64,000 nucleotides of DNA, taken from assembly GCF_016595235.1 (NCBI RefSeq), contig NZ_JAENHL010000006.1:62001-126000 (forward strand). The letters are read 5' to 3'. Both the position numbers and the translations under genes were made by a program. This document shows, in pieces, positions 1 to 64,000 of the stretch (position 1 is its first letter; each line of letters starts with the position of its first letter). The notes under the pieces were generated by a model. It was not told the origin of the DNA, did no database searches, and saw nothing but the letters and a program-made list of their open reading frames with translations. The DNA comes from Taklimakanibacter albus. GTDB taxonomy: Bacteria; Pseudomonadota; Alphaproteobacteria; Rhizobiales; Aestuariivirgaceae.

Positions 1-624
1 CTGCACGATCCGCGCGCTGAGAAAATCGCCGCCGGCGGCACCTTGCTCGTGACCGAATACGCCTTTCGCGACCGTCTCGCCGGAAGACAGATCCATGACG
101 AGCAGGGCACCCGTGATCGGCCTTATTACCTGACCATCACCTTCGATCCGAAACGGATCGACGCCGCCCTTGCCGCACTCGGCAGCAAGCCCTGGACCGC
201 TGAGCGGCCGCGTCTCGCTCTGTTCCTCGTCGTCGACAACGCGTCGAATGTCTATGCGCTGGCGAATGACGCTACCTTCGGCCGTGATCAGCGCGACTCG
301 CTCGTCGACGCTTCGTGGAAAGTCGGTATGCCGGTCATGCTGCCGAGCGAGTCCGACCTCGCCGCGGCGGGACTTACGGCCGATGCCCTCTCATCGGCTG
401 AGCCAGCGAAGCTTGCGCAGTCGGCAAAACGCATGGGCGCCGATCTCGCTCTGTCGGGCCGGCTCGTCTGGAACAAAGGCACGCTCGGCTGGGCCGCCGA
501 ATGGCATCTCTTCGACGGCAAGACGGTCCATAAGTGGAAAATCAAGGACGTCAATTTCGACGATGCCTTCCGCGATGCGCTCCGCGGCGCGGCGTTGATC
601 CTATCGGGGAGTGGGACGCCTTGA
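1..624 (+). CDS. DUF2066-like protein, 5'-truncated by window edge
   Basis: The reading frame is open from base 1, so the gene begins outside the window; a TTG at 43 is only an internal codon. About 207 codons of the C-terminal part are visible and end in TGA. The protein is soluble-looking in this part and resembles the DUF2066 family of uncharacterised proteins, in which an N-terminal signal peptide is usual but would lie outside the window. No catalytic motif is apparent. The next gene is convergent with a one-base gap (stop to stop). The family call comes from overall sequence feel rather than a diagnostic motif. Confidence 0.6.
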   Translation: MHDPRAEKIAAGGTLLVTEYAFRDRLAGRQIHDEQGTRDRPYYLTITFDPKRIDAALAALGSKPWTAERPRLALFLVVDNASNVYALANDATFGRDQRDSLVDASWKVGMPVMLPSESDLAAAGLTADALSSAEPAKLAQSAKRMGADLALSGRLVWNKGTLGWAAEWHLFDGKTVHKWKIKDVNFDDAFRDALRGAALILSGSGTP

Positions 625-625
625 A

Positions 626-1966
626 CTACCGCAACCCCGCCAGCACCTGGCGGATCGACTTCGCCATCTTGTCGACGATCTCGCCGAGTTCATCCGGGCT
701 CGCATTATAGGGCGGCGCGAGAATGACGCAGTCACCCGCGACGCCATCGACATTGCCGCCGACCGGATAACAAATGAGTCCGTTTTCAAGGGCTTGCTGG
801 CGGATGCGCAGGTAGAGCTTGAGCTCGGCCGGGAACGGCGTCTTGGTCTTGCGATCCTTGACGAGTTCGAGCGCCTGGAAGAAGCCGCGGCCGCGGATGT
901 CGCCCACCGCTTCGATGTCGGAGGTGGCATCGCGCATCATCTGGACGAGCTTCGGTCCCCATTCGATCACCCGCTCGACCAGCTTTTCGCGGGTGACGAT
1001 CTTCTGCACCGCGACGCCGGCGGCGCAGCAGGCGGTGTGGCCGGTGAAAGTGTGGCCGGTCTGCGGCCCGCCATGGACGGGCGCGAAAGTATCGGCGATC
1101 TTCTGCGAATAGACGGCGGCGCCGAGCGGCAGATAGCCGGCGGCGAGGCCCTTGGCGACCGACATGATGTCGGCCTCGACGCCGTCATGGGCGAGCGCCC
1201 GCCACGGGCCGCAGCGTCCGGCGCCCGACATGACTTCATCGGCGATCAGCAGGATGCCATGCCGGTCGCAGATCTCACGCACGCGTTTGGCATAACCTGG
1301 AGGAGCCGGCACGCAGCCGCCGGCGGCGCCGACCACCGGCTCGAAGATGAAGGCGGCGACATTCTTTGCGCCGACGCGCTGGATCTCGTCCTCGAGCTCC
1401 TTCGCACAGGCCTCCGCCGTGGTCTCAGGCATCGCACCGGCAGGCGGGCGATAGACATTGGCGGGCGACAGCAGCGAGGCGGGCACCAGCGCCCCTTCGA
1501 ACGCGGCTCGCCTTTCGAGGAAACCCGACACCGACAAAGCGCCAATCGTATTGCCGTGCCAGGAGCGCTCGCGGGCGATGAAGCGCCGCCGGCTCATCTC
1601 GCCCTTGGCGGCGTGATACTGGAGCGCGAGCTTCAGGCAGCTCTCGACCGCTTCCGAGCCGCCGGTGACGAACACCATGTGCTTGAGGCTGCCGCCGCAA
1701 TTGCGCGCGACGATCTCGGTCAGCTCTTCCAGCGCATCGGTGGTGAAATTATAGCGATAGCCATGGGCGATGCGCGACAGCTGGTCGGCGATCGCCGCAT
1801 TCACCTCTTCATTGCCATGCCCGATGCAATAGACCGCCGGTCCACTCGATCCATCGATATAGACCTTGCCGTCGGCGGCATGGATATAGGAGCCCTTGGC
1901 CCATTTGGCCTTAGGCAGGTTGGCGCCGGCGGTGGTGATGCTCTGCGGAAGCGGCTGCTTGGTCAT
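626..1966 (-). CDS. Class III PLP-dependent aminotransferase
   Basis: A 446-residue fold-type I aminotransferase of class III (the ornithine, beta-alanine and omega-amino acid aminotransferase group), which transfers an amino group from an amine or omega-amino acid to a keto acid. The cofactor Asp is in LLIADEV (about residue 243) and the PLP-binding Lys in SVAKG (about 272). The VTGGSEAVE segment near residue 101 is the usual phosphate-side loop. I prefer ATG at 1966 with GAG about 9 nt upstream; an in-frame TTG at 1987 would add seven residues. The substrate cannot be read from sequence, although polyamine genes nearby make a diamine or omega-amino acid plausible. Confidence 0.88.
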   Translation of the reverse strand: MTKQPLPQSITTAGANLPKAKWAKGSYIHAADGKVYIDGSSGPAVYCIGHGNEEVNAAIADQLSRIAHGYRYNFTTDALEELTEIVARNCGGSLKHMVFVTGGSEAVESCLKLALQYHAAKGEMSRRRFIARERSWHGNTIGALSVSGFLERRAAFEGALVPASLLSPANVYRPPAGAMPETTAEACAKELEDEIQRVGAKNVAAFIFEPVVGAAGGCVPAPPGYAKRVREICDRHGILLIADEVMSGAGRCGPWRALAHDGVEADIMSVAKGLAAGYLPLGAAVYSQKIADTFAPVHGGPQTGHTFTGHTACCAAGVAVQKIVTREKLVERVIEWGPKLVQMMRDATSDIEAVGDIRGRGFFQALELVKDRKTKTPFPAELKLYLRIRQQALENGLICYPVGGNVDGVAGDCVILAPPYNASPDELGEIVDKMAKSIRQVLAGLR

Positions 1967-2028
1967 GCGGAGTGTCTCTTTTGACAATCTTTGCCAATTT
2001 ATGCCATGCTGGTCCTGTGGAGACTTAC

Positions 2029-2283
2029 ATGGCGACTATGAATGTATCCCTGCCTGATCTTATGAAAGACTGGGTGGAAGCACAAACGAAAACAGGGCGT
2101 TACGCCAATGCCAGCGATTATGTGCGTGATCTGATCCGAAAGGACCAGGAACGCACCAGCAAGATCGCCGCCATGCAGCGCCTTGTCGATGACGGATTGA
2201 AAAGCGGCGTCGGCAAGCGGTCGAAGGACGATCTCTTCGCGAAGGCGCTGAAGCGAGTCGGAACGCAGCGCGGCAATGCCTGA
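2029..2283 (+). CDS. parD: ParD-family antitoxin
   Basis: An 84-residue ribbon-helix-helix antitoxin. The N-terminal MATMNVSLPDLMKDWVEAQ and the following YANASDYVRDLIRKD are the typical beta-strand and helix-turn-helix of ParD/CopG proteins, which bind both operator DNA and the partner toxin. The start at 2029 is supported by GGAG about 8 bases upstream; an upstream in-frame start at 1972 would overlap the divergent aminotransferase start and looks spurious. The stop overlaps the toxin start by one base. Such modules normally repress their own promoter, which would lie in the short gap before 2029. Confidence 0.85.
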   Translation: MATMNVSLPDLMKDWVEAQTKTGRYANASDYVRDLIRKDQERTSKIAAMQRLVDDGLKSGVGKRSKDDLFAKALKRVGTQRGNA

Positions 2284-2576
2284 TGGGCTTTGTTCTTTCT
2301 CTCGCGGCGGAGGAGGATATTGTCGATATTGCCGAGGAAGGCGTGCGCCTGTTCGGAACCGCACAAGCCAGGCAATATCATGATGACCTGTTCACGATCT
2401 TCAGTCTGATTGCCGCCAATCCCCGCATGGCGCGTGAGCGCCTCGAGATTTCCCCACCCGTGCGTATCCATCCCTTCAAAGCTCATCTTGTTGTTTACCG
2501 GATCGAGGAGGGCGGCGATATTCTCGTTATCCGTGTGCGGCACGGACACGAGGATTGGTCGGGCGATGTCTCCTAG
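2283..2576 (+). CDS. parE: ParE-family toxin (type II toxin-antitoxin)
   Basis: A 97-residue RelE/ParE superfamily toxin. The features seen are an N-terminal AAEEDIVDIAEEGVRLFG helix pair, a central YHDDLFTIFSLIAANPRMAR helix, and a C-terminal strand region ending in HLVVYRIEEGGDILVIRVRHGHEDW, the usual ParE pattern. ParE toxins act on DNA gyrase, while RelE relatives cleave mRNA; ParD pairing favours ParE. It is translationally coupled to the antitoxin through the overlapping TGATG. No degeneration is seen, so the pair looks functional. Confidence 0.85.
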   Translation: MGFVLSLAAEEDIVDIAEEGVRLFGTAQARQYHDDLFTIFSLIAANPRMARERLEISPPVRIHPFKAHLVVYRIEEGGDILVIRVRHGHEDWSGDVS

Positions 2577-2591
2577 TTTATCTGGCAAATC

Positions 2592-3623
2592 ATGATCACC
2601 GTCTTTGACGACATGCAGCGTCTGCACAATCCGTCGAGCTTTCTCGTCGCCGGCAAGAGCCAGCCCATGCCGGAACGGCCCGAGCGCATCGATATGCTGC
2701 TCGAAGGGGTACGGCGTGCCGGCGGCAGGCTCGTCGCGCCGAAGCCAATCGGCAACGAGACATTGTCGCTCGTCCATGATGCACGCTACCTCGCTTTCAT
2801 GGATACGCTGTGGGAGCGCTGGCATCGCCAGCCGGACGCAGCGGAATATCCCGCCCCCAATATCCATGCGCTGGGCCGCTCGAGCCTGGCGCCGGTCGGT
2901 TATCCCGACTCGGTCGTGGGGCAAGTCGGCTATCACGTCGGAGACGGTTCCTGTCCTTTCATGGACAAGACCTGGGACGCCGCCCGCGCCAGCGCCGCCA
3001 CTGCCGCCCATGCCGCCCGGCTGATGCTCCAGGGTGAGCGTTTCGTTTACGCACTGTGCCGGCCGCCCGGCCATCATGCGGCGTCCGATGTCGCGGCGGG
3101 CTTCTGCTACATCAACAATTCGGCGCTCGCCGCCGAGATCCTGCACCGGGCCGGGAAGCGTGTCGCCATCCTCGATATCGACGTGCACCATGGCAACGGC
3201 ACCGAGGCGATCTTCTATGATCGTGCCGACATACTCACCGTCTCGATCCACGCCGATCCGAAGCGCTTCTACCCCTTCTTCTGGGGTTATGCCGAGGAGA
3301 CCGGGAGGGGGGCGGGCGAAGGCTACAATCTCAATCTGCCGCTGCCGCGCGGCACCGCGATCGACGACTATCGCTGCGCATTGGCGAAGGCTTTGCGGCG
3401 CGTCGGCGATTTCGCACCCGAGATACTGGTCGTTGCCGCCGGCCTCGACATCGCGGTCGATGATCCGTTCAAGGGCTTCGCCATCGCGACCGACGATTTC
3501 ACCACAATCGGAGGCGACATCGCCGACCTGAAGCTGCCGTTGCTGGTGGTGCAGGAGGGCGGCTATCCCTCACCGAGTCTCGGCGCCAGTCTGGTGGCGC
3601 TGCTGGAGGGATTGCGATCATGA
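2592..3623 (+). CDS. Histone deacetylase-family acetylpolyamine amidohydrolase
   Basis: A 343-residue arginase/deacetylase-fold zinc enzyme. RPPGHHA (about residues 157-163) carries the catalytic His pair, FCYINN follows, and DIDVHHGNG (about 195-203) gives zinc ligands. The N-terminal MPERPERI segment and the insertion with HALGRSSLAPVGYP are typical of bacterial acetylpolyamine deacetylases rather than AcuC. It should remove acetyl groups from N-acetylputrescine, N-acetylcadaverine or related amines in the cytoplasm. Its stop overlaps the start of a GNAT gene by 4 bases, pairing a deacetylase with an acetyltransferase, and an ornithine decarboxylase lies 1.1 kb downstream. Confidence 0.85.
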   Translation: MITVFDDMQRLHNPSSFLVAGKSQPMPERPERIDMLLEGVRRAGGRLVAPKPIGNETLSLVHDARYLAFMDTLWERWHRQPDAAEYPAPNIHALGRSSLAPVGYPDSVVGQVGYHVGDGSCPFMDKTWDAARASAATAAHAARLMLQGERFVYALCRPPGHHAASDVAAGFCYINNSALAAEILHRAGKRVAILDIDVHHGNGTEAIFYDRADILTVSIHADPKRFYPFFWGYAEETGRGAGEGYNLNLPLPRGTAIDDYRCALAKALRRVGDFAPEILVVAAGLDIAVDDPFKGFAIATDDFTTIGGDIADLKLPLLVVQEGGYPSPSLGASLVALLEGLRS

Positions 3624-4093
3624 CCGTGACGATCCGGCCGATGGCCGATGCTGATGCGCCGGCCGTCGTGGCGATGGTCCAAGGCCTGGCGCGCGACACC
3701 GCGACGGGCGTCATACCGAAGCTTACGCCGCAAAGCCTGATCGGCAACCGCGACCTGATCGACGTCACCATTGCCGAGGACCGGGAAGGCATGCTCGGCG
3801 CCTGCCTGACGCTTCTCACCTATTCGACCTGGCGCGATGCAAGGGGGCTTTATGTGGTCGATCTCTTCATCGACGGCCGCGCCCGCAATCGCGGCATCGG
3901 GCTCAAACTCCTGCGCGCCGCGGCACGTCGCGGCCGCGCCAAGGGGGCCCGTTTCATCAAGCTCGAGGTCTATCACACCAATGACGGCGCCGCGCGTTTC
4001 TATGAGCGCCTCGGCTTCGGCCGTCACGACGAGGATCGCCTGTTCATTCTCGAGGACGAGAAGATGACGGCGCTTCTGGAAGACCGAGATTAA
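3620..4093 (+). CDS. GNAT-family N-acetyltransferase
   Basis: A 157-residue single-domain GNAT enzyme. LYVVDLFIDGRARNRGIGLK (about residues 75-95) contains the Q/RxxGxG/A-type acetyl-CoA pyrophosphate loop RNRGIG, followed by the helix LLRAAARRG and the terminal FYERLGFGRHDE motif. It is co-transcribed with the upstream deacetylase (ATGA overlap). The substrate is unknown; the context suggests an amine or polyamine acetylated and deacetylated in a cycle, but that is inference. Confidence 0.8.
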   Translation: MTVTIRPMADADAPAVVAMVQGLARDTATGVIPKLTPQSLIGNRDLIDVTIAEDREGMLGACLTLLTYSTWRDARGLYVVDLFIDGRARNRGIGLKLLRAAARRGRAKGARFIKLEVYHTNDGAARFYERLGFGRHDEDRLFILEDEKMTALLEDRD

Positions 4094-4102
4094 GTTGTCC
4101 CT

Positions 4103-4126
4103 TCACCCCGGCGAAAGCCGGGGTGA
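4103..4126. terminator. Perfect hairpin with GAAA loop between convergent genes
   Basis: TCACCCCGGC (4103-4112) and GCCGGGGTGA (4117-4126) form a 10-bp perfect stem with a GAAA loop. It sits between the convergent GNAT genes ending at 4093 and 4150. There is no T-run on either side. The same type of element is widespread as a short palindromic repeat in Hyphomicrobiales, so it may be a repeat, a bidirectional terminator, or both. Confidence 0.55.
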
Positions 4127-4149
4127 CGACATAGATGTGAATGCGCCGC

Positions 4150-4704
4150 TTACGCCGTCTGGCGCGCAGCTTCTTCCGCCGGCAGCGGAATCATCCGGCC
4201 GCTGGCCGCGATGACGCCTTTCGAGCCCTCGAGCGCGCCCGCTTCGAGCTCTAGGCCGAGGAAGCGGTCGGGATCGACCGGTCCCGGCAGGCTGAGCCCT
4301 ACGACCGCGTCGCGTGAGAAGCCGAAGCGGCCGTAATAGGGCGCATCGCCGACGAGCAGCACGACCCGGTGGCCGAGCTTATGCGCTTGCGCGAGCGCAT
4401 GGCGCATCAGCTTTCCGCCGATGCCGCGCTTCTGATAGGCGCTATCGACGGCGAGCGGGCCGAGCAGCAGAGCCGGACCGGCCGATCCCGCGGTGATGTC
4501 CCACAGGCGCAGCGTGCCGACGAGGCGGCCCCGGCGGTTGCGTGCGGCAAAAGCGAGACCTTCCGCCGGCACGCGGTTCTCGCGCAGCCTTTCGGATGTC
4601 TTGCGCCGGCGTTCGGCTTTGCCGAAAGCGCGGTCGAGCAGGGCTTCGCGGGCCGGGAAATCGGCCGCGACTTCGGGCGTGATGGTGACCATTGTGGCCT
4701 CCAT
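4150..4704 (-). CDS. GNAT-family N-acetyltransferase (YhbS-like)
   Basis: A 184-residue acetyltransferase. LGPLAVDSAYQKRGIGGKLM (about residues 80-100) is the acetyl-CoA binding strand and loop (QKRGIG), and VVLLVGDAPYYGRFGF is the YhbS/COG3153 signature following it. The start at 4704 has GAGG a few bases upstream; MVTITPEV at 4692 is an alternative. It converges with the GNAT at 3620-4093 and is followed on the same strand by no close partner. The substrate is unknown. Confidence 0.8.
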   Translation of the reverse strand: MEATMVTITPEVAADFPAREALLDRAFGKAERRRKTSERLRENRVPAEGLAFAARNRRGRLVGTLRLWDITAGSAGPALLLGPLAVDSAYQKRGIGGKLMRHALAQAHKLGHRVVLLVGDAPYYGRFGFSRDAVVGLSLPGPVDPDRFLGLELEAGALEGSKGVIAASGRMIPLPAEEAARQTA

Positions 4705-4770
4705 GACACCTCTGACGCCGCCCCAAGCCGAAGCCTAGGGCGGGCATCTCGGGATAGATGAGTGGATGGG

Positions 4771-5904
4771 TTAGATGATGTAGGTCGCCAGCGGCGGGAA
4801 GCCGTTGAACGCGATCGCCGAATAGGTCGTCGTATAGGCGCCCGTATTGTCGATCAGCACCTCGTCACCGACGGTGAGCGAAAGCGGCAGCTCATAGGGC
4901 GTCTTTTCATAGAGCACGTCGGCGCTGTCGCAGGTCGGCCCGGCGATGATGCAGGGACCCACCTGGTCGTCGTCGCGCGCCGAGAGGATCGGATAGCGGA
5001 TCGCTTCCTCCATCGTCTCGGCGAGGCCGCCGAACTTGCCGATGTCGAGATAGACCCAGCGGGCCTTGTCCTCGACGTGCTTCTTAGACACCAGCACGAC
5101 TTCCGCCTTGATCACGCCGGCATTGCCGACCATGCCGCGGCCTGGCTCGATGATCGTTTCCGGGATGGCATTGCCGAAATGCTTGGCGAGCGCCTGCTCG
5201 ATGCCCTGGGCATAGGCCGGCACACCCGGAACCTCTTTGAGGTAACGGGTCGGGAAGCCGCCGCCGAGATTGACCATCGACAGTGTGATGCCGCGATCGG
5301 AGAGCGTGCGGAAGATATCGGCCGACTGCGCCAACGCCGAATCCCAGCCGTCGGTCTTCGTCTGCTGCGAGCCGACATGGAAGGAGACGCCATAAGCACG
5401 GAGGCCGAGCTTATGGGCAAGCGTCAGCACGTCGAGCGCCATGGCGGGCGAGCAGCCGAATTTGCGCGACAGCGGCCAGTCGGCGCCGGCGCCATCGGTC
5501 AGGATGCGGCAGAACACGCGGGAGCCAGGAGCGGCGCGCGCCACCTTCTCGACTTCCTCGATGGAATCGACGGCATAGAGCGACACGCCGAGCTGATGGG
5601 CGCGCGCGACGTCACGCTCCTTCTTGATCGTGTTGCCGAAGGAGATGCGGTCGGGCGTGGCGCCGGCGGTGAGCGCCATTTCGATCTCGGGCACCGAGGC
5701 CGTGTCGAAGCACGAGCCGAGGTTGGCCAAGAGCGAAAGGACTTCGGGCGCCGGATTGGCCTTCACCGCATAGAAGATGCGGGTGGCCGGCATCGCGCGG
5801 GCGAAGCGGAGATAATTGTCACGGATGACCTCGAGGTCGACGACGAGGCAGGGGCCTTCCGGTCGTCGGTCGGCGAGAAAGTCGATCATGCGTTGCGTAG
5901 CCAT
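4771..5904 (-). CDS. Ornithine/lysine decarboxylase (PLP fold type III)
   Basis: A 377-residue alanine-racemase-fold decarboxylase of the eukaryotic-like ODC family, making putrescine from ornithine or cadaverine from lysine. The PLP Lys is in AVKANP (about residue 48), HVGSQ and VNLGGGFP follow, EPGRGMVGNAG binds phosphate, and CDSAD (Cys about 325) supplies the active-site Cys from the partner subunit of the dimer. The start is ATG 5904 with GGGAG 8 bases upstream. The nearly 480-base leader carries a structured RNA candidate at 6183-6266, pointing to post-transcriptional control. Ornithine-versus-lysine specificity cannot be settled here. Confidence 0.9.
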   Translation of the reverse strand: MATQRMIDFLADRRPEGPCLVVDLEVIRDNYLRFARAMPATRIFYAVKANPAPEVLSLLANLGSCFDTASVPEIEMALTAGATPDRISFGNTIKKERDVARAHQLGVSLYAVDSIEEVEKVARAAPGSRVFCRILTDGAGADWPLSRKFGCSPAMALDVLTLAHKLGLRAYGVSFHVGSQQTKTDGWDSALAQSADIFRTLSDRGITLSMVNLGGGFPTRYLKEVPGVPAYAQGIEQALAKHFGNAIPETIIEPGRGMVGNAGVIKAEVVLVSKKHVEDKARWVYLDIGKFGGLAETMEEAIRYPILSARDDDQVGPCIIAGPTCDSADVLYEKTPYELPLSLTVGDEVLIDNTGAYTTTYSAIAFNGFPPLATYII

Positions 5905-6043
5905 AGGCGTAACTCCCGTCAGGGCGCAGTGGATGGCTCTCGAGATGGCAAGGCGCACGCCCCGCGATGGAGACGGGAACGGGCCGGCCGCCTGTCGGGC
6001 CGTCGAGTGCGATGATTGTCCGGGCGCTCATCGCGCCTCGCAT

Positions 6044-6232
6044 TCACCGCGGTTTGTCTGCCTTGGCTTGGAGGGAGTATCCCATCCGCACTTGGGGCAA
6101 GGAAAGTGGTGCCTCTTCAGTAACGCCGACTGTTGGACCAGCCAGACACGAGACCAAAAAAGCCCGCACCGTCGTTGCTTCAAGGCGTCCGCGGTCCGAA
6201 GACCGCATACGGATCATGTCCGTATGTACCAT
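6044..6232 (-). other. Possible leader ORF in the decarboxylase 5' region
   Basis: A 62-codon frame on the same strand as the decarboxylase begins at ATG 6232, eight bases after a GAAGG sequence, and ends at 6044, before the decarboxylase start at 5904. Its first codons read MVHTDMIRMRSSDRG and overlap hairpins P3 and P4 of the four-way junction, so translation would disrupt that fold. It could be a regulatory upstream ORF like those found before other polyamine genes, or chance. I recognise no homologue. The remaining 5905-6043 stretch shows only one short hairpin (6022-6038) and the Shine-Dalgarno. Confidence 0.25.
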
Positions 6233-6266
6233 CCCGGAGACCTTCTTGAGGATCCGGGGGACGCCC
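6183..6266 (-). ncRNA. Structured 5' leader RNA (four-way junction), candidate polyamine-responsive element
   Basis: Read on the minus strand, this segment folds into P1 (6259-6266 with 6183-6190, 7 Watson-Crick pairs plus one G-U), P2 (CCCGGA/TCCGGG, 6253-6258 with 6233-6238), P3 (CATACGGA/TCCGTATG, 6219-6226 with 6206-6213) and P4 (GCGGTC/GACCGC, 6201-6206 with 6191-6196). P4 is capped on this strand by UUCG closed by C-G, a very stable loop. P1/P2 and P4/P1 abut without unpaired bases; base 6206 can belong to P3 or P4. An A6 run on the plus strand (6156-6161) gives a U6 tract downstream in the RNA. The alphaproteobacterial speF leader motif is known upstream of such decarboxylases; I cannot confirm identity. 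Confidence 0.6.
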
Positions 6267-6386
6267 ACAGGCACGTGCGACTTTGGGCAAATCGGCATAT
6301 GATGGATTCTGCCGTCGCATTCAAGAAAAATTTTGCGCTGCACCCCAAAAATTTGCCTGGGGCATCAAGGGCTTCTTTATGGATTT

Positions 6387-6854
6387 TTAATTCCCGCAGC
6401 CGCCGGGGCGCAAATGCCCGCCAATGGCGCCCAAGAGCTTGGCCAGCTGCTCGAGATCCTTTTCCGAAAGGTCGGGCGCCACATGCTCTTCGAGCGCTTC
6501 GCGATAGGAGGGCCATATCCGCTTCTGCATGGCGCGGCCCTCGGGCGTCGCCTGGATCATCTGGCCGCGGCCGTCGCCGGGGCAGGTGAGTCGCTCGACG
6601 AGGCCGGCGGCTTCCATCCGGTCGAGAAGGCGGGAGAGGTTGTACTGGGCGACGAGAAGTTCCTTCTCGAGCTCAACGGGGCGGAGCTTGCGGCCGCCCT
6701 CGCGCGACAGTTCCAGGAGGACGTCGTACCATTCGATCGGCGGCAGGCCCTTCGCCTTCACCGCCGCCTCCACTTTGCGCACAACATTGTCATGGGCGCG
6801 GATGAGCCGCACCCAGACATGCTGAACCCTCTCGATTCGCTTTTCCTCGGCCAT
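6387..6854 (-). CDS. MarR-family transcriptional regulator
   Basis: A 155-residue winged-helix repressor. The LRPVELEKELLVAQYNLSRL helix-turn-helix (about residues 55-75) and the wing with CPGDGRGQMIQATPEGRAM (about 90-110) are the MarR pattern. It is divergent from the glutathione S-transferase gene at 6961, and the 106-bp gap has a near-perfect inverted repeat overlapping promoter-like hexamers on both strands. It probably represses itself and the GST, with release by a phenolic or electrophilic ligand. That ligand is not known. Confidence 0.88.
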   Translation of the reverse strand: MAEEKRIERVQHVWVRLIRAHDNVVRKVEAAVKAKGLPPIEWYDVLLELSREGGRKLRPVELEKELLVAQYNLSRLLDRMEAAGLVERLTCPGDGRGQMIQATPEGRAMQKRIWPSYREALEEHVAPDLSEKDLEQLAKLLGAIGGHLRPGGCGN

Positions 6855-6902
6855 CGCCGCTATCCTAAAGATTCATGCATCTGCATCAAGCTTGACATAT
6901 AG

Positions 6903-6934
6903 ATGTAACTGCATTAATGTCAATGCAGTTGCAT
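6903..6934. promoter_or_regulatory. Putative MarR operator overlapping divergent promoters
   Basis: ATGTAACTGCATT (6903-6915) and AATGCAGTTGCAT (6922-6934) form an inverted repeat with 12 of 13 bases matched and a 6-bp spacer. A TTGACA at 6892-6897 faces the GST gene, and a TTGACA on the minus strand (6918-6923) with TATGTC at 6894-6899 faces marR. A further similar half-site, ATGCATCTGCAT, lies at about 6875-6886. Binding would cover both promoters. Confidence 0.7.
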
Positions 6935-6960
6935 GAAACTGAGTCCTGAAGGAGACTATC

Positions 6961-7575
6961 ATGAAGCTTTACTACTCGCCCGGTGCGTGCTCGCTCGCTC
7001 CCCATATCGTCGCGTCCGAGGCGGGTGTTCCGCTCGAGCTCGAGAAAGTGGATCTTGGCAGCCACACGCTCGCCGACGGCTCCAACTATTATGACGTCAA
7101 TCCGCGCGGCTATGTGCCGGCCATCCAGATCAAGGCAGGCGAGCCGGTTCTGACCGAAGCCAATATCGTAGTGCAGTATATCGCCGACCAGAAGCCGGAA
7201 GCGGGCCTGATGCCGAAGGCAGGCACGCCCGAGCGTTACCGCGCCCAGCAGTGGCTGGCTTTCGTCGCCACCGAGCTGCACAAGAACTTCTCCTGGCTCT
7301 GGTACAAGGACACGCCGGCCGAGACCAAGACCGCGGTCAAGGCGAAGCTCGACAAGCGCTTCGCCGAGCTCGACGCCCATCTCAAGGGCAACGCGTATCT
7401 GCTCGGCAAGGATTTCTCCGCCGCCGACGCCTATGCCTTCACCATCGTCAACTGGGTGAACTTCCTCGGCATGAACCTGAACAGCTTCCCGAACCTCAAG
7501 GCCTATATGGACCGCGTCGCGGCCCGTCCGAAGGTCCAGGCGGCGCTCAAGGCCGAAGGCCTCGTCGCGGCGTAA
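6961..7575 (+). CDS. gstA: Glutathione S-transferase, beta class
   Basis: A 204-residue GST closely resembling E. coli GstA in length and layout. The N-terminal MKLYYSPGACSLAPHI carries the beta-class active-site Cys, NPRGYVPAI is the cis-Pro glutathione site, LTEANIVVQYIAD the G-site Ser/Glu region, and FSAADAYAF the C-terminal capping box. It conjugates glutathione to electrophiles in the cytoplasm. AAGGAG lies 6-7 bases before the ATG. The divergent MarR gene and the dyad between them suggest induction by toxic organic compounds. Confidence 0.9.
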   Translation: MKLYYSPGACSLAPHIVASEAGVPLELEKVDLGSHTLADGSNYYDVNPRGYVPAIQIKAGEPVLTEANIVVQYIADQKPEAGLMPKAGTPERYRAQQWLAFVATELHKNFSWLWYKDTPAETKTAVKAKLDKRFAELDAHLKGNAYLLGKDFSAADAYAFTIVNWVNFLGMNLNSFPNLKAYMDRVAARPKVQAALKAEGLVAA

Positions 7576-7588
7576 GTCTATCAGTCAT

Positions 7589-7724
7589 CCTTCCCCCTTG
7601 CGGGGAAGGTGGCTCACCCGGCCTTGGCCGGGTGAGCCGATGAGGGTTGGGTGGTGAATCATTGATGCACCACCCGACCCTCACCCTGGCCCTTCGGGCC
7701 ATCCCTCCCCGCAAGGGGGAGGGA
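7589..7724. repeat. Intergenic palindromic mosaic element
   Basis: Five consecutive hairpins fill the gap between the two GST genes: CCTTCCCC/GGGGAAGG (7589-7609), GGCTCACCCGGCC/GGCCGGGTGAGCC (7611-7638), a 16-bp stem with one mismatch (7641-7656 with 7668-7683), GGCCC/GGGCC (7688-7700) and TCCCTCCCC/GGGGAGGGA (7702-7724). The outer two are related and inverted, so the whole unit is itself palindromic. A similar short hairpin is at 60575-60597. This resembles rhizobial intergenic palindromic elements, which can be transcribed as structured spacers. Confidence 0.75.
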
Positions 7725-7758
7725 GAACTGCATCTCATCCCAACATCGTGAGGCCGCT

Positions 7759-8427
7759 ATGAAGAAGCTCACTCTCATCAGCCATGTGCTCTGCCCTTAT
7801 GTGCAGCGCGCCGTGATCGCCCTGAAGGAGAAGGGCGTCGATTTCGAGCGCATCGATATCGATCTCGCCCAGAAACCGGACTGGTTCCTGGCCATTTCGC
7901 CTTTGGGCAAGGTGCCGGTGCTGAAAGTCGGCGACGATGTGATCTTCGAATCGGCGGTGATTGCCGAGTTCCTCGAAGACACGGTCGCGCCGGCGTTGCA
8001 CCCGGCCGACGCCATCAAGCGCGCCGATCACCGCGCCTGGATCGAATTCGCCGGCGTTCTCCTCTCCGACATCTGGGAGTTCTACACGGCGACGACCGCG
8101 GAGGCCTTCGAGAAGAAGCGCCAGGATCTCACCCAGCGCTTCGAGCGCCTGGAAACGCGCATCAAGGCCGATCCGTGGTTCGACGGCGCGGCATTCCATC
8201 TTGTCGATGCCGCCTATGGTCCGGTCTTCCGTTATTTCGACGTCTTCGATGCGATTGAGGATTTCGGCATCCTGACGGCCAAGCCGAAGATCGCCCGCTG
8301 GCGCAAGACGCTGCGCGAGCGGCCGTCGGTCGCTTCGGCGGTAAAGCCCGACTATCCGGCACGGCTCAAAGACTTCATCGCCAAGCGCCCGTCCCATATG
8401 GCGGGGCTTCTTCTCCAGGCCGCGTGA
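7759..8427 (+). CDS. Glutathione S-transferase family protein
   Basis: A 222-residue GST with an N-terminal thioredoxin fold: SHVLCPYVQRAVIAL holds the CPYV active-site motif of omega/tau-like GSTs, ISPLGKVPVL the cis-Pro, and FESAVIAEFLED the glutathione gamma-glutamyl contact. The C-terminal helical domain includes FHLVDAAYGPVFRY. Cys-type GSTs of this kind often act as glutathione-dependent reductases or dehalogenases rather than conjugating enzymes. It may be read together with gstA upstream despite the 183-bp repeat-filled gap. A strong hairpin follows the stop. Confidence 0.82.
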   Translation: MKKLTLISHVLCPYVQRAVIALKEKGVDFERIDIDLAQKPDWFLAISPLGKVPVLKVGDDVIFESAVIAEFLEDTVAPALHPADAIKRADHRAWIEFAGVLLSDIWEFYTATTAEAFEKKRQDLTQRFERLETRIKADPWFDGAAFHLVDAAYGPVFRYFDVFDAIEDFGILTAKPKIARWRKTLRERPSVASAVKPDYPARLKDFIAKRPSHMAGLLLQAA

Positions 8428-8437
8428 TCCCACGAAA

Positions 8438-8467
8438 AACGGCCGCCATCGTGGGATGGCGGCCGTT
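8438..8467 (-). terminator. Intrinsic terminator for the leftward agmatinase/ABC operon
   Basis: A 13-bp perfect stem (8438-8450 with 8455-8467) with a 4-base loop. On the minus strand it is followed by a TTTTT run, giving a good Rho-independent terminator for the leftward operon that ends at 8608. It also lies 10 bases after the rightward GST stop but has no T-run in that direction. Confidence 0.7.
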
Positions 8468-8490
8468 CAGTCTCGTAAACTCCCTCAACT

Positions 8491-8603
8491 CCCTCATGCT
8501 GAGGTGCGAGCGAAGCGAGCCTCGAAGCATCCCTCAGGATAGAGGGTAGAAGCTGAGCCATACCCTTCGAGGCCCGGCTGCGCCGGGCACCTCAGGGTGA
8601 GGG
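8491..8603. repeat. Inverted pair of rhizobial-type palindromic repeats
   Basis: CCCTCATGCTGAGGTGCGAG begins one copy (8491 to about 8530, ending in CCTCGAAGCAT), and a second copy of the same type in the opposite orientation ends in CACCTCAGGGTGAGGG (about 8562-8603). Each copy is internally palindromic (GAGCGAAGCGAG; GCCCGGCTGCGCCGGGC). The element is a familiar kind of dispersed intergenic repeat in Hyphomicrobiales genomes, here between the terminator and the ureohydrolase stop. Confidence 0.7.
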
Positions 8604-8607
8604 ATAG

Positions 8608-9558
8608 CTACTTGATATAAGCGCGCACCGCGGCGCCGATCACATTGAGAATGATGTGCCCGGCGGTGATCGAGGTAATCTCGTTCACATCGCGCGACGG
8701 CGTGATCTCGACGAGATCCATGCCGACGAGCTTGCCCTTGCGGGTCAGTCCCTTGATCAGGTCGATCGTCTCGGCATAGGTGACGCCGCCCGGCTGCGGG
8801 CCGTTGACGGCCGGCATCACGGACGGGTCGAGGCCGTCGGCATCGATCGAGAGATAATAGCGCCCGCCATCCGGAATCTGCGCCAGGATCGCATCCATGC
8901 CGCGCTTGTGCAGCTCATAGACGGTAATGATATTGGCGCCATATTTGCGCGCCGCCTCGACTTCCTCGGTGCGCGCACTGCCCTGGCCGCGAATGCCGAT
9001 CTGGTAGATCTTGTCGACATGTTTCATCTCGGAAGCGCGCCTGATCGTGCTCGAATAACCTTCCCGCGCGCCATTCACCTCATCGCGCCAGTCGAGATGG
9101 GCGTCGAGATGGATGAGGGTGATCGGGCCTTCGCCGTCGAGCGCCCGGAAGATCGGGATCGGAATGCCGTGATCGCCGCCGATCGAGATCGGCATGGCGC
9201 CGGCCTTCAGGATCTTGCGGACCGCTTCCTCGGCGAGCTTGTAATGCTTGCCGAGATCGCGCGGATCGCCCGGTACGTCGCCGACATCCACCACCTTGAT
9301 GTCCTTGCCGTCGAAGAGGGTGCCGCCGATATCGAAGTCCCAGCGCTCAAGGCCGAGGCTGATACGCGACGAGGCGCGGCGCACCGCGGTCGGCGCATTG
9401 GTCTGGTCGTTGATCGTCTCGTCCATCGCATAGGGGTCGCCATAGGGCATGCCGATGATGGCGAAATGCGCGTCGAGCTTGTCGAGATCGGCCGCATAGG
9501 GGAAGTTCATGAAGGTCGTATAGACGCCCCGGGGCGGAACGGTCGGTCGTGTCATCAT
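8608..9558 (-). CDS. Agmatinase-like ureohydrolase (arginase family)
   Basis: A 316-residue manganese hydrolase of the arginase/agmatinase family, releasing urea from a guanidino compound. Metal-site motifs are SIGGDHGIPI (about residues 123-132), IHLDAHLDWRDE (about 148-159) and SIDADGLDPSVMPA (about 235-248). The DAHLDWRDE form differs from the DAHTDT of standard agmatinases, and NGAREGYSSTIRRA lacks the usual HGTP loop, so the substrate may be another guanidino acid or amine. It is the last gene of an operon with an amino acid-type ABC importer. This supports import followed by urea release, but specificity is inferred. Confidence 0.82.
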   Translation of the reverse strand: MMTRPTVPPRGVYTTFMNFPYAADLDKLDAHFAIIGMPYGDPYAMDETINDQTNAPTAVRRASSRISLGLERWDFDIGGTLFDGKDIKVVDVGDVPGDPRDLGKHYKLAEEAVRKILKAGAMPISIGGDHGIPIPIFRALDGEGPITLIHLDAHLDWRDEVNGAREGYSSTIRRASEMKHVDKIYQIGIRGQGSARTEEVEAARKYGANIITVYELHKRGMDAILAQIPDGGRYYLSIDADGLDPSVMPAVNGPQPGGVTYAETIDLIKGLTRKGKLVGMDLVEITPSRDVNEITSITAGHIILNVIGAAVRAYIK

Positions 9559-9567
9559 TGTCTCCTG

Positions 9568-10266
9568 TTATTGTGGACGGGCAGGTTGCGGGCTCGCTGA
9601 CCTGGTGAGGCCGCGATAAGGCTGCAGATATGTCTCGAGGCGCGACGCCAGTGCCGCGAGGAAGGCGGTGAGGCCCCAATAGAGAAGAGCCAAGAGCGCG
9701 AAGACCTCGGCCGGCGCATAGGTGCGGCCGATCACGTCCTGCGCCATATAGGTGAGCTCGCCGACGGTGATGATCGACAAGGCCGCCGATTCCTTGATCA
9801 GCGTGATGGTGAGATTGGTGCTGGCGGGCAGCACATAACCGACGATCTGCGGAAAGAGCACCTTCCAGAAAGTCTGCGTATAGGTGAGGCCCAACGCGCG
9901 CGCCGCCTCTCCCTGTCCCTTCGCGATCGAGACGATGCCACCCCGGACGATCTCGGAGAAATAGGCCGCCGCGTAGGAGGAGAGCGCGATGATGCCGGCG
10001 GTCATCGGCGACAGCCTGATGCCGGCGAAGGGCAGCGCGAAGAACAGCAGGAAGACCTGCACCAGGAAGGGGATGTTACGGATGATCTCGATATAAGCGA
10101 GCGCAATTCCATTGAGGACCCGCCCGCCGCGGAGCCGGATGAGCGCCAGGAGCGCCCCGAGCGCAAAGCCGATCGGCAGCGAGATGCAGCAGATCAGGAT
10201 CGTCTTGCCGAGGCCGATCGCGAAATAATGCCAGTTGTCGAGGATGACATTGATGTCGAAGCTCAT
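9568..10266 (-). CDS. Polar amino acid ABC transporter permease (HisM-like)
   Basis: A 232-residue inner-membrane permease with about five hydrophobic segments. The PIGFALGALLALIR start, LVQVFLLFFALPF segment and the EAARALGLTYTQTFWKVLFPQ EAA loop (about residues 140-160), which docks the ATPase, identify the HisMQ/GlnP family. It overlaps the preceding permease by 4 bases, forming a heterodimer pair. It is followed by the ureohydrolase gene 9 bases on. The operon has no ATPase gene. Confidence 0.87.
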   Translation of the reverse strand: MSFDINVILDNWHYFAIGLGKTILICCISLPIGFALGALLALIRLRGGRVLNGIALAYIEIIRNIPFLVQVFLLFFALPFAGIRLSPMTAGIIALSSYAAAYFSEIVRGGIVSIAKGQGEAARALGLTYTQTFWKVLFPQIVGYVLPASTNLTITLIKESAALSIITVGELTYMAQDVIGRTYAPAEVFALLALLYWGLTAFLAALASRLETYLQPYRGLTRSASPQPARPQ

Positions 10267-10922
10267 CGCCGCTGCTCCTGGTTGCGTTTCTCGAGGACGC
10301 GGGTCAGCGAGCTCAGGGCGAAGAGGATGACGAAATAGAAGGCTGCCGCCATCAGGAAGGCTTCGACCGGGCGATAGGTGGTGTTCATGATGTTCTGCGC
10401 CGTGCGCGTCAGGTCGACGACGGTGATGACCGACAAGAGCGTCGAGGCTTTCACCAGCAGCGTGAATTCGTTGACGAGCGGCGGCAGGACGACGCGGAAG
10501 ACCTGCGGCAGGATGATCTTCGGCCAGGTGATGAAGCGGGGCAGGCCCAAGGCATCGGCCGCTTCATACTGGCCATGCGGGATCTGCGACAGGCCGGCGC
10601 GAAAAATCTCCGAGGCGAAGGCGCCGCTATTGAGGCTGAGCGCCAGGACGCCGGCGGTGAAGGGCGCCAGGTCGATGCCGGTGAGGCCGGGAAACGCGTA
10701 ATAGACGAGGAAGATCTGGACGAGCAGCGGCGTGCCACGCACGAAGCTGATATAAAGATGGGCGAGCCAGCGCAGCGGTCGCCATTTCGCGTCACGCAGG
10801 AAGACCAGGGCGAGGCCCACCACCATGCCGAACAGCGCGCCCAGCAGCGACACGACAATGGTGACGCCGGCTCCCCACAGGAACTGGTCGAATTGCGCCA
10901 GGGTTTTGCTGAAATTGAGCAT
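10263..10922 (-). CDS. Polar amino acid ABC transporter permease (HisQ-like)
   Basis: A 219-residue permease of the same family as its downstream partner. It has the FVRGTPLLVQIFLVYYAFP motif (about residues 62-80) and the EAA loop GQYEAADALGLPRFITWPKI (about 128-148). Its stop overlaps the start of the second permease (ATGA), which implies coupled translation and a heterodimeric channel. Sixty bases separate it from the binding-protein gene upstream in the operon. Confidence 0.88.
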   Translation of the reverse strand: MLNFSKTLAQFDQFLWGAGVTIVVSLLGALFGMVVGLALVFLRDAKWRPLRWLAHLYISFVRGTPLLVQIFLVYYAFPGLTGIDLAPFTAGVLALSLNSGAFASEIFRAGLSQIPHGQYEAADALGLPRFITWPKIILPQVFRVVLPPLVNEFTLLVKASTLLSVITVVDLTRTAQNIMNTTYRPVEAFLMAAAFYFVILFALSSLTRVLEKRNQEQRR

Positions 10923-10982
10923 GGTCGTGCGGGGGCGAGTCCGGGCCGCGAAGCCCGGACTCTCAAGAACAATTGAGGGTGC

Positions 10983-11834
10983 TTAGAACGCGCCGGCGGG
11001 CAGATAGCCGTCCTTCGGCGTCTTCATCTCGAAGCCGAACCACTTCATCTGCAGTTCCTTCAGCTTGCCCGAGTCATTGAGCTCGTCGATCCGGGCGTTG
11101 ATGAAGTCGCGCAGATCGACATCCTCCGGGCGCGTCAGCCAGCACAGATAGTCGGATTGGCCGATCTGGGTGGCGACCTTGTAGGTATCGGGCACGTTCT
11201 TCATGAGGACGGCGGCCGACGGCGAGGCGATGGCGATCGCATCGACCTGGCCCGAGGCGAGCGCGATATGGACTTCGGGAAAGGCGGTGAAGAGCTTGAG
11301 CTCGGCATAGCCGGCGCCGCCCTTGGCCTTGAGCTCGGCATTATGCGCTTCGAGGATCGGCTGCACCGACGAGGCGAGCTGGCTCGCCACCACGAGGCCG
11401 TTGAGATCGTCGAGGGTCTTCACCCGCTCGTCGTCATGGCGCACCACGATGACCGTCTCATAGGAGCCGGTCGGGCGCGTATAGGCGTATTTCTTGATGC
11501 GCTCCTCATTGATGCCGTTCGAGGTGGCGACGAAGTCGAACTTCTTGGCGAGGAGGCCGGGCAGGATGCCTTGATAGGGCAGATTGAGCTGCTCCATCTG
11601 GACGCCCAGCGCCTCGATCACGACCGCGAGGATATCCATGTTGTAGCCGACGATCTTGCCGTCGAGCACGAACTCGAAGGGCTCGAAGGCCGCTTCGGTG
11701 GCGACGACGACCTTGCCGCGCTTCTTGATCTCCTCGAGAAGCCCCGCGGCTTTCGCGGCACCGACATGGGCGGCGAGCAGGGCGGCTGTGCCGCCGAGCG
11801 CGAAGCCACGGCGCGTGATGTTGAATTTCGACAT
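10983..11834 (-). CDS. Amino acid ABC transporter substrate-binding protein, Tat-type signal
   Basis: A 283-residue periplasmic binding protein of family 3. The N-terminus NITRRGFALGGTAALLAAHV is a twin-arginine signal peptide, unlike the Sec signals of most such proteins, so it may be exported folded. The mature part starts near LLEEIKKRGKVVVATEAAFEPFEF, the classic SBP_bac_3 opening, and WFGFEMKTPKDGYLPAG closes it. It is the first structural gene after the Lrp-type regulator (18-base gap) in a leftward operon with two permeases and a ureohydrolase. The ligand is likely a cationic or guanidino amino acid (inference). Confidence 0.87.
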   Translation of the reverse strand: MSKFNITRRGFALGGTAALLAAHVGAAKAAGLLEEIKKRGKVVVATEAAFEPFEFVLDGKIVGYNMDILAVVIEALGVQMEQLNLPYQGILPGLLAKKFDFVATSNGINEERIKKYAYTRPTGSYETVIVVRHDDERVKTLDDLNGLVVASQLASSVQPILEAHNAELKAKGGAGYAELKLFTAFPEVHIALASGQVDAIAIASPSAAVLMKNVPDTYKVATQIGQSDYLCWLTRPEDVDLRDFINARIDELNDSGKLKELQMKWFGFEMKTPKDGYLPAGAF

Positions 11835-11852
11835 GCAAGTACTCCCTGTTTT

Positions 11853-12344
11853 CTATTTTTCGGATTTCACATTCGGACGCGCGACATCGGTCACCCGTCC
11901 GTGATGCTTGTAGACACGGCCGACGATGTAGCTTTCGGTGTTCTTGATGCCCGCAACCGGCTTGAGATCGTCCATCAGGAACCTGAACAGATGATCGGTC
12001 GAGGGCGCCCGGACCTCGGCAATGAGGTGATAGGGGCCGGTCATGACATAGACGCTTTCGACGAAGTCATAGGTCGTCAGCTTCTTCGCCACTTCGTCGG
12101 TCTGCGTGATCTCGACGACGAAGCCGACGAGGGCGGTGACGCCCGAGCCGCGCATCGGATCGCTGACCAGCTGCACATGGATCGACTTGTCGCTCAGCAG
12201 ATTCTGCAGCTTCCGCCTGACCGTCGCTTCTGCGACGCCAATTTCATTCGCCATCTGCACCGTCGACATCCGGCCGTCGACGCGCAGGCGTTCGGCGATG
12301 GCGCGCTCGGTGTCATCGAAGTCTTCGAATGTGGCGGAAATCAT
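11853..12344 (-). CDS. Lrp/AsnC-family transcriptional regulator
   Basis: A 163-residue regulator: N-terminal HTH (FDDTERAIAERLRVDGRMST then NEIGVAEATVRRKLQNLLSD, about residues 8-50) and C-terminal RAM effector domain with VYVMTGPYHLIAEVRAP. The start at 12344 fits family length; an upstream in-frame start at 12491 would overlap the mtnA start. It lies just upstream of the ABC/ureohydrolase operon on the same strand and divergent from mtnA, and probably controls one or both in response to an amino acid. A 17-bp dyad is present in the shared 145-bp gap. Confidence 0.86.
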   Translation of the reverse strand: MISATFEDFDDTERAIAERLRVDGRMSTVQMANEIGVAEATVRRKLQNLLSDKSIHVQLVSDPMRGSGVTALVGFVVEITQTDEVAKKLTTYDFVESVYVMTGPYHLIAEVRAPSTDHLFRFLMDDLKPVAGIKNTESYIVGRVYKHHGRVTDVARPNVKSEK

Positions 12345-12377
12345 CAAAAATCTCGCAATAAATGGACGGATACGACT

Positions 12378-12394
12378 ATAAATTGACGATTTAT
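12378..12394. promoter_or_regulatory. AT-rich dyad, candidate Lrp-type operator
   Basis: ATAAAT (12378-12383) and ATTTAT (12389-12394) form a perfect dyad around TGACG in the divergent lrp-like/mtnA intergenic region. Lrp-family proteins bind AT-rich dyads of about 15 bp, so this is the best candidate for autoregulation. Confidence 0.4.
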
Positions 12395-12489
12395 CATCGG
12401 AATCTGAATGTGTCGAGTCTTTCCGTCGGGGCGTAATTGACAGCCGGACGGCGCTCGCGCAGGGTCCAGCGCAAATTCGGAAGGACGCC

Positions 12490-13584
12490 ATGAAAGTTGA
12501 CGGAAAGCCCTATCGGACCATCTGGCTGAACAAGGACCGCTGGTCGGTGGAGATCATCGATCAGACCAAATTCCCGCACCGTTTCGAGACGGTCACCTTG
12601 CGCGCGATGGACGATGCCGCCCGTGCCATCAAGGACATGCTGGTCCGCGGCGCGCCTTTGATCGGCGCCACCGCGGCATACGGCATGGCGCTCCAGGCCC
12701 GCATCGATCCGTCCGACGAAGCGCTTACCGCCGCTTATGAGCGTCTCCACGCGACGCGGCCCACCGCCATCAATCTCAAATGGGCGCTCGATGAGATGAT
12801 GAAGGCGCTGCGCAATTTTCCGCCGGCTGAACGGGCTAAGCGCGCTTATGATCGCGCCGCCGAGATCTGCGAGGAGGACGTCGCGATCAACCAGGCGATT
12901 GGCCGCAACGGTCTTGAGCTCATCAAGGCGATCGCCGCCAAGAAGAAGCCCGGCGAGCCCGTCAATGTGCTGACCCACTGCAATGCCGGTTGGCTCGCCA
13001 CTGTCGACTGGGGCACCGCGACGGCGCCCATCTATATGGCGCATGACGGCGGCATCCCGATCCATGTCTGGGTCGACGAGACGCGACCGCGCAATCAGGG
13101 CGCTTCATTGACCGCCTGGGAGCTCGGCCATCACGGCGTGAAGCACACGGTCATCCCCGACAATACCGGCGGTCATCTGATGCAGCATGGCCTGGTCGAT
13201 CTGTGCATCGTCGGCACCGACCGCACCACCGCCTCGGGCGATGTGTGCAACAAGATCGGCACCTATCTCAAGGCGCTCGCCGCCCATGACAATGGCGTGC
13301 CCTTCTATGTGGCGCTGCCGTCGCCGACCATCGACTTCACCATCGATGATGGCCTCAAGCAGATCCCGATCGAGCAGCGTTCCGGCGATGAGGTGACGAA
13401 GCTCACCGGCATCACCAAGGATGGCCGCATCGAGACGGTGGATGTCGTGGCGCCGGGATCGCCCGTCGCCAATTACGCCTTCGACGTCACTCCGGCGAAA
13501 TATGTCACCGGTCTCATCACCGAGCGCGGCGTGGTGAAGGCGGAGAAGGCCGCCATCGCCCGGGCGTTTCCTGAGCGGGCATGA
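12490..13584 (+). CDS. mtnA: S-methyl-5-thioribose-1-phosphate isomerase
   Basis: A 364-residue enzyme of methionine salvage converting 5-methylthioribose 1-phosphate to the ribulose form. It has [13 protein letters not shown] (about residues 53-65), the catalytic Cys in THCNAG (Cys about 164) and the catalytic Asp in [18 protein letters not shown] (Asp about 244), with the eIF2B-like fold. GGAAGG precedes the ATG by about 5 bases. No mtnBCD or mtnK gene is next to it, so the rest of the pathway must lie elsewhere. Methylthioadenosine from polyamine synthesis is the natural source of its substrate. Confidence 0.93.
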
Positions 13585-13753
13585 TTCACCTGTCGTCCTA
13601 CGGCAGCTCTTGAGCAGAGCAGGGAGGGAGGTTGGAACTCGAATATCGCCTCGGAGCGGATGAAGCTCAAATAAATCAATGAATTACCGAAGGCCGTAAG
13701 GGCCTGCGCGGATGTCTGGCCGCGGTTGTGCTCGAAATCTTCGCTCAAAAATT

Positions 13754-13771
13754 GATATTGACTTCATATTC
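13754..13771 (+). promoter_or_regulatory. Shared regulon site A, upstream of hyuB operon
   Basis: GATATTGACTTCATATTC at 13754-13771, 81 bp before the hyuB start. The centre is a TGA-CT-TCA dyad flanked by ATAT/TATT, and it contains a TTGACT -35-like hexamer reading toward hyuB. Near-identical copies are at 29183, 39286 and 41389, each before an operon of the central island. The 267-bp gap from mtnA holds nothing else recognisable. Confidence 0.75.
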
Positions 13772-13852
13772 ATTTTACAGTCTGTTTTCGCTGCGGACGA
13801 GGCTGATGGCTGCTGCCCGTAATGCCTCAGTCTGATCGAGGAGAAGCTCCCT

Positions 13853-15664
13853 ATGGCGCGTTCGGCCAAACCTTCACGCAAACCCAAGCGGCGGGCGCAA
13901 TTCGACCCGATCCTGCTTGCGGTGCTGTCCAGCCGGTTCGAGTCGATTATCCGCGAGATGACGAACACGGTGATGAAGGCGAGCCGGTCCAGCGTCATCA
14001 AGAATGCGCGCGACATGTCCTGTGGAATCCTGACCTATGACCACCGGCTGGTCTCGGTCGAGGAGGCCTTGCCGATCCACGTGAATGCACTCGAGCTCAC
14101 CACCAAGCCCATCACGGAGCTGTTCGACGACATCAAGGAAGGCGACGCCTTCCTGAACAACAGCCCGTTCTACGGCGTCACCCACCATGCCGATCTGACT
14201 TTGTCGGTACCGGTGTTCTTCGAGGGAACGCCGCTCTTCTGGACGCTGTCGCGCTCGCATCACGCCGATATCGGAGCGCCGGAGCCCTCCACCTATCTGC
14301 CTTTCGCCGCTTCCATCTACCAGGAAGGCGTCCACTTTCCTTGCGTCCGCATCCAGGAGAATTTCAAGGACAAGCAGGACCTGCTGCGCATCGGCTTCCA
14401 GAAGATCAGGGTCAGCAACATCTGGCATGGCGACTATCGCGCCCAGGTCGGCGCCTGCCGCATCGGCGAGCGCCGCCTGAAGGAGCTCGTCGCCCGATAT
14501 GGCGTCGCCACGATCCGCGATTTCATCGAGGCCTGGATGGATTATGGCGAGCGCCGCGCCATTGCCGCCATCAAGCGCCTGCCTGCCGGCACTTATGTTT
14601 ATGAAGTGCGGCACGATCCCGTGGCCGGCGTCGCGGACGAGGGCGTACCGATCAAGGCCAAGGTCACCGTTGATCCCAAGAAGGGCCTGGTGACCGTCGA
14701 TGTGCGCGACAATCAGGATTGCGTGCCGGGCGGCCTCAATTTGTCGGAAGCCTGCGCGGTCGCCTCCTGCCGCATCGGCGTCTATTACAATCTGGAAGCG
14801 AGCGTGCCGCATAATGAGGGCAGCTCAAGCCGCATCGTGCCGCTCTTGCGCGACGGCTGCGTGGTCGGTCGCCCCAAGCATCCGACCGGCACCTCCTGCG
14901 CCACGAGCAATGTCAATGAACGCCTCGCCAATGCGGTGCAATGCGCTTTCTCCGAAATGGGCGAGCCCTATGGCATGGCCGAGGGCGGCGGCAATTTCTC
15001 GGCGGCGCTTGGCGTCATTTCGGGCGTCGACAGAAGGCGCGCCGAGCATGTCGAATATATCACCCAACTGATGCTGGCGCTGTCGGGTGGCCCGGCCAAT
15101 CACGGTCATGACGGCTGGCTGACTTATGAATGCTCGGTCGGCAACGGCATCATGGTGACCGACTCCGTCGAGGTCGATGAGGCGACCTATCCGGTTCTCG
15201 TCGAGGAGCGGCGCATCTGCGAGGACAGCATGGGCTTCGGCCAATGGAACGGCGCGCCGGCGGTACGCGGTTTCTACCGCTCGCTCACCGGCGACATGAC
15301 GCTCTATGTCTGCGGCGACGGTGGAACATTTCCGGCCAAGGGCGTGCTCGGCGGTGCGGCCGGCGCGTCCTGCGGCACATGGCGGCGCGCCAGGACCGGC
15401 ACGGTCGAGCGGCTCGCCGATTTCTTCAGCGGCACGATCGCCGACGGCGAGGCCGTTGGCTACCGCTCCTGCGCCGGCGGCGGCTATGGCTCGCCGCGCC
15501 GGCGTGACCCGGAACGGGTCGCCGAGGACGTCAACCGCAAATGGCTGAGCGTTGCCGCGGCACGCGATGTCTTCGGTGTTTCGGTGCGGCTGAACAGCAA
15601 CGGCGTCGATTACGAGGTCGATGCCGAGGCGACTTCAAGTCTGCGCGCCGCCGCTGGCGGATAG
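13853..15664 (+). CDS. Hydantoinase B/oxoprolinase family subunit
   Basis: A 603-residue protein of the HyuB family (also acetone/acetophenone carboxylase alpha-type and the C-terminal half of 5-oxoprolinase). FDPILLAVLSSRFESIIREM opens the domain, DAFLNNSPFYGVTHHADLTL (about residues 100-120) and LRIGFQKIRVSNIWHGDYRAQ follow, and GGGNFSAALGVISGVD and CAGGGYGSP lie further on. With HyuA it would act as an ATP-dependent cyclic-amide (hydantoin, oxoproline) hydrolase or a related carboxylase. It is the first gene after site A, and its HyuA partner is six genes downstream. GGAGAAG precedes the ATG. Confidence 0.85.
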   Translation: MARSAKPSRKPKRRAQFDPILLAVLSSRFESIIREMTNTVMKASRSSVIKNARDMSCGILTYDHRLVSVEEALPIHVNALELTTKPITELFDDIKEGDAFLNNSPFYGVTHHADLTLSVPVFFEGTPLFWTLSRSHHADIGAPEPSTYLPFAASIYQEGVHFPCVRIQENFKDKQDLLRIGFQKIRVSNIWHGDYRAQVGACRIGERRLKELVARYGVATIRDFIEAWMDYGERRAIAAIKRLPAGTYVYEVRHDPVAGVADEGVPIKAKVTVDPKKGLVTVDVRDNQDCVPGGLNLSEACAVASCRIGVYYNLEASVPHNEGSSSRIVPLLRDGCVVGRPKHPTGTSCATSNVNERLANAVQCAFSEMGEPYGMAEGGGNFSAALGVISGVDRRRAEHVEYITQLMLALSGGPANHGHDGWLTYECSVGNGIMVTDSVEVDEATYPVLVEERRICEDSMGFGQWNGAPAVRGFYRSLTGDMTLYVCGDGGTFPAKGVLGGAAGASCGTWRRARTGTVERLADFFSGTIADGEAVGYRSCAGGGYGSPRRRDPERVAEDVNRKWLSVAAARDVFGVSVRLNSNGVDYEVDAEATSSLRAAAGG

Positions 15665-15711
15665 CGGACGGCGCGAACGACATAAAACGAAAACAAAACA
15701 GGGGAAGAAAA

Positions 15712-16896
15712 ATGGAAGGACATCGATTACAACGCTTAGCCGCAGGATTGTTCGCTGCCGCGAGCCTCATGGCCACCGGCGTGGCCCGGGCCGAGGAGCC
15801 GATCGTGATCGGCGCGGCGATCGCCCAGAGCGGCATTATCGCGCCCTATGACGACGGGCCCGCCAAGGCTATGGAGATCGCTGCCGAGGAGATCAACGCC
15901 AAGGGCGGACTGCTCGGGCGGCCGCTCAAGATCATCTATTCCGACACCAAGTCCGACATCGCCTATGGCGCAACGGCGGCGCAGGACGTCATCGACAAGG
16001 GCGCCAACATGGTCGTGGTGACCTGCGACTACGACTATGGCAGCGCCGCCGCGTCGGTCGCCGACGGCGCCGGCCTGATCGCCTTCTCGACCTGCGCCGG
16101 CGATCCGAAATTCGGCCCCTCGGGCATCGGTCCGAACGCCTTCACCATGGCGACGGGTGCTCCCGGCCAGGCGGTGGCGATCACCGAATGGGCCTACGAC
16201 AAGATGGGCTGGCGCAGCGGCTATCTGCTGCTCGACACCACCATCGCCTTCGATGCCAGCTTCGCCGACTTCTTCACCCGCCGCTGGGTCGAGCTTGCCG
16301 GCCCCGAGGGACTGGCCGGCAAGGACACGTTCGGCGGCGAGGACCCGCAGATCGCCAGCCAGATCACGCGCATCAAGGCACTGCCGAAGCAGCCCGACTT
16401 CATCGTGCTCGCCTCCTTCCCGCCGGGCGGAGCGAGCGCCCTGCGCCAGCTGCGCGCTGCCGGCATCAACCAGCCTATCCTTGCCTCCGAATCCTGGGAC
16501 GGCGATTACTGGCTCGATGCCGTTCCCAATCTCAGCGACTTCTACTTCGTGACCTATGGCTCGGTCTTCGGCAACGACACGCGGCCGGCCGTCGTCGACT
16601 TCATGAGCAAGTTCGAGAAGAAATTCGGCCAGCGGCCGGTCACCTCGCATGCGCTCACCGGCTACAGCGTCATCCAGGGCTGGGCCAAGGCGGTCGAACA
16701 GGCCGGAACGCTCGAAGCGGGCAAGGTGCGCGAGAAGCTGGAAGTCTTTGTCGACGAGCCGCTGCTCGCCGGCCCGACGACCTTCACCAAGGATAGCCAT
16801 ATCAACATGCAGCGTGACCTGATCCTGCTCGAGGTCAAGGGCGGCAAGACCGGCAATGTCGTCGGCATCGTCAAGGCGAAGCAGATGCCGAAATAA
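15712..16896 (+). CDS. Branched-chain-type ABC transporter substrate-binding protein
   Basis: A 394-residue periplasmic binding protein (Peripla_BP_6, LivK/amide type). Signal peptide LQRLAAGLFAAASLMATGVARA is followed by PIVIGAAIAQSGIIAPYDDG and EINAKGGLLGRPLKIIYSD, the standard opening. The start ATG 15712 is chosen because GGGGAAG lies 4 bases upstream and a signal peptide follows; the frame extends upstream but without a signal. It feeds the LivFGHM-type genes that follow. The ligand could be an amide or hydantoin, given the flanking hyuB and hyuA (inference). Confidence 0.88.
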   Translation: MEGHRLQRLAAGLFAAASLMATGVARAEEPIVIGAAIAQSGIIAPYDDGPAKAMEIAAEEINAKGGLLGRPLKIIYSDTKSDIAYGATAAQDVIDKGANMVVVTCDYDYGSAAASVADGAGLIAFSTCAGDPKFGPSGIGPNAFTMATGAPGQAVAITEWAYDKMGWRSGYLLLDTTIAFDASFADFFTRRWVELAGPEGLAGKDTFGGEDPQIASQITRIKALPKQPDFIVLASFPPGGASALRQLRAAGINQPILASESWDGDYWLDAVPNLSDFYFVTYGSVFGNDTRPAVVDFMSKFEKKFGQRPVTSHALTGYSVIQGWAKAVEQAGTLEAGKVREKLEVFVDEPLLAGPTTFTKDSHINMQRDLILLEVKGGKTGNVVGIVKAKQMPK

Positions 16897-16918
16897 GCCA
16901 TCTGCGGCGAGTGGCGTC

Positions 16919-17689
16919 ATGATGATCCAACCGGACAGCGGCGGCGCGGACGCCTCCGCGGCAAGCCTGGAAGTCGACGGCGTGGTCGTCGATTTCCAGG
17001 GCCTGCGGGCGATAGAGGATGTCAGCCTCACTTTGCGACCGGGAGAGATTCTCGGCCTCATCGGCCCGAATGGCGCCGGCAAGACGACCTTGATCAACGT
17101 GCTCACCGGCTTTCAGGCGGTGACGCAGGGCAGCGTCCGTCTGGGTGGCGTCGATATCGCCGGCTGGAAGCCGCATGAGCGCAGCCGGCGTGGCCTGGTG
17201 CGCACCTTTCAGAGTGTTCTGCCCTTCGCCGGGCTGACCGCGCTGGAGAATGTCGAGGCGGGCGGCGTCGCGATCGGGCTTGTCCGCGGCGAGGCCCGCG
17301 CCGAAGCTGTCCGCATATTGAGCGAGATGGGTCTCGCCCATGCGGCGAACCGCAAGGCCGGCACGCTGCCCTTCGGCGAGGAGCGCCGCGTCGGTATTGC
17401 CCGCGCCATCGCCATGCGGCCCCGCTTTCTCCTCATGGACGAGCCGGCGGCCGGCTTGAACGATGCCGAATGCCGCGACCTTCAGACGATCGTGCGCGGC
17501 ATATGCGTGTCGCTCAGCTGCGGTGTCCTGTTCATCGAGCACCGCATGTCGATGGTGTTCGAGCTGTGCCACCGCATCCAGGTGCTGCAGCTCGGCCGGA
17601 CGCTGGCGTTGGGCCCGACCGATGCCATCCGCGCTGACCCCAAGGTGCGCAAGGCCTATCTCGGCGAAGACGAGGTGTCGCCGTGCTGA
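16919..17689 (+). CDS. ABC transporter ATP-binding protein, LivG type
   Basis: A cytoplasmic ATPase of about 256 residues. Walker A GPNGAGKTTLINVLTGF is at about residues 50-66, the signature segment is FGEERRVGIARAIA (a variant of the usual LSGG), and Walker B LLMDEPAAGLND follows. The signature differs from the consensus LSGGQ but this LPFGEERRV form is usual in LivG proteins. The start is taken as ATG 16919; 16922 is equally possible. It overlaps the next gene by 7 bases. Confidence 0.87.
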   Translation: MMIQPDSGGADASAASLEVDGVVVDFQGLRAIEDVSLTLRPGEILGLIGPNGAGKTTLINVLTGFQAVTQGSVRLGGVDIAGWKPHERSRRGLVRTFQSVLPFAGLTALENVEAGGVAIGLVRGEARAEAVRILSEMGLAHAANRKAGTLPFGEERRVGIARAIAMRPRFLLMDEPAAGLNDAECRDLQTIVRGICVSLSCGVLFIEHRMSMVFELCHRIQVLQLGRTLALGPTDAIRADPKVRKAYLGEDEVSPC

Positions 17690-18402
17690 AGATCCGCGAC
17701 CTGCATGTCAGCTACGGCAATATCGCCGCCTTGCGCGGTATCTCGCTCGATGTCGGCAAAAGCGAGATCGTCGCCGTGATCGGGCCCAACGGTGCCGGCA
17801 AGTCGACGTTGCTGCTCGCCATTGCCGGCGTGGTGCGCGCGCGCGCCGGCTCAGTCGAATTCGATGGCAGGGCAATCACCGGCCAGCAGCCGGAAGCCCT
17901 GGTCACGACCGGCCTGTCGCTTGTGCCGGAAGGCCGCCACATTTTCGGCTCGCTCTCCGTCGCCGAGAATCTCAGACTCGGCGCGACGGTGAGGCGCGAC
18001 CGGCAGGAGGTCGCCCGCGACATCGACCGCGTGCTCGCCATGTTCCCGATATTGCGTGAGCGCTACCGGCAGCGTGCCAACAAGCTGTCGGGGGGCGAGC
18101 AGCAGATGCTGGCGATCGGCCGCGCCATGCTGGCGCGGCCACGGCTGCTTCTGCTCGACGAGCCCTCGCTGGGACTGGCGCCGTTGATCGTGGCACAGAT
18201 CTACGAGGCCGTTCGCGCCTTGCGTGACCAGGGGGTGACGGCGCTCATCGTCGAGCAGAATGTCGGACGCGCGCTGTCCGCTGCCGACCGCACCTATGTG
18301 CTGAGCTCGGGCGTCATTGCCATGAGCGGGAAATCGGCCGAGTTCGCCGGCAATGCCGCCTTTGATGCCGCCTATTTCGGTGTCGCCGAGGCGGCGCGAT
18401 GA
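17683..18402 (+). CDS. ABC transporter ATP-binding protein, LivF type
   Basis: A 239-residue ATPase with Walker A GPNGAGKSTLLLAIAG (about residues 35-50), signature KLSGGEQQMLAIGRAML (about 128-145) and Walker B LLLLDEPSLGLAP. The GTG start at 17683 overlaps the LivG stop. It pairs with LivG to power the LivH/LivM channel. The order F after G and before H and M departs from the common HMGF order but is seen in other amide-type systems. Confidence 0.9.
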   Translation: MLKIRDLHVSYGNIAALRGISLDVGKSEIVAVIGPNGAGKSTLLLAIAGVVRARAGSVEFDGRAITGQQPEALVTTGLSLVPEGRHIFGSLSVAENLRLGATVRRDRQEVARDIDRVLAMFPILRERYRQRANKLSGGEQQMLAIGRAMLARPRLLLLDEPSLGLAPLIVAQIYEAVRALRDQGVTALIVEQNVGRALSAADRTYVLSSGVIAMSGKSAEFAGNAAFDAAYFGVAEAAR

Positions 18403-19280
18403 TCGTCCTGCAGAATCTCATCGACGCCGTAAGCCTCGGCGCCGTCTATGCGCTCGCCGCGCTCGGCATCGGCCTCATCTTCAGCGTCATGCGCCTGATC
18501 AACTTCGCGCATGGCGAATTGATCATGGTCGGCGGTTTCACCCTCTACACACTGGCCGGTCAGCCGCTTCTGGTGATGATCCTGGCGGCGCTCCTGACCA
18601 GCACGGTGCTGGCGCTCGGCATGGAGCGCGTCGCCTTCCGGACCCTGCGCAAGGCCAGCCCTGCGACATTGCTGATCTCCTCCTTCGCCGTCTCCTACCT
18701 CATCCAGCATATTGTGCTCCTGGCCTTCGGATCACGCGCGATGGGTGTAGCCTTCCTGCCTGAGCTCGGCACCGCCATCGATCTCGGCGGCTTGCGCATT
18801 CCGCTGCTGCAGCTCGTCACCATCGCCGTGACTCTTGTCTTGATGGCCGGGCTTGTCGCCTTCTTCCGGTTGTCCGAGACCGGACTGCAGATGCGCGCCG
18901 CGGCGGAGGATTTCACCATGGCGCGCCTCGTCGGCGTCAAGGCCAATCGCGTGATCGCTTTCGCCTTTGCGATATCGGGTGTGCTGGCCAGCATAGTGTC
19001 TTTCTATCTGGTGGCGCAGACCGGCAGCGTCTCCTACAAGATGGGCGTGAGCATGGTTCTGATCGCCTTCGTGTCCTCGGTCATCGGCGGCATGGGCTCG
19101 ATCGCCGGCGCCGCTCTCGGCGGCTTCCTGGTTGGCATCGTTTCGGTCTCGCTCCAGGCCTATCTGCCGGTCGATTTGCGTCCCTATCGCGACGCCTTCG
19201 TATTCCTGCTGTTCGTGCTCTTTCTTTTCTGGCGTCCGGACGGGCTGCTCGCCAGCCGCGCCGACCGGGACAGGGTGTAG
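18399..19280 (+). CDS. Branched-chain-type ABC permease, LivH type
   Basis: A 293-residue inner-membrane permease with about eight hydrophobic segments. IGLIFSVMRLINFAHGELIM (about residues 25-44) is the LivH hallmark, and MRAAAEDFTMARLVGVKANR is the cytoplasmic coupling loop. SVIGGMGSIAGAALGGFLVG closes the family pattern. It overlaps the upstream ATPase by 4 bases. Confidence 0.9.
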   Translation: MIVLQNLIDAVSLGAVYALAALGIGLIFSVMRLINFAHGELIMVGGFTLYTLAGQPLLVMILAALLTSTVLALGMERVAFRTLRKASPATLLISSFAVSYLIQHIVLLAFGSRAMGVAFLPELGTAIDLGGLRIPLLQLVTIAVTLVLMAGLVAFFRLSETGLQMRAAAEDFTMARLVGVKANRVIAFAFAISGVLASIVSFYLVAQTGSVSYKMGVSMVLIAFVSSVIGGMGSIAGAALGGFLVGIVSVSLQAYLPVDLRPYRDAFVFLLFVLFLFWRPDGLLASRADRDRV

Positions 19281-20332
19281 TGGCCATGGTCGAAAACTCC
19301 CTGTTCCGTCCATTGCAGACCGCGCTGGTCCTGATCCTTGCGCTCATTGCCGTGGCGCTCTGCGCGAGCATCGCGCCGCCGGCTCTGCAGCGCACTGTCA
19401 TCGAGGCGTTGATCAAGCTGACCGTGGTGGTCGGCCTGTTCATCTTCGTCGGCCAGTCCGGCGTGTTCTCCTTCGGCCATGTCGCCTTCATGGCGATCGG
19501 CGGTTATATGTCGGCGATCCTGACCCTGGCACCGGCGCGCAAGGCCACGCTGCTCGATCTGCCGGGGGCGATCGAGGCGCTGCAGCTGCCCTGGCCATTG
19601 GCGCTGGTGGCGGTCATCGTCGCCGTTGGTGTCCTCGCGACGGTGGTCGGCTGGCCCTTCTGCCGCCTGCGCGGCATCGCGCTGCCGATGGCGACATTCG
19701 CGCTGCTCATCATCACTTATGTCGTGGCTTCCAACTGGCAGCAGGTGACCGGCGGCCGTCAGGCGCTGGTCGGCCTGCCGCGTTATGTCGGCCTGTGGAC
19801 GGCGTTCGGCGGCGCCGCTCTCGCCATCCTGGTCGCCGCGGGCTACGCCATGACGCGGCACGCGCTCATGCTGCGTTGCTCGCGCGAGAGCGAGGTCGCC
19901 GCCGCCGCGACCGGCATCGATGTGGAACGCGAGCGGCTGATCGCCTTCGTGCTCAGCGCCATGGTGGTGGCGGCGGGCGGCGTGCTGTTCAGTCATTTCA
20001 TCGGCACGATCACGGCCAGCACCTTCTATCTCGACCTGACCTTCGTGACGCTGACGATGCTCGTGGTGGGCGGCATGCGCAGCCTGACCGGCGCCTGCGC
20101 CGGCGTGGCGCTGGTTTCGCTCGTGTCGGAGCTTCTGCGCTCGGTCGAGCGCGGCGTAGCGATAGGCGACGTCACGATCGCGGCGCCGCCGGGACTGCAG
20201 GAAATCGTGCTTGCCGCGCTCCTCCTGGCCATTCTCGTTTTAAGGCCGGCCGGCCTCCTCGGCGATGCCGAAATCGGCTGGCCGTCCTTCCGGCGCGCTG
20301 CTCCAGCGACCGCAACTCGGCAACAGGGATAA
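19280..20332 (+). CDS. Branched-chain-type ABC permease, LivM type
   Basis: A 350-residue permease with about nine hydrophobic segments. LFIFVGQSGVFSFGHVAFMA (about residues 53-72) is the LivM counterpart of the LivH motif, and REXEVAAAATGIDVERERL (written here with X for S) is the cytoplasmic loop. The GTG start at 19280 overlaps the LivH stop by one base; ATG 19286 is an alternative. It completes the transporter and is followed 7 bases on by hyuA. Confidence 0.87.
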   Translation: MAMVENSLFRPLQTALVLILALIAVALCASIAPPALQRTVIEALIKLTVVVGLFIFVGQSGVFSFGHVAFMAIGGYMSAILTLAPARKATLLDLPGAIEALQLPWPLALVAVIVAVGVLATVVGWPFCRLRGIALPMATFALLIITYVVASNWQQVTGGRQALVGLPRYVGLWTAFGGAALAILVAAGYAMTRHALMLRCSRESEVAAAATGIDVERERLIAFVLSAMVVAAGGVLFSHFIGTITASTFYLDLTFVTLTMLVVGGMRSLTGACAGVALVSLVSELLRSVERGVAIGDVTIAAPPGLQEIVLAALLLAILVLRPAGLLGDAEIGWPSFRRAAPATATRQQG

Positions 20333-20339
20333 TCGGACA

Positions 20340-22388
20340 ATGTTCGTCGCATGCATCGATATTGGTGGGACTTTCACGGATCTGCTGTTGCACCGGAAAG
20401 GGGCCGATCTCGAAATTCACAAGGTGCCGACCACGCCCGGCATGTTCGAGCGCGGTTTCATCGACGCGCTCGCCGCAGCGGCGTCGGCGCATGGAATGAC
20501 GCTCGCAGGCTTCCTGGCGAAGACCGATATGATCGTGCATGGCACCACCGTTTCGACCAATGCACTGGTCGAGGGCAAGGTGGCGCCGACCGGCCTGATC
20601 TGCAATGCCGGCCATCCCGATATCCTCACGCTGCGCGAATCACCGCGCAAGCGCGCCTTCAATATCAAGATCGATTTTCCGCCGCCCTATATCCATCGCA
20701 ACCGCACCTGTGAGGTGCGTGGCCGGATCGACGCCATGGGCGGCGAGGTGATGCCCCTGGCGGAGGAGGACGTGCGTGCCGCCGCGCGTCATTTCAAGGC
20801 GTGTGGCGTCGAGGCGGTGGCAGTGTGCCTGCTGTGGTCGATCGTCAATCCCGCTCATGAGCGGCGCGTGCGCGAGATCCTGGCCGAGGAGTTGCCGGGC
20901 CTGCCGGTGACGCTCAGCCACGAGCTGAACCCGATCCCGCGCGAATACCGGCGCACGATCTCGACCGCCATCAACGCCTCGCTGCATCCGATCGTCAGCG
21001 ACTATGTCGGCCGGCTGACCGCTGCGCTGAAGGAGTCAGGCTATGACGGCGAGCTGCTGATCGCCAATTGCGTCGGCGGCATGATGCCGCCGGAGGAGAT
21101 CGTCGGTCGGCCGATCTACAGCGTCATGTCGGGACCGACGCTGGCGCCGATCGCGGCGATCAATCTGACCAGGGCCGACGATGTCATCGTCGTCGACATG
21201 GGCGGCACCACCTTCGACGTGTCGGCCTTGCGCAATCGCCATCTCGTCGTCACCCCCGAGGCGACCTTCGGCATGGAGATGCTGGGCATTCCGAAGATCG
21301 ATGTCCGTTCGGTGGGGGCGGGTGGCGGCAGCATCGCCTGGGTCGACCCGGGCGGATTGCTGCGGGTCGGACCGCACAGCGCCAGCGCCGTGCCGGGTCC
21401 CGCCTGCTACGGCCGCGGCGGTACCGAGCCGACCGTCACCGACGCCAATGTGGTGCTTGGCATCATCGATCCGGACTATTTCCTCGGCGGCCGCATCAAG
21501 CTCGACCGCGGCAAGGCGGAAGCCGCGATCGGCAAGACGGCCAAGGCGCTCGGCATCGGCCTGGTCGAGGCGGCTTATGCGATCTATTCGACGGCCAATC
21601 ACAATATGATCGGCGCCATCGAGGACATCACCGTCAATGAGGGCATCGATCCGCGCGACAGCTATGTCGTCAGCGGCGGTGGGGCAACGGCCTGCCATAT
21701 CGGCGACATGGCGCGCATCCTCGGCATCAAGAGCTTCATGATTCCGCGTTTCGCCGCGGGCCTCAGCGCCTATGGCGGGTTGATCTCCGACATAAGATGG
21801 GAAGAGACCGGGACGCTCAACACCACGGATCGGCATTTCGATCTCGCCGGCGTCAACCGGCTGCTCGCCGACTTGCGTAAACGAGGCGCGGCGTTCCTGA
21901 AGCGCTCCGGCGTTGCGGGCAAGGCGCAGCGCTTCGAACTGGCCTTCCAGGGCCGCTATCTCTACCAGTCCTGGGATATTGAGGTGCCCTTCGAAACTCC
22001 GAAAGGCAAGCTCGTCAAAGGCGATCTCGCGCGGCTGGTGACGGCCTTCCATACCCAGCATGAGCGCATCTACACGATCAAGGACGAGGGCGACACGGTC
22101 GAGTTCACCACCTGGAAAGTGCGCGCCATCGGCGATACCGGCGGCGCGGCGCGGCGGGGTGCTGCGATCACGCGTCAGCGCGGCAAGCCGAAGCCCAAGG
22201 GGAAGCGCAAGATCTATCTCGGCAAGGGCTATCGCGACATTCCGGTTTTCGAGGGCGCCGCCCTCGGCGCCGGCGCCAAGCTTGCCGGGCCCGCAGTCGT
22301 CGAGCAGCCGACCACCACCATCCTGCTGCTCGACAGGCAGGATGCGACGGTGGATGCGCGCGGCAACCTGCTGGTCGAGATGAAATAG
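20340..22388 (+). CDS. Hydantoinase A/oxoprolinase family subunit
   Basis: A 682-residue HyuA-family ATPase subunit with the actin-like fold. FVACIDIGGTFTDLLLHRKG at the N-terminus is the phosphate-binding motif, VHGTTVSTNALVEGKVAPTG (about residues 64-83) and VIVVDMGGTTFDVS (about 283-296) are the other conserved motifs, and RSVGAGGGSIAWVD follows. With HyuB at 13853 it likely forms an ATP-dependent cyclic-imide or oxoproline-type hydrolase, or a carboxylase; no third subunit or hyuC hydrolase is in the operon. ATG 20340 is chosen because DIGGTFTD normally lies within the first 15 residues. Confidence 0.88.
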   Translation: MFVACIDIGGTFTDLLLHRKGADLEIHKVPTTPGMFERGFIDALAAAASAHGMTLAGFLAKTDMIVHGTTVSTNALVEGKVAPTGLICNAGHPDILTLRESPRKRAFNIKIDFPPPYIHRNRTCEVRGRIDAMGGEVMPLAEEDVRAAARHFKACGVEAVAVCLLWSIVNPAHERRVREILAEELPGLPVTLSHELNPIPREYRRTISTAINASLHPIVSDYVGRLTAALKESGYDGELLIANCVGGMMPPEEIVGRPIYSVMSGPTLAPIAAINLTRADDVIVVDMGGTTFDVSALRNRHLVVTPEATFGMEMLGIPKIDVRSVGAGGGSIAWVDPGGLLRVGPHSASAVPGPACYGRGGTEPTVTDANVVLGIIDPDYFLGGRIKLDRGKAEAAIGKTAKALGIGLVEAAYAIYSTANHNMIGAIEDITVNEGIDPRDSYVVSGGGATACHIGDMARILGIKSFMIPRFAAGLSAYGGLISDIRWEETGTLNTTDRHFDLAGVNRLLADLRKRGAAFLKRSGVAGKAQRFELAFQGRYLYQSWDIEVPFETPKGKLVKGDLARLVTAFHTQHERIYTIKDEGDTVEFTTWKVRAIGDTGGAARRGAAITRQRGKPKPKGKRKIYLGKGYRDIPVFEGAALGAGAKLAGPAVVEQPTTTILLLDRQDATVDARGNLLVEMK

Positions 22389-22402
22389 ACAGCGGTCGCG
22401 CT

Positions 22403-23191
22403 TTAGGCGTCGTCCCACAGCTCCTTGAGCAGGTCACGATTGTAGCCTGAGCTCGCATTCCAGAGTTGCCGCGAATAGGGATGGCTGAACCCGCCTTTCG
22501 CGAGTTCCGCGCTGCTGCCGGTTTCGAGGATGCGTCCACGGCTCATGACGGCGACGCGGTCGCACATATAGGCGACGACCGCCAGATTGTGGCTGACCAT
22601 GACGGTCGTGAAGCGGCGCTCGCGCCGCAGCCGCCGGAGCAGATTGAGCACTTCCGCCTGGACCGAGACGTCGAGCGCCGAGGTCGGCTCGTCGAGCAGC
22701 AATATGCGGGGCTCCAATATGATCGCGCGGGCGATCGCCACGCGCTGGCGTTGTCCGCCCGAGAGCTGATGCGGAAAGCGAAAGCGATGCTCCGGCTTCA
22801 GCCCGACATCGGCGAGGGCGTGCTCGACGCGGCGCTCGATACCGTCCAGTCGCTGGATCAGCAGCGGCTCGGACAAGATCTTGTCGATCGTGTGCCGGGG
22901 ATGCAGCGAACCGTACGGATCCTGCAGCACCATCTGCAGGAGGCGCCGCTGTGCGCCGGTCCGCTGCGGGCCGGCCGGCGCGCCGTCGATACGGATGGCG
23001 CCGGAATAACTGCCGATCAGGCCGGCAATGGCGTTGAGAACCGTGCTTTTACCGGAGCCGGATTCGCCGACCAGTCCGAAGGCCTCGCCTTCGGCGATGT
23101 CGAGGGTCACATTGCGTACGGCGTCGAAGCGGCGCGTTCCCTTGCCGAAGGAAACGCCGAGATCGTCGAGCTGGATCATCGGGGGGGTCAT
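22403..23191 (-). CDS. Oligopeptide-type ABC ATP-binding protein (DppF/OppF-like)
   Basis: A 262-residue ATPase: Walker [21 protein letters not shown] (about residues 36-55), signature HQLSGGQRQRVAIARAI and Walker [21 protein letters not shown]. The short C-terminus lacks the long oligopeptide extension, though HPYSRQLW is the usual trace of it. It is last in a leftward operon whose gene order is binding protein, DppB, DppC, DppD, DppF. It converges with hyuA with a 14-base gap. Confidence 0.88.
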   Translation of the reverse strand: MTPPMIQLDDLGVSFGKGTRRFDAVRNVTLDIAEGEAFGLVGESGSGKSTVLNAIAGLIGSYSGAIRIDGAPAGPQRTGAQRRLLQMVLQDPYGSLHPRHTIDKILSEPLLIQRLDGIERRVEHALADVGLKPEHRFRFPHQLSGGQRQRVAIARAIILEPRILLLDEPTSALDVSVQAEVLNLLRRLRRERRFTTVMVSHNLAVVAYMCDRVAVMSRGRILETGSSAELAKGGFSHPYSRQLWNASSGYNRDLLKELWDDA

Positions 23192-24024
23192 TTCGCCCAG
23201 TTCGCATCGCGCTGCAGCACCGGCAGTTCGGGCCGATCGTCGCCGAGCCGCGGTGCCGAGGCGATGAGGCCCCGCGCATAGGGATGTTCGACCTTGTCGA
23301 GATCGCGGGCATTGATGGTTTCGACCGCCTTGCCGGCATACATGATCATCACCCGGTCGCAGAAGGCCGACACCATGCCGAGATCGTGGCTGATCAGGAT
23401 CAGGCTCATGCCGCGCTCACGGACGAGATCGTCGAGGATGGCGAGAACCTGAAGCTGGACGGTGACATCGAGCGCCGAGGTCGGCTCGTCGGCGATCAGC
23501 ACCTGTGGTTCCGGCATCAGCATCATGGCGATCATCACCCGCTGGCCCATGCCGCCGGAAAGCTGGTGCGGATAGAGATGATAGACCGCCTCCGGGTCGC
23601 GAATCCTGACCGCGCTCAGCGCCTCGATCGCTTTGCCGCGGGCCTGGCCGCGATCGGCATCGGCATGCAGGCGATATGATTCCTCGATCTGATGGCCGAC
23701 CTTCATCACCGGATTGAGCGAGAATTTGGGATCCTGCAGGATCATCGCGATGCGCTTGCCGCGGATCCGGGTCATCTCCTTGGCCGAGGTCTTCAGGAGG
23801 TCATGACCGAGGAGCGCCAGGCGCGTCGCGCTCACCCGGCCGGGCGGCGGCACCAGCCGCATGATCGAGCGCCCGGTGAGCGACTTGCCGGATCCCGACT
23901 CGCCGACGATGCCTAAGCGTTCGCGGCCCAGCGAGAAGCTGACGCCGCGCACCACATCGACATCACCGCGATGCGTCGGAAAGGTGACTCGCAGATTCTC
24001 GACCTCGAGGATGGGATCGCTCAT
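23188..24024 (-). CDS. Oligopeptide-type ABC ATP-binding protein (DppD/OppD-like)
   Basis: A 278-residue ATPase with Walker [21 protein letters not shown] (about residues 35-54), signature [18 protein letters not shown], Walker [21 protein letters not shown] and the C-terminal [18 protein letters not shown] segment. It overlaps both neighbours by 4 bases (ATGA). It hydrolyses ATP together with the DppF-like partner to drive uptake. Confidence 0.88.
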
Positions 24025-24910
24025 GTCCGCTTCGGGTCCAGCACGTCGCGCAGGCCGTCGCCGAGCAGGTTGAAGCCGAGACTAACTGCAAAAATGGCGA
24101 TGCCGGGGATGGTGGCGACCCACCACTGATCGAGCAGGAAGTCGCGGCCGGTGGAGATCATGGCGCCCCATTCCGGTGTCGGCGGCTGCGCGCCGAGTCC
24201 CAGGAAACCAAGCCCGGCGGCGGTCAGGATGATCCCGGCCATATCGAGGGTCATGCGCACCACGACGGAAGTCGAGCAGAGCGGCACGATATAATGCCAG
24301 ATGATGCGCAGCCAGGACGCGCCCTGAAGTTTGGCCACCTTGACGTAATCGGCATTGCGGACGGTCAGCGTCTCGGCGCGGGCGATGCGCGCATAAGGCG
24401 GCCACGAGGTCAGGGCGATCGCGATGATGGCGCTTTCCAGCCCGGGTTTGATCGCCGCGACGAAAGCGAGCGCCAGGATGAGGCGGGGGAAGGCGAGGAA
24501 GATATCGGTGATGCGCATCAGCACGACGTCGAGCGCGCCGCCGATATAGCCGGAGATGGTGCCGATCAGGAGGCCGAGCGGCACGACGATGGCCACCACC
24601 ATGAGCACGATGCCAAGCGTGATGCGCGCCCCGAAAATGATGCGGGCGAGGATATCGCGGCCGAGTTCATCGGTGCCCAGCCAGTGCTGGGCGCCGGGCG
24701 GCGCCAGGCGCTGCGACAGTGCTTGCGCGGTCGGCGATTGCAGCGGGAGAACCGGGGCGAGCACGGCCGTGACGATGAGTAGGGCGACGATCGCCAGCCC
24801 GATCATCGCCAGCGGATTACGTCGGAAGACCAGCCAGTTGCGGTACCAGCGGCCGAGCGAAGCCTGGCGGCGCGATGCCGGCGCCTCGGTCAGAAGCCAG
24901 TCCGGCGCGC

Positions 24911-24914
<4 letters not shown>
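24021..24914 (-). CDS. Oligopeptide-type ABC permease (DppC-like)
   Basis: A 297-residue permease. The N-terminal WLVFRRNPLAMIGLAIVALL is the DppC cytoplasmic leader plus first membrane helix, PPGAQHWLGTDELGRDILAR is the family-specific periplasmic motif, and the EAA loop ARIARAETLTVRNADYVKVA is at about residues 195-214. Start ATG 24914 overlaps the DppB stop; a long upstream extension of the frame to 25172 is an antisense shadow of DppB. Confidence 0.9.
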
Positions 24915-25981
<1,067 letters not shown>

Positions 25982-26002
25982 CGATGAAGGGGTTTTCCCG
26001 GT

Positions 26003-27580
26003 TCACTTGGTGGTCTGATAGTAGAATACCAGATCGCTGTTGGGACCGGAAAAGAAACCCTTCACATTCTTGCGCATCACCGTCTGCTCGCTCTCTTGGA
26101 ACATGTTGAGGAACGGTCCGGTCGTCTGCAGCTTGGTTTGCAGGTCGAGATACTGCTGCTTGCGCTTCTCGGCGTCGCTTTCCTTGAGCGCCGCCTTGGT
26201 CTCCGCCATGATCTCGGGGATATCCCAGGCATTGCGCCAGGCCAGCGGCTTCGAGGCCGAGCTGTCGCTGTTGTCCGGATTATTGGCGAAGCTGTCGGCA
26301 TTGGCATTGGGGTCGAGATAGTCCGGGCCCCAATACATGTAGATCATCTCATGCTGGCGGGCGCGGTATTTGGTCAGGGCCTGTTTGACCTCGGCCGAGT
26401 TGATGGTCACCTTGACGCCGGCCTCGGCGAAGGTCGACTGGATCGACTGCGCGATGCCGGTGAAAGGCTGGGTATTGCCGGTGTCGAGCTGGATGTCGAA
26501 CCCGTTGGGATAGCCGGCCTCGGCGAGGAGCGCCTTCGCCTTGGCGGTATCGAGCTTGTACGGATTGTTCTCGAGCGATGCATAGAAGCCGGCCGGCCAG
26601 AAGGCCTGATGAACCAGCATCTGGCCCTTGAGGAACGAGTCGGCCATGCCCTGATAGTCGATCAGCCAGCGCAGCGCCTCCTGCACCTTCGGGTTCTTCA
26701 GCTTGTCGTTCTTCTGGTTGAGGCCGAGATAATAGACCGTCGCCTTGGGAAAGGTCTCGACGACGAGGTCCGTATTGCCGGCGATGCCCTTGATTTGGTC
26801 GGGTGTGAGATTGCGGGCGATGTCGATATCGCCCTTCTCGACCAGAAGCCGCTGCGTGGCGCCTTCAGGAACGTGGCGGACGATCACGCGCTGGAGCTTG
26901 GGCGCGCCCAGCCTGAAATCGGGATTGGCTTCCAGGACGACCGAATCGTTGGCCTTCCACGACCGCATCCGATAGGCGCCGGATCCGGCCGAGTTCGTCT
27001 TCAGCCAGTCATGGCCGAGATCGCCGTTCTTCTCATGCGCCAGCGCCTCCTTCTTGTCGACGATTGAGGAGGTGACCGTGCTCATCAGGTTGAGGATATA
27101 GGTCGGCGCATATTTCTCGTTGATGGTCAGCTGCACGGTTGCCGGATCGACGGCCTTCGCCATCTCCTTGACGTTCTCCGGAGTCCAGCCCAGCCCCTGA
27201 AGGAGATAAGCGGGCGTCAGATTGAGCAGGATCACCCGCTGCAGCGAAAAGGCGACGTCGTCGGCGGTCAGCGGATTGCCCGAGTGGAATTTGAGATTGG
27301 GCTTGAGCTTGAAGGTGAAGGTCTTGCCGTCCTCGGAGACCGACCAGCTTTCCGCCGCCTTCGGCACCAGGGTCTTCATGTCGCCGATCTCGAGGCCCAT
27401 GAGCCGGTCATAGACATTGACGGCGACTTCGGAATTGGACAGCTCGTAGATTTCAGCGGGGTCCATCGTCACCATGTCGTCGATGGCCTTGGCGATGACG
27501 AGCGTGTTGGCGGGGGTCTCGGCGAGCACCGGCGTCGAAAGCAGCGTCGCCAGGCACACTCCCATAAGCAGTCGTTTCAT
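26003..27580 (-). CDS. Family 5 peptide/nickel-type ABC substrate-binding protein
   Basis: A 525-residue periplasmic protein. Signal peptide MKRLLMGVCLATLLSTPVLA is followed by the SBP_bac_5 pattern TLVIAKAIDDMVTMDPAEIY and LVPKAAESWSVSEDGKTFTF. YLGLNQKNDKLKNPKVQEAL (about residues 288-307) lies in the ligand-binding lobe. It is second in the operon after the M81 metallopeptidase, 31 bases downstream. Family members bind peptides, opines, glutathione or sugars; the ligand here cannot be assigned. Confidence 0.9.
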   Translation of the reverse strand: MKRLLMGVCLATLLSTPVLAETPANTLVIAKAIDDMVTMDPAEIYELSNSEVAVNVYDRLMGLEIGDMKTLVPKAAESWSVSEDGKTFTFKLKPNLKFHSGNPLTADDVAFSLQRVILLNLTPAYLLQGLGWTPENVKEMAKAVDPATVQLTINEKYAPTYILNLMSTVTSSIVDKKEALAHEKNGDLGHDWLKTNSAGSGAYRMRSWKANDSVVLEANPDFRLGAPKLQRVIVRHVPEGATQRLLVEKGDIDIARNLTPDQIKGIAGNTDLVVETFPKATVYYLGLNQKNDKLKNPKVQEALRWLIDYQGMADSFLKGQMLVHQAFWPAGFYASLENNPYKLDTAKAKALLAEAGYPNGFDIQLDTGNTQPFTGIAQSIQSTFAEAGVKVTINSAEVKQALTKYRARQHEMIYMYWGPDYLDPNANADSFANNPDNSDSSASKPLAWRNAWDIPEIMAETKAALKESDAEKRKQQYLDLQTKLQTTGPFLNMFQESEQTVMRKNVKGFFSGPNSDLVFYYQTTK

Positions 27581-27610
27581 GCGTCTCTCCCTTGGTGTTT
27601 TATGAGTTGT

Positions 27611-29119
27611 TCATGCCGCGGCAAGTCCGGTCGGGGTCTTGCGCACGCCCGGACGCAGGTTCTTGTAGGTAACCTGTTCGTTCCGGGAAAAATTGGCGCC
27701 GGGCGACTCGACCATGATGATCTCACGGGCGATCGGTGCGAAATCGGCGCGGAAATGGATCGTGCTCTTGAGCGCCACGACCGACTGCTCTTTCGGCTCG
27801 ATGCCGACGGCGCGCAGCAGATCCTGATCGAGGCATTGATAGCGGATGCTGGCCACGGCGACATGCACATCCGATTTCTCATCGAGAATGCGCAGCCTTG
27901 CCATGGGACCGAGATCGACCGCGACACCGCCGAGAATGGGGCCGTGGCAGGTGAAGGCGCCGTCGGACAGCGCTTCGACCCGCACCCGCGCCGCATAGGG
28001 GGCGGGGTCGTAGCCATAACGTCCACCCAGCCGGACATCGATCTCGGCGCCGATGCCGGCATCATGCGCCGCCTTGGCTGTCTCGGGGTCCCAGAGCAGG
28101 CCCAGCACGCTGTCGCGCAGGCCGCCATCGACCATGGCCTTCAGCAGACCGATCGTATCCGACGTGCCGCCCGCGCCTGGATTGTCCTGAATGTCGGCGA
28201 GCACGATCGGTGCTCCCTTGCGGCCGTCGCGGGCCGCCCGGCCGACGGCTTCACTGGCCGCGAGCATCGGCAGCTCGAAGCGGTTCTCGGCGGCGAGCAG
28301 CCGGGCGAAATGCTGATCGGCCGCCGCCGCCACCGCGGTCTCGTCGGTCCCATAGGCGACGAGCGCCGGACCGCATTCACGGATATCAGCGGGCGGAAAG
28401 CCGGTGGCGAAGTCGATATTGGCGACCGCGCCCTTCGCGCCTGCCGGCAGGCCGGCATACAGGCTCTTGCAGGGCTCAAAGTCGGTGCCTTGCGCGGCGA
28501 GCGGCACGAGGAACGGCGCCTTGCGCAGCGCCTTCGCCAGCGGCTTTCCATGCGCGAGACGCTGCTGCAGGAGAGCGAAGGCGCGCTGCCCGGTTTCGAT
28601 CATGTCGATATGCGGATAGGTACGATAGAGCGCGATGCCGTCCGACAGGGCGACCATCGCCTCGGTGACATTGGCATGCATGTCGAGGCTGACGATGATC
28701 GGCATGTCCGGTCCGGTGACCTCGCGGATGCGCCGCAGCAATTCGCCCTCGCCATCCTCGAAGGACTGCACGACCATCGCGCCATGCAGGTCGAGATAGA
28801 TCGCATCGAGCCCGCCAGCCGCCGCGATACCATCGCAGATGACGGTGGCGACGCGCTCGAAGGCATCATCGGCGACGAAGCTGCACGGTTCGGCCGCGCA
28901 CCAGATCAGCGGCACGAAATCGTAGGTCGAGCGGGCCGCATTGATGAAACCGCCGATCGGGATGGCGAGGGGAGGGAACACCTCCAGGATCGCCGCACCG
29001 GTGGTCATCTCCGGCCAGCCATCGGCGCGCACGAAATCGTCATAGGAGGCGCCGAAGGGCGCGAAAGTATTGGTTTCATGTTGGAAACCGGCAATGGCTA
29101 TGCGGGGACGGGCCGTCAT
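27611..29119 (-). CDS. M81 family metallopeptidase (MlrC-like, DUF1485)
   Basis: A 502-residue protein of peptidase family M81, named after microcystinase C, which cleaves short linear peptides. RIAIAGFQHETNTFAPFGAS at the N-terminus holds the hallmark HETNTF. IYLDLHGAMVVQSFEDGEGE and VSLDMHANVTEAM supply probable zinc ligands, and VLADIQDNPGAGGTSDT is the C-terminal domain marker. The start ATG 29119 leaves site B 63 bp upstream; an upstream in-frame start at 29155 adds 12 residues of no family similarity. It leads an operon with a complete peptide-type importer, suggesting that an imported peptide-like compound is its substrate. Confidence 0.88.
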   Translation of the reverse strand: MTARPRIAIAGFQHETNTFAPFGASYDDFVRADGWPEMTTGAAILEVFPPLAIPIGGFINAARSTYDFVPLIWCAAEPCSFVADDAFERVATVICDGIAAAGGLDAIYLDLHGAMVVQSFEDGEGELLRRIREVTGPDMPIIVSLDMHANVTEAMVALSDGIALYRTYPHIDMIETGQRAFALLQQRLAHGKPLAKALRKAPFLVPLAAQGTDFEPCKSLYAGLPAGAKGAVANIDFATGFPPADIRECGPALVAYGTDETAVAAAADQHFARLLAAENRFELPMLAASEAVGRAARDGRKGAPIVLADIQDNPGAGGTSDTIGLLKAMVDGGLRDSVLGLLWDPETAKAAHDAGIGAEIDVRLGGRYGYDPAPYAARVRVEALSDGAFTCHGPILGGVAVDLGPMARLRILDEKSDVHVAVASIRYQCLDQDLLRAVGIEPKEQSVVALKSTIHFRADFAPIAREIIMVESPGANFSRNEQVTYKNLRPGVRKTPTGLAAA

Positions 29120-29182
29120 GGGTGGGCAGACCTCATCGGGGGTGTTCGAGTGCAACGCCGGGACATCACCAAACTAAAATAT

Positions 29183-29200
29183 GAATATGATGTCAATATT
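29183..29200 (-). promoter_or_regulatory. Shared regulon site B, upstream of M81/peptide importer operon
   Basis: On the minus strand AATATTGACATCATATTC, 63 bp before the M81 start, differing from the other copies at two positions. It keeps the TGA-NN-TCA core with TTGACA in the sense direction of the operon. It lies in the 116-bp gap after the GNAT stop at 29236. Confidence 0.7.
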
Positions 29201-29235
29201 AATTTCTGCCGAAATTTTATGCGCGGCCACGCGGC

Positions 29236-29703
29236 TCATGGTTCGCAGATATTGAGATCGTAGCGCAGATAATCCATCCGCTTGGCCACCCTCTCATAGA
29301 GGCGCTGGGCGGTGAGATTATCGGGCTGCGTCATCCAGAAGATCTTGAACCAGCCGGCTTTGCGGCCAAGCTCGCGCAGATGCTCGATCATCGCTTGGGC
29401 CGCACCTTGGCCCCGCGCCTCGGCGCGCACGAAAATGTCCTGCAGGTAACAAGCATCGCCGCGGCTCCAGGTGAAAGGGAAGGTGAGGAACAGGGTGAAG
29501 CCGACCGGTCGGCCGTTGCCGGCGCCGGCGACGATGCATTGCAACGGATTGGCCGGGTCGAGAATGCGGGCCCAGTTGGCTTCGCCCATTGCATGATTGC
29601 CGGGCTCGCCGGGCGCCAGAGCCACGAAGTCTCGCCACATTTCCAGGAAGGCCGGCTTGTCCGCCGGCACGGCGGGACGGATATGGATTGCGCGATCACT
29701 CAT
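29236..29703 (-). CDS. GNAT-family N-acetyltransferase
   Basis: A 155-residue GNAT enzyme. YLQDIFVRAEARGQGAAQAM (about residues 85-105) carries the acetyl-CoA loop ARGQGA, and NLTAQRLYERVAKRMDYLRY is the C-terminal tyrosine-containing motif. It is the last gene of the long leftward operon that begins at 39152, starting 3 bases after the MaoC gene. It probably modifies the amine part of the substrate or an intermediate, but no specificity is visible. Confidence 0.82.
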   Translation of the reverse strand: MSDRAIHIRPAVPADKPAFLEMWRDFVALAPGEPGNHAMGEANWARILDPANPLQCIVAGAGNGRPVGFTLFLTFPFTWSRGDACYLQDIFVRAEARGQGAAQAMIEHLRELGRKAGWFKIFWMTQPDNLTAQRLYERVAKRMDYLRYDLNICEP

Positions 29704-29706
29704 GGA

Positions 29707-30096
29707 TCAACCTCTGCTGACGATGGATGCGGTGGCGGACAATACGGGCTCGCCGTCCGCACGGGTGAGTTCGAGAACGAGATCGGCAATGCTGCCGTCC
29801 CCAGCCGGCGTCATGGCGAGGCAGCGCGCCGTCAGCACATCGCCGGGCCAGACCGGGCTTCGGAAGCGCACCGCGTAGCGGCGCACCGCGCCCGGACCGA
29901 ACCAGCGCGTGAGCGCCGACGCGAGAAGGCCCGCCGACAGCATGCCATGCGCCATGACATCCGGCAGGCCCGCGGCGGCCGCAAAGGCGTGGTCGTGATG
30001 GAGCGGATTGAAATCACCCGAGGCGCCGGCATAACGCACGAGATCGGTGCGGGTCAGCGGCCCGTAGATGACCGGTTCCGGAAGCGCCGCGGTCAT
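29707..30096 (-). CDS. MaoC-family hydratase, catalytic hotdog subunit
   Basis: A 129-residue single hotdog domain. TRTDLVRYAGASGDFNPLHH (about residues 15-34) contains the hydratase-2 motif with catalytic Asp and His (GDFNPLHHD), and VMAHGMLSAGLL follows. It should hydrate a 2-enoyl-CoA to a 3-hydroxyacyl-CoA, working as a heterodimer with the preceding MaoC-N-like protein, as in mycobacterial HadAB-type and ChsH1/ChsH2 pairs. The start ATG 30096 overlaps the partner stop by 4 bases. Confidence 0.85.
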   Translation of the reverse strand: MTAALPEPVIYGPLTRTDLVRYAGASGDFNPLHHDHAFAAAAGLPDVMAHGMLSAGLLASALTRWFGPGAVRRYAVRFRSPVWPGDVLTARCLAMTPAGDGSIADLVLELTRADGEPVLSATASIVSRG

Positions 30097-30503
30097 GCCG
30101 CACCTTTTTCGATGGTGGTCATGGTTTCGCGACAGACGATGCGGCCGCTCGCCGCCGAGCGGTACTCGACCTCGGCGGTGATGATCCGCATCGTACCGCC
30201 GCGCTTGCCGGCCTTGAGCGTGTCGCCGGTCAGCCGGGCCCGGCATTTGAGGAGGTCGCCGGCGATGATGGGTTCGAGATAATCATAGGCCTGCTCGCCA
30301 TGCACGGTGCTCGACCGGTCGAGCGCCAGCACGTCGGTGATCAGGTGCTCGACGAAACCCGCCGCTGCGACCACGGGAAAAGTCGGCGGCGCGATCTCCG
30401 TGTCATCCGCATGAATGTCGTGAACGGCGCGGGCGAATTCCCGTACCTTGCCTGCCTCGACGCGGAAATCCCATTCCGCGATGGTCTCGCCGATTTTGCT
30501 CAT
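30093..30503 (-). CDS. MaoC N-terminal-type hotdog protein (hydratase partner subunit)
   Basis: A 136-residue hotdog protein of the FAS1-type dehydratase/MaoC_dehydrat_N family. EFARAVHDIHADDTEIAPPT and FPVVAAAGFVEHLI replace the catalytic GDxNPLH motif, and VHGEQAYDYLEPIIAGDLLK is the dimer region. It probably binds the acyl-CoA while the next gene product supplies catalysis. It overlaps the PotC-like permease upstream and the MaoC gene downstream by 4 bases each. Confidence 0.8.
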   Translation of the reverse strand: MSKIGETIAEWDFRVEAGKVREFARAVHDIHADDTEIAPPTFPVVAAAGFVEHLITDVLALDRSSTVHGEQAYDYLEPIIAGDLLKCRARLTGDTLKAGKRGGTMRIITAEVEYRSAASGRIVCRETMTTIEKGAA

Positions 30504-31306
30504 GTTGCCTCGCTTGCAAACAGTTTAGCACGCGGCCGCACGATGAGGAGCAGGGCCAGGGCCAGAAGGTTGAATGCGATCAGGAGCGTCGCGACCGCCG
30601 TGATGGTTGGGTTCACCTGCAGCATGAGCTCGGCGAACATGCGCTTGGGGATCGTCACATGCGTGCCCGAAACGAAGAGCGTGACGACGACTTCATCGAA
30701 ACTGATGACGAAGGAGAATATCCAGGCGGCTGCCGCGCTCGGCGCCAGGTTGGGCAGCACGATCCGCGTCAGGATCTGCCATTGCGAGGCGCCGAGCGTG
30801 GCGGCGACCTGCTCGATGCGGATGTCGAAGCCGCGGATCGCCGCTTGCATGATCAGCACGACATAGGGTGCCGCGAGAAGGGTGTGGCCGAGAACCAGGC
30901 CGAAAAACGAGCCGAGCAGACCGATGCGGGCGAGGAAGATGTAGAGCGCCACGGCGACGATGATCGAGGGCATGATGGCCGGCGCCATGAAATTGGCCTC
31001 GATGATGCGTTTGCCGCGAAAGTTGCCGCGCACCAGCACATAGGCGGCGCTGGTGCCGCAAGCCAGTGCCGCCGTGCTGGACAAGGTGGCGAGCAGCAGG
31101 GAGTTCTTGCCGGCGTCGATCCAGATTGCATTGCCGAGCAGGTTCTCGTACCAGCGCAGCGAGAATCCGGGCGGCGGGAAAGCCAGCGACTGGGCGCTCG
31201 AGAACGACATCGGTGCCACGATCAGCACCGGCAGCACCAGGAAGACCAGCACCGCGATGGCCAGGATAGCGAGCCATGCGCGCGCGAATCGCGATCTGTC
31301 CGTCAT
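30500..31306 (-). CDS. Spermidine/putrescine-type ABC permease (PotC-like)
   Basis: A 268-residue permease of the PotC/YdcV family with about six hydrophobic segments (for example WLAILAIAVLVFLVLPVLIV near the N-terminus). The EAA loop IEQVAATLGASQWQILTRIV is at about residues 160-180, and SFDEVVVTLFVSGTHVTIPK is a marker of the PotC group. The start ATG 31306 overlaps the PotB-like stop; an extension to 31327 is possible but unlikely. Confidence 0.88.
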   Translation of the reverse strand: MTDRSRFARAWLAILAIAVLVFLVLPVLIVAPMSFSSAQSLAFPPPGFSLRWYENLLGNAIWIDAGKNSLLLATLSSTAALACGTSAAYVLVRGNFRGKRIIEANFMAPAIMPSIIVAVALYIFLARIGLLGSFFGLVLGHTLLAAPYVVLIMQAAIRGFDIRIEQVAATLGASQWQILTRIVLPNLAPSAAAAWIFSFVISFDEVVVTLFVSGTHVTIPKRMFAELMLQVNPTITAVATLLIAFNLLALALLLIVRPRAKLFASEAT

Positions 31307-32184
31307 GCGCCGCGCTCCCTGAGCCACTGATAGACGCTGTAGAGAGAAAGCGTCACCGCCATCAGCACCACCGACACCACGGCGGCCATCTCCCAGCGGG
31401 CGAAGCGGTTGACCAGCAGGTCCATCATGTTGGCGACGAGCGGCACGCGGCCGCCGCCCAGCACCGCCGGCGTGATGTAGAAGCCGAGGCTGAGTATGAA
31501 GACGAAGATCGCCGATGCGGCGAGCGTGGGAAGCGTCAGCGGAAAGAATATCTGCCAGAAGATGCGGGTGGGGCCGGCGCCGAGTGTCTGGGCGACCTGC
31601 AGGAGGCGGCGGTCTATCCTGACCATGGCGGCGTAGAGCGGCAGGACCAGGAAAGGCAGCAGCACGTTCGTCATGCCGATCAATATGCCGAGTTCGTTAT
31701 AAAGAAATTCGACCGGGCGGGTGGTCAGGCCGAGCGCCTGCAGCGTCCGGTTCACCAGCCCGCCATTGCCGAGGATGACGATCCAGGCATAGGTGCGCAC
31801 CAGGATCGACACCCAGAAGGTCATGACGATGAAAGCAAGAACGACCGCCTGAAGGCGGGGTCTGAGCCGGCTCGTCCAATAAGCCAGAGGGTAGCCGAGC
31901 AAAGCGGTCAGCAGCGTCACTTCCAGGGCCATCACCAGCGTACGCCAGATGATGCGCGTATAAGCGGCGGACTGCGCGAATTCCTGGAAATGGGCGCCCG
32001 TCAGCGCGCCGGTTGCCGGGTCGCTGACGGACCACAAGGCTGTATTGAGCAGCGGCACGTCGAAGAAGATGCCGGTGAGCAAGGCGAGCGGCGCCAGCAG
32101 CAGGACGAGGTCCCACCGCACGCGCCGGCGCCGCGGGCTGATATCACCCGCGGCGCGGCCGAGCATAGCGGCAGCATCGGACAT
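31303..32184 (-). CDS. Spermidine/putrescine-type ABC permease (PotB-like)
   Basis: A 293-residue permease with about six membrane helices. VRWDLVLLLAPLALLTGIFF opens the first helix, NELGILIGMTNVLLPFLVLP is the conserved helix pair, and RRLLQVAQTLGAGPTRIFWQ is the EAA coupling loop (about residues 193-212). It forms the channel with the PotC-like subunit and follows the binding-protein gene by 18 bases. Confidence 0.88.
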   Translation of the reverse strand: MSDAAAMLGRAAGDISPRRRRVRWDLVLLLAPLALLTGIFFDVPLLNTALWSVSDPATGALTGAHFQEFAQSAAYTRIIWRTLVMALEVTLLTALLGYPLAYWTSRLRPRLQAVVLAFIVMTFWVSILVRTYAWIVILGNGGLVNRTLQALGLTTRPVEFLYNELGILIGMTNVLLPFLVLPLYAAMVRIDRRLLQVAQTLGAGPTRIFWQIFFPLTLPTLAASAIFVFILSLGFYITPAVLGGGRVPLVANMMDLLVNRFARWEMAAVVSVVLMAVTLSLYSVYQWLRERGA

Positions 32185-32202
32185 AGGTGCGGCTTTCGTT
32201 TC

Positions 32203-33228
32203 TCACTGGAGCAGTTTGAACTCGTTCCAGCGCTTTTCGACTTCCTTGGCGTTGTCGAACCACCATTGGCCGTTGCTCAGCCACTGCACCTTCTTGTTTT
32301 CTGCCGAGGTCGGGAAGGTCTTCTGCATTTCCGGAGTCACGATCTTTTCGAGCTCCGGGCTGGCGCCCGGATAGGGCAGGAAGCTGACCAGGCATTTCTG
32401 CTTCTCGGCATTCGTCTGGGCGCGCAGCCACGCATAGAGCATCTCGCGCTGCTCGTCGGAAATGCCCTTGGCGACGACCCACCAGGAGATGTCGAGCATG
32501 CCCTGATTGTAGGTCGCCGTGACACCGTCCTGGCCGAGCACGCGGCCCGACCAGGCTATGGCATACTGGGCTTCGTTGTCCTTCAGGAGCTGGGCCGGCT
32601 GGGCACCGGACTGCCACCAGATCGTATCCTTCTTCACCCGCTCCAGCGTCTTGAAGGCGCGGTCGAGATCGACGCCTTTGCTGACCTCTTCCGGTGTCAT
32701 GCCGTCGCCCATGGCGGCGAAGGCGAGAACGAATTCCGGATAGTCGGGCAGCGCCCGCTTGCCGGGGAATTTCTCGGTGTCGAAAAAGTCGACGAAGTTC
32801 TGCGGCGCCTTGGCGTCACTGCGCCAGGCCATGATGGTGGAGTAATAGCTGGCGCCGAACCCGTTCGGATTCTTGGCTTCGTCGAACATCGGCTCCGGAT
32901 TGAGCTTTGCCCAATCGATCGGCTCGAGCAGGCCCTCCGCCGCCAGGCGGTACATGTCGCCGGTGGAGCCGTCGGTGACCGTGTTGACGATCACGCCCGA
33001 CTTGGCCTGCGCGGCGATCTTGGCATAACCGCCGGGTGTCTCGCTGATCACCTTGATGCCGGCATCCTTGAGGAGTTGCTCGTTGATGCATTTGTCGAGC
33101 GAGTCGCCGTATTCTCCGCCCGCCGTCATCACATGCAGCTCTTTGGCCTGCTGTGCCCAGGCGGCGCCGGTCGTCGCCGCAAGGAAGATCGTGCATGCAA
33201 GCGACATGTTACCCAGTATCTTCTTCAT
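32203..33228 (-). CDS. Spermidine/putrescine-type ABC substrate-binding protein
   Basis: A 341-residue periplasmic protein of the PotD/family 1 extracellular-binding group. Signal peptide ILGNMSLACTIFLAATTGAA ends before QQAKELHVMTAGGEYGDSLD. KVISETPGGYAKIAAQAKSG and NTVTDGSTGDMYRLAAEGLL are typical of the family. ATG 33228 is preceded by AAGGGGATG; an upstream start at 33273 would precede the signal. Relatives bind polyamines, opines, phosphonates or iron, so the ligand is open. Confidence 0.88.
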   Translation of the reverse strand: MKKILGNMSLACTIFLAATTGAAWAQQAKELHVMTAGGEYGDSLDKCINEQLLKDAGIKVISETPGGYAKIAAQAKSGVIVNTVTDGSTGDMYRLAAEGLLEPIDWAKLNPEPMFDEAKNPNGFGASYYSTIMAWRSDAKAPQNFVDFFDTEKFPGKRALPDYPEFVLAFAAMGDGMTPEEVSKGVDLDRAFKTLERVKKDTIWWQSGAQPAQLLKDNEAQYAIAWSGRVLGQDGVTATYNQGMLDISWWVVAKGISDEQREMLYAWLRAQTNAEKQKCLVSFLPYPGASPELEKIVTPEMQKTFPTSAENKKVQWLSNGQWWFDNAKEVEKRWNEFKLLQ

Positions 33229-33288
33229 GACATCCCCTTTCGTTTTGGATTGATGATCTGTCTTCACGCTCATCGCCCGCTCACTCCC

Positions 33289-34350
33289 TCAGTGGAGGGT
33301 GGGCGCTCCTCCTTCCTCCGGCAGCAGCCAGACGCATTCCGGATCCCACGACAGCCATACGGCCGATCCTTCGGCGAGACGGCGGCGCGCCCCGGCAATA
33401 TTCACGGTGAAGCTGCGGCTGCTGTCGGTGTCGACGATGTAGCGGGCGATCTCGCCCAGAAACACGACCTCACGGATCGTGCCGCGGACAAAGCCGCTAT
33501 CGGCATCGGCGCGAATATCCTCGGGGCGCAGCAGGCCGCAAACCTGCCGGCCCAGCCGGCCGGCGGAGGTGCGGCAGGGAAAGTCTCCGCTCGTGCCCCG
33601 GATTGCATTCGGCTGCTCCAGGCGGCCTTCGAGGAAATTGGCGAGACCGAGAAAGCCTGCGGCGAAGCGGGTCTTCGGACGGTGATAGAGCTCATCCGGC
33701 GTGCCGATCTGTTCGACCCGGCCATTGGCCAGGAGCACGATGTGATCCGAAAGCGACATCGCCTCTTCCTGATCGTGGGTGACCATGATGGTGGTGATGC
33801 CGAGGCTACGCTGCAGCGCCTTGATCTCGGAGCGCACTTCCTCGCGCAGCTTGCGGTCGAGGGCGGCGAGGGGTTCGTCGAGGAGCAGGATGTCCGGCTT
33901 GAAGACGATGGCGCGCGCCAGCGCCACGCGCTGCTGCTGCCCGCCCGACAGCTGATGCGGACGCCGTGACTCGAACCCGGTCAGGCGGACCAGCCGCAGC
34001 GCCTCGCCGACGCGCCGGCTGATGTCGGGTGCCGGCAGGTGGCGGACGCGCAGCGGGAAGGCGATATTGTCGAAGATCGACATATGCGGGAACAGCGCAT
34101 AGCTCTGGAACACCAGACCGACATTGCGCCGGGCGGCCGGAACATGGGTGATCTCCTGGCCGCCGAGCTCGATGCGGCCGGAGGAGGGCGCGGTGATGCC
34201 GGCGATGAGCGACAGCATCGTCGTCTTGCCGGAGCCGCTTGGTCCCAGGATGGTGGTGAAGGCGCCGGAACTGACTGAAAGCGAGATATCGCCGATCGCG
34301 GTCACCGATCCGTAGGCCTTGGAAACGCTGGTGAATGTTACATTCGTCAT
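33289..34350 (-). CDS. Spermidine/putrescine-type ABC ATP-binding protein (PotA-like)
   Basis: A 353-residue ATPase: Walker A GPSGSGKTTMLSLIAGI (about residues 36-52), signature HQLSGGQQQRVALARAI, Walker B ILLLDEPLAALDRKLREEVR, and a C-terminal TOBE-type regulatory domain (about 280-345). It precedes the binding protein in the operon by 60 bases, so the importer order is potA, SBP, potB, potC. Confidence 0.9.
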   Translation of the reverse strand: MTNVTFTSVSKAYGSVTAIGDISLSVSSGAFTTILGPSGSGKTTMLSLIAGITAPSSGRIELGGQEITHVPAARRNVGLVFQSYALFPHMSIFDNIAFPLRVRHLPAPDISRRVGEALRLVRLTGFESRRPHQLSGGQQQRVALARAIVFKPDILLLDEPLAALDRKLREEVRSEIKALQRSLGITTIMVTHDQEEAMSLSDHIVLLANGRVEQIGTPDELYHRPKTRFAAGFLGLANFLEGRLEQPNAIRGTSGDFPCRTSAGRLGRQVCGLLRPEDIRADADSGFVRGTIREVVFLGEIARYIVDTDSSRSFTVNIAGARRRLAEGSAVWLSWDPECVWLLPEEGGAPTLH

Positions 34351-34385
34351 GTCCGCTTCCTTCGCTTGGCGACGCTGTCGCCTGA

Positions 34386-35765
34386 TCAGGTGATCACCGG
34401 CCAGCGGCCGGGCGGCTTCAGTCCGGCGCGCGCCGCTGTCGCCGTCGCCGAACGCTGCGCGATCCGGTAGATTTCAGTCTCATCGAGCCGCGTCAGCCGG
34501 CCGTGCCGAACGATGATCTCGCCATTGCAGATCACCGTATCGACCGCCTTGGTGCGCGAGATCAAAGCGAGCTGCCGCACGATATCGACATTGGGCTGCG
34601 TGTCCGGCGGCTCGAATGTGCGGATCACGAGATCGGCACGCTTGCCGGGCTCGAGACTGCCGAGGTCGTCGCGCCCGATGGCGCGCGCACCCCCCAGCGT
34701 GAACATCTCCAGGATCTGCTCGGCGCACAGAAACTCGCCCCATTCCTTGCTGACGAGATAGGCGATCAAGCCGAGATCGCCGAAGGCCCAGGCCTTGGCG
34801 ATATCGGTGCCGAAGGCCACGGCGGTGCCGCGCCGGTGCAATGCGGGGAAGGCGCTGCGCCCGGTCTGCGAGATGGCGTAATACATGAAATTGCCGGGAT
34901 GCCAGACCAGCGTCATCCCGCTCGCGGCGACGGCCTCGATCTCGGCATCGTCCAGGATGTTCATATGCGTGAAGACGCTGTTCCTGCCGATCAGGCCCCG
35001 TTCGGCGAAATGTACCATCGCCGGCTTGCCGAAGCGTTGCCGGTCGTAGTCCGCTTCTCCCGTCGTCAGGCTCTGATGCTGGTGATAGACGACGCCTTCG
35101 CGCGCCGCGAGGTCCATCGCCTCGCGCATCAGCTCCTCGGACGCGCTGCCGGAGCCATAGAGCGCCACGTGACCGCGCGCCAGCGCATCGGGATCGCGGT
35201 TGCGCTTCAGCTGGCCGCCAAGTTCGCGGCGCGCCCGGGCGCCGTCGCAGGGCGCGCGTTGGATATCCGCGGCAAGCGGCTCGCCGCCGACGATGTCCCA
35301 GAGCATGCAGTCGGCCAGCGACGTGCGGATGCCGACCGCTGTGGCGGCCGTCGCCACCGCGTCGGGACAGAAGGTCGTGCCGGCATCGACGAAGCCGGTG
35401 AAGCCGTTGCGGGCGAGCTCGGCCGCGGCGAGCAGGGCGCTCGCATATTCGTCTTCATCGGTGATGGCATTCATCCAGCGGGCGAACACGCCGGTGCCGC
35501 CGCCGGGCTCGTCGGGAATCGAGCCGCGGCTCAGATGCAGGCCGGCATGGTAATGCCCATCGATAAAGCCGGGATGGACGATGCCGCCCCGGGCGTCGAT
35601 GCGGCGCGCTGCGGTCCAGTCCTTCTCGATGAGGCGCGTCGGCCCGATCGCCATGATGCGATTGCCGCTGATCGCGATGGCGCCGTCGGCCAGTATCTCG
35701 CGCTCGCGGTTCATGGTCAGCACGCAACCCGCGACAATCAGGAGATCGCAGTGCTGGGGGGCCAT
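34386..35765 (-). CDS. Amidohydrolase family protein (cytosine deaminase/TrzN-like)
   Basis: A 459-residue metal-dependent hydrolase with an N-terminal beta-sandwich (LLIVAGCVLTMNREREILAD) and a TIM barrel. IVHPGFIDGHYHAGLHL (about residues 60-77) gives the HxH metal pair, HQHQSLTTGEADYD and FTHMNILDD the next His residues, and AFGTDIAKAWAFGD the catalytic Asp. Members deaminate or dechlorinate heterocycles and guanidino-type compounds. In this operon it sits between the importer and acyl-CoA ligase genes and could open or deaminate the imported compound. The substrate is not predictable. Confidence 0.85.
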   Translation of the reverse strand: MAPQHCDLLIVAGCVLTMNREREILADGAIAISGNRIMAIGPTRLIEKDWTAARRIDARGGIVHPGFIDGHYHAGLHLSRGSIPDEPGGGTGVFARWMNAITDEDEYASALLAAAELARNGFTGFVDAGTTFCPDAVATAATAVGIRTSLADCMLWDIVGGEPLAADIQRAPCDGARARRELGGQLKRNRDPDALARGHVALYGSGSASEELMREAMDLAAREGVVYHQHQSLTTGEADYDRQRFGKPAMVHFAERGLIGRNSVFTHMNILDDAEIEAVAASGMTLVWHPGNFMYYAISQTGRSAFPALHRRGTAVAFGTDIAKAWAFGDLGLIAYLVSKEWGEFLCAEQILEMFTLGGARAIGRDDLGSLEPGKRADLVIRTFEPPDTQPNVDIVRQLALISRTKAVDTVICNGEIIVRHGRLTRLDETEIYRIAQRSATATAARAGLKPPGRWPVIT

Positions 35766-35770
35766 TGCCG

Positions 35771-37444
35771 TCAGGTCCCGATCTTGCCGGTTTCGCGGTC
35801 GAAGGCACCCTGCCGCAGATCGCTCTTTTCCTTGAGCAGACCCTGCTTATGGACGCGCATGGACGGCGTGCGCTCGAAATCCGTTGCGCGGAACTCGATG
35901 AAGCGCGGAATCTTGAAGGCGGCGAGATTGGCGCGGCAGAAGTCGATCACCGCTTCCGGCGTCACGGCCTCGCCCGGCTTGATCTGGATATAGGCCTTCA
36001 CTTCCTCGCCGCGCAGCTCGTCGGGAACCGGCAGGACGGCGGCATCGATGACCTGGGGATGCGAGCGCAATACACCTTCGACCTCGGCGGCCGAGATGTT
36101 TTCGCCGGACCGGCGGATGATCTCCTTCTTGCGGCCGACGAAATAGAGCAGGCCGCGCTCATCGCGGCGCGCCACGTCGCCCGAATGATACCAGCCGCCG
36201 CGATTGGCTTCCGCGGTCACTTCAGGCCGGTTGAGATACCCGGCATAGAGGTCGGGCCCGCCGACCAGGCACTCGCCGGCTTCTCCGGCGGGCACGTCCT
36301 TGTCGTCGTCATCGACCAGGCGGATGGTCACGCCGGGCGGCTCGACGCCCATCGTGCCGGTGCCGACGAGTTTGTCAGCGAGATGGTCGGGCACCCGGCT
36401 CATCACACCGCCTTCGGTGCTGCCATATTGATTGTGCCAGTGGAAGCCGTAGCGCTCGAGCATCTCGCGATGCAGCTCCTTGGGGAGGCCTGCATGAATG
36501 GCGAGGCGGATGCGGTGGTCGCGCTCGGCCGGACCAGGCTCGCCTTTCATGAGAAGGGCCGGGATCGAGGCGATCGACAGGATCTCGGTCGCGTCATAGG
36601 TGGTCACGACCTCCCAGAAGCGCGACACCGAGAAGCGGCGCATGGCCACCAGCGTGCCGCGCGAGGCGAGCGACGTGAGAAGCTGGATCGCCGGATCGGC
36701 ATAGTAGAAGGGCAGGCAGCAGAGCTGCCGGTCCTGCCAGCCGCGGCGGAAGAGTCTGAGATCGACGTCGATGACGCGCAGCCACCAGCCATGATGCAGC
36801 ATGCAGCCTTTCGGCGCGCCGGTGGTGCCGGATGTATAATAGACGGTGACGATGTCCTCGCGCTGGCATTGCGCGGTGGTGAAGTCGAGTGGCTCGGCGG
36901 CGCTCTCATAGGCCGCGAGACCATCCGGCTCCTCGCCATCGACCACGACGATATGCGCGAGCGCCGGCGCATTGCCGCGCACCGCCTCGATGATCGGCAA
37001 CTGCGGCTTGCCGACGATAGCCACCGTCGGCGCTGCGTCCGTCACGATATGGCCGGCATCATACTGCATGGCGCTCGGCGCGATCGAGACCATGGTGGCG
37101 CGGTTGGCGATGATGCCGAACAGCGCGATCATGAACTCGAGGCGATTGTCGAGCATCATCACCACGCGATCGCCCGGCTTCACCTTGTCGCTGAGATAGC
37201 CGGCGAAGCGCTGGCAGCGGTCGAGGAATTCGCGCCGGGCCATTACCGGGCCGTTCTCGATGATGATCGCCGGGCGTTCGGGATCCTCGAGGCAGCCCTT
37301 GGCGACGATCTCGATCACCGTCTGCTGCGGAACGGCGCTCCAGTCCGGGGCGACATTATGATGCCCGATCCAGGATTGGGGGCGCGCCGGCGCGCCGCTC
37401 GTGCCCAGTTCCAGACGTGCCGGGGCAATCTTGGGGCCGCTCAT
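35771..37444 (-). CDS. AMP-dependent acyl-CoA ligase
   Basis: A 557-residue ANL-superfamily ligase activating a carboxylic acid to its CoA thioester through an acyl-AMP. VYYTSGTTGAPKGCMLHHGW (about residues 200-220) is the AMP-binding P-loop, YGSTEGGVMS the A5 motif, and YHSGDVARRDERGLLYFVGR with KKEIIRRSGENISAAEVEGV the hinge and A10 region. ATG 37444 overlaps the MaoC stop by 4 bases; an upstream extension is an antisense shadow. It resembles crotonobetaine/carnitine-CoA ligase-like enzymes (CaiC type), but the substrate is unassigned. Confidence 0.88.
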   Translation of the reverse strand: MSGPKIAPARLELGTSGAPARPQSWIGHHNVAPDWSAVPQQTVIEIVAKGCLEDPERPAIIIENGPVMARREFLDRCQRFAGYLSDKVKPGDRVVMMLDNRLEFMIALFGIIANRATMVSIAPSAMQYDAGHIVTDAAPTVAIVGKPQLPIIEAVRGNAPALAHIVVVDGEEPDGLAAYESAAEPLDFTTAQCQREDIVTVYYTSGTTGAPKGCMLHHGWWLRVIDVDLRLFRRGWQDRQLCCLPFYYADPAIQLLTSLASRGTLVAMRRFSVSRFWEVVTTYDATEILSIASIPALLMKGEPGPAERDHRIRLAIHAGLPKELHREMLERYGFHWHNQYGSTEGGVMSRVPDHLADKLVGTGTMGVEPPGVTIRLVDDDDKDVPAGEAGECLVGGPDLYAGYLNRPEVTAEANRGGWYHSGDVARRDERGLLYFVGRKKEIIRRSGENISAAEVEGVLRSHPQVIDAAVLPVPDELRGEEVKAYIQIKPGEAVTPEAVIDFCRANLAAFKIPRFIEFRATDFERTPSMRVHKQGLLKEKSDLRQGAFDRETGKIGT

Positions 37445-38253
37445 GCCGCTATCTCCGCATAGCCATTCTTGACGACGACAGCGCCATCGCGGTCCGTGGC
37501 TTCGAAACCGATAACGCCGTCGGCGCCGATCCAGTGATCGACGGCGAGCGTCTGGCCTTGGGTGAGGAAGAGGGGGTGTGCGAAGCGGCAGCCGAGACGC
37601 TTCAAACGGGGCGTATCGCCGCGGCAATGGCGGTCGACGATGGCGCGCGCGGTGAAGGCCAGGGTGCACATGCCATGCACCAGCGGCGCCGGGAAGCCCT
37701 GCCTGGCGGCGGCGGCCGGATCGATCGTATAGGCGGAATAATCGCGCGCCGCGTCGGCATAACGGCGCGTCTGGTCCGGTGTGAGCGCGTAGCGTTCGGA
37801 GCTGACAGCGGTCTTGGCCGGAGCAGGGCGGGCGGGCGGAACCTCGCCCTCGCGGGCGGTGGCGGCCGCGCCCCGCACCAGGCAGGTGCTGTATTGGGTG
37901 CAGACGGGCTTGCCCTCATGTGTCTCGATGGCGGAGCGGATGATGTAGGTGAGGCCGGCGCGGGTGCCGCGCATGCCGATGAGCGTCGATGTGGTGAACA
38001 GTCTGAGCCCGGGCCGGATCGGGGCATGGAACACGAAATCATGCTCGCCATGCAGGACGAAGCCATTCGCCGCCTGGTCCAGCACCTCGACCATGCTCTG
38101 CATGACGGGGATATGCGCGAAGACCGGCGATGCGAACACGCCCGCCAGATGCTGTGGGTTCGTGTCGTCGACGGCACGTGCGAACTGCGCCAGCCGATGG
38201 CTGCTGGTGCGGAACTCCTCCGAGTCGCGGCTGAGGCCGATGGTAGCGCTCAT
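37441..38253 (-). CDS. Double-hotdog MaoC-like dehydratase
   Basis: A 270-residue protein with two hotdog domains. The N-terminal part (about residues 1-130) has FARAVDDTNPQHLAG and DFVFHAPIRPGLRLFTTSTL; the C-terminal part (about 150-270) has YADAARDYSAYTIDPAAAAR and FPAPLVHGMCTLAFTARAIV. In the second domain the usual GDxNPLH is changed to RDYSAYTID, so the catalytic His may be absent or supplied differently. It likely hydrates an enoyl-CoA or is a structural relative. It overlaps the SDR stop and the ligase start. Confidence 0.75.
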   Translation of the reverse strand: MSATIGLSRDSEEFRTSSHRLAQFARAVDDTNPQHLAGVFASPVFAHIPVMQSMVEVLDQAANGFVLHGEHDFVFHAPIRPGLRLFTTSTLIGMRGTRAGLTYIIRSAIETHEGKPVCTQYSTCLVRGAAATAREGEVPPARPAPAKTAVSSERYALTPDQTRRYADAARDYSAYTIDPAAAARQGFPAPLVHGMCTLAFTARAIVDRHCRGDTPRLKRLGCRFAHPLFLTQGQTLAVDHWIGADGVIGFEATDRDGAVVVKNGYAEIAA

Positions 38254-39152
38254 ACAGGCAGCCCCTCCACGAAATCGCCGAGCTTGGGCAGGTTCGGGAG
38301 CTGGCCGGCGAGTGCCTTATCGACATCTTCGATGGTCCAGCGTCCATCGGCCCGGACATCAACCGCGATGGCGCTCGGCGCGATGATGCCGATCCGGTTG
38401 CCATAGGCCTGGAACACCTGGCCGGTGGCCGGGCAGTCGGCGCGCGCGAGCCAGCAGATCAGCGGCGCGACATTGTCGGGCGAGAACGTGTCGAAGATGC
38501 CGGCGGGCGGCGGCTGCAGCGACGTTTCGATGCGTGTGCGCGCCGAGGGCGAGACCGCATTGGAGCGCACGCCATATTTGACGCCTTCAAGCGCCAAAGT
38601 GCGCGACAGGCCGACGACGGCGAGCTTCGCGGCGGCGTAATTTGCCTGGCCGAAGCTTCCGACAAGTCCGGCCACTGAGGTGGTATGGATGATCGAGGCT
38701 TTGACCTGGCGGCCGGCTTTCGTTTCCGAGCGCCAGTAATCCATGGCATGGCGCGCCGGCGCGGCATGGCCCTTCAAATGAACGCGGATCACCGCATCCC
38801 AGTCGTCTTCCGACATATTGGCGAACAGGCGGTCGCGCAGGATGCCGGCATTGTTGATCAGCACGTCGATGCGGCCGAAGCGCTTCACTGTGGTTTCGAT
38901 GAGCGCCTTGGCCTGCGCCCAGTCGGAGACGTCATGGCCCGAGGTGATCGCCTGGCCGCCGCTGGCGGTAATTTCGCCGGCCACCGATTGCGCCGCTGAG
39001 GGATCGAGCCCTTCGCCATGAAGGTCGCTGCCGAGATCGTTGACGACGACGCTGGCGCCGTGCTGGGCGAGCGCCAGGGCATAGGATCGCCCCAGTCCTC
39101 TGCCGCCGCCCGTAACCACCGCGACCCGGCCTTGCAAACACCCTGCTGTCAC
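38250..39152 (-). CDS. Short-chain dehydrogenase/reductase
   Basis: A 300-residue SDR. VAVVTGGGRGLGRSYALALA (about residues 9-28) is the TGxxxGxG cofactor motif, INNAGILRD follows, and the catalytic Ser (TTSVAG) and Tyr-Lys (NYAAAKLAV) are present. It resembles the hydroxyacyl-CoA dehydrogenase domain of peroxisomal multifunctional enzyme 2, which fits the MaoC hydratase next to it. GTG 39152 is chosen because GAGGGAG lies about 5 bases upstream; the longer frame to 39305 would run through regulon site C. It is the first gene of the ~10 kb leftward operon. Confidence 0.86.
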   Translation of the reverse strand: MTAGCLQGRVAVVTGGGRGLGRSYALALAQHGASVVVNDLGSDLHGEGLDPSAAQSVAGEITASGGQAITSGHDVSDWAQAKALIETTVKRFGRIDVLINNAGILRDRLFANMSEDDWDAVIRVHLKGHAAPARHAMDYWRSETKAGRQVKASIIHTTSVAGLVGSFGQANYAAAKLAVVGLSRTLALEGVKYGVRSNAVSPSARTRIETSLQPPPAGIFDTFSPDNVAPLICWLARADCPATGQVFQAYGNRIGIIAPSAIAVDVRADGRWTIEDVDKALAGQLPNLPKLGDFVEGLPV

Positions 39153-39285
39153 TGTCGCTCCCTCGATATCAGGATCACCGCTTTTAGGCGGGCGGACGAC
39201 CCGTCGGGGCCTCTTGTCTTCCCGCGATGCCGGTTTCGACACCACGCGGACCGTCCCCGCTTTCATTGACAGGAAAATAGAAAAT

Positions 39286-39303
39286 GAATATGAAGTCAAT
39301 ATC
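39286..39303 (-). promoter_or_regulatory. Shared regulon site C, between the SDR operon and the aminotransferase
   Basis: On the minus strand the core is GATATTGACTTCATATTC, identical to sites A and D, 133 bp before the SDR start and 69 bp before the divergent aminotransferase start. Identity with site A extends to 29 bases including flanking A- and T-rich sequence. TTGACT reads toward the SDR operon. Confidence 0.75.
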
Positions 39304-39372
39304 AATTTTGTAAAAGCGCCTTTGTCCGCTACTCGTCAGAACTCGGATAGGGCAGGGGAGGGACTTCGGCAT

Positions 39373-40596
39373 ATGGTGTCCGGTGCGGATTTTCCCGCCA
39401 GGCGGCCCGGCTTTGCCCGCTGGCTGTCGGCCAGCAACGACATCACCCAGCAATTCCTGGCGATCGGCGGCCGGCCGGACTTCATCAGCATGGCCGGCGG
39501 CTTGCCGGCGGCGGAGCTTTATCCGGCGGCGGCGATCGCCGAGGCCGCACAGAAGGCGCTGGCGCGCTGGGGCGCGACGGCGCTGGAATATGGTCCGGTG
39601 GAAGGGTTTCCGGCCTTGCGTCAGTTCATCGCTGAGCGCGTCGGGCGCCAGGCCGGCCGCAGCATCGGACCCGAGAATGTGTTGTTGACCGTCGGGGCGA
39701 TGCAGGCGCTCGATCTGATCGGCAAGGTGCTGATCGATCCGGGTGACCCGATCGTGGTGCAGTTTCCGACCTATGTCGGCGCCCTCGATGCCTGGCGCAT
39801 GCGCGCCCCGTCATACCGGCTGCTCGACTGGTCGCCTGACGCCGATTCGCAGGCGCTGCGTGGCGCGCAGTTCGTCTATACCGTGCCCAATTATTCCAAT
39901 CCGACCGGCGTCCTGGTGCCCACCGCGGCAAGACAGGCCCTGCTCGAGCGGGTGCTGGCCGCGGGTACCTGGCTGATCGAGGACGATCCCTATCTGCCGT
40001 TGCAGTATAGCGGCGCCGCCGGTCCCAGCATCCTGGAGCTGCACGGGCGGATGGCGCCCGAGGGGCCTTATGATGGGCCGGTCATCTATCTCGGCACGCT
40101 GTCGAAAAGCATCGTGCCGGGACTGCGCGTCGGCTGGGTGATCGCGCCCAGCGCGATGATCCAGGCGCTCGCCATCGCCAAGCAGTCCTCCGATCTCAGC
40201 AGCTCGATGCTGACCCAGGCGATTGCGCTCGAGCTTCTGGAGTCGGGCCATGAAGAGCAGCACGTGCCGACGATCATCCGCCATTATACAGAGCGTCGCG
40301 ATGCGTTATGCGCCGCGGCGCGGAGCGAGCTCGCGGAATGGTTCGACTGGGAGATTCCGCCGGGCGGCATGTTCGTATGGATGCGCCGGCGCGATCCCGC
40401 GATCGATACGGATGCGCTCTATCAATATGCCTTGCGGGAGAAAGTCGCCTTCGTGCCGGGCAGCGTCTTCGATCCGGCGGGCAAGCTCACTTCCGCGATG
40501 CGCGTCAATTTCAGCCGCAACGCGCCTTCGGTGCTGCAGGAGGGCGTGGCGCGTCTCGCCGCGGCGACACGGCATTATCTCAGGAAAAACAGCTGA
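39373..40596 (+). CDS. PLP-dependent aminotransferase (2-aminoadipate/MocR-type fold, no HTH)
   Basis: A 407-residue class I/II aminotransferase. ISMAGGLPAAELYP is the family opening, VPNYSNPTGV (about residues 174-183) holds the cofactor Asn, ending with IEDDPYLPLQY, and YLGTLSKSIVPGLRVGWVIA contains the PLP Lys (SK, about 245) and Arg. It resembles LysN/2-aminoadipate transaminases. ATG 39373 follows GGGAGGG by about 11 bases. It faces the SDR operon across site C and ends 4 bases before the TetR stop, so it probably belongs to the same regulon and handles the amino acid product. Confidence 0.86.
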   Translation: MVSGADFPARRPGFARWLSASNDITQQFLAIGGRPDFISMAGGLPAAELYPAAAIAEAAQKALARWGATALEYGPVEGFPALRQFIAERVGRQAGRSIGPENVLLTVGAMQALDLIGKVLIDPGDPIVVQFPTYVGALDAWRMRAPSYRLLDWSPDADSQALRGAQFVYTVPNYSNPTGVLVPTAARQALLERVLAAGTWLIEDDPYLPLQYSGAAGPSILELHGRMAPEGPYDGPVIYLGTLSKSIVPGLRVGWVIAPSAMIQALAIAKQSSDLSSSMLTQAIALELLESGHEEQHVPTIIRHYTERRDALCAAARSELAEWFDWEIPPGGMFVWMRRRDPAIDTDALYQYALREKVAFVPGSVFDPAGKLTSAMRVNFSRNAPSVLQEGVARLAAATRHYLRKNS

Positions 40597-40600
40597 GGCG

Positions 40601-41311
40601 TCAGCGCTTCGGCGGGTCCTTGCAATAGACGGCGCGGTACCACAGCGTCGAGAGCATCTGGGCGAGATCTTCCGCATGCGCCGGATCCTCGCCCTCGACC
40701 AGTGGGTTGCGGCTGACGATCACCGCATAGAGATAGTGGAAGACCATGGCTTCCAGCGCATGCGCGACAGCTTGCGGCGAGCCCGGCATGTTCTCCTTGT
40801 AATTGCCACGCCGTGTGATCGAGCGCGCCAGGTTTTCGATCCAGCGCAAATGCCGCGGCCGCCAGACTTCGCGGAATTCCGCCAGCTGGCTCTGCAACTG
40901 GACATGGCACTGCATGAGCCCGGGATTGACCATGTAGGCTGCGATGAAAAACCGGTTGGTGTTCAGGATCGCCTCATATTCGCCGGTGCCGCGGCCGACC
41001 TTGCGCGCCTGCTCATAGAGATATTCGACGAAATCCATCACCACTTCGATGGCGATCTCGTTCTTGTCGCGGTAATAGACATAGAAGGTGCCGAGCGCGA
41101 CGCTCGAATATTTGCAGATGTCCGAAACCTTGACGTCTTGATAGCCGATCTCCTCGAGCGCCTGGGCGGCGGCGACCTTGAGCCGGTATTTGGTGCGATC
41201 CCCCTTGGAGGCGAAAACGCGGGTGTCGAGGTCGGCCGCGAGATGATCGCCGTACCGTACCGCCCGCACGTCTTCCGTGGTCGATACGGGGGCCTTGGCG
41301 TGAGCTGGCAT
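40601..41311 (-). CDS. TetR-family transcriptional regulator (candidate regulator of the central island)
   Basis: A 236-residue TetR protein. The helix-turn-helix is at about residues 55-85 (VKVSDICKYSSVALGTFYVY), preceded by an unusually long N-terminal arm of about 45 residues. The C-terminal ligand domain is helical. GAGGAG lies 7 bases before ATG 41311. The gene is divergent from the thiolase-like operon with site D 77 bp upstream of its own start, so autoregulation fits. Being the only regulator gene in the island, it is the best candidate for the protein that binds sites A-D. Its ligand may be an acyl-CoA intermediate (inference). Confidence 0.88.
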   Translation of the reverse strand: MPAHAKAPVSTTEDVRAVRYGDHLAADLDTRVFASKGDRTKYRLKVAAAQALEEIGYQDVKVSDICKYSSVALGTFYVYYRDKNEIAIEVVMDFVEYLYEQARKVGRGTGEYEAILNTNRFFIAAYMVNPGLMQCHVQLQSQLAEFREVWRPRHLRWIENLARSITRRGNYKENMPGSPQAVAHALEAMVFHYLYAVIVSRNPLVEGEDPAHAEDLAQMLSTLWYRAVYCKDPPKR

Positions 41312-41388
41312 GGAATTCTCCTCAACGCGGCGATATCGCACCGGCCTCTCTATATCAACGCCAATGATAGCGCACTCCGGATAAAAAT

Positions 41389-41406
41389 GATATTGACTTC
41401 ATATTC
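41389..41406 (+). promoter_or_regulatory. Shared regulon site D, between tetR and the thiolase-like operon
   Basis: GATATTGACTTCATATTC, identical in the 18-bp core to sites A and C. It lies 77 bp before the TetR start and 192 bp before the thiolase-like start, in a 287-bp divergent gap. TATGAT follows 14 bases after TTGACT, too close for a standard promoter, so exact -35/-10 use is unclear. Confidence 0.75.
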
Positions 41407-41598
41407 ACATTGTATGATTTCTACAGCATCGTACCGAAAGTGCGACGCGGTTTTCAGATAATCCGATGCGCTAACTCAAGGAGTTGGAACGCCTGACCGA
41501 TTCAATGAGAGCGTCCGGCGTTCCGGTCATGAGGCGCGGCGACGGGGAGGGGCTTCTTTTATGATGGCGAGGACGACGACCCTTGTGCCGGCGGGCGG

Positions 41599-42768
41599 GT
41601 GCGAAACATGCCGCATGCGCTGACGACATCTCCCGTCTACATCGTCGGCGCGGCGGAGACGCCGCTTGGCAAGGTTACCGATCAGAGCGAATTCTCCATG
41701 GTGGGGCTGGCGGCGCGGGAGGCGTTGGGCGAGGCGGGCCTGGGCTTTCGCGACGTCGATGCGCTCTTCACCAACTATATGGGCGAGGAGGGCTCGGTTC
41801 AGCTCGGCGAATATTTGGGAATCCGCCCGCGTTACGCCGAATCGTCTGACATGGGCGGGGCGTCCTTCGAGTTCTTCGTTCACCACGCCATGGCGGCGAT
41901 AGCGGCGGGGCGCTGCGAGGTCGCCCTGATCGGCTATGCGTCGCGCCAGCGCAGCCGGCGTAACCGCAAGCGCTCGGCGACGGCACTCGACGGCTCTCTG
42001 TCGGCGCAGTTCGAGACGCCTTACGGCATTCACTTTCCCATCGGCCACTATGCTTTGAGCGCTGCCCGCTACATGCACCAATATGGCGCGCGGCTCGAAC
42101 ATCTCGCCGAGATCGCCGTGGCGGCGCGGCAATGGGCCATGCTCAATCCGAAAGCCTGGAGTCGCGACCCGCTCACCATCGATGACGTCATGGCCTCACC
42201 GATGCTGTCCGATCCGCTGCGCAAGCTCGACTGCTGCCTGGTCACCGATGGCGGCGGGGTGGTCGTGGTGACCGGTCGGGACCGCGCCCGCAATGCGGCC
42301 AAGCGGCCGATACGTGTTCTGGGCGCCGGCGAGAGTCATGTGCAATGGCACGTGGCGCAATGTCCGGACCTGACGGTTACGCCGGGCCTGGCGTCGGGCC
42401 GCGACGCTTTCGCGATGGCGGGGATACAGCCTGGCGATGTCGATGTGTTCGAACCCTATGACAACTTCACCCACAGCGTGCTGCTCTATCTCGAGGATCT
42501 CGGCTTCTGCAAGAAGGGCGAGGCCGGCGACTTCGTGGCCGAGGGCCGGTTGCGGCCAGGCGGCAGCCTGCCGTCGATGACCTCCGGCGGTGGCCTGTCC
42601 TACTGCCATCCGGGCGCCCTCGGCATTCTGCTTCTGATCGAGGCGGTCCGTCAGCTTCGCGGCGAGGCCGGCGACCGTCAGGTTCGCGATGCCGAGATCG
42701 CCGTCGCCCATGGCACCGGTGGCCTTGCTTTTTCTACCGCTTCCACTGTGGTGCTTGGCCGTGACTGA
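41599..42768 (+). CDS. Thiolase-like lipid-transfer/aldolase-type protein (Ltp2-like)
   Basis: A 389-residue thiolase-fold protein. VYIVGAAETPLGKVTDQSEF opens the domain. The segment normally carrying the acylating Cys reads SSDMGGASFEF, with no Cys, while the later GGGLSYCHPGALG keeps the HPxG motif. Loss of the nucleophile plus a directly adjacent DUF35 gene is the arrangement of Ltp2/ChsH2 aldolases, which cleave side chains by retro-aldol reaction. Condensation or thiolysis is therefore less likely. The start may be GTG 41599 or ATG 41608. It is first in the rightward operon after site D. Confidence 0.82.
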   Translation: MRNMPHALTTSPVYIVGAAETPLGKVTDQSEFSMVGLAAREALGEAGLGFRDVDALFTNYMGEEGSVQLGEYLGIRPRYAESSDMGGASFEFFVHHAMAAIAAGRCEVALIGYASRQRSRRNRKRSATALDGSLSAQFETPYGIHFPIGHYALSAARYMHQYGARLEHLAEIAVAARQWAMLNPKAWSRDPLTIDDVMASPMLSDPLRKLDCCLVTDGGGVVVVTGRDRARNAAKRPIRVLGAGESHVQWHVAQCPDLTVTPGLASGRDAFAMAGIQPGDVDVFEPYDNFTHSVLLYLEDLGFCKKGEAGDFVAEGRLRPGGSLPSMTSGGGLSYCHPGALGILLLIEAVRQLRGEAGDRQVRDAEIAVAHGTGGLAFSTASTVVLGRD

Positions 42769-43168
42769 CAAACCGAATTATTCCGATCTCGGCGCCGCCG
42801 ATCCGACCACCGAGCCCTTCTGGCAGGCCTGCGCGGAGGGACGGCTCATCGTGCAGCGCTGCACTGCCTGCGGCGCGCATCAATTCTATCCGCGGCCCTT
42901 CTGCCTCGCTTGCGAGGGCACGACGCTCAGCTGGGTGGAATGCCGGGGCACCGGCACGATCTATTCCTTGACCACCATGCGCCTGCCGGTCGATCCGCAA
43001 CTGCCGCCGCCTTATCTGCTGGCCCTTGTCGATCTCGATGAAGGGCCGCGGCTGCTCACCAATATCGAGGCGGCGACCGCCGCAATCGGCGATCGGGTTC
43101 GCGTCGCCTGGCGGCAGCGTGACGGCCTGCCGCCTCTGCCGATCTTCGTGCCGCTCCGGCAGCCGTGA
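42761..43168 (+). CDS. DUF35 OB-fold/zinc-ribbon acyl-CoA-associated protein
   Basis: A 135-residue protein with an N-terminal rubredoxin-like zinc ribbon, CTACGAHQFYPRPFCLAC (four Cys, about residues 37-54), and an OB-fold with YSLTTMRLPVDPQLPPPYLL. DUF35 proteins bind acyl-CoA and form obligate complexes with thiolase-like partners. The GTG start at 42761 lies inside the last codons of the thiolase-like gene, implying coupling. An upstream in-frame start at 42689 would only read through the neighbour. Confidence 0.88.
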   Translation: MTDKPNYSDLGAADPTTEPFWQACAEGRLIVQRCTACGAHQFYPRPFCLACEGTTLSWVECRGTGTIYSLTTMRLPVDPQLPPPYLLALVDLDEGPRLLTNIEAATAAIGDRVRVAWRQRDGLPPLPIFVPLRQP

Positions 43169-44346
43169 CGAAGCGGGCGGACAGCCTTGCGCTCATTCGC
43201 GACCTGATCGCCTTCCCGACGATATCGCGCGATCCCAATCGCGATCTCCTGGCCTATGTGCAGGCGTTTCTGGAACGCCACGGCGTCGCCAGCGACATTC
43301 TGTGGAATGCCGACAGGAGCAAAGGAAATCTGTGGGCGACGATCGGTCCCGCCGATATTCCGGGCGTCATCCTGTCCGGCCATAGCGATGTGGTGCCGGT
43401 CGATGGGCAGGCCTGGACTTCCGACCCGTTCGTCCTGCGCGAAGCCGACGGCCGCGTTTACGGCCGTGGCGCTTGCGACATGAAAGGTTTCGTCGGCATC
43501 GTTCTCGCCGCCGTTCCCGATCTGGTGCGCCGCAAGCTCAAGGCCCCGGTGCATATCGCGATCTCTTATGACGAGGAACTGGGCTGCACCGGCGTCGTGA
43601 GCCTGATCGACCGCATCGCCGCCCTCGCAATGAAGCCGGCTCTGTGCATCGTCGGTGAGCCGACCTCGATGCAGGTCGTGATCGGCCACAAGGGCGGCGG
43701 CATGTATCGCATCGCAGTGACCGGCCGCAGCGCCCATTCGAGCTTGGCGCCGCAGGCGGTCAATGCCGTCGAATATGCCGCCGAGATGATCGCCTTCATC
43801 AAGCAGCTGTCGCAAGAGAGCTGCCGCCATGGCCCGCATGACCACGGCTACGATGTCGCCCATTCGACCCTGTCGGTCACAACCATCACCGGCGGCACCG
43901 CCTTGAACATCATCCCCAATGCCTGTGAGATCGGTTTCGATATCCGCTCGCTGCCGGAGGTCGATGCCAACGCCCTGATCGAGCGCATTCGCCATCATGC
44001 CGAGACCGAGCTTTTGCCGCGCATGCGCGCCGCGGCGCCGGAAGCCGACATTGCCGTGGCGCCGATCGTCGAGTTTGTGGCGCTCGGCACCGCGGCGGAA
44101 CATCCCGCGGTCACCTTCGTGAAGCGGCTGGTCGGGCGCAACGACCACGCCAAAGTCGCCTATGGCACCGAGGCGGGCTTGTTCAGCAACCGGGCCGGCG
44201 TGCCCTCGCTCGTCTGCGGGCCGGGTTCGATCGCGCAGGCGCACAAGCCCGACGAATATCTGGAGCTCGCGGAGATCGACCGCTGCCTGGCGATGATGGG
44301 AAAGCTGGCCGCCGCACTCGAGGCTGATGGATTGCCCTGGTCATGA
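43165..44346 (+). CDS. M20 family deacylase (acetylornithine deacetylase-like)
   Basis: A 393-residue zinc exopeptidase/deacylase of the ArgE group. Metal and catalytic motifs are ILSGHSDVVPVDGQAWTSDP (about residues 70-90), GRGACDMKGFVGIV (about 105-118) and the EE of ISYDEELGCTG (about 135-145). The dimerisation domain includes GGGMYRIAVTGRSAHSS. It removes an acyl group from an N-acyl amino acid or amine. True ArgE activity is less likely here than a catabolic deacylase, given the surrounding genes. It overlaps both neighbours by 4 bases. Confidence 0.86.
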   Translation: MTKRADSLALIRDLIAFPTISRDPNRDLLAYVQAFLERHGVASDILWNADRSKGNLWATIGPADIPGVILSGHSDVVPVDGQAWTSDPFVLREADGRVYGRGACDMKGFVGIVLAAVPDLVRRKLKAPVHIAISYDEELGCTGVVSLIDRIAALAMKPALCIVGEPTSMQVVIGHKGGGMYRIAVTGRSAHSSLAPQAVNAVEYAAEMIAFIKQLSQESCRHGPHDHGYDVAHSTLSVTTITGGTALNIIPNACEIGFDIRSLPEVDANALIERIRHHAETELLPRMRAAAPEADIAVAPIVEFVALGTAAEHPAVTFVKRLVGRNDHAKVAYGTEAGLFSNRAGVPSLVCGPGSIAQAHKPDEYLELAEIDRCLAMMGKLAAALEADGLPWS

Positions 44347-45536
44347 GGCGCGCCGTCGATGCGGTGGTGATCGGTGCCGGCATCGCCGGCACGGCGAGCG
44401 CCTATTATCTCCGGCAGGCTGGGGCCTCGGTGGCGCTGGTCGACGCGCATGGGCCGGGCTGGGGCGCTTCGGGACGCAATCCCGGCTTCCTGTGGCTGCA
44501 GACCAAGCCGGCGGGCCTGGCCATGGATTTTTCACTGGCATGCCGGCGTTTTGCCGAAACCCTGGCCGATGATCTGCCGGATTTCGGCTTTCGTGCCAGC
44601 GGCGGCCTGATCCTCTATCGCGATGCCGCCTATGCGTCGGTCGCGCAGATTTTTGCTGCCGATCGCAGGAGGGCGGGCCTGCCGGTCGAACTGCTCGACC
44701 GCAAGGCGCTGCGCGATCTCTGCCCGGAAATCGGCCCCGAAATATCGGGCGCGGTGTGGAATCCACGCGATGCCTATCAGGATACGGTACGCCTCGTCGG
44801 CCATCTGGCGCGTCTCTTCGAGCAGGCGGGCGGAATTATTCTGGCGCCGGCGCGTGTCGCGGCGCTGGTGATGTCGGCCTCCGTCTGTCGCGGTGTGCGC
44901 CTGGCCGACGGTGACGAGATCGCGAGCGGCATCGTCGTTCTCGCGGCGGGTCCCTGGTCGAATGAGCTGCTGGCGCCCCTGCGGCTGGATGTGCCTTATG
45001 TGACGACCCGCTTCGAGGCGGCGGAAACCGCGCCGGCGCCGTTCCGCTTGCGCCCTGTCGTCGCCGGCCAGGCCTTGTTCCGCTTCTTCGCGCCGCCCGG
45101 CATAGATCGCGAGGCGCTGCCGCGCGAACCTTCGGAACGCTTGCGCCCTGAGCTCGGCTTCACCGAGCAGATCGCCAGCCGCGCCGACGGCGCACTGCTC
45201 TTCGGCTGCGCCTATGAGGTCGGCAGCGCCCGCGACCAGGCGACGGTGGCGGGACAGGCGATGGCCTGCTCGATCCACAGCCGGAATTTCCCAGCCGTCG
45301 CCGGCCTGCCGATCATGCGCCAATGGGCAGGCGTCGTGGCGCAGACACCGGATGGATTGCCGGTCCTCGATGCCTCGGTCGGGCTCGAGGGCCTGGTCAT
45401 CAACACCGGGCATTTCTTCGGCAATCTTGCCGGTGCGTTTTCAGGGCGGATCGTCGCCGATCTGGTCGCCGGGAAGGATCCGCCATACCCTATAGATGGA
45501 CTGTCCCGGCGTCGCTTCGCGGCGCGGGCCGCTTGA
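44343..45536 (+). CDS. FAD-dependent amine/D-amino acid oxidoreductase (DadA-like)
   Basis: A 397-residue DAO-family flavoenzyme. DAVVIGAGIAGTASAYYLRQ at the N-terminus is the FAD Rossmann motif, PGWGASGRNPGFLWLQ the second FAD contact, and INTGHFFGNLAGAFSGRIVA the C-terminal dinucleotide motif. It oxidises a secondary amine or D-amino acid to an imine or keto acid. It follows the M20 deacylase (4-base overlap), so deacylation followed by oxidation is a reasonable reading. Confidence 0.86.
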   Translation: MRRAVDAVVIGAGIAGTASAYYLRQAGASVALVDAHGPGWGASGRNPGFLWLQTKPAGLAMDFSLACRRFAETLADDLPDFGFRASGGLILYRDAAYASVAQIFAADRRRAGLPVELLDRKALRDLCPEIGPEISGAVWNPRDAYQDTVRLVGHLARLFEQAGGIILAPARVAALVMSASVCRGVRLADGDEIASGIVVLAAGPWSNELLAPLRLDVPYVTTRFEAAETAPAPFRLRPVVAGQALFRFFAPPGIDREALPREPSERLRPELGFTEQIASRADGALLFGCAYEVGSARDQATVAGQAMACSIHSRNFPAVAGLPIMRQWAGVVAQTPDGLPVLDASVGLEGLVINTGHFFGNLAGAFSGRIVADLVAGKDPPYPIDGLSRRRFAARAA

Positions 45537-45555
45537 TCATTTCTGGAGGAAAGCC

Positions 45556-46221
45556 ATGCCGACGAAAGTCTTCGATGTGACGCCAGTGACCTTGCCGAGC
45601 GACGCGGCGGCGGCCTGGGCCGCCATTCCTGTCACCATCGCTTCCGATATCACGGCGGGCCGCGTCGTCGTCGATCCGCTCATTCGGCCGCTGCGCCCCT
45701 TTGCTATCGGCCGGCGGCTGGTCGGGCGGGCGGTGACCGCATGGTGCGAGCGATCGGATTTCGGCGCCATGCTGCACGCCATCGATATTGCGGGAGCAGG
45801 AGACATCGTCGTCGTCGCCGCCGGCGGATGCCTGCAGACGGCCTATGCCGGTGAGATCCTGTGCGGCTATGCCCGGAAGAAGGGGATAGCCGGATTGATT
45901 GTCGACGGCGCCGTCCGCGACATCGACACGATCGCCGCCTTCGATGATTTTTCTGTATTCGCGCGGGGCCACACGCCGAGAGGGCCGTTGTCGAAGGAAC
46001 GCGGCACGGTGAACGGCAGGATCGTGCTGGGTGGAACAGCCGTGGCGCCCGGCGATATCATTCTGGGTGACAATGACGGCCTCGCGGCGATTCCGGCGGG
46101 CGAGGCCTCGACATTGCTCACCACCGCACAGGCGCGCGTGCAGATGGAAGAGCAATGGGTGGCGCAGCTCGCCTCCGGGGGGACGCTCGTCTCGACATTC
46201 GCGGTGCCGGAAGCGATCTAA
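45556..46221 (+). CDS. RraA-like protein (HMG/CHA aldolase or oxaloacetate decarboxylase family)
   Basis: A 221-residue RraA-fold protein. GLIVDGAVRDIDTIAAFDDF (about residues 112-131) contains the Arg-Asp pair used by 4-hydroxy-4-methyl-2-oxoglutarate aldolases to bind pyruvate and metal, and GDIILGDNDGLAAIP is the conserved C-terminal loop. The metal-site residues argue for an aldolase/decarboxylase rather than the RNase E inhibitor role. GGAGGA lies 6 bases before ATG 45556. It ends the rightward operon and converges with a DMT-family gene. Confidence 0.83.
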   Translation: MPTKVFDVTPVTLPSDAAAAWAAIPVTIASDITAGRVVVDPLIRPLRPFAIGRRLVGRAVTAWCERSDFGAMLHAIDIAGAGDIVVVAAGGCLQTAYAGEILCGYARKKGIAGLIVDGAVRDIDTIAAFDDFSVFARGHTPRGPLSKERGTVNGRIVLGGTAVAPGDIILGDNDGLAAIPAGEASTLLTTAQARVQMEEQWVAQLASGGTLVSTFAVPEAI

Positions 46222-47135
46222 CCTACGGGCTCGATGACGATGGCGTCCTTGCGGCCGCGATAGATTTCCGACACCACCACCGCACCGATGACGAGGGCGC
46301 CGCCCAGGACGCGCGGCACGGTCAGGTCTTCCCCGAGAAGCAAAGCGGCGAGGCCGATGACGAAGACCGGCTCGAGATTGAGCACCATGGCGGTCGCGGA
46401 TCCGCCGGCGTAGGTGACCGCCCGGAACATCAGCACGAAGGCGACCGAGAAGAAGAAGCAGGTGACGAGAAGCGGCAGCCAGGGGCTGAGACCCGGCTCA
46501 GGCGTCACCACAAAGCTCCCCGTCGCCACGACATACAGCGCCACCGTGACGATCCCGGAGATCGCCATGTAGAAGCTCACCACCGTGCTGTCGGCGTCGC
46601 GCAGCCTGATGCTGTTCCAGAAGATCGAGACGGCGTAGCAAAGCGAGGCGAGGCCGGCGAGGAGAATGCCTTTTGGATCGAGCGCCACGTCATTGAGCCC
46701 GACCGAGATCCCGACACCGGCGAAAGCCACGACGAGACACAGGATCTCGAGGAGGCCGGGAAGGCGGCGCGCATGCAGGCATTCGAGCAGGGTGGTCAGC
46801 ATCGGAAAGGTGTAGAGGATGACGACGCCGAGGCTCACCGGAATGAAGGCGAAGGAACCGAGGAGGCCCAGTGTCGCCATCCCGGTCATGACCCCGGAAC
46901 CCAGCGCATGACCGGCACGGCCGTGCGGGAGAACCGGCTTGAGGCGCAGCAGCGCCATCAGGAGAAGGACGGTCAGGATGAGGAAACCGAAGCGTGCCAG
47001 CACGACGGTCGGCGGGCTGAAGCCGCGCGCATAGGAGAAGGGCACCGACACATCATTGACCGCGAGCATCAGCCCGGCGGCCGCCGCAAGTATGATGCCG
47101 AGGCGCGCCTGCCGCGCCATCTGTCCGTCCGCCAT
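46218..47135 (-). CDS. DMT/EamA-family transporter
   Basis: A 305-residue membrane protein with about ten hydrophobic helices in two EamA repeats (about residues 12-140 and 155-290). LGSGVMTGMATLGLLGSFAF and GSATAMVLNLEPVFVIGLAA are typical repeat ends. Members export amino acids, amines or metabolites. It overlaps the RraA-like stop by 4 bases in convergent orientation, so it is not in that operon. Confidence 0.85.
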   Translation of the reverse strand: MADGQMARQARLGIILAAAAGLMLAVNDVSVPFSYARGFSPPTVVLARFGFLILTVLLLMALLRLKPVLPHGRAGHALGSGVMTGMATLGLLGSFAFIPVSLGVVILYTFPMLTTLLECLHARRLPGLLEILCLVVAFAGVGISVGLNDVALDPKGILLAGLASLCYAVSIFWNSIRLRDADSTVVSFYMAISGIVTVALYVVATGSFVVTPEPGLSPWLPLLVTCFFFSVAFVLMFRAVTYAGGSATAMVLNLEPVFVIGLAALLLGEDLTVPRVLGGALVIGAVVVSEIYRGRKDAIVIEPVG

Positions 47136-47291
47136 GTGGTGGAGCCCCTGAATGCGCGGAACCGCGCCCGCCAGTCATTCTACAGAAGCTGTGATCGGCC
47201 TGCCAGCACGAAACACAGATGGGTGATGAGCCGATGGCGGCTATTGACGCCTCATCCACCGCGCCTAGTCTTGAAGCCAGGACGGCGGAAA

Positions 47292-48101
47292 ATGGAGGCT
47301 TTGATGGGCGGCTTGCTCTTGCGGCTTCTGATGGTGGCATTGGCGCTGGCACTTCCTCTGCGTGCGGGCTTTGCCGCCGATACGCCGGTCGATCTCGAAT
47401 TGGTGCTGGCGGTCGATGTCTCGCGCTCGATGGATCTCGACGAGCAGGCCTTGCAGCGCAATGGGTATGTCGAGGCCTTCCGCCATAAGGAAGTGATCGA
47501 AGCCATAGCGTCAGGCCCGCAGGGCCGCATCGCGGTCAGTTATGTCGAATGGGCGGGGCCATCCTATCAGCAGGTCCTGGTGCCGTGGACGGTGATCGAC
47601 GGCGAGGCCGCGGCCCGCGCCTTTGCCGATCGCCTGGCTCAGGCCCCGATCTCGCGCGAGCGCGGCACCTCGATCGCCAACAGCCTTCTCTTCGTCGGAA
47701 CGACCTTCACGGGCAATGACCTTGCCGGCAGCCGCCGCGTCATCGACGTTTCAGGCGACGGCCCGAATAACATGGGCGTGCCGGTCGAGACCGCCCGCGA
47801 TCCCCTGGTGGCCGACGGCGTGACCATCAACGGCCTGCCGATAATGATCAAGCGGGCAGGCGGTTTTGCGTCGATCGAGAATCTCGATATCTATTACGAG
47901 GATTGTGTCATCGGCGGCCCCGGCGCCTTCCTGGTGACGGTGACCGATATCCGCAACCTTGCGTCGGCCATCCGCCGCAAGCTGGTGCTGGAGATCGCCA
48001 GCCGGCCGGTGCTGCTGCAGAAGGCGGCCGAGACGGTGTCGGAGCCGCGTATCGACTGCATGATCGGCGAGAAGCTGCGCGAGCAGTGGATGCGGGAATG
48101 A
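47292..48101 (+). CDS. DUF1194 (von Willebrand A-like) secreted protein
   Basis: A 269-residue protein with signal peptide LLLRLLMVALALALPLRAGF and a vWA-like domain starting VDLELVLAVDVSRSMDLDEQ, whose DxSxS residues form a metal-dependent adhesion site. RVIDVSGDGPNNMGVPVETA (about residues 150-170) is the DUF1194 hallmark. The family is alphaproteobacterial and of unknown function. The start ATG 47292 fits the signal; the reading frame extends far upstream but only as an antisense shadow. The 156-bp gap before it shows nothing specific. Confidence 0.85.
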   Translation: MEALMGGLLLRLLMVALALALPLRAGFAADTPVDLELVLAVDVSRSMDLDEQALQRNGYVEAFRHKEVIEAIASGPQGRIAVSYVEWAGPSYQQVLVPWTVIDGEAAARAFADRLAQAPISRERGTSIANSLLFVGTTFTGNDLAGSRRVIDVSGDGPNNMGVPVETARDPLVADGVTINGLPIMIKRAGGFASIENLDIYYEDCVIGGPGAFLVTVTDIRNLASAIRRKLVLEIASRPVLLQKAAETVSEPRIDCMIGEKLREQWMRE

Positions 48102-48105
48102 GCAA

Positions 48106-48206
48106 ACCCCGCCAAAGCTGTAGACTTTGGCGATAAGGGTTTGCGCCAAGGGAGACGAGCACACCCCGCCAAAGTTGCAGACTTTGGCGATAAGGGGTTG
48201 CGCCAA
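48106..48206. repeat. Tandem pair of 44-nt hairpin repeats upstream of ltrA
   Basis: Two copies (48106-48149 and 48163-48206) share 41 of 44 bases. Each contains CGCCAAAG and CTTTGGCG forming an 8-bp stem with a 7-base loop (stems 48110-48117/48125-48132 and 48167-48174/48182-48189), followed by GATAAGGG and TTGCGCCAA. The loop varies while the stem is conserved. They fill the gap between the DUF1194 stop and the ltrA start. Confidence 0.75.
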
Positions 48207-48222
48207 ACAGGGGGGACGGGGC

Positions 48223-49389
48223 TTGGATAATCTGCTGCGCATTCGCAAGGGCCATGAACATGCCCGCGTCACCTTCGTCGAATTGTTCTTCGATCTCGTC
48301 TTCGTCTTCGCGGTAACCCAGCTCTCCCACACACTGCTCGCCCATTATTCGGCGCTCGGTGCGATCGAGACCCTGCTTCTGCTGATGGCCGTCTGGTGGG
48401 TGTGGATCTACACCTCCTGGGTCACCAACTGGCTCGATCCCGAACGCATACCGGTGCGGCTGATGCTCTTCGCCATTATGCTGGCGGGACTCATTCTGTC
48501 CTCCTCGCTGCCCAAGGCCTTCGCCGAGCTGGGACTCGTCTTCGCGCTCGCCCACGTCACGATCCAGATCGGCCGCACCTTGTTCACGATCTGGGCAGCC
48601 CGCGGCAACGTGGCGATCGTCCGCAACTTCCAGCGCATTCTTTTCTGGCTCTGCGGGTCAGGCATTCTGTGGATTGCCGGCGGCTTTGCCGACGGCGAGA
48701 TGCGACTCGTTTTCTGGATCGTGGCGCTCGCCATCGAATATGCCGGCCCCTCGATGGGTTTCTGGACGCCCGGCATGGGCTGCTCGACCACTGCTGACTG
48801 GGATGTCGAGGGTGGTCATCTTTCCGAGCGCTGCGGCCTCTTCGTCATCATAGCACTCGGCGAATCCATCCTGGTGACGGGGGCCACTTTCAGCAATCTC
48901 GCCTGGTCCTGGCCCGTGGTGCTGGGGTTCCTCTCGGCCTTCGTGGCGAGCCTTGCCATGTGGTGGATCTATTTCAACACCGGGGCGGAGCGCGGCACCG
49001 AAAGCATCACCACCTCCGGCGATCCGGGCCGCCTGGCGCGTCTCGGCTACACCTATATCCATCTCTTCATCGTCGCCGGCATCATCGTCACCGCGGTGGG
49101 TGATGAATTCACGCTCGTCCACCCCGACGGCCATGCCGATCTGAAGATGGCGTCGGCCATCGTCGGCGGCCCGCTGCTCTATCTCATCGGCACGCTTCTG
49201 TTCCGCCGGGCGATCACCGGGCAACTGCCGAAGATCCAGATCACCGCGCTGGCGGCGCTGATTGCGGTCTTCTTCGCCGCGGGCTATCTCACGCCGGCGA
49301 TGCTGAGTCTTGCCACCACGCTGGTGCTGGTCGTCGTCGCACTTGCCGAGAAAGGCGCTGCCCGGGAAATGGGCGGCGAGATCGCCTGA
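48223..49389 (+). CDS. Low temperature requirement protein A family (LtrA)
   Basis: A membrane protein of 388 residues from TTG 48223, chosen because GGGGGACGGGG lies just upstream and the family begins close to RKGHEHARVTFVELFFDLVF. FFDLVFVFAVTQLSHTLL (about residues 20-37) is the LtrA hallmark. About ten hydrophobic segments follow, and FVIIALGESILVTGATFSNL is the second conserved motif. The longer frame to 48127 would translate through the hairpin repeats. The biochemical role of LtrA proteins is not established. It overlaps the next gene by one base. Confidence 0.85.
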   Translation: MDNLLRIRKGHEHARVTFVELFFDLVFVFAVTQLSHTLLAHYSALGAIETLLLLMAVWWVWIYTSWVTNWLDPERIPVRLMLFAIMLAGLILSSSLPKAFAELGLVFALAHVTIQIGRTLFTIWAARGNVAIVRNFQRILFWLCGSGILWIAGGFADGEMRLVFWIVALAIEYAGPSMGFWTPGMGCSTTADWDVEGGHLSERCGLFVIIALGESILVTGATFSNLAWSWPVVLGFLSAFVASLAMWWIYFNTGAERGTESITTSGDPGRLARLGYTYIHLFIVAGIIVTAVGDEFTLVHPDGHADLKMASAIVGGPLLYLIGTLLFRRAITGQLPKIQITALAALIAVFFAAGYLTPAMLSLATTLVLVVVALAEKGAAREMGGEIA

Positions 49390-49874
49390 TGTCTCTGATC
49401 CACCCGATCACCGCTGACGAGCGCGCCAAGGTGCTGGCGCTCAACAATGCCCATGCGGTCGAAACCTCGTTCCTCGACGAGGCGAAGCTCACGCGCATGC
49501 TGGATGAGGCCTTTCTGGCGACGCGTATCGGCGAGGTCGATGCCTTTCTCATCGTCTTCGACGAGAAGGCGCGTTATGACAGCCCCAATTTCGAGTGGTT
49601 CCGGGACCGGTTTCCGACCTTTGTTTATGTCGACCGCATCGTCACCGCGCCTCAGGCCCGGGGCAAGGGTTATGCAAAGGCCCTCTACCGGGATCTCTTC
49701 GAAAAAGCCGCCGCCCGGGGCCATGAAAGGGTGGTCTGCGAGGTCAATTTCGACCCTCCGAACCCGGTGTCCGACGCTTTCCATGCAGCCTTGGGTTTTG
49801 TTGACGTCGGCCGCCAGTTGTTGCAGGGCTCCGGCAAGACCGTCAGCTATCTGAGTAAAAATATTCCTAGCTGA
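49389..49874 (+). CDS. GNAT-family N-acetyltransferase
   Basis: A 161-residue acetyltransferase. FVYVDRIVTAPQARGKGYAK (about residues 76-96) contains the acetyl-CoA loop ARGKGYA, VVCEVNFDPPNPVSDAFHAA follows and LGFVDVGRQLLQGSGKTVSY closes the fold. It resembles the YkwB/COG3818 group. The start overlaps the LtrA stop (TGATG), so the two are co-transcribed. The substrate is unknown. Confidence 0.82.
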   Translation: MSLIHPITADERAKVLALNNAHAVETSFLDEAKLTRMLDEAFLATRIGEVDAFLIVFDEKARYDSPNFEWFRDRFPTFVYVDRIVTAPQARGKGYAKALYRDLFEKAAARGHERVVCEVNFDPPNPVSDAFHAALGFVDVGRQLLQGSGKTVSYLSKNIPS

Positions 49875-50089
49875 TTTCGCAGCCGCTCCTTAGCCTGTCG
49901 TCGTAGCTGGATTTGCCAAGTCAAGCCTGTTTTTTGCCCTGAAAATCGGGCGCATTTTCCTATTCAGAAACACGAAATTCGCAGGTTTTTCGGCCTTTTT
50001 TGTCGCGTTTTTCGGGGCTGGTTTTGGCCGGTCCAGGTGCTACCGTTTTACCGTTGCGTCTGTGTCTTTAGGTCAGGTGAGTGTGTGTC

Positions 50090-50233
50090 ATGCCGGTGTT
50101 CGAGGAGTGGTTCGAATTCGACTATGAGGAAGTTCTTCTGGGGGCGGTGAAAGCCGAATCCAAACGTGGGCGACGGGAGCAAATGGCTCTGCGTGTGCGT
50201 CACAGGCGACCGAAATCCGGTCCGCAAAAATAG
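50090..50233 (+). CDS. Small hypothetical protein, 47 residues
   Basis: An ORF of 47 codons reads MPVFEEWFEFDYEEVLLGAV, then a strongly basic tail with KRGRREQMALRVRHRRP. The N-terminal half is acidic and aromatic, the C-terminal half basic, which suggests a structured small protein rather than noise. AGGTGAG lies about 9 bases upstream of the ATG, and a 12-bp hairpin follows 27 bases after the stop. I know no family. The rest of 49875-50305 is T-rich and otherwise empty; a 79-codon frame on the other strand has no convincing start site. Confidence 0.45.
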   Translation: MPVFEEWFEFDYEEVLLGAVKAESKRGRREQMALRVRHRRPKSGPQK

Positions 50234-50260
50234 CGATTTCGAAAACAGTTCTTTTCGCGG

Positions 50261-50288
50261 CATGGCGGGTGGATCACCACCCGCCATG
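50261..50288. terminator. Strong hairpin between the small ORF and the NCS1 permease
   Basis: CATGGCGGGTGG (50261-50272) and CCACCCGCCATG (50277-50288) form a 12-bp perfect stem with an ATCA loop, followed on the plus strand by TTCGCGTTT. It lies between a rightward small ORF and the leftward permease (stop at 50306), so it may terminate both. Confidence 0.55.
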
Positions 50289-50305
50289 TTCGCGTTTAGG
50301 GATGG

Positions 50306-51700
50306 TCAGTAGTCGCCCTTGCCCTGAGGCTTCACCAGCAGAAGCGTCGCCACCACATAGACCACCGCGCCGACCACGAGTGTCGGCAGCGCCGCGGTGG
50401 TGAACTCATAAGGCGACCGGCTCACATAGGTGATCGGGTTGAGCAGATAGAGATAGGTGAGAACGCCTGCCGCCATGGCGATGATCGCCGCCGGATTGAC
50501 GCCGCCCCAGAAGTGATAGGGGCTGCCTTCGCCGCCGATGAACAGCCCGCGCACATTGATGCGGCGCCGGCGCAGCAGATAGTAGTCGGCGATCTGGATG
50601 CCGCAGAGCGGCGCGAAGCCTAAGCCGATGAAAGCCAGGAACGTGCCGAAATTGGCGAAGAACAGTTCCGGGATGAACAGCCCGACGACGCCGACCGGCG
50701 CGATCGAGATGAGCAGCAGCATCGGCCAGGAGAGCTTCGAGAAGGCCGGCACATGCCTGAGCCCGATCGAGGAGGCATAGACGCCCGCGACCGCGGTGCC
50801 GAGATTGGCGGCGGCCACGAAGAGAAGCGCGATGACGCCATAGACCGGTCCGCCGACGGCGCGCATCCATTCCGCCGGGTCGGAGATCTGCAGCACCAAT
50901 ATGCCGGCGATGCCGATGGCCGAGAGCACCGGCACCGGCGCGCCCATGCCGACCATGATCGGCAGCGCCGCGGTGCGCCCGTTCGGCGCCATGCGGACCA
51001 TGGCTCCGATATAGGGCCACCAGGAGAGCAGCGAGACGATACCGATCTCGACACCGGTGGTGTAGTTCCATTGCGGGCTCGTCGAGGCATAGGCCGGCAC
51101 GGCGGCGGCAAGATCGCCCCACCGCTGCGTCACCAGGATATACAGCATCCACATGCCGACAAAGACATGGGCGACGAGGATCTTCGCCACCCGGTCGACG
51201 CCGGCCGAGCCCTTGAGCAGGAACAGGAACACCAGCACCGAGGCGAGCAGCACCGTCACCGGGACGAGCAGGCTGGTGGCGCCCTCGCTGGTGACGCCGA
51301 GCGCCAGAAGCAGTTGCGCCGTCGACTTGGCGAAGAAGATGAGGAGCAGCGAGTTCCAGCCGACGATCGAGATGAACTGCATCGCCGCCGGGATGACCCA
51401 GCCGCGCGAGCCGAATTGCGGCTTGGCCGAGGCGATGGAGTCGACGCCGAAGCGGATCGCCACCGGCACCGCCGCCAGCGCCACGATCAGCATGCCGATC
51501 ATGCTGCCGGCGAACAGCGCGAAGAAGCCCTCGCGGAAATTAAGGTAATAGCCGACATATTCGCCGATGATGTAGCACCAGGTCGCGGCCGCCGCGGTTG
51601 CCAGCGAAATGCCGAGCTTCCATTGTCCCCAGTTGCGTTCGCCGGGCAAAAGCGGCCAGGCGCTTTTGTCGGCCTCGTGCAGTATCTGGCTGTTCTGCAT
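50306..51700 (-). CDS. NCS1-family nucleobase/cation symporter (cytosine permease-like)
   Basis: A 464-residue inner-membrane transporter with about twelve hydrophobic segments. WGQWKLGISLATAAAATWCY near the N-terminus and NWGxW-type spacing, GSRGWVIPAAMQFISIVGWN (about residues 97-116) and GLGFAPLCGIQIADYYLLRR (about 360-380) are NCS1 markers. NCS1 members import cytosine, hydantoins, allantoin or thiamine precursors with Na+ or H+. The next genes on the strand upstream are a small membrane peptide and an aldehyde dehydrogenase, so the substrate may be an amine or nucleobase derivative. The substrate is not assignable. Confidence 0.85.
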   Translation of the reverse strand: MQNSQILHEADKSAWPLLPGERNWGQWKLGISLATAAAATWCYIIGEYVGYYLNFREGFFALFAGSMIGMLIVALAAVPVAIRFGVDSIASAKPQFGSRGWVIPAAMQFISIVGWNSLLLIFFAKSTAQLLLALGVTSEGATSLLVPVTVLLASVLVFLFLLKGSAGVDRVAKILVAHVFVGMWMLYILVTQRWGDLAAAVPAYASTSPQWNYTTGVEIGIVSLLSWWPYIGAMVRMAPNGRTAALPIMVGMGAPVPVLSAIGIAGILVLQISDPAEWMRAVGGPVYGVIALLFVAAANLGTAVAGVYASSIGLRHVPAFSKLSWPMLLLISIAPVGVVGLFIPELFFANFGTFLAFIGLGFAPLCGIQIADYYLLRRRRINVRGLFIGGEGSPYHFWGGVNPAAIIAMAAGVLTYLYLLNPITYVSRSPYEFTTAALPTLVVGAVVYVVATLLLVKPQGKGDY

Positions 51701-51701
51701 C

Positions 51702-51860
51702 TCACATCCTCCCGATGAAGAGGGCGATCAGCGGCAGCGCGATGCCGAACAGGATCAGGGCCGCCCAGGCGGCGCCGTCATAATCCTTGCCTTGATTGTC
51801 CGGTTTTTCGAGCAGCGCCACGCGCCGCTCGAGCTCCGGTTCGAGTTGTCCTCTCGCCAT
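51702..51860 (-). CDS. Small single-pass membrane protein, 52 residues
   Basis: ATG 51860 follows GGGAGG by about 8 bases. The 52-residue product has a charged N-terminus (MARGQLEPELERRVALLEKP) and one C-terminal hydrophobic helix (AAWAALILFGIALPLIALFI). It ends one base before the NCS1 permease start and begins after the aldehyde dehydrogenase, so the three are one operon. It could be an accessory or stabilising peptide of the permease. No family recognised. Confidence 0.7.
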   Translation of the reverse strand: MARGQLEPELERRVALLEKPDNQGKDYDGAAWAALILFGIALPLIALFIGRM

Positions 51861-51886
51861 GTTTGTTTCCTCCCTGATTTTGAGTT

Positions 51887-53401
51887 TTATTTGTTGTGCT
51901 GCGCGTAGCTTTCGGCATCCGCATAAGGGAACCACCAGAAATCCTGATTCGACGCCTTGGGGTCGATCATCACGAATTTGGTGTTCTGGAACTGCGAAAG
52001 CCCTTCCGGTCCGAGCTGGCGCCCGGTGCCGGACATTTTGCGCCCGCCGAAGGGCAGCGCGTCATTGTCGAGGAGCGGTGCATTGATCCACAAAATACCG
52101 GACTCGATCTCGTTCACCGACCGGAAGATCTCGTCGGGATCGAGCGTGTAGATATTGCCGCCGAGCCCGAAGCGCGAGCGGTTGGCGAGGCTGATCGCCT
52201 CGTCGAAATCCTTCACCCGGCAGATCGGCGCCACCGGACCGAACGGCTCCTCGTTCAGGATCTCCATGTCGGGTGTCACCTCGGTGAGCACGGTCGGCTC
52301 GACGAACCAGCCCTGATTGAGATGGGCGGGACGGCCGCCGCCGGCCTTGACCTTGGCGCCTTGCTGGCGGGCGCGCGCCATCATCGCCTCGAATCTATCG
52401 CGCTGCTTGCGTGTCGCCATCGGCCCGATATCGACGCTGTCGAGGCCGTTGCCGACGCGGAGCTTCTTCGCTTCCGCCGCCAGCCGCTCGACGAATTCGT
52501 CATGGATGGCGTCATGCACGTAGAAGCGCTCGGCCGAGGTGCAGACCTGTCCGCAATTGAGATAGGCCGCGAAGGCGGCACCGCGCGCCGCGATCTCGAG
52601 CGGCGCCGAGGGCATCACGATGAAGGGATCATTGCCCGAGGCCTCGATCAGGCAGGGCTTGAAGCTCTCGGCACAGGTGCGCGCCACCGCCTGGCCGACG
52701 GCGACCGAGCCTGTATAAGCGACGCCATGCGTCTTCTCCGACGCGATGAGCCGCTGGCCGACACGCGCTCCACCGGTCACCACCTGGATCAGGCCTTTGG
52801 GAAGGCCCGCGAAGACTTCCATGAACTTGAGCGTGGTGATGGATGTCTGCTCATGCGGCTTGACGATCACCGCATTGCCGGCCGCCAGCGCCGCCGAAGC
52901 CTCCCAGCACAGAAGCACCAGCGGATAGTTGAAGGGCAGCACGATGACGATGGTGCCGAGCGGCTCCTTGACCGCGAAATGAAACTGGCCCGGCACGGTG
53001 GTGCCGGCGAGCCGGCCGGCATCGTGCCGGGCGATCTCGGCATAGTAGTCGATGGCCGTGGCGCACCAGGAGATTTCGTCCACCGCTTCCTTGAACGGCT
53101 TGCCTTCCTCGCGGGTGAGATATTCGGCGAAGCGGCGCATGTCGCGGCGGATGCCGGCCGCGATGTCGTGCAGGATCACCGCGCGGCTGCGCGTATCGAT
53201 GCGCGACCACTTGCGCCGCGCCTGATCGGCGATGTCGATCGCCTGGTCGACTTCCTTGTCGGTCGCGTCCGCGATGCGCCCGATCACCGCTTCGGTGGCG
53301 GGCTCCACGACCTCGAACTGCTCGGTGGCGCTGCTGGCGACATAGTCGCCGTCGATGAAGAGCCGCCCGGAAAGGCGTGAAAATTCGGCAAGCGCGGACA
53401 C
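51887..53401 (-). CDS. NAD(P)-dependent aldehyde dehydrogenase
   Basis: A 504-residue ALDH. It has IVIVLPFNYPLVLLCWEASA (the conserved cofactor-pocket Asn region), the catalytic Glu in LIEASGNDPFIVM (ELGG-like, about residue 255) and the catalytic Cys in AYLNCGQVCTSAERFYV (Cys about 290). EEPFGPVAPICRV is the C-terminal motif. It resembles aminobutyraldehyde, lactaldehyde or succinate-semialdehyde dehydrogenases. GTG 53401 follows AGGAGG by 10 bases. The gene is divergent from an XRE-cupin regulator of PuuR type, consistent with amine or polyamine catabolism. Confidence 0.87.
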   Translation of the reverse strand: MSALAEFSRLSGRLFIDGDYVASSATEQFEVVEPATEAVIGRIADATDKEVDQAIDIADQARRKWSRIDTRSRAVILHDIAAGIRRDMRRFAEYLTREEGKPFKEAVDEISWCATAIDYYAEIARHDAGRLAGTTVPGQFHFAVKEPLGTIVIVLPFNYPLVLLCWEASAALAAGNAVIVKPHEQTSITTLKFMEVFAGLPKGLIQVVTGGARVGQRLIASEKTHGVAYTGSVAVGQAVARTCAESFKPCLIEASGNDPFIVMPSAPLEIAARGAAFAAYLNCGQVCTSAERFYVHDAIHDEFVERLAAEAKKLRVGNGLDSVDIGPMATRKQRDRFEAMMARARQQGAKVKAGGGRPAHLNQGWFVEPTVLTEVTPDMEILNEEPFGPVAPICRVKDFDEAISLANRSRFGLGGNIYTLDPDEIFRSVNEIESGILWINAPLLDNDALPFGGRKMSGTGRQLGPEGLSQFQNTKFVMIDPKASNQDFWWFPYADAESYAQHNK

Positions 53402-53497
53402 GATGTCGTTCCTCCTGGGGTGATTGACCGGGTGTTTATATTTTTAGTAGCGTTGCACAAAAATTTTGATCACGCAAGCGGCGCTCCGGATCGAATG

Positions 53498-53530
53498 GAT
53501 TGCAATCTCGTGCGGGATTGCCGATATCGG
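53498..53530. promoter_or_regulatory. Two palindromes in the ALDH/XRE divergent gap
   Basis: GATTGCAATC (53498-53507) and CCGATATCGG (53521-53530) are perfect 10-bp palindromes 13 bp apart in the 159-bp gap between the divergent ALDH and XRE-cupin genes. An AT-rich stretch with TTTATATTTTT (about 53435-53445) is nearer the ALDH start. They are candidate operators for the XRE regulator; no resemblance to the E. coli PuuR box was noticed. Confidence 0.35.
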
Positions 53531-53560
53531 TCACTGACCTGCATCGAGAAAGAGATTCAC

Positions 53561-54202
53561 TTGTCCCGCGACACAACCAAGCCTGAGCCCCGCAAGAGCA
53601 GCACGGCCGAGCGCCGCAAGACCGCCGCCAAGCAGGCAAAGGCCGAGCAGGCGAGCGACCTGGCGGTTGGTGCGCGCCTCAAGGTGGTGCGCGAGAAGGC
53701 CGGGCTCACCCAGCGCGAGCTGGCCAAGCGCTCGGGCGTCGCCAATGCGACGATCTCGCTCATCGAGCAGGAAGCACATGCGCCCTCGCTCGCGTCGCTG
53801 CATCGCATCCTGGGCGCGGTGCCGATCTCGATCGCCGACTTCTTCGCCATCCCGACCTCGCAGAAGAATGTGCTGTTCTACGATGCGGGCGATCTCGCCG
53901 TGGTGTCGCGCGGTGCCGCAGATCTCAGGGTGCTCGGCAGCGAGCGGCGGGACAAGAAGCTCCAGCTTTTCGTCGAGCATTATCAGCCGGGCGCCGGCAC
54001 CGGGCGCGAGCCTTTGGTGCATGAGGGCGAAACGGCCGCGATCGTCATCGAAGGCACGATCGAGGTGACGGTTGGCGGCGAAAAACGCGTGCTTACCGCC
54101 GGCGGCGGCTACCAGGTCTTCGGCGGCCAGCCTTATCGGCTACGCAATATCGGTAAGATTGTCGCCGTCGTCGCCTGCGCCTGCACCCCGCCGATGATCT
54201 GA
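53561..54202 (+). CDS. XRE-family regulator with C-terminal cupin domain (PuuR-like)
   Basis: A 213-residue regulator. A basic N-terminal stretch is followed by HTH_3 (LKVVREKAGLTQRELAKRSG and NATISLIEQEAHAPSLASLH, about residues 40-95) and a cupin_2 domain (about 145-210) with EGETAAIVIEGTIEVTVGGE. This domain order matches PuuR, which represses putrescine catabolism. The start is TTG 53561 with AAAGAG upstream; a longer frame begins at 53420 but its first 47 residues are not family-like. It probably controls the divergent ALDH-NCS1 operon. Confidence 0.85.
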   Translation: MSRDTTKPEPRKSSTAERRKTAAKQAKAEQASDLAVGARLKVVREKAGLTQRELAKRSGVANATISLIEQEAHAPSLASLHRILGAVPISIADFFAIPTSQKNVLFYDAGDLAVVSRGAADLRVLGSERRDKKLQLFVEHYQPGAGTGREPLVHEGETAAIVIEGTIEVTVGGEKRVLTAGGGYQVFGGQPYRLRNIGKIVAVVACACTPPMI

Positions 54203-54382
54203 TGCCCGCATCTCCTTCTAAAGTCTAGCGCCTCGGCGCTTGACGCCCGGCGAAAAAGAAGGTCGACTTGACCAGTGCGGTCTTGCTTGGACCGGGCCGT
54301 GAATGGGAATTCGGCAGCGCCCAGAGAAGGTGTTTCGGATTCAGTCGGGCGGGTGAGCCCGATCAGACCGGGAGGGAAGGGT

Positions 54383-56350
54383 TTGTCTGAGTTTGATCAG
54401 GCAATAACAGACACATTCCCCAAGCTCATTTTGACCAACGCCAGGACGCGCGGCCGCCGTCCTGCCATGCGGCGCAAGGACTTCGGCATCTGGCAATCCT
54501 GGAGCTGGGTCGAAGCCTATGACTTCATGGTGGCACTCGCCGCCGGCCTCCGTCGTCTCGGCGCCACCCGCAACGACAAGATCGCCGTCATCGGCTCCAA
54601 CCGGCCCTATCTCTACTGGAGCATCGCCGCCGCTCAGTGCCTCGGCGCCGTGCCGGTGCCCATCTATGCCGATTCCGTCGCCGAGGAGATGGCCTTCGTG
54701 CTCGATCATGCCGAGATCCGCTTCGCCATCGTCGAGGACCAGGAGCAGGTCGACAAGATCCTCTCGGTCCGCGACCGCCTGCCGGCGCTTCAGGCCATTC
54801 TCTACGAGGAGAAGAGGGGGCTTCGCGACTACGATCAAACCGGGCTGGCGGCGCTCGCCGATGTGGTCGCGTCCGGCCGTGAGAGTCTGAAAGAGCCGGG
54901 TGGCGCCGAAACGCTGGAGCAGGCGATCGCTCAGGGCAAAGGTGCCGACACTGCCGTCATCCTCTACACCTCGGGCACCACCGGCCGGCCCAAGGGGGTG
55001 ATGCTGACCTATGACAATCTGATCGCCAGCGCCCGCATCGGCATCGCCTTCGACGGCTTGAGCGAGGTGGACGAGATAATTGCCTATCTGCCGATGGCCT
55101 GGGTGGGCGATCACGTCTTCTCCTACGCCCAGGCGATCATTGCCGGCTATTGCGTGAGCTGCCCGGAAAATGCCGAGACGATCATCCAGGACCGCCGCGA
55201 GATCGGCCCGACCTATGTCTTCGCCCCGCCGCGCGTCTTCGAGAATCTGCTCACCCTCACCATGGTGCGCATGGAGGATGCCGGCCGTCTGAAGCGCTGG
55301 ATGTTCGAGCATTTCCTGGGCGTAGCCCGCAAATGGGGCGAGAAGCTTCTGAGCGGTGACCAGGTTCCGCTCGCGGCGCGGCTGCATTATGCCCTGGGCG
55401 ACACGTTCGTTTACGCGCCTTTGCGCAACCGCTACGGCCTCACCAACATCAAGGTCGGCTATACCGCGGGCGAGGCGATCGGCGCCGAGATCTTCAGCTT
55501 CTATCGCTCGATTGGTGTCAATCTCAAGCAGCTCTACGGCCAGACCGAAGCCTCGGTCTATGTCACCATGCAGCCCGATGGTGAGATCAGGCCGGACACG
55601 GTCGGCAGGCCCGTTCCCTCGGTCGCCATCCGGCTCGCCGCCAATGGCGAGGTCGAGTTCAACGGCCCCGGCGTCTTCCAAGGCTATTACAAGGATCCCG
55701 GCAAGACGGCGGAAGTGAAGACCGCTGACGGTTATGTGCGCACCGGTGACGTCGGTTTCTTCGACGCGGCCGGCCATCTCAAGATCATCGACCGCGCCAA
55801 GGATGTCGGCAAGCTCGGCGCCGGCGGCCTGTTCCCGCCGAAATACATCGAGAACAAGCTCAAATTCTATCCCAACATCAAGGAGGCCGTCGCCTTCGGC
55901 GGTGGCCGCGACCATGTCGCCTGCTTCATCAATATCGACCCGGTGGCGGTCGGCAATTGGGCCGAGCGCAACAATATCGTGCACGCTTCCTATCAGGAGC
56001 TCGCTTCCGACCCGCGCGTCTATGAGCTGATCGCCGGCCATGTCGCGGAGGTCAATCGGGCGCTCGCCGCCGAGCCGCAAATGGCCGGCGCCCAGATCGC
56101 ACGTTTCCTCATTCTGCCCAAGGAGCTCGACGCCGATGACGGCGAGCTTACCCGCACGCAGAAAGTCAGACGCGGCTTCATCAGCGAGCGTTACGCCTCT
56201 TTGGTCGAGGCGCTCTATGACGGGTCGCCGAGCGCATCTATCCGCACCGAGGTCACATTCGAGGACGGCCGCAAGGGCCTGATCGAAGGCGAGGTGGTCA
56301 TCCGCGACGTGGCGGTCGCGGTGCCATCCCCGTTGGAGGCGGCGGCATGA
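54383..56350 (+). CDS. Long-chain-type AMP-dependent acyl-CoA synthetase
   Basis: A 655-residue FadD/long-chain ligase-like enzyme. ILYTSGTTGRPKGVMLTYDN (about residues 193-212) is the P-loop, YGQTEASVYVTM the A5 motif and RTGDVGFFDAAGHLKIIDRA the hinge. TTG 54383 is chosen because GGGAGGGAAGGG lies immediately upstream and no ATG is near; the frame is open further back to 54275. It is the first gene of the LivGHMKF-type operon, a common arrangement in Proteobacteria for uptake and activation of aromatic or fatty carboxylic acids. The preceding 180 bp hold only a weak hairpin (AGCGCCTCGGCGCT). Confidence 0.88.
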   Translation: MSEFDQAITDTFPKLILTNARTRGRRPAMRRKDFGIWQSWSWVEAYDFMVALAAGLRRLGATRNDKIAVIGSNRPYLYWSIAAAQCLGAVPVPIYADSVAEEMAFVLDHAEIRFAIVEDQEQVDKILSVRDRLPALQAILYEEKRGLRDYDQTGLAALADVVASGRESLKEPGGAETLEQAIAQGKGADTAVILYTSGTTGRPKGVMLTYDNLIASARIGIAFDGLSEVDEIIAYLPMAWVGDHVFSYAQAIIAGYCVSCPENAETIIQDRREIGPTYVFAPPRVFENLLTLTMVRMEDAGRLKRWMFEHFLGVARKWGEKLLSGDQVPLAARLHYALGDTFVYAPLRNRYGLTNIKVGYTAGEAIGAEIFSFYRSIGVNLKQLYGQTEASVYVTMQPDGEIRPDTVGRPVPSVAIRLAANGEVEFNGPGVFQGYYKDPGKTAEVKTADGYVRTGDVGFFDAAGHLKIIDRAKDVGKLGAGGLFPPKYIENKLKFYPNIKEAVAFGGGRDHVACFINIDPVAVGNWAERNNIVHASYQELASDPRVYELIAGHVAEVNRALAAEPQMAGAQIARFLILPKELDADDGELTRTQKVRRGFISERYASLVEALYDGSPSASIRTEVTFEDGRKGLIEGEVVIRDVAVAVPSPLEAAA

Positions 56351-57144
56351 CCGATGCCGGGGCGCGCGAGATCATGCTCGACATCGAGAATGTCTCGCTG
56401 AGCTTCGGCGGCGTGAAAGCGATCACCGATATTTCCTTCGATATCCGCAAAGGCGAGGTCCGCGCCATCATCGGCCCGAATGGCGCCGGCAAGACCTCGA
56501 TGCTGAATGTCATCAACGGCGTCTACCGCCCCCAGAAAGGCACCATTACCTTCAAGGGCCGTGTCCGCCGCAATATCCAGCCCTATCAGGCGGCGAAATC
56601 GGGCATCGCGCGCACCTTCCAGAATGTCGCTCTGTTCAAGGGCATGTCGACGCTCGACAACATCATGTCGGGCCGCTCGCTCCGGATGCACCGCAATTTC
56701 TTCTGGCAGCTGATCCATGTCGGGCCGGCGCGCGATGAGGAGATCGCCCATCGCCGCAAGGTCGAGGAGATCATCGATTTCCTCGAGATCCAGCACATCC
56801 GCAAAGTGCCGGTCGGCAAGCTGCCTTACGGCCTCCAGAAGCGGGTCGAGCTCGGCCGCGCGCTGGCGATGGAGCCCGAGCTTCTGCTCCTCGATGAGCC
56901 GATGGCCGGCATGAATCTCGAGGAGAAGGAGGATATGAGCCGCTTCATCCTCGACGTGAATCATGAATTCGGCACCACCATCGCTCTGATCGAGCATGAT
57001 ATGGGCGTGGTGATGGACCTGTCCGACCGCGTCGTCGTCCTCGATTACGGCCGCAAGATCGCCGACGGGACGCCCAGCGAGGTGAAGTCCGACCGCGCCG
57101 TCATCGACGCGTATCTCGGCGTCGCGCGTCAGGAGGCCCGGTGA
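56347..57144 (+). CDS. ABC transporter ATP-binding protein, LivG type
   Basis: A 265-residue ATPase with Walker A GPNGAGKTSMLNVINGVYRP (about residues 43-62), signature LPYGLQKRVELGRALAMEPE (LivG variant) and Walker B LLLLDEPMAGMNLEEKED. It overlaps the ligase stop by 4 bases and the LivH start by one. The signature lacks LSGG, as is usual in this ligase-associated subgroup. Confidence 0.9.
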   Translation: MTDAGAREIMLDIENVSLSFGGVKAITDISFDIRKGEVRAIIGPNGAGKTSMLNVINGVYRPQKGTITFKGRVRRNIQPYQAAKSGIARTFQNVALFKGMSTLDNIMSGRSLRMHRNFFWQLIHVGPARDEEIAHRRKVEEIIDFLEIQHIRKVPVGKLPYGLQKRVELGRALAMEPELLLLDEPMAGMNLEEKEDMSRFILDVNHEFGTTIALIEHDMGVVMDLSDRVVVLDYGRKIADGTPSEVKSDRAVIDAYLGVARQEAR

Positions 57145-58103
57145 TGGACCTCCTGAACGGCATTTTTATAGCGCCTTTCGTCCAGATGGCGGATGCGCCG
57201 GATTTCCTGGTCCAGGTCCTGTGGGAAGGTTTTGTCTCCGGCATTCTCTATGCCCTCATCGCGTTGGGCTTCGTGCTCATCTTCAAGGCATCGGGGGTCT
57301 TCAACTTCGCGCAAGGCATCATGGTGGTGTTCGCTGCCCTGACCCTGGTCGGGCTCTACCAGAAGGGCGTGCCGGTGATCCTCGCCCTCATTCTGACGAT
57401 GGCCGTCATGGGCATTCTGGCTCTCGCGGTCGAGCGTTTCATCATGCGTCCGCTGGTCAACCAGCCGCATGTCATCCTGCTGATGGCGACGATCGGGCTC
57501 ACTTATTTCCTGGTCGGCCTTGGCGAGTTCGTTTTTGGCGGCGAGCCCAAGCAGATGATCACCACCGAGCTCGGTCTGCCGACGGGCTCGACCGAAATTC
57601 CGTTCGGCGCTCAGGGCGTGGTGATCCTGCAGCATATCGACATCGCCGCCGCGGTCATCGCCATCGCCATGGTCACGGCGCTCGCGCTGTTCTTCAACCG
57701 CACCCGCATCGGGCGCGCCTTGCGGGCGGTCGCCGATGATCATCAGGCGGCTTTGTCGGTCGGCATCTCGCTGCACCAGATCTGGGCCATCGTCTGGTTC
57801 GCCTCAGGGCTCGTGGCGCTCGCCACCGGCATCATGTGGGGGGCCCGCTCGGATGTCTCTTTCGCGCTCGAGATCATTGCGCTCCGGGCGCTGCCGGTGC
57901 TCATCCTGGGCGGCTTCACTTCGGTGCCGGGCGCCATTGTCGGCGGCCTCATTGTCGGCATCGGCGAGAAGATCGGTGAGATCTATTGGGGGCCGCTGCT
58001 CGGTGGCGGCATCGAATCCTGGCTTGCTTATATGATCGCGCTGGTTTTCCTGCTGTTCCGGCCGCAGGGCCTGTTCGGCGAACGTATCATCGAGCGGGTG
58101 TAG
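57144..58103 (+). CDS. Branched-chain-type ABC permease, LivH type
   Basis: A 319-residue permease with about eight membrane segments. FVLIFKASGVFNFAQGIMVV (about residues 45-64) is the LivH hallmark, ALRAVADDHQAALSVGISLH the coupling loop, and LILGGFTSVPGAIVGGLIVG the C-terminal motif. ATG 57144 sits 7 bases after AGGAGG; a GTG three bases earlier is the alternative. Confidence 0.9.
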   Translation: MDLLNGIFIAPFVQMADAPDFLVQVLWEGFVSGILYALIALGFVLIFKASGVFNFAQGIMVVFAALTLVGLYQKGVPVILALILTMAVMGILALAVERFIMRPLVNQPHVILLMATIGLTYFLVGLGEFVFGGEPKQMITTELGLPTGSTEIPFGAQGVVILQHIDIAAAVIAIAMVTALALFFNRTRIGRALRAVADDHQAALSVGISLHQIWAIVWFASGLVALATGIMWGARSDVSFALEIIALRALPVLILGGFTSVPGAIVGGLIVGIGEKIGEIYWGPLLGGGIESWLAYMIALVFLLFRPQGLFGERIIERV

Positions 58104-58104
58104 C

Positions 58105-59187
58105 ATGTTCTATCGCGAAGCCGGCCAATTCAAATCGAGCTACGCCACGGACCAGGCCATCTTCCCGCTGCTCCAGGATCGCATCGGCTTTTTCACCATT
58201 CTGGCGATCGCCTTCATCGCAGTTCCACTGCTCGCCGATGACTTCATTCTCGATGCCATCGCCATCCCGTTTCTCATCCTCACCCTCGCCACGATCGGTC
58301 TCAATGTGTTGACCGGTTATGCCGGCCAGCTGTCGCTCGGCACCGGCGGCTTCATGGGGGTAGGGGCCTATGCCTGCTATAAGCTCACCACTGCCTTTCC
58401 GGACGTGAACATCATCCTGCTCATTCTGCTCTCCGGCGTCTTCTCGGCGGGTGTGGGGCTCGTCTTCGGCCTGCCGTCCTTGCGCATCAAGGGGCTCTAT
58501 CTCGTGGTGACGACGCTCGCCGCCCAGTTCTTCCTCGAATGGTGCTTCATCCGCATCGGCTGGCTCTACAATTACAATGTCTCGGGTGCCATCGATTCAC
58601 CGGAGCGCAGCCTGGCCGGCGGCCTCGTCCTCACCGGCCCCAATGCCGACTCCGTCACGCGTTATCTGGTGGTGCTGGCGATCGTCGCGGTGATGACGCT
58701 GCTCGTCAAGAATCTCATCCGCGGCCGCATCGGCCGGTCCTGGATGATGATCCGCGACATGGACATTGCCGCCGAGCTCATGGGCGTGCGCCCGCTCGTC
58801 GCCAAGCTCTCGGCCTTCGCGGTGTCGTCCTATATCTGCGGCGTCGCCGGCGCCATGTTCGTGTTTTTCTATCTGGGCTCGGTCGAGCCTTCCGCCTTCT
58901 CGATCACCCTGTCCTTCCAGATCCTGTTCATGGTGATCATCGGCGGGCTCGGCAGCCTGATCGGCTGCTATTTCGGCGCCGCCTTCATCTGGATCCTGCC
59001 GATCTTCCTGCGCAATGCGCTCCCCGCCATCGGCATCGATATCGGCGCCGAGAACATCGTGCATCTGACCTCGATGATCGTGGGCGTGCTCATCATCCTG
59101 TTTCTGATCCTCGAACCGCATGGGCTGGCGCGGCTGTGGCAGCTCGGCAAGGAGAAGCTTCGTGTCTGGCCGTTTCCTTATGCGTGA
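58105..59187 (+). CDS. Branched-chain-type ABC permease, LivM type
   Basis: A 360-residue permease. LNVLTGYAGQLSLGTGGFMG (about residues 70-89) is the LivM hallmark, with the usual FGH changed to GTG; RSWMMIRDMDIAAELMGVRP is the coupling loop and MVIIGGLGSLIGCYFGAAFI the C-terminal motif. It starts one base after the LivH stop. Confidence 0.88.
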   Translation: MFYREAGQFKSSYATDQAIFPLLQDRIGFFTILAIAFIAVPLLADDFILDAIAIPFLILTLATIGLNVLTGYAGQLSLGTGGFMGVGAYACYKLTTAFPDVNIILLILLSGVFSAGVGLVFGLPSLRIKGLYLVVTTLAAQFFLEWCFIRIGWLYNYNVSGAIDSPERSLAGGLVLTGPNADSVTRYLVVLAIVAVMTLLVKNLIRGRIGRSWMMIRDMDIAAELMGVRPLVAKLSAFAVSSYICGVAGAMFVFFYLGSVEPSAFSITLSFQILFMVIIGGLGSLIGCYFGAAFIWILPIFLRNALPAIGIDIGAENIVHLTSMIVGVLIILFLILEPHGLARLWQLGKEKLRVWPFPYA

Positions 59188-59223
59188 GGGAACGGAGTTA
59201 ATCGGCCAATATGGGAGGTTGAA

Positions 59224-60543
59224 ATGGAACTCAAGACTTTGATCCGCGGAACCCTCATGGGCGGCGCCTTCTTCTGCGCCGTCCTGCCCGCCACCGCTGA
59301 AGACAGCGTCTTTGTGCAACTGCCGACCTATCGCACCGGTCCCTATGCCGGGTCGGGCATTCCGATCGCCAATGGCATGGCCGACTACATCACCATGCTC
59401 AATGAGCGCGACGGCGGCATCAACGGTGTCAAGATCGTCTTCGATGAATGCGAGACGGGCTATGATACGCAGAAGGGCGTCGAATGCTACGAGCAGGCAA
59501 AAGCGAAAAAGTCGCTCGTCTTCAATCCGTGGTCGACCGGCATCACGCTCGCGGTGATCCCCAAGGCGTCCGTCGATAAGATGCCGATCCTGTCCATGGC
59601 TTACGGCCTCTCCGCCGCGGCGGACGGCAAGACGTTCCCCTGGGTTTTCAATCCGCCGATGACCTATTGGGACGGTGCCTCGGGCGTCGTCAAATATCTG
59701 GGTGATCAGGAGGGCGGGCTCGACAAGCTCAAGGGCAAGAAGATCGGCTATATCTATCTCGATGCCGGTTACGGCAAGGAGCCCATTCCGCTCCTGGAGC
59801 AGTTCGCCACCCAATATGGCTTCACGCTGCTCAAATATCCGGTACCCGGCAAGGAGATGCAGAACCAGTCGTCGCAATGGCTGAATGTCCGCCGCGACAA
59901 GCCTGACTATATGGTGATCTGGGGCTGGGGCGCGATGAACCCAACCGCCGTCAAGGAGGCGACCAAGATCCGCTTTCCGATGGACAAGTTCATCGGCGTC
60001 TGGTGGTCGGGCGGCGAGGATGACGCACGCGGCGGCGGCCAGCAGGCCAAGGGCTACATGACTCTCAACTTCAACGCGGTGGGCACTGATTTCCCTGCAC
60101 TGCAGGACATCAAGAAGTTCGTCGTCGATACCGGCAAGAGCAAGGTCGAGGCGGCCAAGTTCGGCGAGAACCTCTATAACCGCGGCGTCGTCAATTCGCT
60201 CTATATGGCGGAAGCGATCCGCATCGCCCAGGAGAAATCCGGCAAGAAGGTCGTCACCGCCGAGGATATGCGTGTCGGGCTCGAAAATCTGAGCATCGAT
60301 GAAGCGCGCCTCGAGAAGATCGGCCTCAAGGGGTTCATCGCGCCGGTGAAGGTCACCTGCGACAACCATTCGGGCCACAACAAGATGTATGTGCAGCGCT
60401 GGACCGGCGACAAGTGGGAGAAGGCCTCCGACTGGTTCGACCCGATGTCGGATGTCGTCAATCCCATGCTGATGGCAGCGGCGAAAACCTATGCCGAGAC
60501 CAACAAGCCCTGGCCCGCCCGCAGTGAGCCCTGTGCGAATTGA
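59224..60543 (+). CDS. Branched-chain-type ABC substrate-binding protein
   Basis: A 439-residue periplasmic protein with signal peptide TLIRGTLMGGAFFCAVLPATA and mature start EDSVFVQLPTYRTGPYAGSG. NGMADYITMLNERDGGINGV and CETGYDTQKGVECYEQAKAK fit Peripla_BP_6. FDECETGYD is shared with the long subgroup found in ligase-LivGHM operons. Its four-Cys content (CETG, VECYE, VTCDN and the C-terminal EPCAN) suggests disulfides. GGGAGG lies 4 bases before the ATG. It is one of two binding-protein genes in the operon. Confidence 0.88.
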   Translation: MELKTLIRGTLMGGAFFCAVLPATAEDSVFVQLPTYRTGPYAGSGIPIANGMADYITMLNERDGGINGVKIVFDECETGYDTQKGVECYEQAKAKKSLVFNPWSTGITLAVIPKASVDKMPILSMAYGLSAAADGKTFPWVFNPPMTYWDGASGVVKYLGDQEGGLDKLKGKKIGYIYLDAGYGKEPIPLLEQFATQYGFTLLKYPVPGKEMQNQSSQWLNVRRDKPDYMVIWGWGAMNPTAVKEATKIRFPMDKFIGVWWSGGEDDARGGGQQAKGYMTLNFNAVGTDFPALQDIKKFVVDTGKSKVEAAKFGENLYNRGVVNSLYMAEAIRIAQEKSGKKVVTAEDMRVGLENLSIDEARLEKIGLKGFIAPVKVTCDNHSGHNKMYVQRWTGDKWEKASDWFDPMSDVVNPMLMAAAKTYAETNKPWPARSEPCAN

Positions 60544-60574
60544 TGAAAGAGCAGGGTTACCTTTGCTTTCGTTT

Positions 60575-60597
60575 CCCCTCCCCCTTGTGGGGAGGGG
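60575..60597. repeat. Short palindromic repeat (CCCCTCCCC/GGGGAGGGG)
   Basis: CCCCTCCCC (60575-60583) and GGGGAGGGG (60589-60597) form a 9-bp hairpin in the gap between the binding protein and LivF genes, related to the end modules of the mosaic element at 7589-7724. It may attenuate expression of the downstream part of the operon. Confidence 0.6.
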
Positions 60598-60648
60598 TTA
60601 GGGGTGGGGGTCGGGGACTGCACACAGAATCATCATGACCAAATTGAC

Positions 60649-61464
60649 ATGACCTCTCCCTCCGATCCCATTCTCGTCGTGAACAATATCGAGGTGATCT
60701 ATGATCACGTGATCTTGGTGCTGAAGGGTGTTTCGCTCAGCATCGACAAGGGCGGCATCGTCGCCTTGCTCGGCGCCAACGGGGCCGGCAAGACGACGAC
60801 GTTGAAGGCCATCTCCAATCTCCTTCATGCCGAACGGGGCGAGGTCACCAAGGGCAGCATCCTCTTCGAGGGCGCCGAAGTGCATGACCTCTCGCCCAAC
60901 GACCTGGTGCGGCGCGGCTGCATCCAGGTGATGGAGGGACGTCATTGCTTCGCCCATCTCACCGTCGAGGAGAATCTCCTGACCGGCGCGTTCACCCGCA
61001 AGGATGGCCCCGCCGCCATCCGCCGCGATCTTGATCTCGTTTATGGCTATTTCCCGCGTTTGAAGGTGAGGCGCACGTCGCAGGCGGGCTACGTGTCGGG
61101 CGGTGAGCAGCAGATGACCGCGATCGGCCGCGCACTCATGTCGAGGCCCAAAATGATCCTGCTCGACGAGCCGTCCATGGGCCTCGCCCCGCAGCTCGTC
61201 GAGGAGATCTTCGAGATCGTGCGCCGGCTCAACCACGACGAAGGCGTGTCCTTCCTGCTCGCCGAGCAGAACACCAATATCGCTCTCAATTATGCGACCC
61301 ATGGCTATATCCTCGAATCCGGCCGTATCGTCCTCGACGGCAAGGCCTCGGAGCTGAAGGAGAATGAGGATGTGCGCGAATTCTATCTGGGCGTCGGCGG
61401 CGAAGGCCGGCGCTCCTTCCGCAGTGTGAAGAGTTATAAGAGGCGCAAGAGATGGCTGGCATGA
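60649..61464 (+). CDS. ABC transporter ATP-binding protein, LivF type
   Basis: A 271-residue ATPase: Walker A GANGAGKTTTLKAISNLLHA (about residues 42-61), signature YVSGGEQQMTAIGRALMSRP and Walker B ILLDEPSMGLAPQLVEEIFE, followed by a basic C-terminal tail with KSYKRRKRW. ATG 60649 follows the repeat without a clear Shine-Dalgarno; a GTG at 60604 within the repeat is unlikely. It completes the LivGHMKF set. Confidence 0.88.
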   Translation: MTSPSDPILVVNNIEVIYDHVILVLKGVSLSIDKGGIVALLGANGAGKTTTLKAISNLLHAERGEVTKGSILFEGAEVHDLSPNDLVRRGCIQVMEGRHCFAHLTVEENLLTGAFTRKDGPAAIRRDLDLVYGYFPRLKVRRTSQAGYVSGGEQQMTAIGRALMSRPKMILLDEPSMGLAPQLVEEIFEIVRRLNHDEGVSFLLAEQNTNIALNYATHGYILESGRIVLDGKASELKENEDVREFYLGVGGEGRRSFRSVKSYKRRKRWLA

Positions 61465-62687
61465 GCGACCACTATGACGCCCGCGAGACGCGCGACCCGG
61501 CGGAGCGCGAACGCAATCTATTCCGGAGATTGCCCGCCGTGATCGCCGCCGCGCAGGCTGCGCCCGGCTGGCACGCGCATCTCGGTTCCGTCGATGCCCG
61601 GGCGATCACGTCACGCGCCTCGCTTGCCGCCTTGCCGGTCCTGCGCAAATCGGCGCTGCCGCAAGTGCAGAAGGAGGCGCCGCCCTTCGGTGGTTTCTCG
61701 GCCGTCCCGCCGCATGAACTGGCCCGTCTCTTCGTTTCACCAGGTCCCATCTATGAAGCCGAAACGGGAGCCGCCGATGAATGGCGCTATGCCCGCGTCC
61801 TTTTTGCCGCCGGCTTTCGGCCGGGTGACATCGTTCTCAATTGCTTCAGCTATCATCTGACGCCGGGCGGCTTCATCCTCGATGCCGGCGCGCGCGCCTT
61901 GGGCTGTCCGGTTATTCCGGCCGGGCCCGGCAACAGCGAGCAGATCGTCGAGATCATCGCTCACTTCAAGCCCAAGGCCTATTGCGGGACACCCGACTTC
62001 CTCAAGATCCTGCTCGACAAGGCTGCCGAGCTCGGCCGCGACGTGTCTTCGCTGAGCAAGGCGTCTGTATCGGGCGCGGCTTTCCCGCCTTCGCTCCAGG
62101 CCGAGATCAAGGCGCGCGGCATCGACGCCTATCAGGCCTATGCGACCGCCGATCTGGGCGGCGTCGCCTATGAGACATCTGGGCGCGACGGTCTGGTGCT
62201 CAATGAAGACATCATTCTCGAGATTCTGCGTCCGGGCACCGGCGATCCGGTCGCCGCGGGTGAGGTCGGCGAGATCGCCGTGACGTTGCTCGATCCGCGC
62301 CGGCCGCTGATCCGTTTCGCGCTTGGCGACATGACGGCGGTGCTGCCGGGTGTGAGTTCCTGCGGGCGCAGCAATACGCGCATCAAGGGCTGGATGGGCC
62401 GTGCCGACCAGACGGCGAAGATCCGCGGCATGTTCGTGCGCCCGGAGCAGATCGCCCAGATCGCCAGGCGCCATCCCGAGGTTGCGCGTCTGCGGCTGGT
62501 GGTCGGGCGTGAGAATGAGCAGGACCAGGCCGTGCTCAAGGCCGAGACGGCGCATGCCTCGGAAACCTTGCGGCAGGCGCTGGCCGAAAGTGCCGCCGCG
62601 GCGTTGAATCTTAGATGTGAGATTGCGCTCTGCGCAATCGCCAGCTTGCCCAATGACGGCAAGGTCATCGCCGATGAACGCCATTGA
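61452..62687 (+). CDS. PaaK/CapK-like phenylacetate-CoA ligase family protein with altered P-loop
   Basis: A 411-residue adenylate-forming-like protein of the phenylacetate-CoA ligase group. The P-loop region that normally reads SSGTTGxP is here FVSPGPIYEAET (about residues 93-104). The downstream AYATADLGGVAYETSGRDGL and GWMGRADQTAKIRGMFVRPE (A8 hinge) are kept. The altered loop is shared by many proteins found in ligase-Liv operons, as I recall it, and leaves activity uncertain. It overlaps LivF by 13 bases; ATG 61461 is an alternative start. Confidence 0.8.
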   Translation: MAGMSDHYDARETRDPAERERNLFRRLPAVIAAAQAAPGWHAHLGSVDARAITSRASLAALPVLRKSALPQVQKEAPPFGGFSAVPPHELARLFVSPGPIYEAETGAADEWRYARVLFAAGFRPGDIVLNCFSYHLTPGGFILDAGARALGCPVIPAGPGNSEQIVEIIAHFKPKAYCGTPDFLKILLDKAAELGRDVSSLSKASVSGAAFPPSLQAEIKARGIDAYQAYATADLGGVAYETSGRDGLVLNEDIILEILRPGTGDPVAAGEVGEIAVTLLDPRRPLIRFALGDMTAVLPGVSSCGRSNTRIKGWMGRADQTAKIRGMFVRPEQIAQIARRHPEVARLRLVVGRENEQDQAVLKAETAHASETLRQALAESAAAALNLRCEIALCAIASLPNDGKVIADERH

Positions 62688-62751
62688 GCTTAAGGGCGAC
62701 TTTCAGTTAAGATTCGTACAGATCATCAGAAACACTTCAGGGAGCGAAATA

Positions 62752-63891
62752 ATGAAAAAGATACTGGCCGCGGCGTTGTTCGGATGCGCCATGATGGCGG
62801 CGAACGCCGCTTTTGCCGATCCGGTCAAGATCGGCATGATCACCACTCTGTCGGGCGGCGGCGCTGGGCTCGGCGTCGATGTGCGCGACGGTTTCATGCT
62901 CGCCCTCAAGCAGTCGGGCAACCAGGACGTGACCGTCATCATCAAGGACGATGCGCAGAAGCCCGAGCTCGCGGTGCAGATCGCCGACGAGATGATTCAG
63001 AGCGACAAGGTGCAGATTCTCACCGGCATCATCTGGTCGAACCTTGCCATGGCGGTGGTGCCCAATGCCGTGGGCCAGGACATCTTCTATCTTTCGCCCA
63101 ATGCCGGACCCTCGGCGCTCGCCGGGGCCAAATGCAACAAGAATTATTTCAACGTCGCCTGGCAGAACGACAATCTGCATGAGGCGATGGGCAGCTACGC
63201 CAGTGAAGCCGGCTTCAAGAAGACCTTCATCCTGGCGCCCAACTATCCGGCCGGCACCGACGCGCTCACCGGCTTCAAGCGCTTTTACAAGGGTGAGCTG
63301 GCGGGCGAGCTCTTCACCAAGATCGGCCAGACCGATTACGCCGCCGAGATCGCCCAGATCCGCGCCTCGGGAGCGGATTCGGTGTTCTTCTTCCTGCCGG
63401 GCGGCATGGGCATCGCCTTCATGAAGCAATATGCCCAGTCGGGCATCAAGATCCCGGTGATGGGACCGGGCTTCTCCTTCGACCAGGACGTGCTGGGCGC
63501 CATCGGCGATGCGGCGATCGGCGTCAAGAACTCCTCGCAATGGTCGAGGGATCTCGACAACGAGGCGAACAAGAAATTCGTCGAGAGCTTCCAAGCCGAA
63601 TATAACCGCCTGCCGTCGCTCTATGCGAGCCAGGGGTTCGACACCGCCAATCTGATCCTGTCGGCGCTCGCCAAGGCCAAGGTGACCGATGCCGACGCTT
63701 TCCGCGCCGCCCTCAAAGCCGCCGACTTCGCCTCGGTGCGCGGCAAGTTCAAATTCGGCAACAACAACCACCCGATCCAGGACATCTATGTCCGCGAAGT
63801 GGTGAAGGATGCCGGCACGCTCACCAACAAGATCATCGGCGTCGCCTTCAAGGACCACCAGGACGCCTATGCGGCGCAATGCAAGATGTGA
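62752..63891 (+). CDS. Branched-chain-type ABC substrate-binding protein (second copy)
   Basis: A 379-residue periplasmic protein with signal peptide KILAAALFGCAMMAANAAFA, then DPVKIGMITTLSGGGAGLGV. VVPNAVGQDIFYLSPNAGPS and NYFNVAWQNDNLHEAMGSYA fit Peripla_BP_6. GGGAG lies 9 bases before ATG 62752. It differs strongly in length and start from the 59224 protein, so it is a second receptor rather than a recent duplicate. A new permease gene begins downstream. Confidence 0.88.
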   Translation: MKKILAAALFGCAMMAANAAFADPVKIGMITTLSGGGAGLGVDVRDGFMLALKQSGNQDVTVIIKDDAQKPELAVQIADEMIQSDKVQILTGIIWSNLAMAVVPNAVGQDIFYLSPNAGPSALAGAKCNKNYFNVAWQNDNLHEAMGSYASEAGFKKTFILAPNYPAGTDALTGFKRFYKGELAGELFTKIGQTDYAAEIAQIRASGADSVFFFLPGGMGIAFMKQYAQSGIKIPVMGPGFSFDQDVLGAIGDAAIGVKNSSQWSRDLDNEANKKFVESFQAEYNRLPSLYASQGFDTANLILSALAKAKVTDADAFRAALKAADFASVRGKFKFGNNNHPIQDIYVREVVKDAGTLTNKIIGVAFKDHQDAYAAQCKM

Positions 63892-63949
63892 GCAGGGGGA
63901 TGCGTGGTTTCGTCATGGCCGACCTTGTGCATGACGGGTTGAAGTTGAG

Positions 63950-64000
63950 GTGACCTTCGCTCTCTTCGCCGAGCAGCTCCTGAACGGCCTGCAGTTCGGC
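63950..64000 (+). CDS. LivH-type permease, truncated by window edge
   Basis: The last 51 bases read GTG then TFALFAEQLLNGLQFG, the standard N-terminus of a LivH permease (EQLLNGLQFG). The gene continues beyond the window, showing that a second transporter set begins 58 bases after the second binding-protein gene. The GTG start is supported only weakly by GAAGTTGAG upstream. Confidence 0.6.
   Translation, partial: MTFALFAEQLLNGLQFG

What the first reader, a model, noticed from the sequence alone, without database searches (positions are those of the whole stretch)
13754..41406. Four copies of an 18-bp AT-rich operator define an undescribed regulon
GATATTGACTTCATATTC occurs at 13754 (+), 39286 (-) and 41389 (+), with a two-base variant at 29183 (-). 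All four lie in intergenic gaps 63-192 bp before the first gene of an operon, and all read in the operon direction. Copies A and C match over 29 bases. The centre is a TGA-NN-TCA dyad and each copy carries TTGACT/A. In a GC-rich genome, four such AT-rich matches in 28 kb are very unlikely by chance.
Basis: seen in the sequence. Interest (0 to 1): 0.85.

Follow-up and report, generated by a model that had tools for sequence, protein, structure and literature searches.

The report
TetR regulon with near-invariant 29-bp operator
Several bacteria share a rare set of breakdown and transport genes whose switches carry one almost unchanging 29-letter DNA tag, very probably the docking site of a single TetR-type repressor; it is a real and apparently undescribed control network, but of a well-known kind.

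Summary
In detail: three exact copies and one two-mismatch copy at the stated places, with one further match of at most two mismatches in the 7.17-Mb genome. The regulon reading is supported. TetR orthologues (60-75% identical) were found in 4 of 394 genomes of the M. ephedrae family, and all four carry the site at the same promoters: thiolase/tetR in 5 of 5 genomes (own included), SDR in 6 of 6, HyuB in 3 of 3 where found. Operator identity is 0.86-0.94, flanks 0.18-0.43. A matrix from 11 foreign sites scores the four window sites 46-61 bits; no unrelated place is among the top eight on either strand. The real element is about 29 bp and can be read as TGA-N3-TGA-N2-TCA-N3-TCA, long enough for two TetR dimers. 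Between SDR and the divergent aminotransferase it holds the -10 of a TTGACA-N17-TATGAA promoter in 5 of 5 genomes, pointing to repression by occlusion. In M. ephedrae a different peptide-transporter operon also has a site. TetR binding, repression and the effector (my guess: an acyl-CoA) are inferred, not shown. New member of a known kind.

The parts
13748..13776 (+). Operator A (29 bp; 18-mer core 13754-13771) before the HyuB-Liv-HyuA genes
   Evidence: 61.0 bits with a foreign-only matrix
29178..29206 (-). Operator B (core 29183-29200, two mismatches) before the M81-SBP5-Dpp genes
   Evidence: 46.3 bits
39281..39309 (-). Operator C (core 39286-39303) between the divergent SDR operon (-) and aminotransferase gene (+)
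   Evidence: 61.0 bits
41383..41411 (+). Operator D (core 41389-41406) between the divergent tetR (-) and thiolase operon (+)
   Evidence: 55.5 bits
40601..41311 (-). TetR-family regulator, predicted to bind the four operators
   Evidence: PF00440 E 4.3e-7; orthologues in 4 of 394 genomes of the M. ephedrae family; alignment A1
13853..22388 (+). Operon A (inferred from same-strand contiguous frames): HyuB, SBP6, LivG, LivF, LivH, LivM, HyuA
   Evidence: Pfam; NCBIfam
22403..29119 (-). Operon B (inferred): M81 peptidase, SBP5, DppB, DppC, DppD, OppF
   Evidence: Pfam
29236..39152 (-). Operon C (inferred): SDR, MaoC, acyl-CoA ligase, amidohydrolase, PotA-like ATPase, SBP8, two permeases, HadA-like and HadB-like pair, GNAT
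   Evidence: Pfam; NCBIfam
39373..40596 (+). Aminotransferase (like the C-terminal part of MocR proteins), divergent from operon C
41599..46221 (+). Operon D (inferred): thiolase, ChsH2-type OB protein, M20 deacylase, FAD oxidoreductase, RraA-like protein
39266..39294 (+). Predicted promoter of the aminotransferase, TTGACA-N17-TATGAA; its -10 (39289-39294) lies inside operator C
   Evidence: same spacing in 5 of 5 SDR sites that have the aminotransferase gene, not in the one (G400) that lacks it

Best explanation
The four elements are operators of the TetR-family regulator encoded at 40601-41311. It most likely binds each 29-bp site, perhaps as two dimers on overlapping TGA-N8-TCA pairs offset by 6 bp, and blocks RNA polymerase because the site overlaps promoter elements. 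It represses its own gene and at least four operons for uptake and CoA-dependent breakdown of an amide- or lactam-type compound. A pathway intermediate, most likely an acyl-CoA made by the ligase at 35771-37669, would release it. Shown: site positions, near-invariance, matching presence of regulator and sites, the site at the tetR promoter, overlap with promoter-like hexamers. Inferred: that TetR is the binder, two-dimer binding, repression rather than activation, effector and substrate.
For: Occurrence: in 394 genomes of the M. ephedrae family the tetR orthologue (E <= 1e-25) is in 4 and the core with W at position 10 and no mismatch in 5, the same 4 plus G490; plain hypergeometric 5e-9, not corrected for shared descent. 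In 385 genomes of the class only the own genome has a site with at most 1 mismatch and only it has a close orthologue. Position: tetR/thiolase gap in 5 of 5, SDR in 6 of 6, HyuB in 3 of 3 genomes where the gene was found in the DNA fetched. Footprint: operator identity 0.94, 0.90, 0.86 against 0.18-0.43 in flanks. Out-of-sample matrix: the four window sites at 46.3-61.0 bits; 50 Markov windows at most 12.5. TetR is the only one of three regulators near the sites (TetR, AsnC-type at 11853, HTH-cupin at 53420) with a homologue in the 12 related stretches compared. Promoter overlap: TTGACA-N17-TATGAA toward the aminotransferase in 5 of 5 sites that have that gene, and TTGACA-N16-TATGAT at the M. 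ephedrae transporter site. Recognition-helix columns 81-89 of TetR are invariant in 9 of 9. Closest solved folds: EthR, then KstR and FadR-type repressors.
Against: No binding data. G490 has the exact core at the SDR promoter but no tetR match in the whole-genome search (E <= 1e-25) or in the two contigs fetched; contig C685 ends about 400 bp past the aminotransferase, where tetR would lie, so absence cannot be judged. All 15 matrix sites belong to one inherited gene cluster, so orthologous promoters are not independent tests. Forward promoters of the SDR and thiolase operons show no consistent -10, so occlusion is weak there. Site B has no orthologous counterpart in the stretches compared. 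The palindrome is imperfect: 9 of 13 pairs on axis 9.0, 8 of 13 on axis 9.5. The conserved orientation could mean a built-in promoter.
Confidence: 0.78

Rival explanations
1. The element is the operator of a regulator encoded elsewhere, and tetR is merely one of its targets.
For: G490 carries the site without a detected tetR; no binding assay exists; regulators outside the fetched stretches were not compared.
Against: TetR is the only regulator recognised among the 32 window frames compared that recurs in the cluster of all four other tetR genomes, and the AsnC-type and HTH-cupin regulators of the window have no homologue there. Among genomes searched without a detected tetR, only G490 has the core without mismatch.
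Confidence: 0.1
2. The element is mainly a shared promoter (TTGAC-type -35), perhaps for an alternative sigma factor, not an operator.
For: All 15 matrix sites read in the operon direction; 14 of 15 cores hold TTGAC; the three HyuB sites fit (T/C/A)TGATA-N18-TACAGT, TAAAGT or TACAAT.
Against: No consistent -10 behind the SDR and thiolase sites; the M. ephedrae transporter site is reversed relative to its operon; 384 of 385 class genomes have no copy with at most 1 mismatch, whereas a sigma factor's promoters would be expected more widely; the conserved block is far longer than two hexamers.
Confidence: 0.08
3. TetR binds here but acts as an activator or dual regulator.
For: Conserved orientation relative to the operons; unclear forward promoters.
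Against: TetR-family proteins are mostly repressors (established knowledge); the site covers the -10 of the predicted aminotransferase and M. ephedrae transporter promoters.
Confidence: 0.12
4. Chance, or recent duplication of one AT-rich promoter segment.
For: The window copies are very alike; A and C match over 29 bases.
Against: Flanks of the copies are dissimilar and the block persists in genomes whose TetR has diverged to 60-75% identity; chance is excluded.
Confidence: 0.02

Closest known systems
TetR-family acyl-CoA-responsive catabolic repressors (KstR; FadR of Thermus and Sulfolobus)
   Same: TetR N-terminal domain; targets with acyl-CoA ligase, hydratase, SDR and thiolase genes; Foldseek lists KstR (3mnl, 5fmp), Tth FadR with acyl-CoA (3anp, 3ang) and SaFadR (6el2, 6en8).
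   Different: Different operator and gene set; effector untested.
EthR (mycobacterial TetR-family repressor)
   Same: Best Foldseek match (5mym_B, E 5.5e-5, TM 0.58 on the query, 17% identity); EthR_C hit just under its cut-off (26.3 of 27 bits).
   Different: Low identity; EthR acts on a divergent ethA promoter (recalled), here at four or more operons.
QacR/CprB type dimer-of-dimers operators (PMC4150764, passages seen)
   Same: Sites of 22-32 bp with two dimers; here 20-29 bp with two overlapping TGA-N8-TCA pairs.
   Different: Stoichiometry is not shown here.
Caprolactam cluster of Pseudomonas jessenii (PMC6061476, listing and passages seen)
   Same: HyuA/HyuB-type ATP-dependent amide hydrolase (CapA/CapB are the best NCBIfam hits), an aminotransferase, beta-oxidation-type genes.
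   Different: Scores far below the equivalog cut-offs (559 and 286 against 1000 bits); different aminotransferase class; different further genes.

Membership tests
TetR family of transcriptional regulators | N-terminal TetR helix-turn-helix domain (PF00440) | tested here: met
   E 4.3e-7, 30.1 bits against a cut-off of 24
TetR family of transcriptional regulators | All-helical fold with C-terminal ligand/dimer domain | tested here: met
   AlphaFold2 mean pLDDT 73.8, ten helices; best PDB matches are TetR-family proteins
TetR family of transcriptional regulators | Palindromic operator at its own promoter | tested here: inconclusive
   Site in the tetR/thiolase gap in 5 of 5 genomes, but the dyad is imperfect (9 or 8 of 13 pairs) and binding is not shown
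TetR family of transcriptional regulators | Specific DNA binding relieved by a ligand | not testable with these tools
   needs an assay
EthR subfamily | EthR_C domain (PF21313) above the gathering score | tested here: not met
   26.3 bits, cut-off 27
Dimer-of-dimers (QacR-type) operator | Two dimers bound to one site | not testable with these tools
   only length and repeat layout agree
Caprolactamase (CapA/CapB) | NCBIfam equivalog cut-off reached | tested here: not met
   559 and 286 bits against 1000
Microcystinase MlrC | NCBIfam cut-off reached | tested here: not met
   176 bits against 999

The most novel reading that the evidence does not exclude
A portable regulon: one rare TetR and one almost frozen 29-bp operator travel with a catabolic cluster between distant bacteria, stay coupled when the cluster is split (the HyuB operon lies on another contig of the draft genome G401), and are re-used by non-orthologous transporter-plus-peptidase operons (M81-Dpp in the window; Opp-M20 in M. 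ephedrae, site reversed and overlapping a near-consensus promoter, 37.8 bits). The operator would be bound by two dimers, and one site would silence two divergent promoters, covering the -10 of one and the -35 side of the other.
Probability: 0.4. Interest if true: 0.55.

Novelty: new member of a known kind. Interest (0 to 1): 0.42.

Why it matters
The site gives a high-information operator for an uncharacterised TetR, so its regulon can be read from sequence alone, and with it the gene set of an unknown catabolic pathway (HyuAB hydrolase, acyl-CoA ligase, three MaoC-type proteins, thiolase, deacylase, several transporters). The sites link operons that gene neighbourhood alone would not, such as the HyuB operon on another contig of G401 and the Opp-M20 operon of M. 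ephedrae. If binding is confirmed it would also be a useful repressor-operator pair for reporter work.

Tried and rejected
Promoter-only reading: the HyuB sites fit an N18 promoter, but SDR and thiolase sites show no consistent -10. A LysR-type T-N11-A box and an 11-bp direct repeat (ATATTGA-N4-ATATTCA) can also be drawn on the core. I preferred the TGA/TCA layout because its four triplets pair on axis 9.5 and because the linked regulator is TetR; yet the majority sequence pairs slightly better on axis 9.0 (9 of 13) than on 9.5 (8 of 13).

Viral contigs: 8 stretches hold the related pattern, all AT-rich (32-38% GC) and without the operator flanks: taken as chance. Plasmids: no TetR relative at E 1e-20; the thiolase has 123 records, all under 60% identity. 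Three distant TetRs (31-33% identity; G850, G974, G975) have no site with at most 3 mismatches in the 3.6-kb loci read.

The G490 C400 site (29.4 bits, before a FAD oxidoreductase-SBP5-permease set) was not counted, because L063 (G485), inside a 466-aa open frame and with an 18-mer that occurs in three further genomes, scores 30.0. L006 (own genome, 3 mismatches, 14.7 bits, longest open frame 50 aa) is unresolved. Naming the organism by 16S failed: no SSU rRNA match in the own genome (the same search rang in 9 of 14 control genomes). Caprolactam and microcystin as substrates were set aside on scores. Paper searches: none of four motif strings occurs in the held library; six terms on TetR, Mesorhizobium and thiolase gave 0; HyuAB/MlrC/thiolase terms gave only the caprolactam paper; caprolactamase with TetR gave 4 papers, of which I looked into one.

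Full report
OBSERVATION. In the whole 7.17-Mb genome the same search adds one 2-mismatch and four 3-mismatch places; the reversed control gives none. Those five score -0.4 to 14.7 bits on the 29-bp matrix of all 15 sites. Copies A and C share 29 bases.

SURROUNDINGS. Site A precedes HyuB-SBP6-LivGFHM-HyuA; site B an M81 peptidase and a Dpp-type transporter; site C lies between an SDR-MaoC-acyl-CoA ligase-amidohydrolase-PotA-like transporter-HadAB-like-GNAT set and a divergent aminotransferase; site D between tetR and a divergent thiolase-OB-M20-FAD oxidoreductase-RraA set. Operon limits are inferred from contiguous same-strand frames. HyuA/HyuB and the M81 protein resemble caprolactamase and MlrC but score far under the curated cut-offs.

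CONSERVATION. A scan of genome contigs for close TetR relatives, by short peptide patterns, found two: Mesorhizobium ephedrae (L024, 70%) and a Rhizobiaceae MAG (L023, 67%). Both hold the exact 18-mer beside tetR. Taxonomy now names the former Kumtagia ephedrae, Hyphomicrobiales, Alphaproteobacteria. Of 394 genomes drawn from its family, 4 have tetR at E <= 1e-25: G400 (M. ephedrae), G401 (the MAG), G589 and G689. In the window's order 1 of 397 genomes, its own, has tetR at E <= 1e-30, and in its genus 1 of 5, its own, has the site with at most 1 mismatch. All 394 handles are G400 or higher, while those of the order search (21 of 397 listed) were numbered before; from this I infer, without proof, that the window genome is of another order and that the cluster has moved horizontally.

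Whole-genome searches with up to 3 mismatches: G400 3 sites, all on C31; G401 3, two on C1 and one on C83; G589 4, two beside tetR and two 3-mismatch ones on C44; G689 8, three exact ones beside tetR and five 3-mismatch ones elsewhere, with one hit of the reversed control. The pattern with W at position 10 and up to 1 mismatch occurs in 11 of 394 genomes: without mismatch in 5 (the four tetR genomes and G490), with 1 mismatch only in 6 (G485, G518, G543, G606, G725, G765). Those six score -1.9 to 30.0 bits and lie in open frames of 419-683 aa; long frames are common in GC-rich DNA, so that is weak evidence of coding. In 385 genomes of the class the 20-mer with up to 2 mismatches occurs in 14; with up to 1 mismatch only in the own genome (reversed control one hit each in G1003 and G1049). 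Of those 385 only the own genome has a close TetR; three have relatives at 31-33%.

Fifteen sites were aligned: 4 window, 3 G689, 2 G589, 3 G401, 1 G490, 2 G400. Left out of the matrix before counting: the G400 transporter site and the G490 C400 site. By promoter: thiolase/tetR in 5 of 5 genomes with tetR, SDR in 6 of 6, HyuB in 3 of 3 in which HyuB was found in the DNA fetched; it was not found in the stretches of G589 and G400. Some cores vary, for example the G401 SDR and G589 thiolase sites with two mismatches each. Anchored, ungapped comparison gives operator identities of 0.94, 0.90 and 0.86 for the HyuB, SDR and thiolase groups against 0.18-0.43 for the flanks; MAFFT finds the same block (shifted a few bases for thiolase) at 0.94, 0.90 and 0.87, with best non-overlapping windows of 0.40-0.49. 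A matrix of the 11 non-window sites scores window sites A, B, C and D 61.0, 46.3, 61.0 and 55.5 bits. The other top-eight places on either strand are the same four sites read on the opposite strand or shifted (up to 14.4); 50 first-order Markov windows reach 12.5 at most. Leave-one-out scores of all 15 are 42.0-61.6.

ANATOMY AND MECHANISM. The consensus AAAAWTGATATTGACTTCATATTCATNTT contains TGA-TAT-TGA-CT-TCA-TAT-TCA: nested inverted repeats, or two overlapping TGA-N8-TCA pairs 6 bp apart. The dyad is imperfect. TetR proteins binding as two dimers use 22-32 bp, those binding as one dimer 15-17 bp (PMC4150764, passages). In the SDR/aminotransferase gap the opposite strand reads TTGACA-N17-TATGAA toward the aminotransferase in 5 of 5 genomes with that gene, its -10 being part of the operator. 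G400 shows no aminotransferase in the stretches compared and lacks that promoter match. In G400 a further site (37.8 bits) is reversed, lies 18 bp before the ATG of an ATPase-ATPase-SBP5-permease-permease-M20 set and overlaps TTGACA-N16-TATGAT. These overlaps favour repression by occlusion. Forward, the three HyuB sites fit (T/C/A)TGATA-N18-TACAGT, TAAAGT or TACAAT (the window one also); SDR and thiolase promoters remain unclear.

REGULATOR. The other four TetRs are 60-75% identical to the window protein in alignment A1; columns 81-89, the recognition-helix region, are invariant in 9 of 9, and 17 of 21 columns in 81-101. The model (mean pLDDT 73.8) is closest to EthR, then KstR and FadR-type repressors; phmmer against PDB lists 27 weak matches, among them AvaR1, a fatty acid metabolism regulator (3whb) and EthR. 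Of the window's regulators TetR, AsnC-type and HTH-cupin, only TetR has homologues in the 12 related stretches compared. From the folds and the ligase, hydratase, SDR and thiolase genes I infer an acyl-CoA effector; this is a guess at about even odds.

VERDICT. A real TetR-type regulon, not found in print in the searches, conserved in the other genomes found to hold the regulator; the kind of system is known.

Noticed in passing
L036:4873-4890 (G400 = M. ephedrae, contig C31:58872-58889): A reversed operator (37.8 bits) 18 bp before an Opp-M20 set that is not orthologous to window operon B, suggesting operator capture by a functionally similar operon.
   Followed up: partly
L069:5727-5744 (G490 contig C400): A weaker site (29.4 bits) before a FAD oxidoreductase-SBP5-permease set; no better than a likely chance hit in another genome (30.0).
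   Followed up: partly
L006 (G000:C6:985440-985457, -): Own-genome 3-mismatch copy (14.7 bits) in a stretch whose longest open frame is 50 aa; possibly a weak extra site.
   Followed up: no
window 53420-57144: A second set with an HTH-cupin regulator, an AMP-binding enzyme and a Liv-type ATPase, with no copy of the operator.
   Followed up: no
window 8608-13584: Arginase-family gene, SBP3-type transporter genes, AsnC-type regulator and a methylthioribose-phosphate isomerase just before operator A; the regulator and the isomerase have no homologue in the 12 related stretches compared.
   Followed up: partly
G000 (whole genome): No bacterial SSU rRNA match in a 98%-complete genome of 9 contigs; it may be a metagenome assembly or have stretches withheld.
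   Followed up: no
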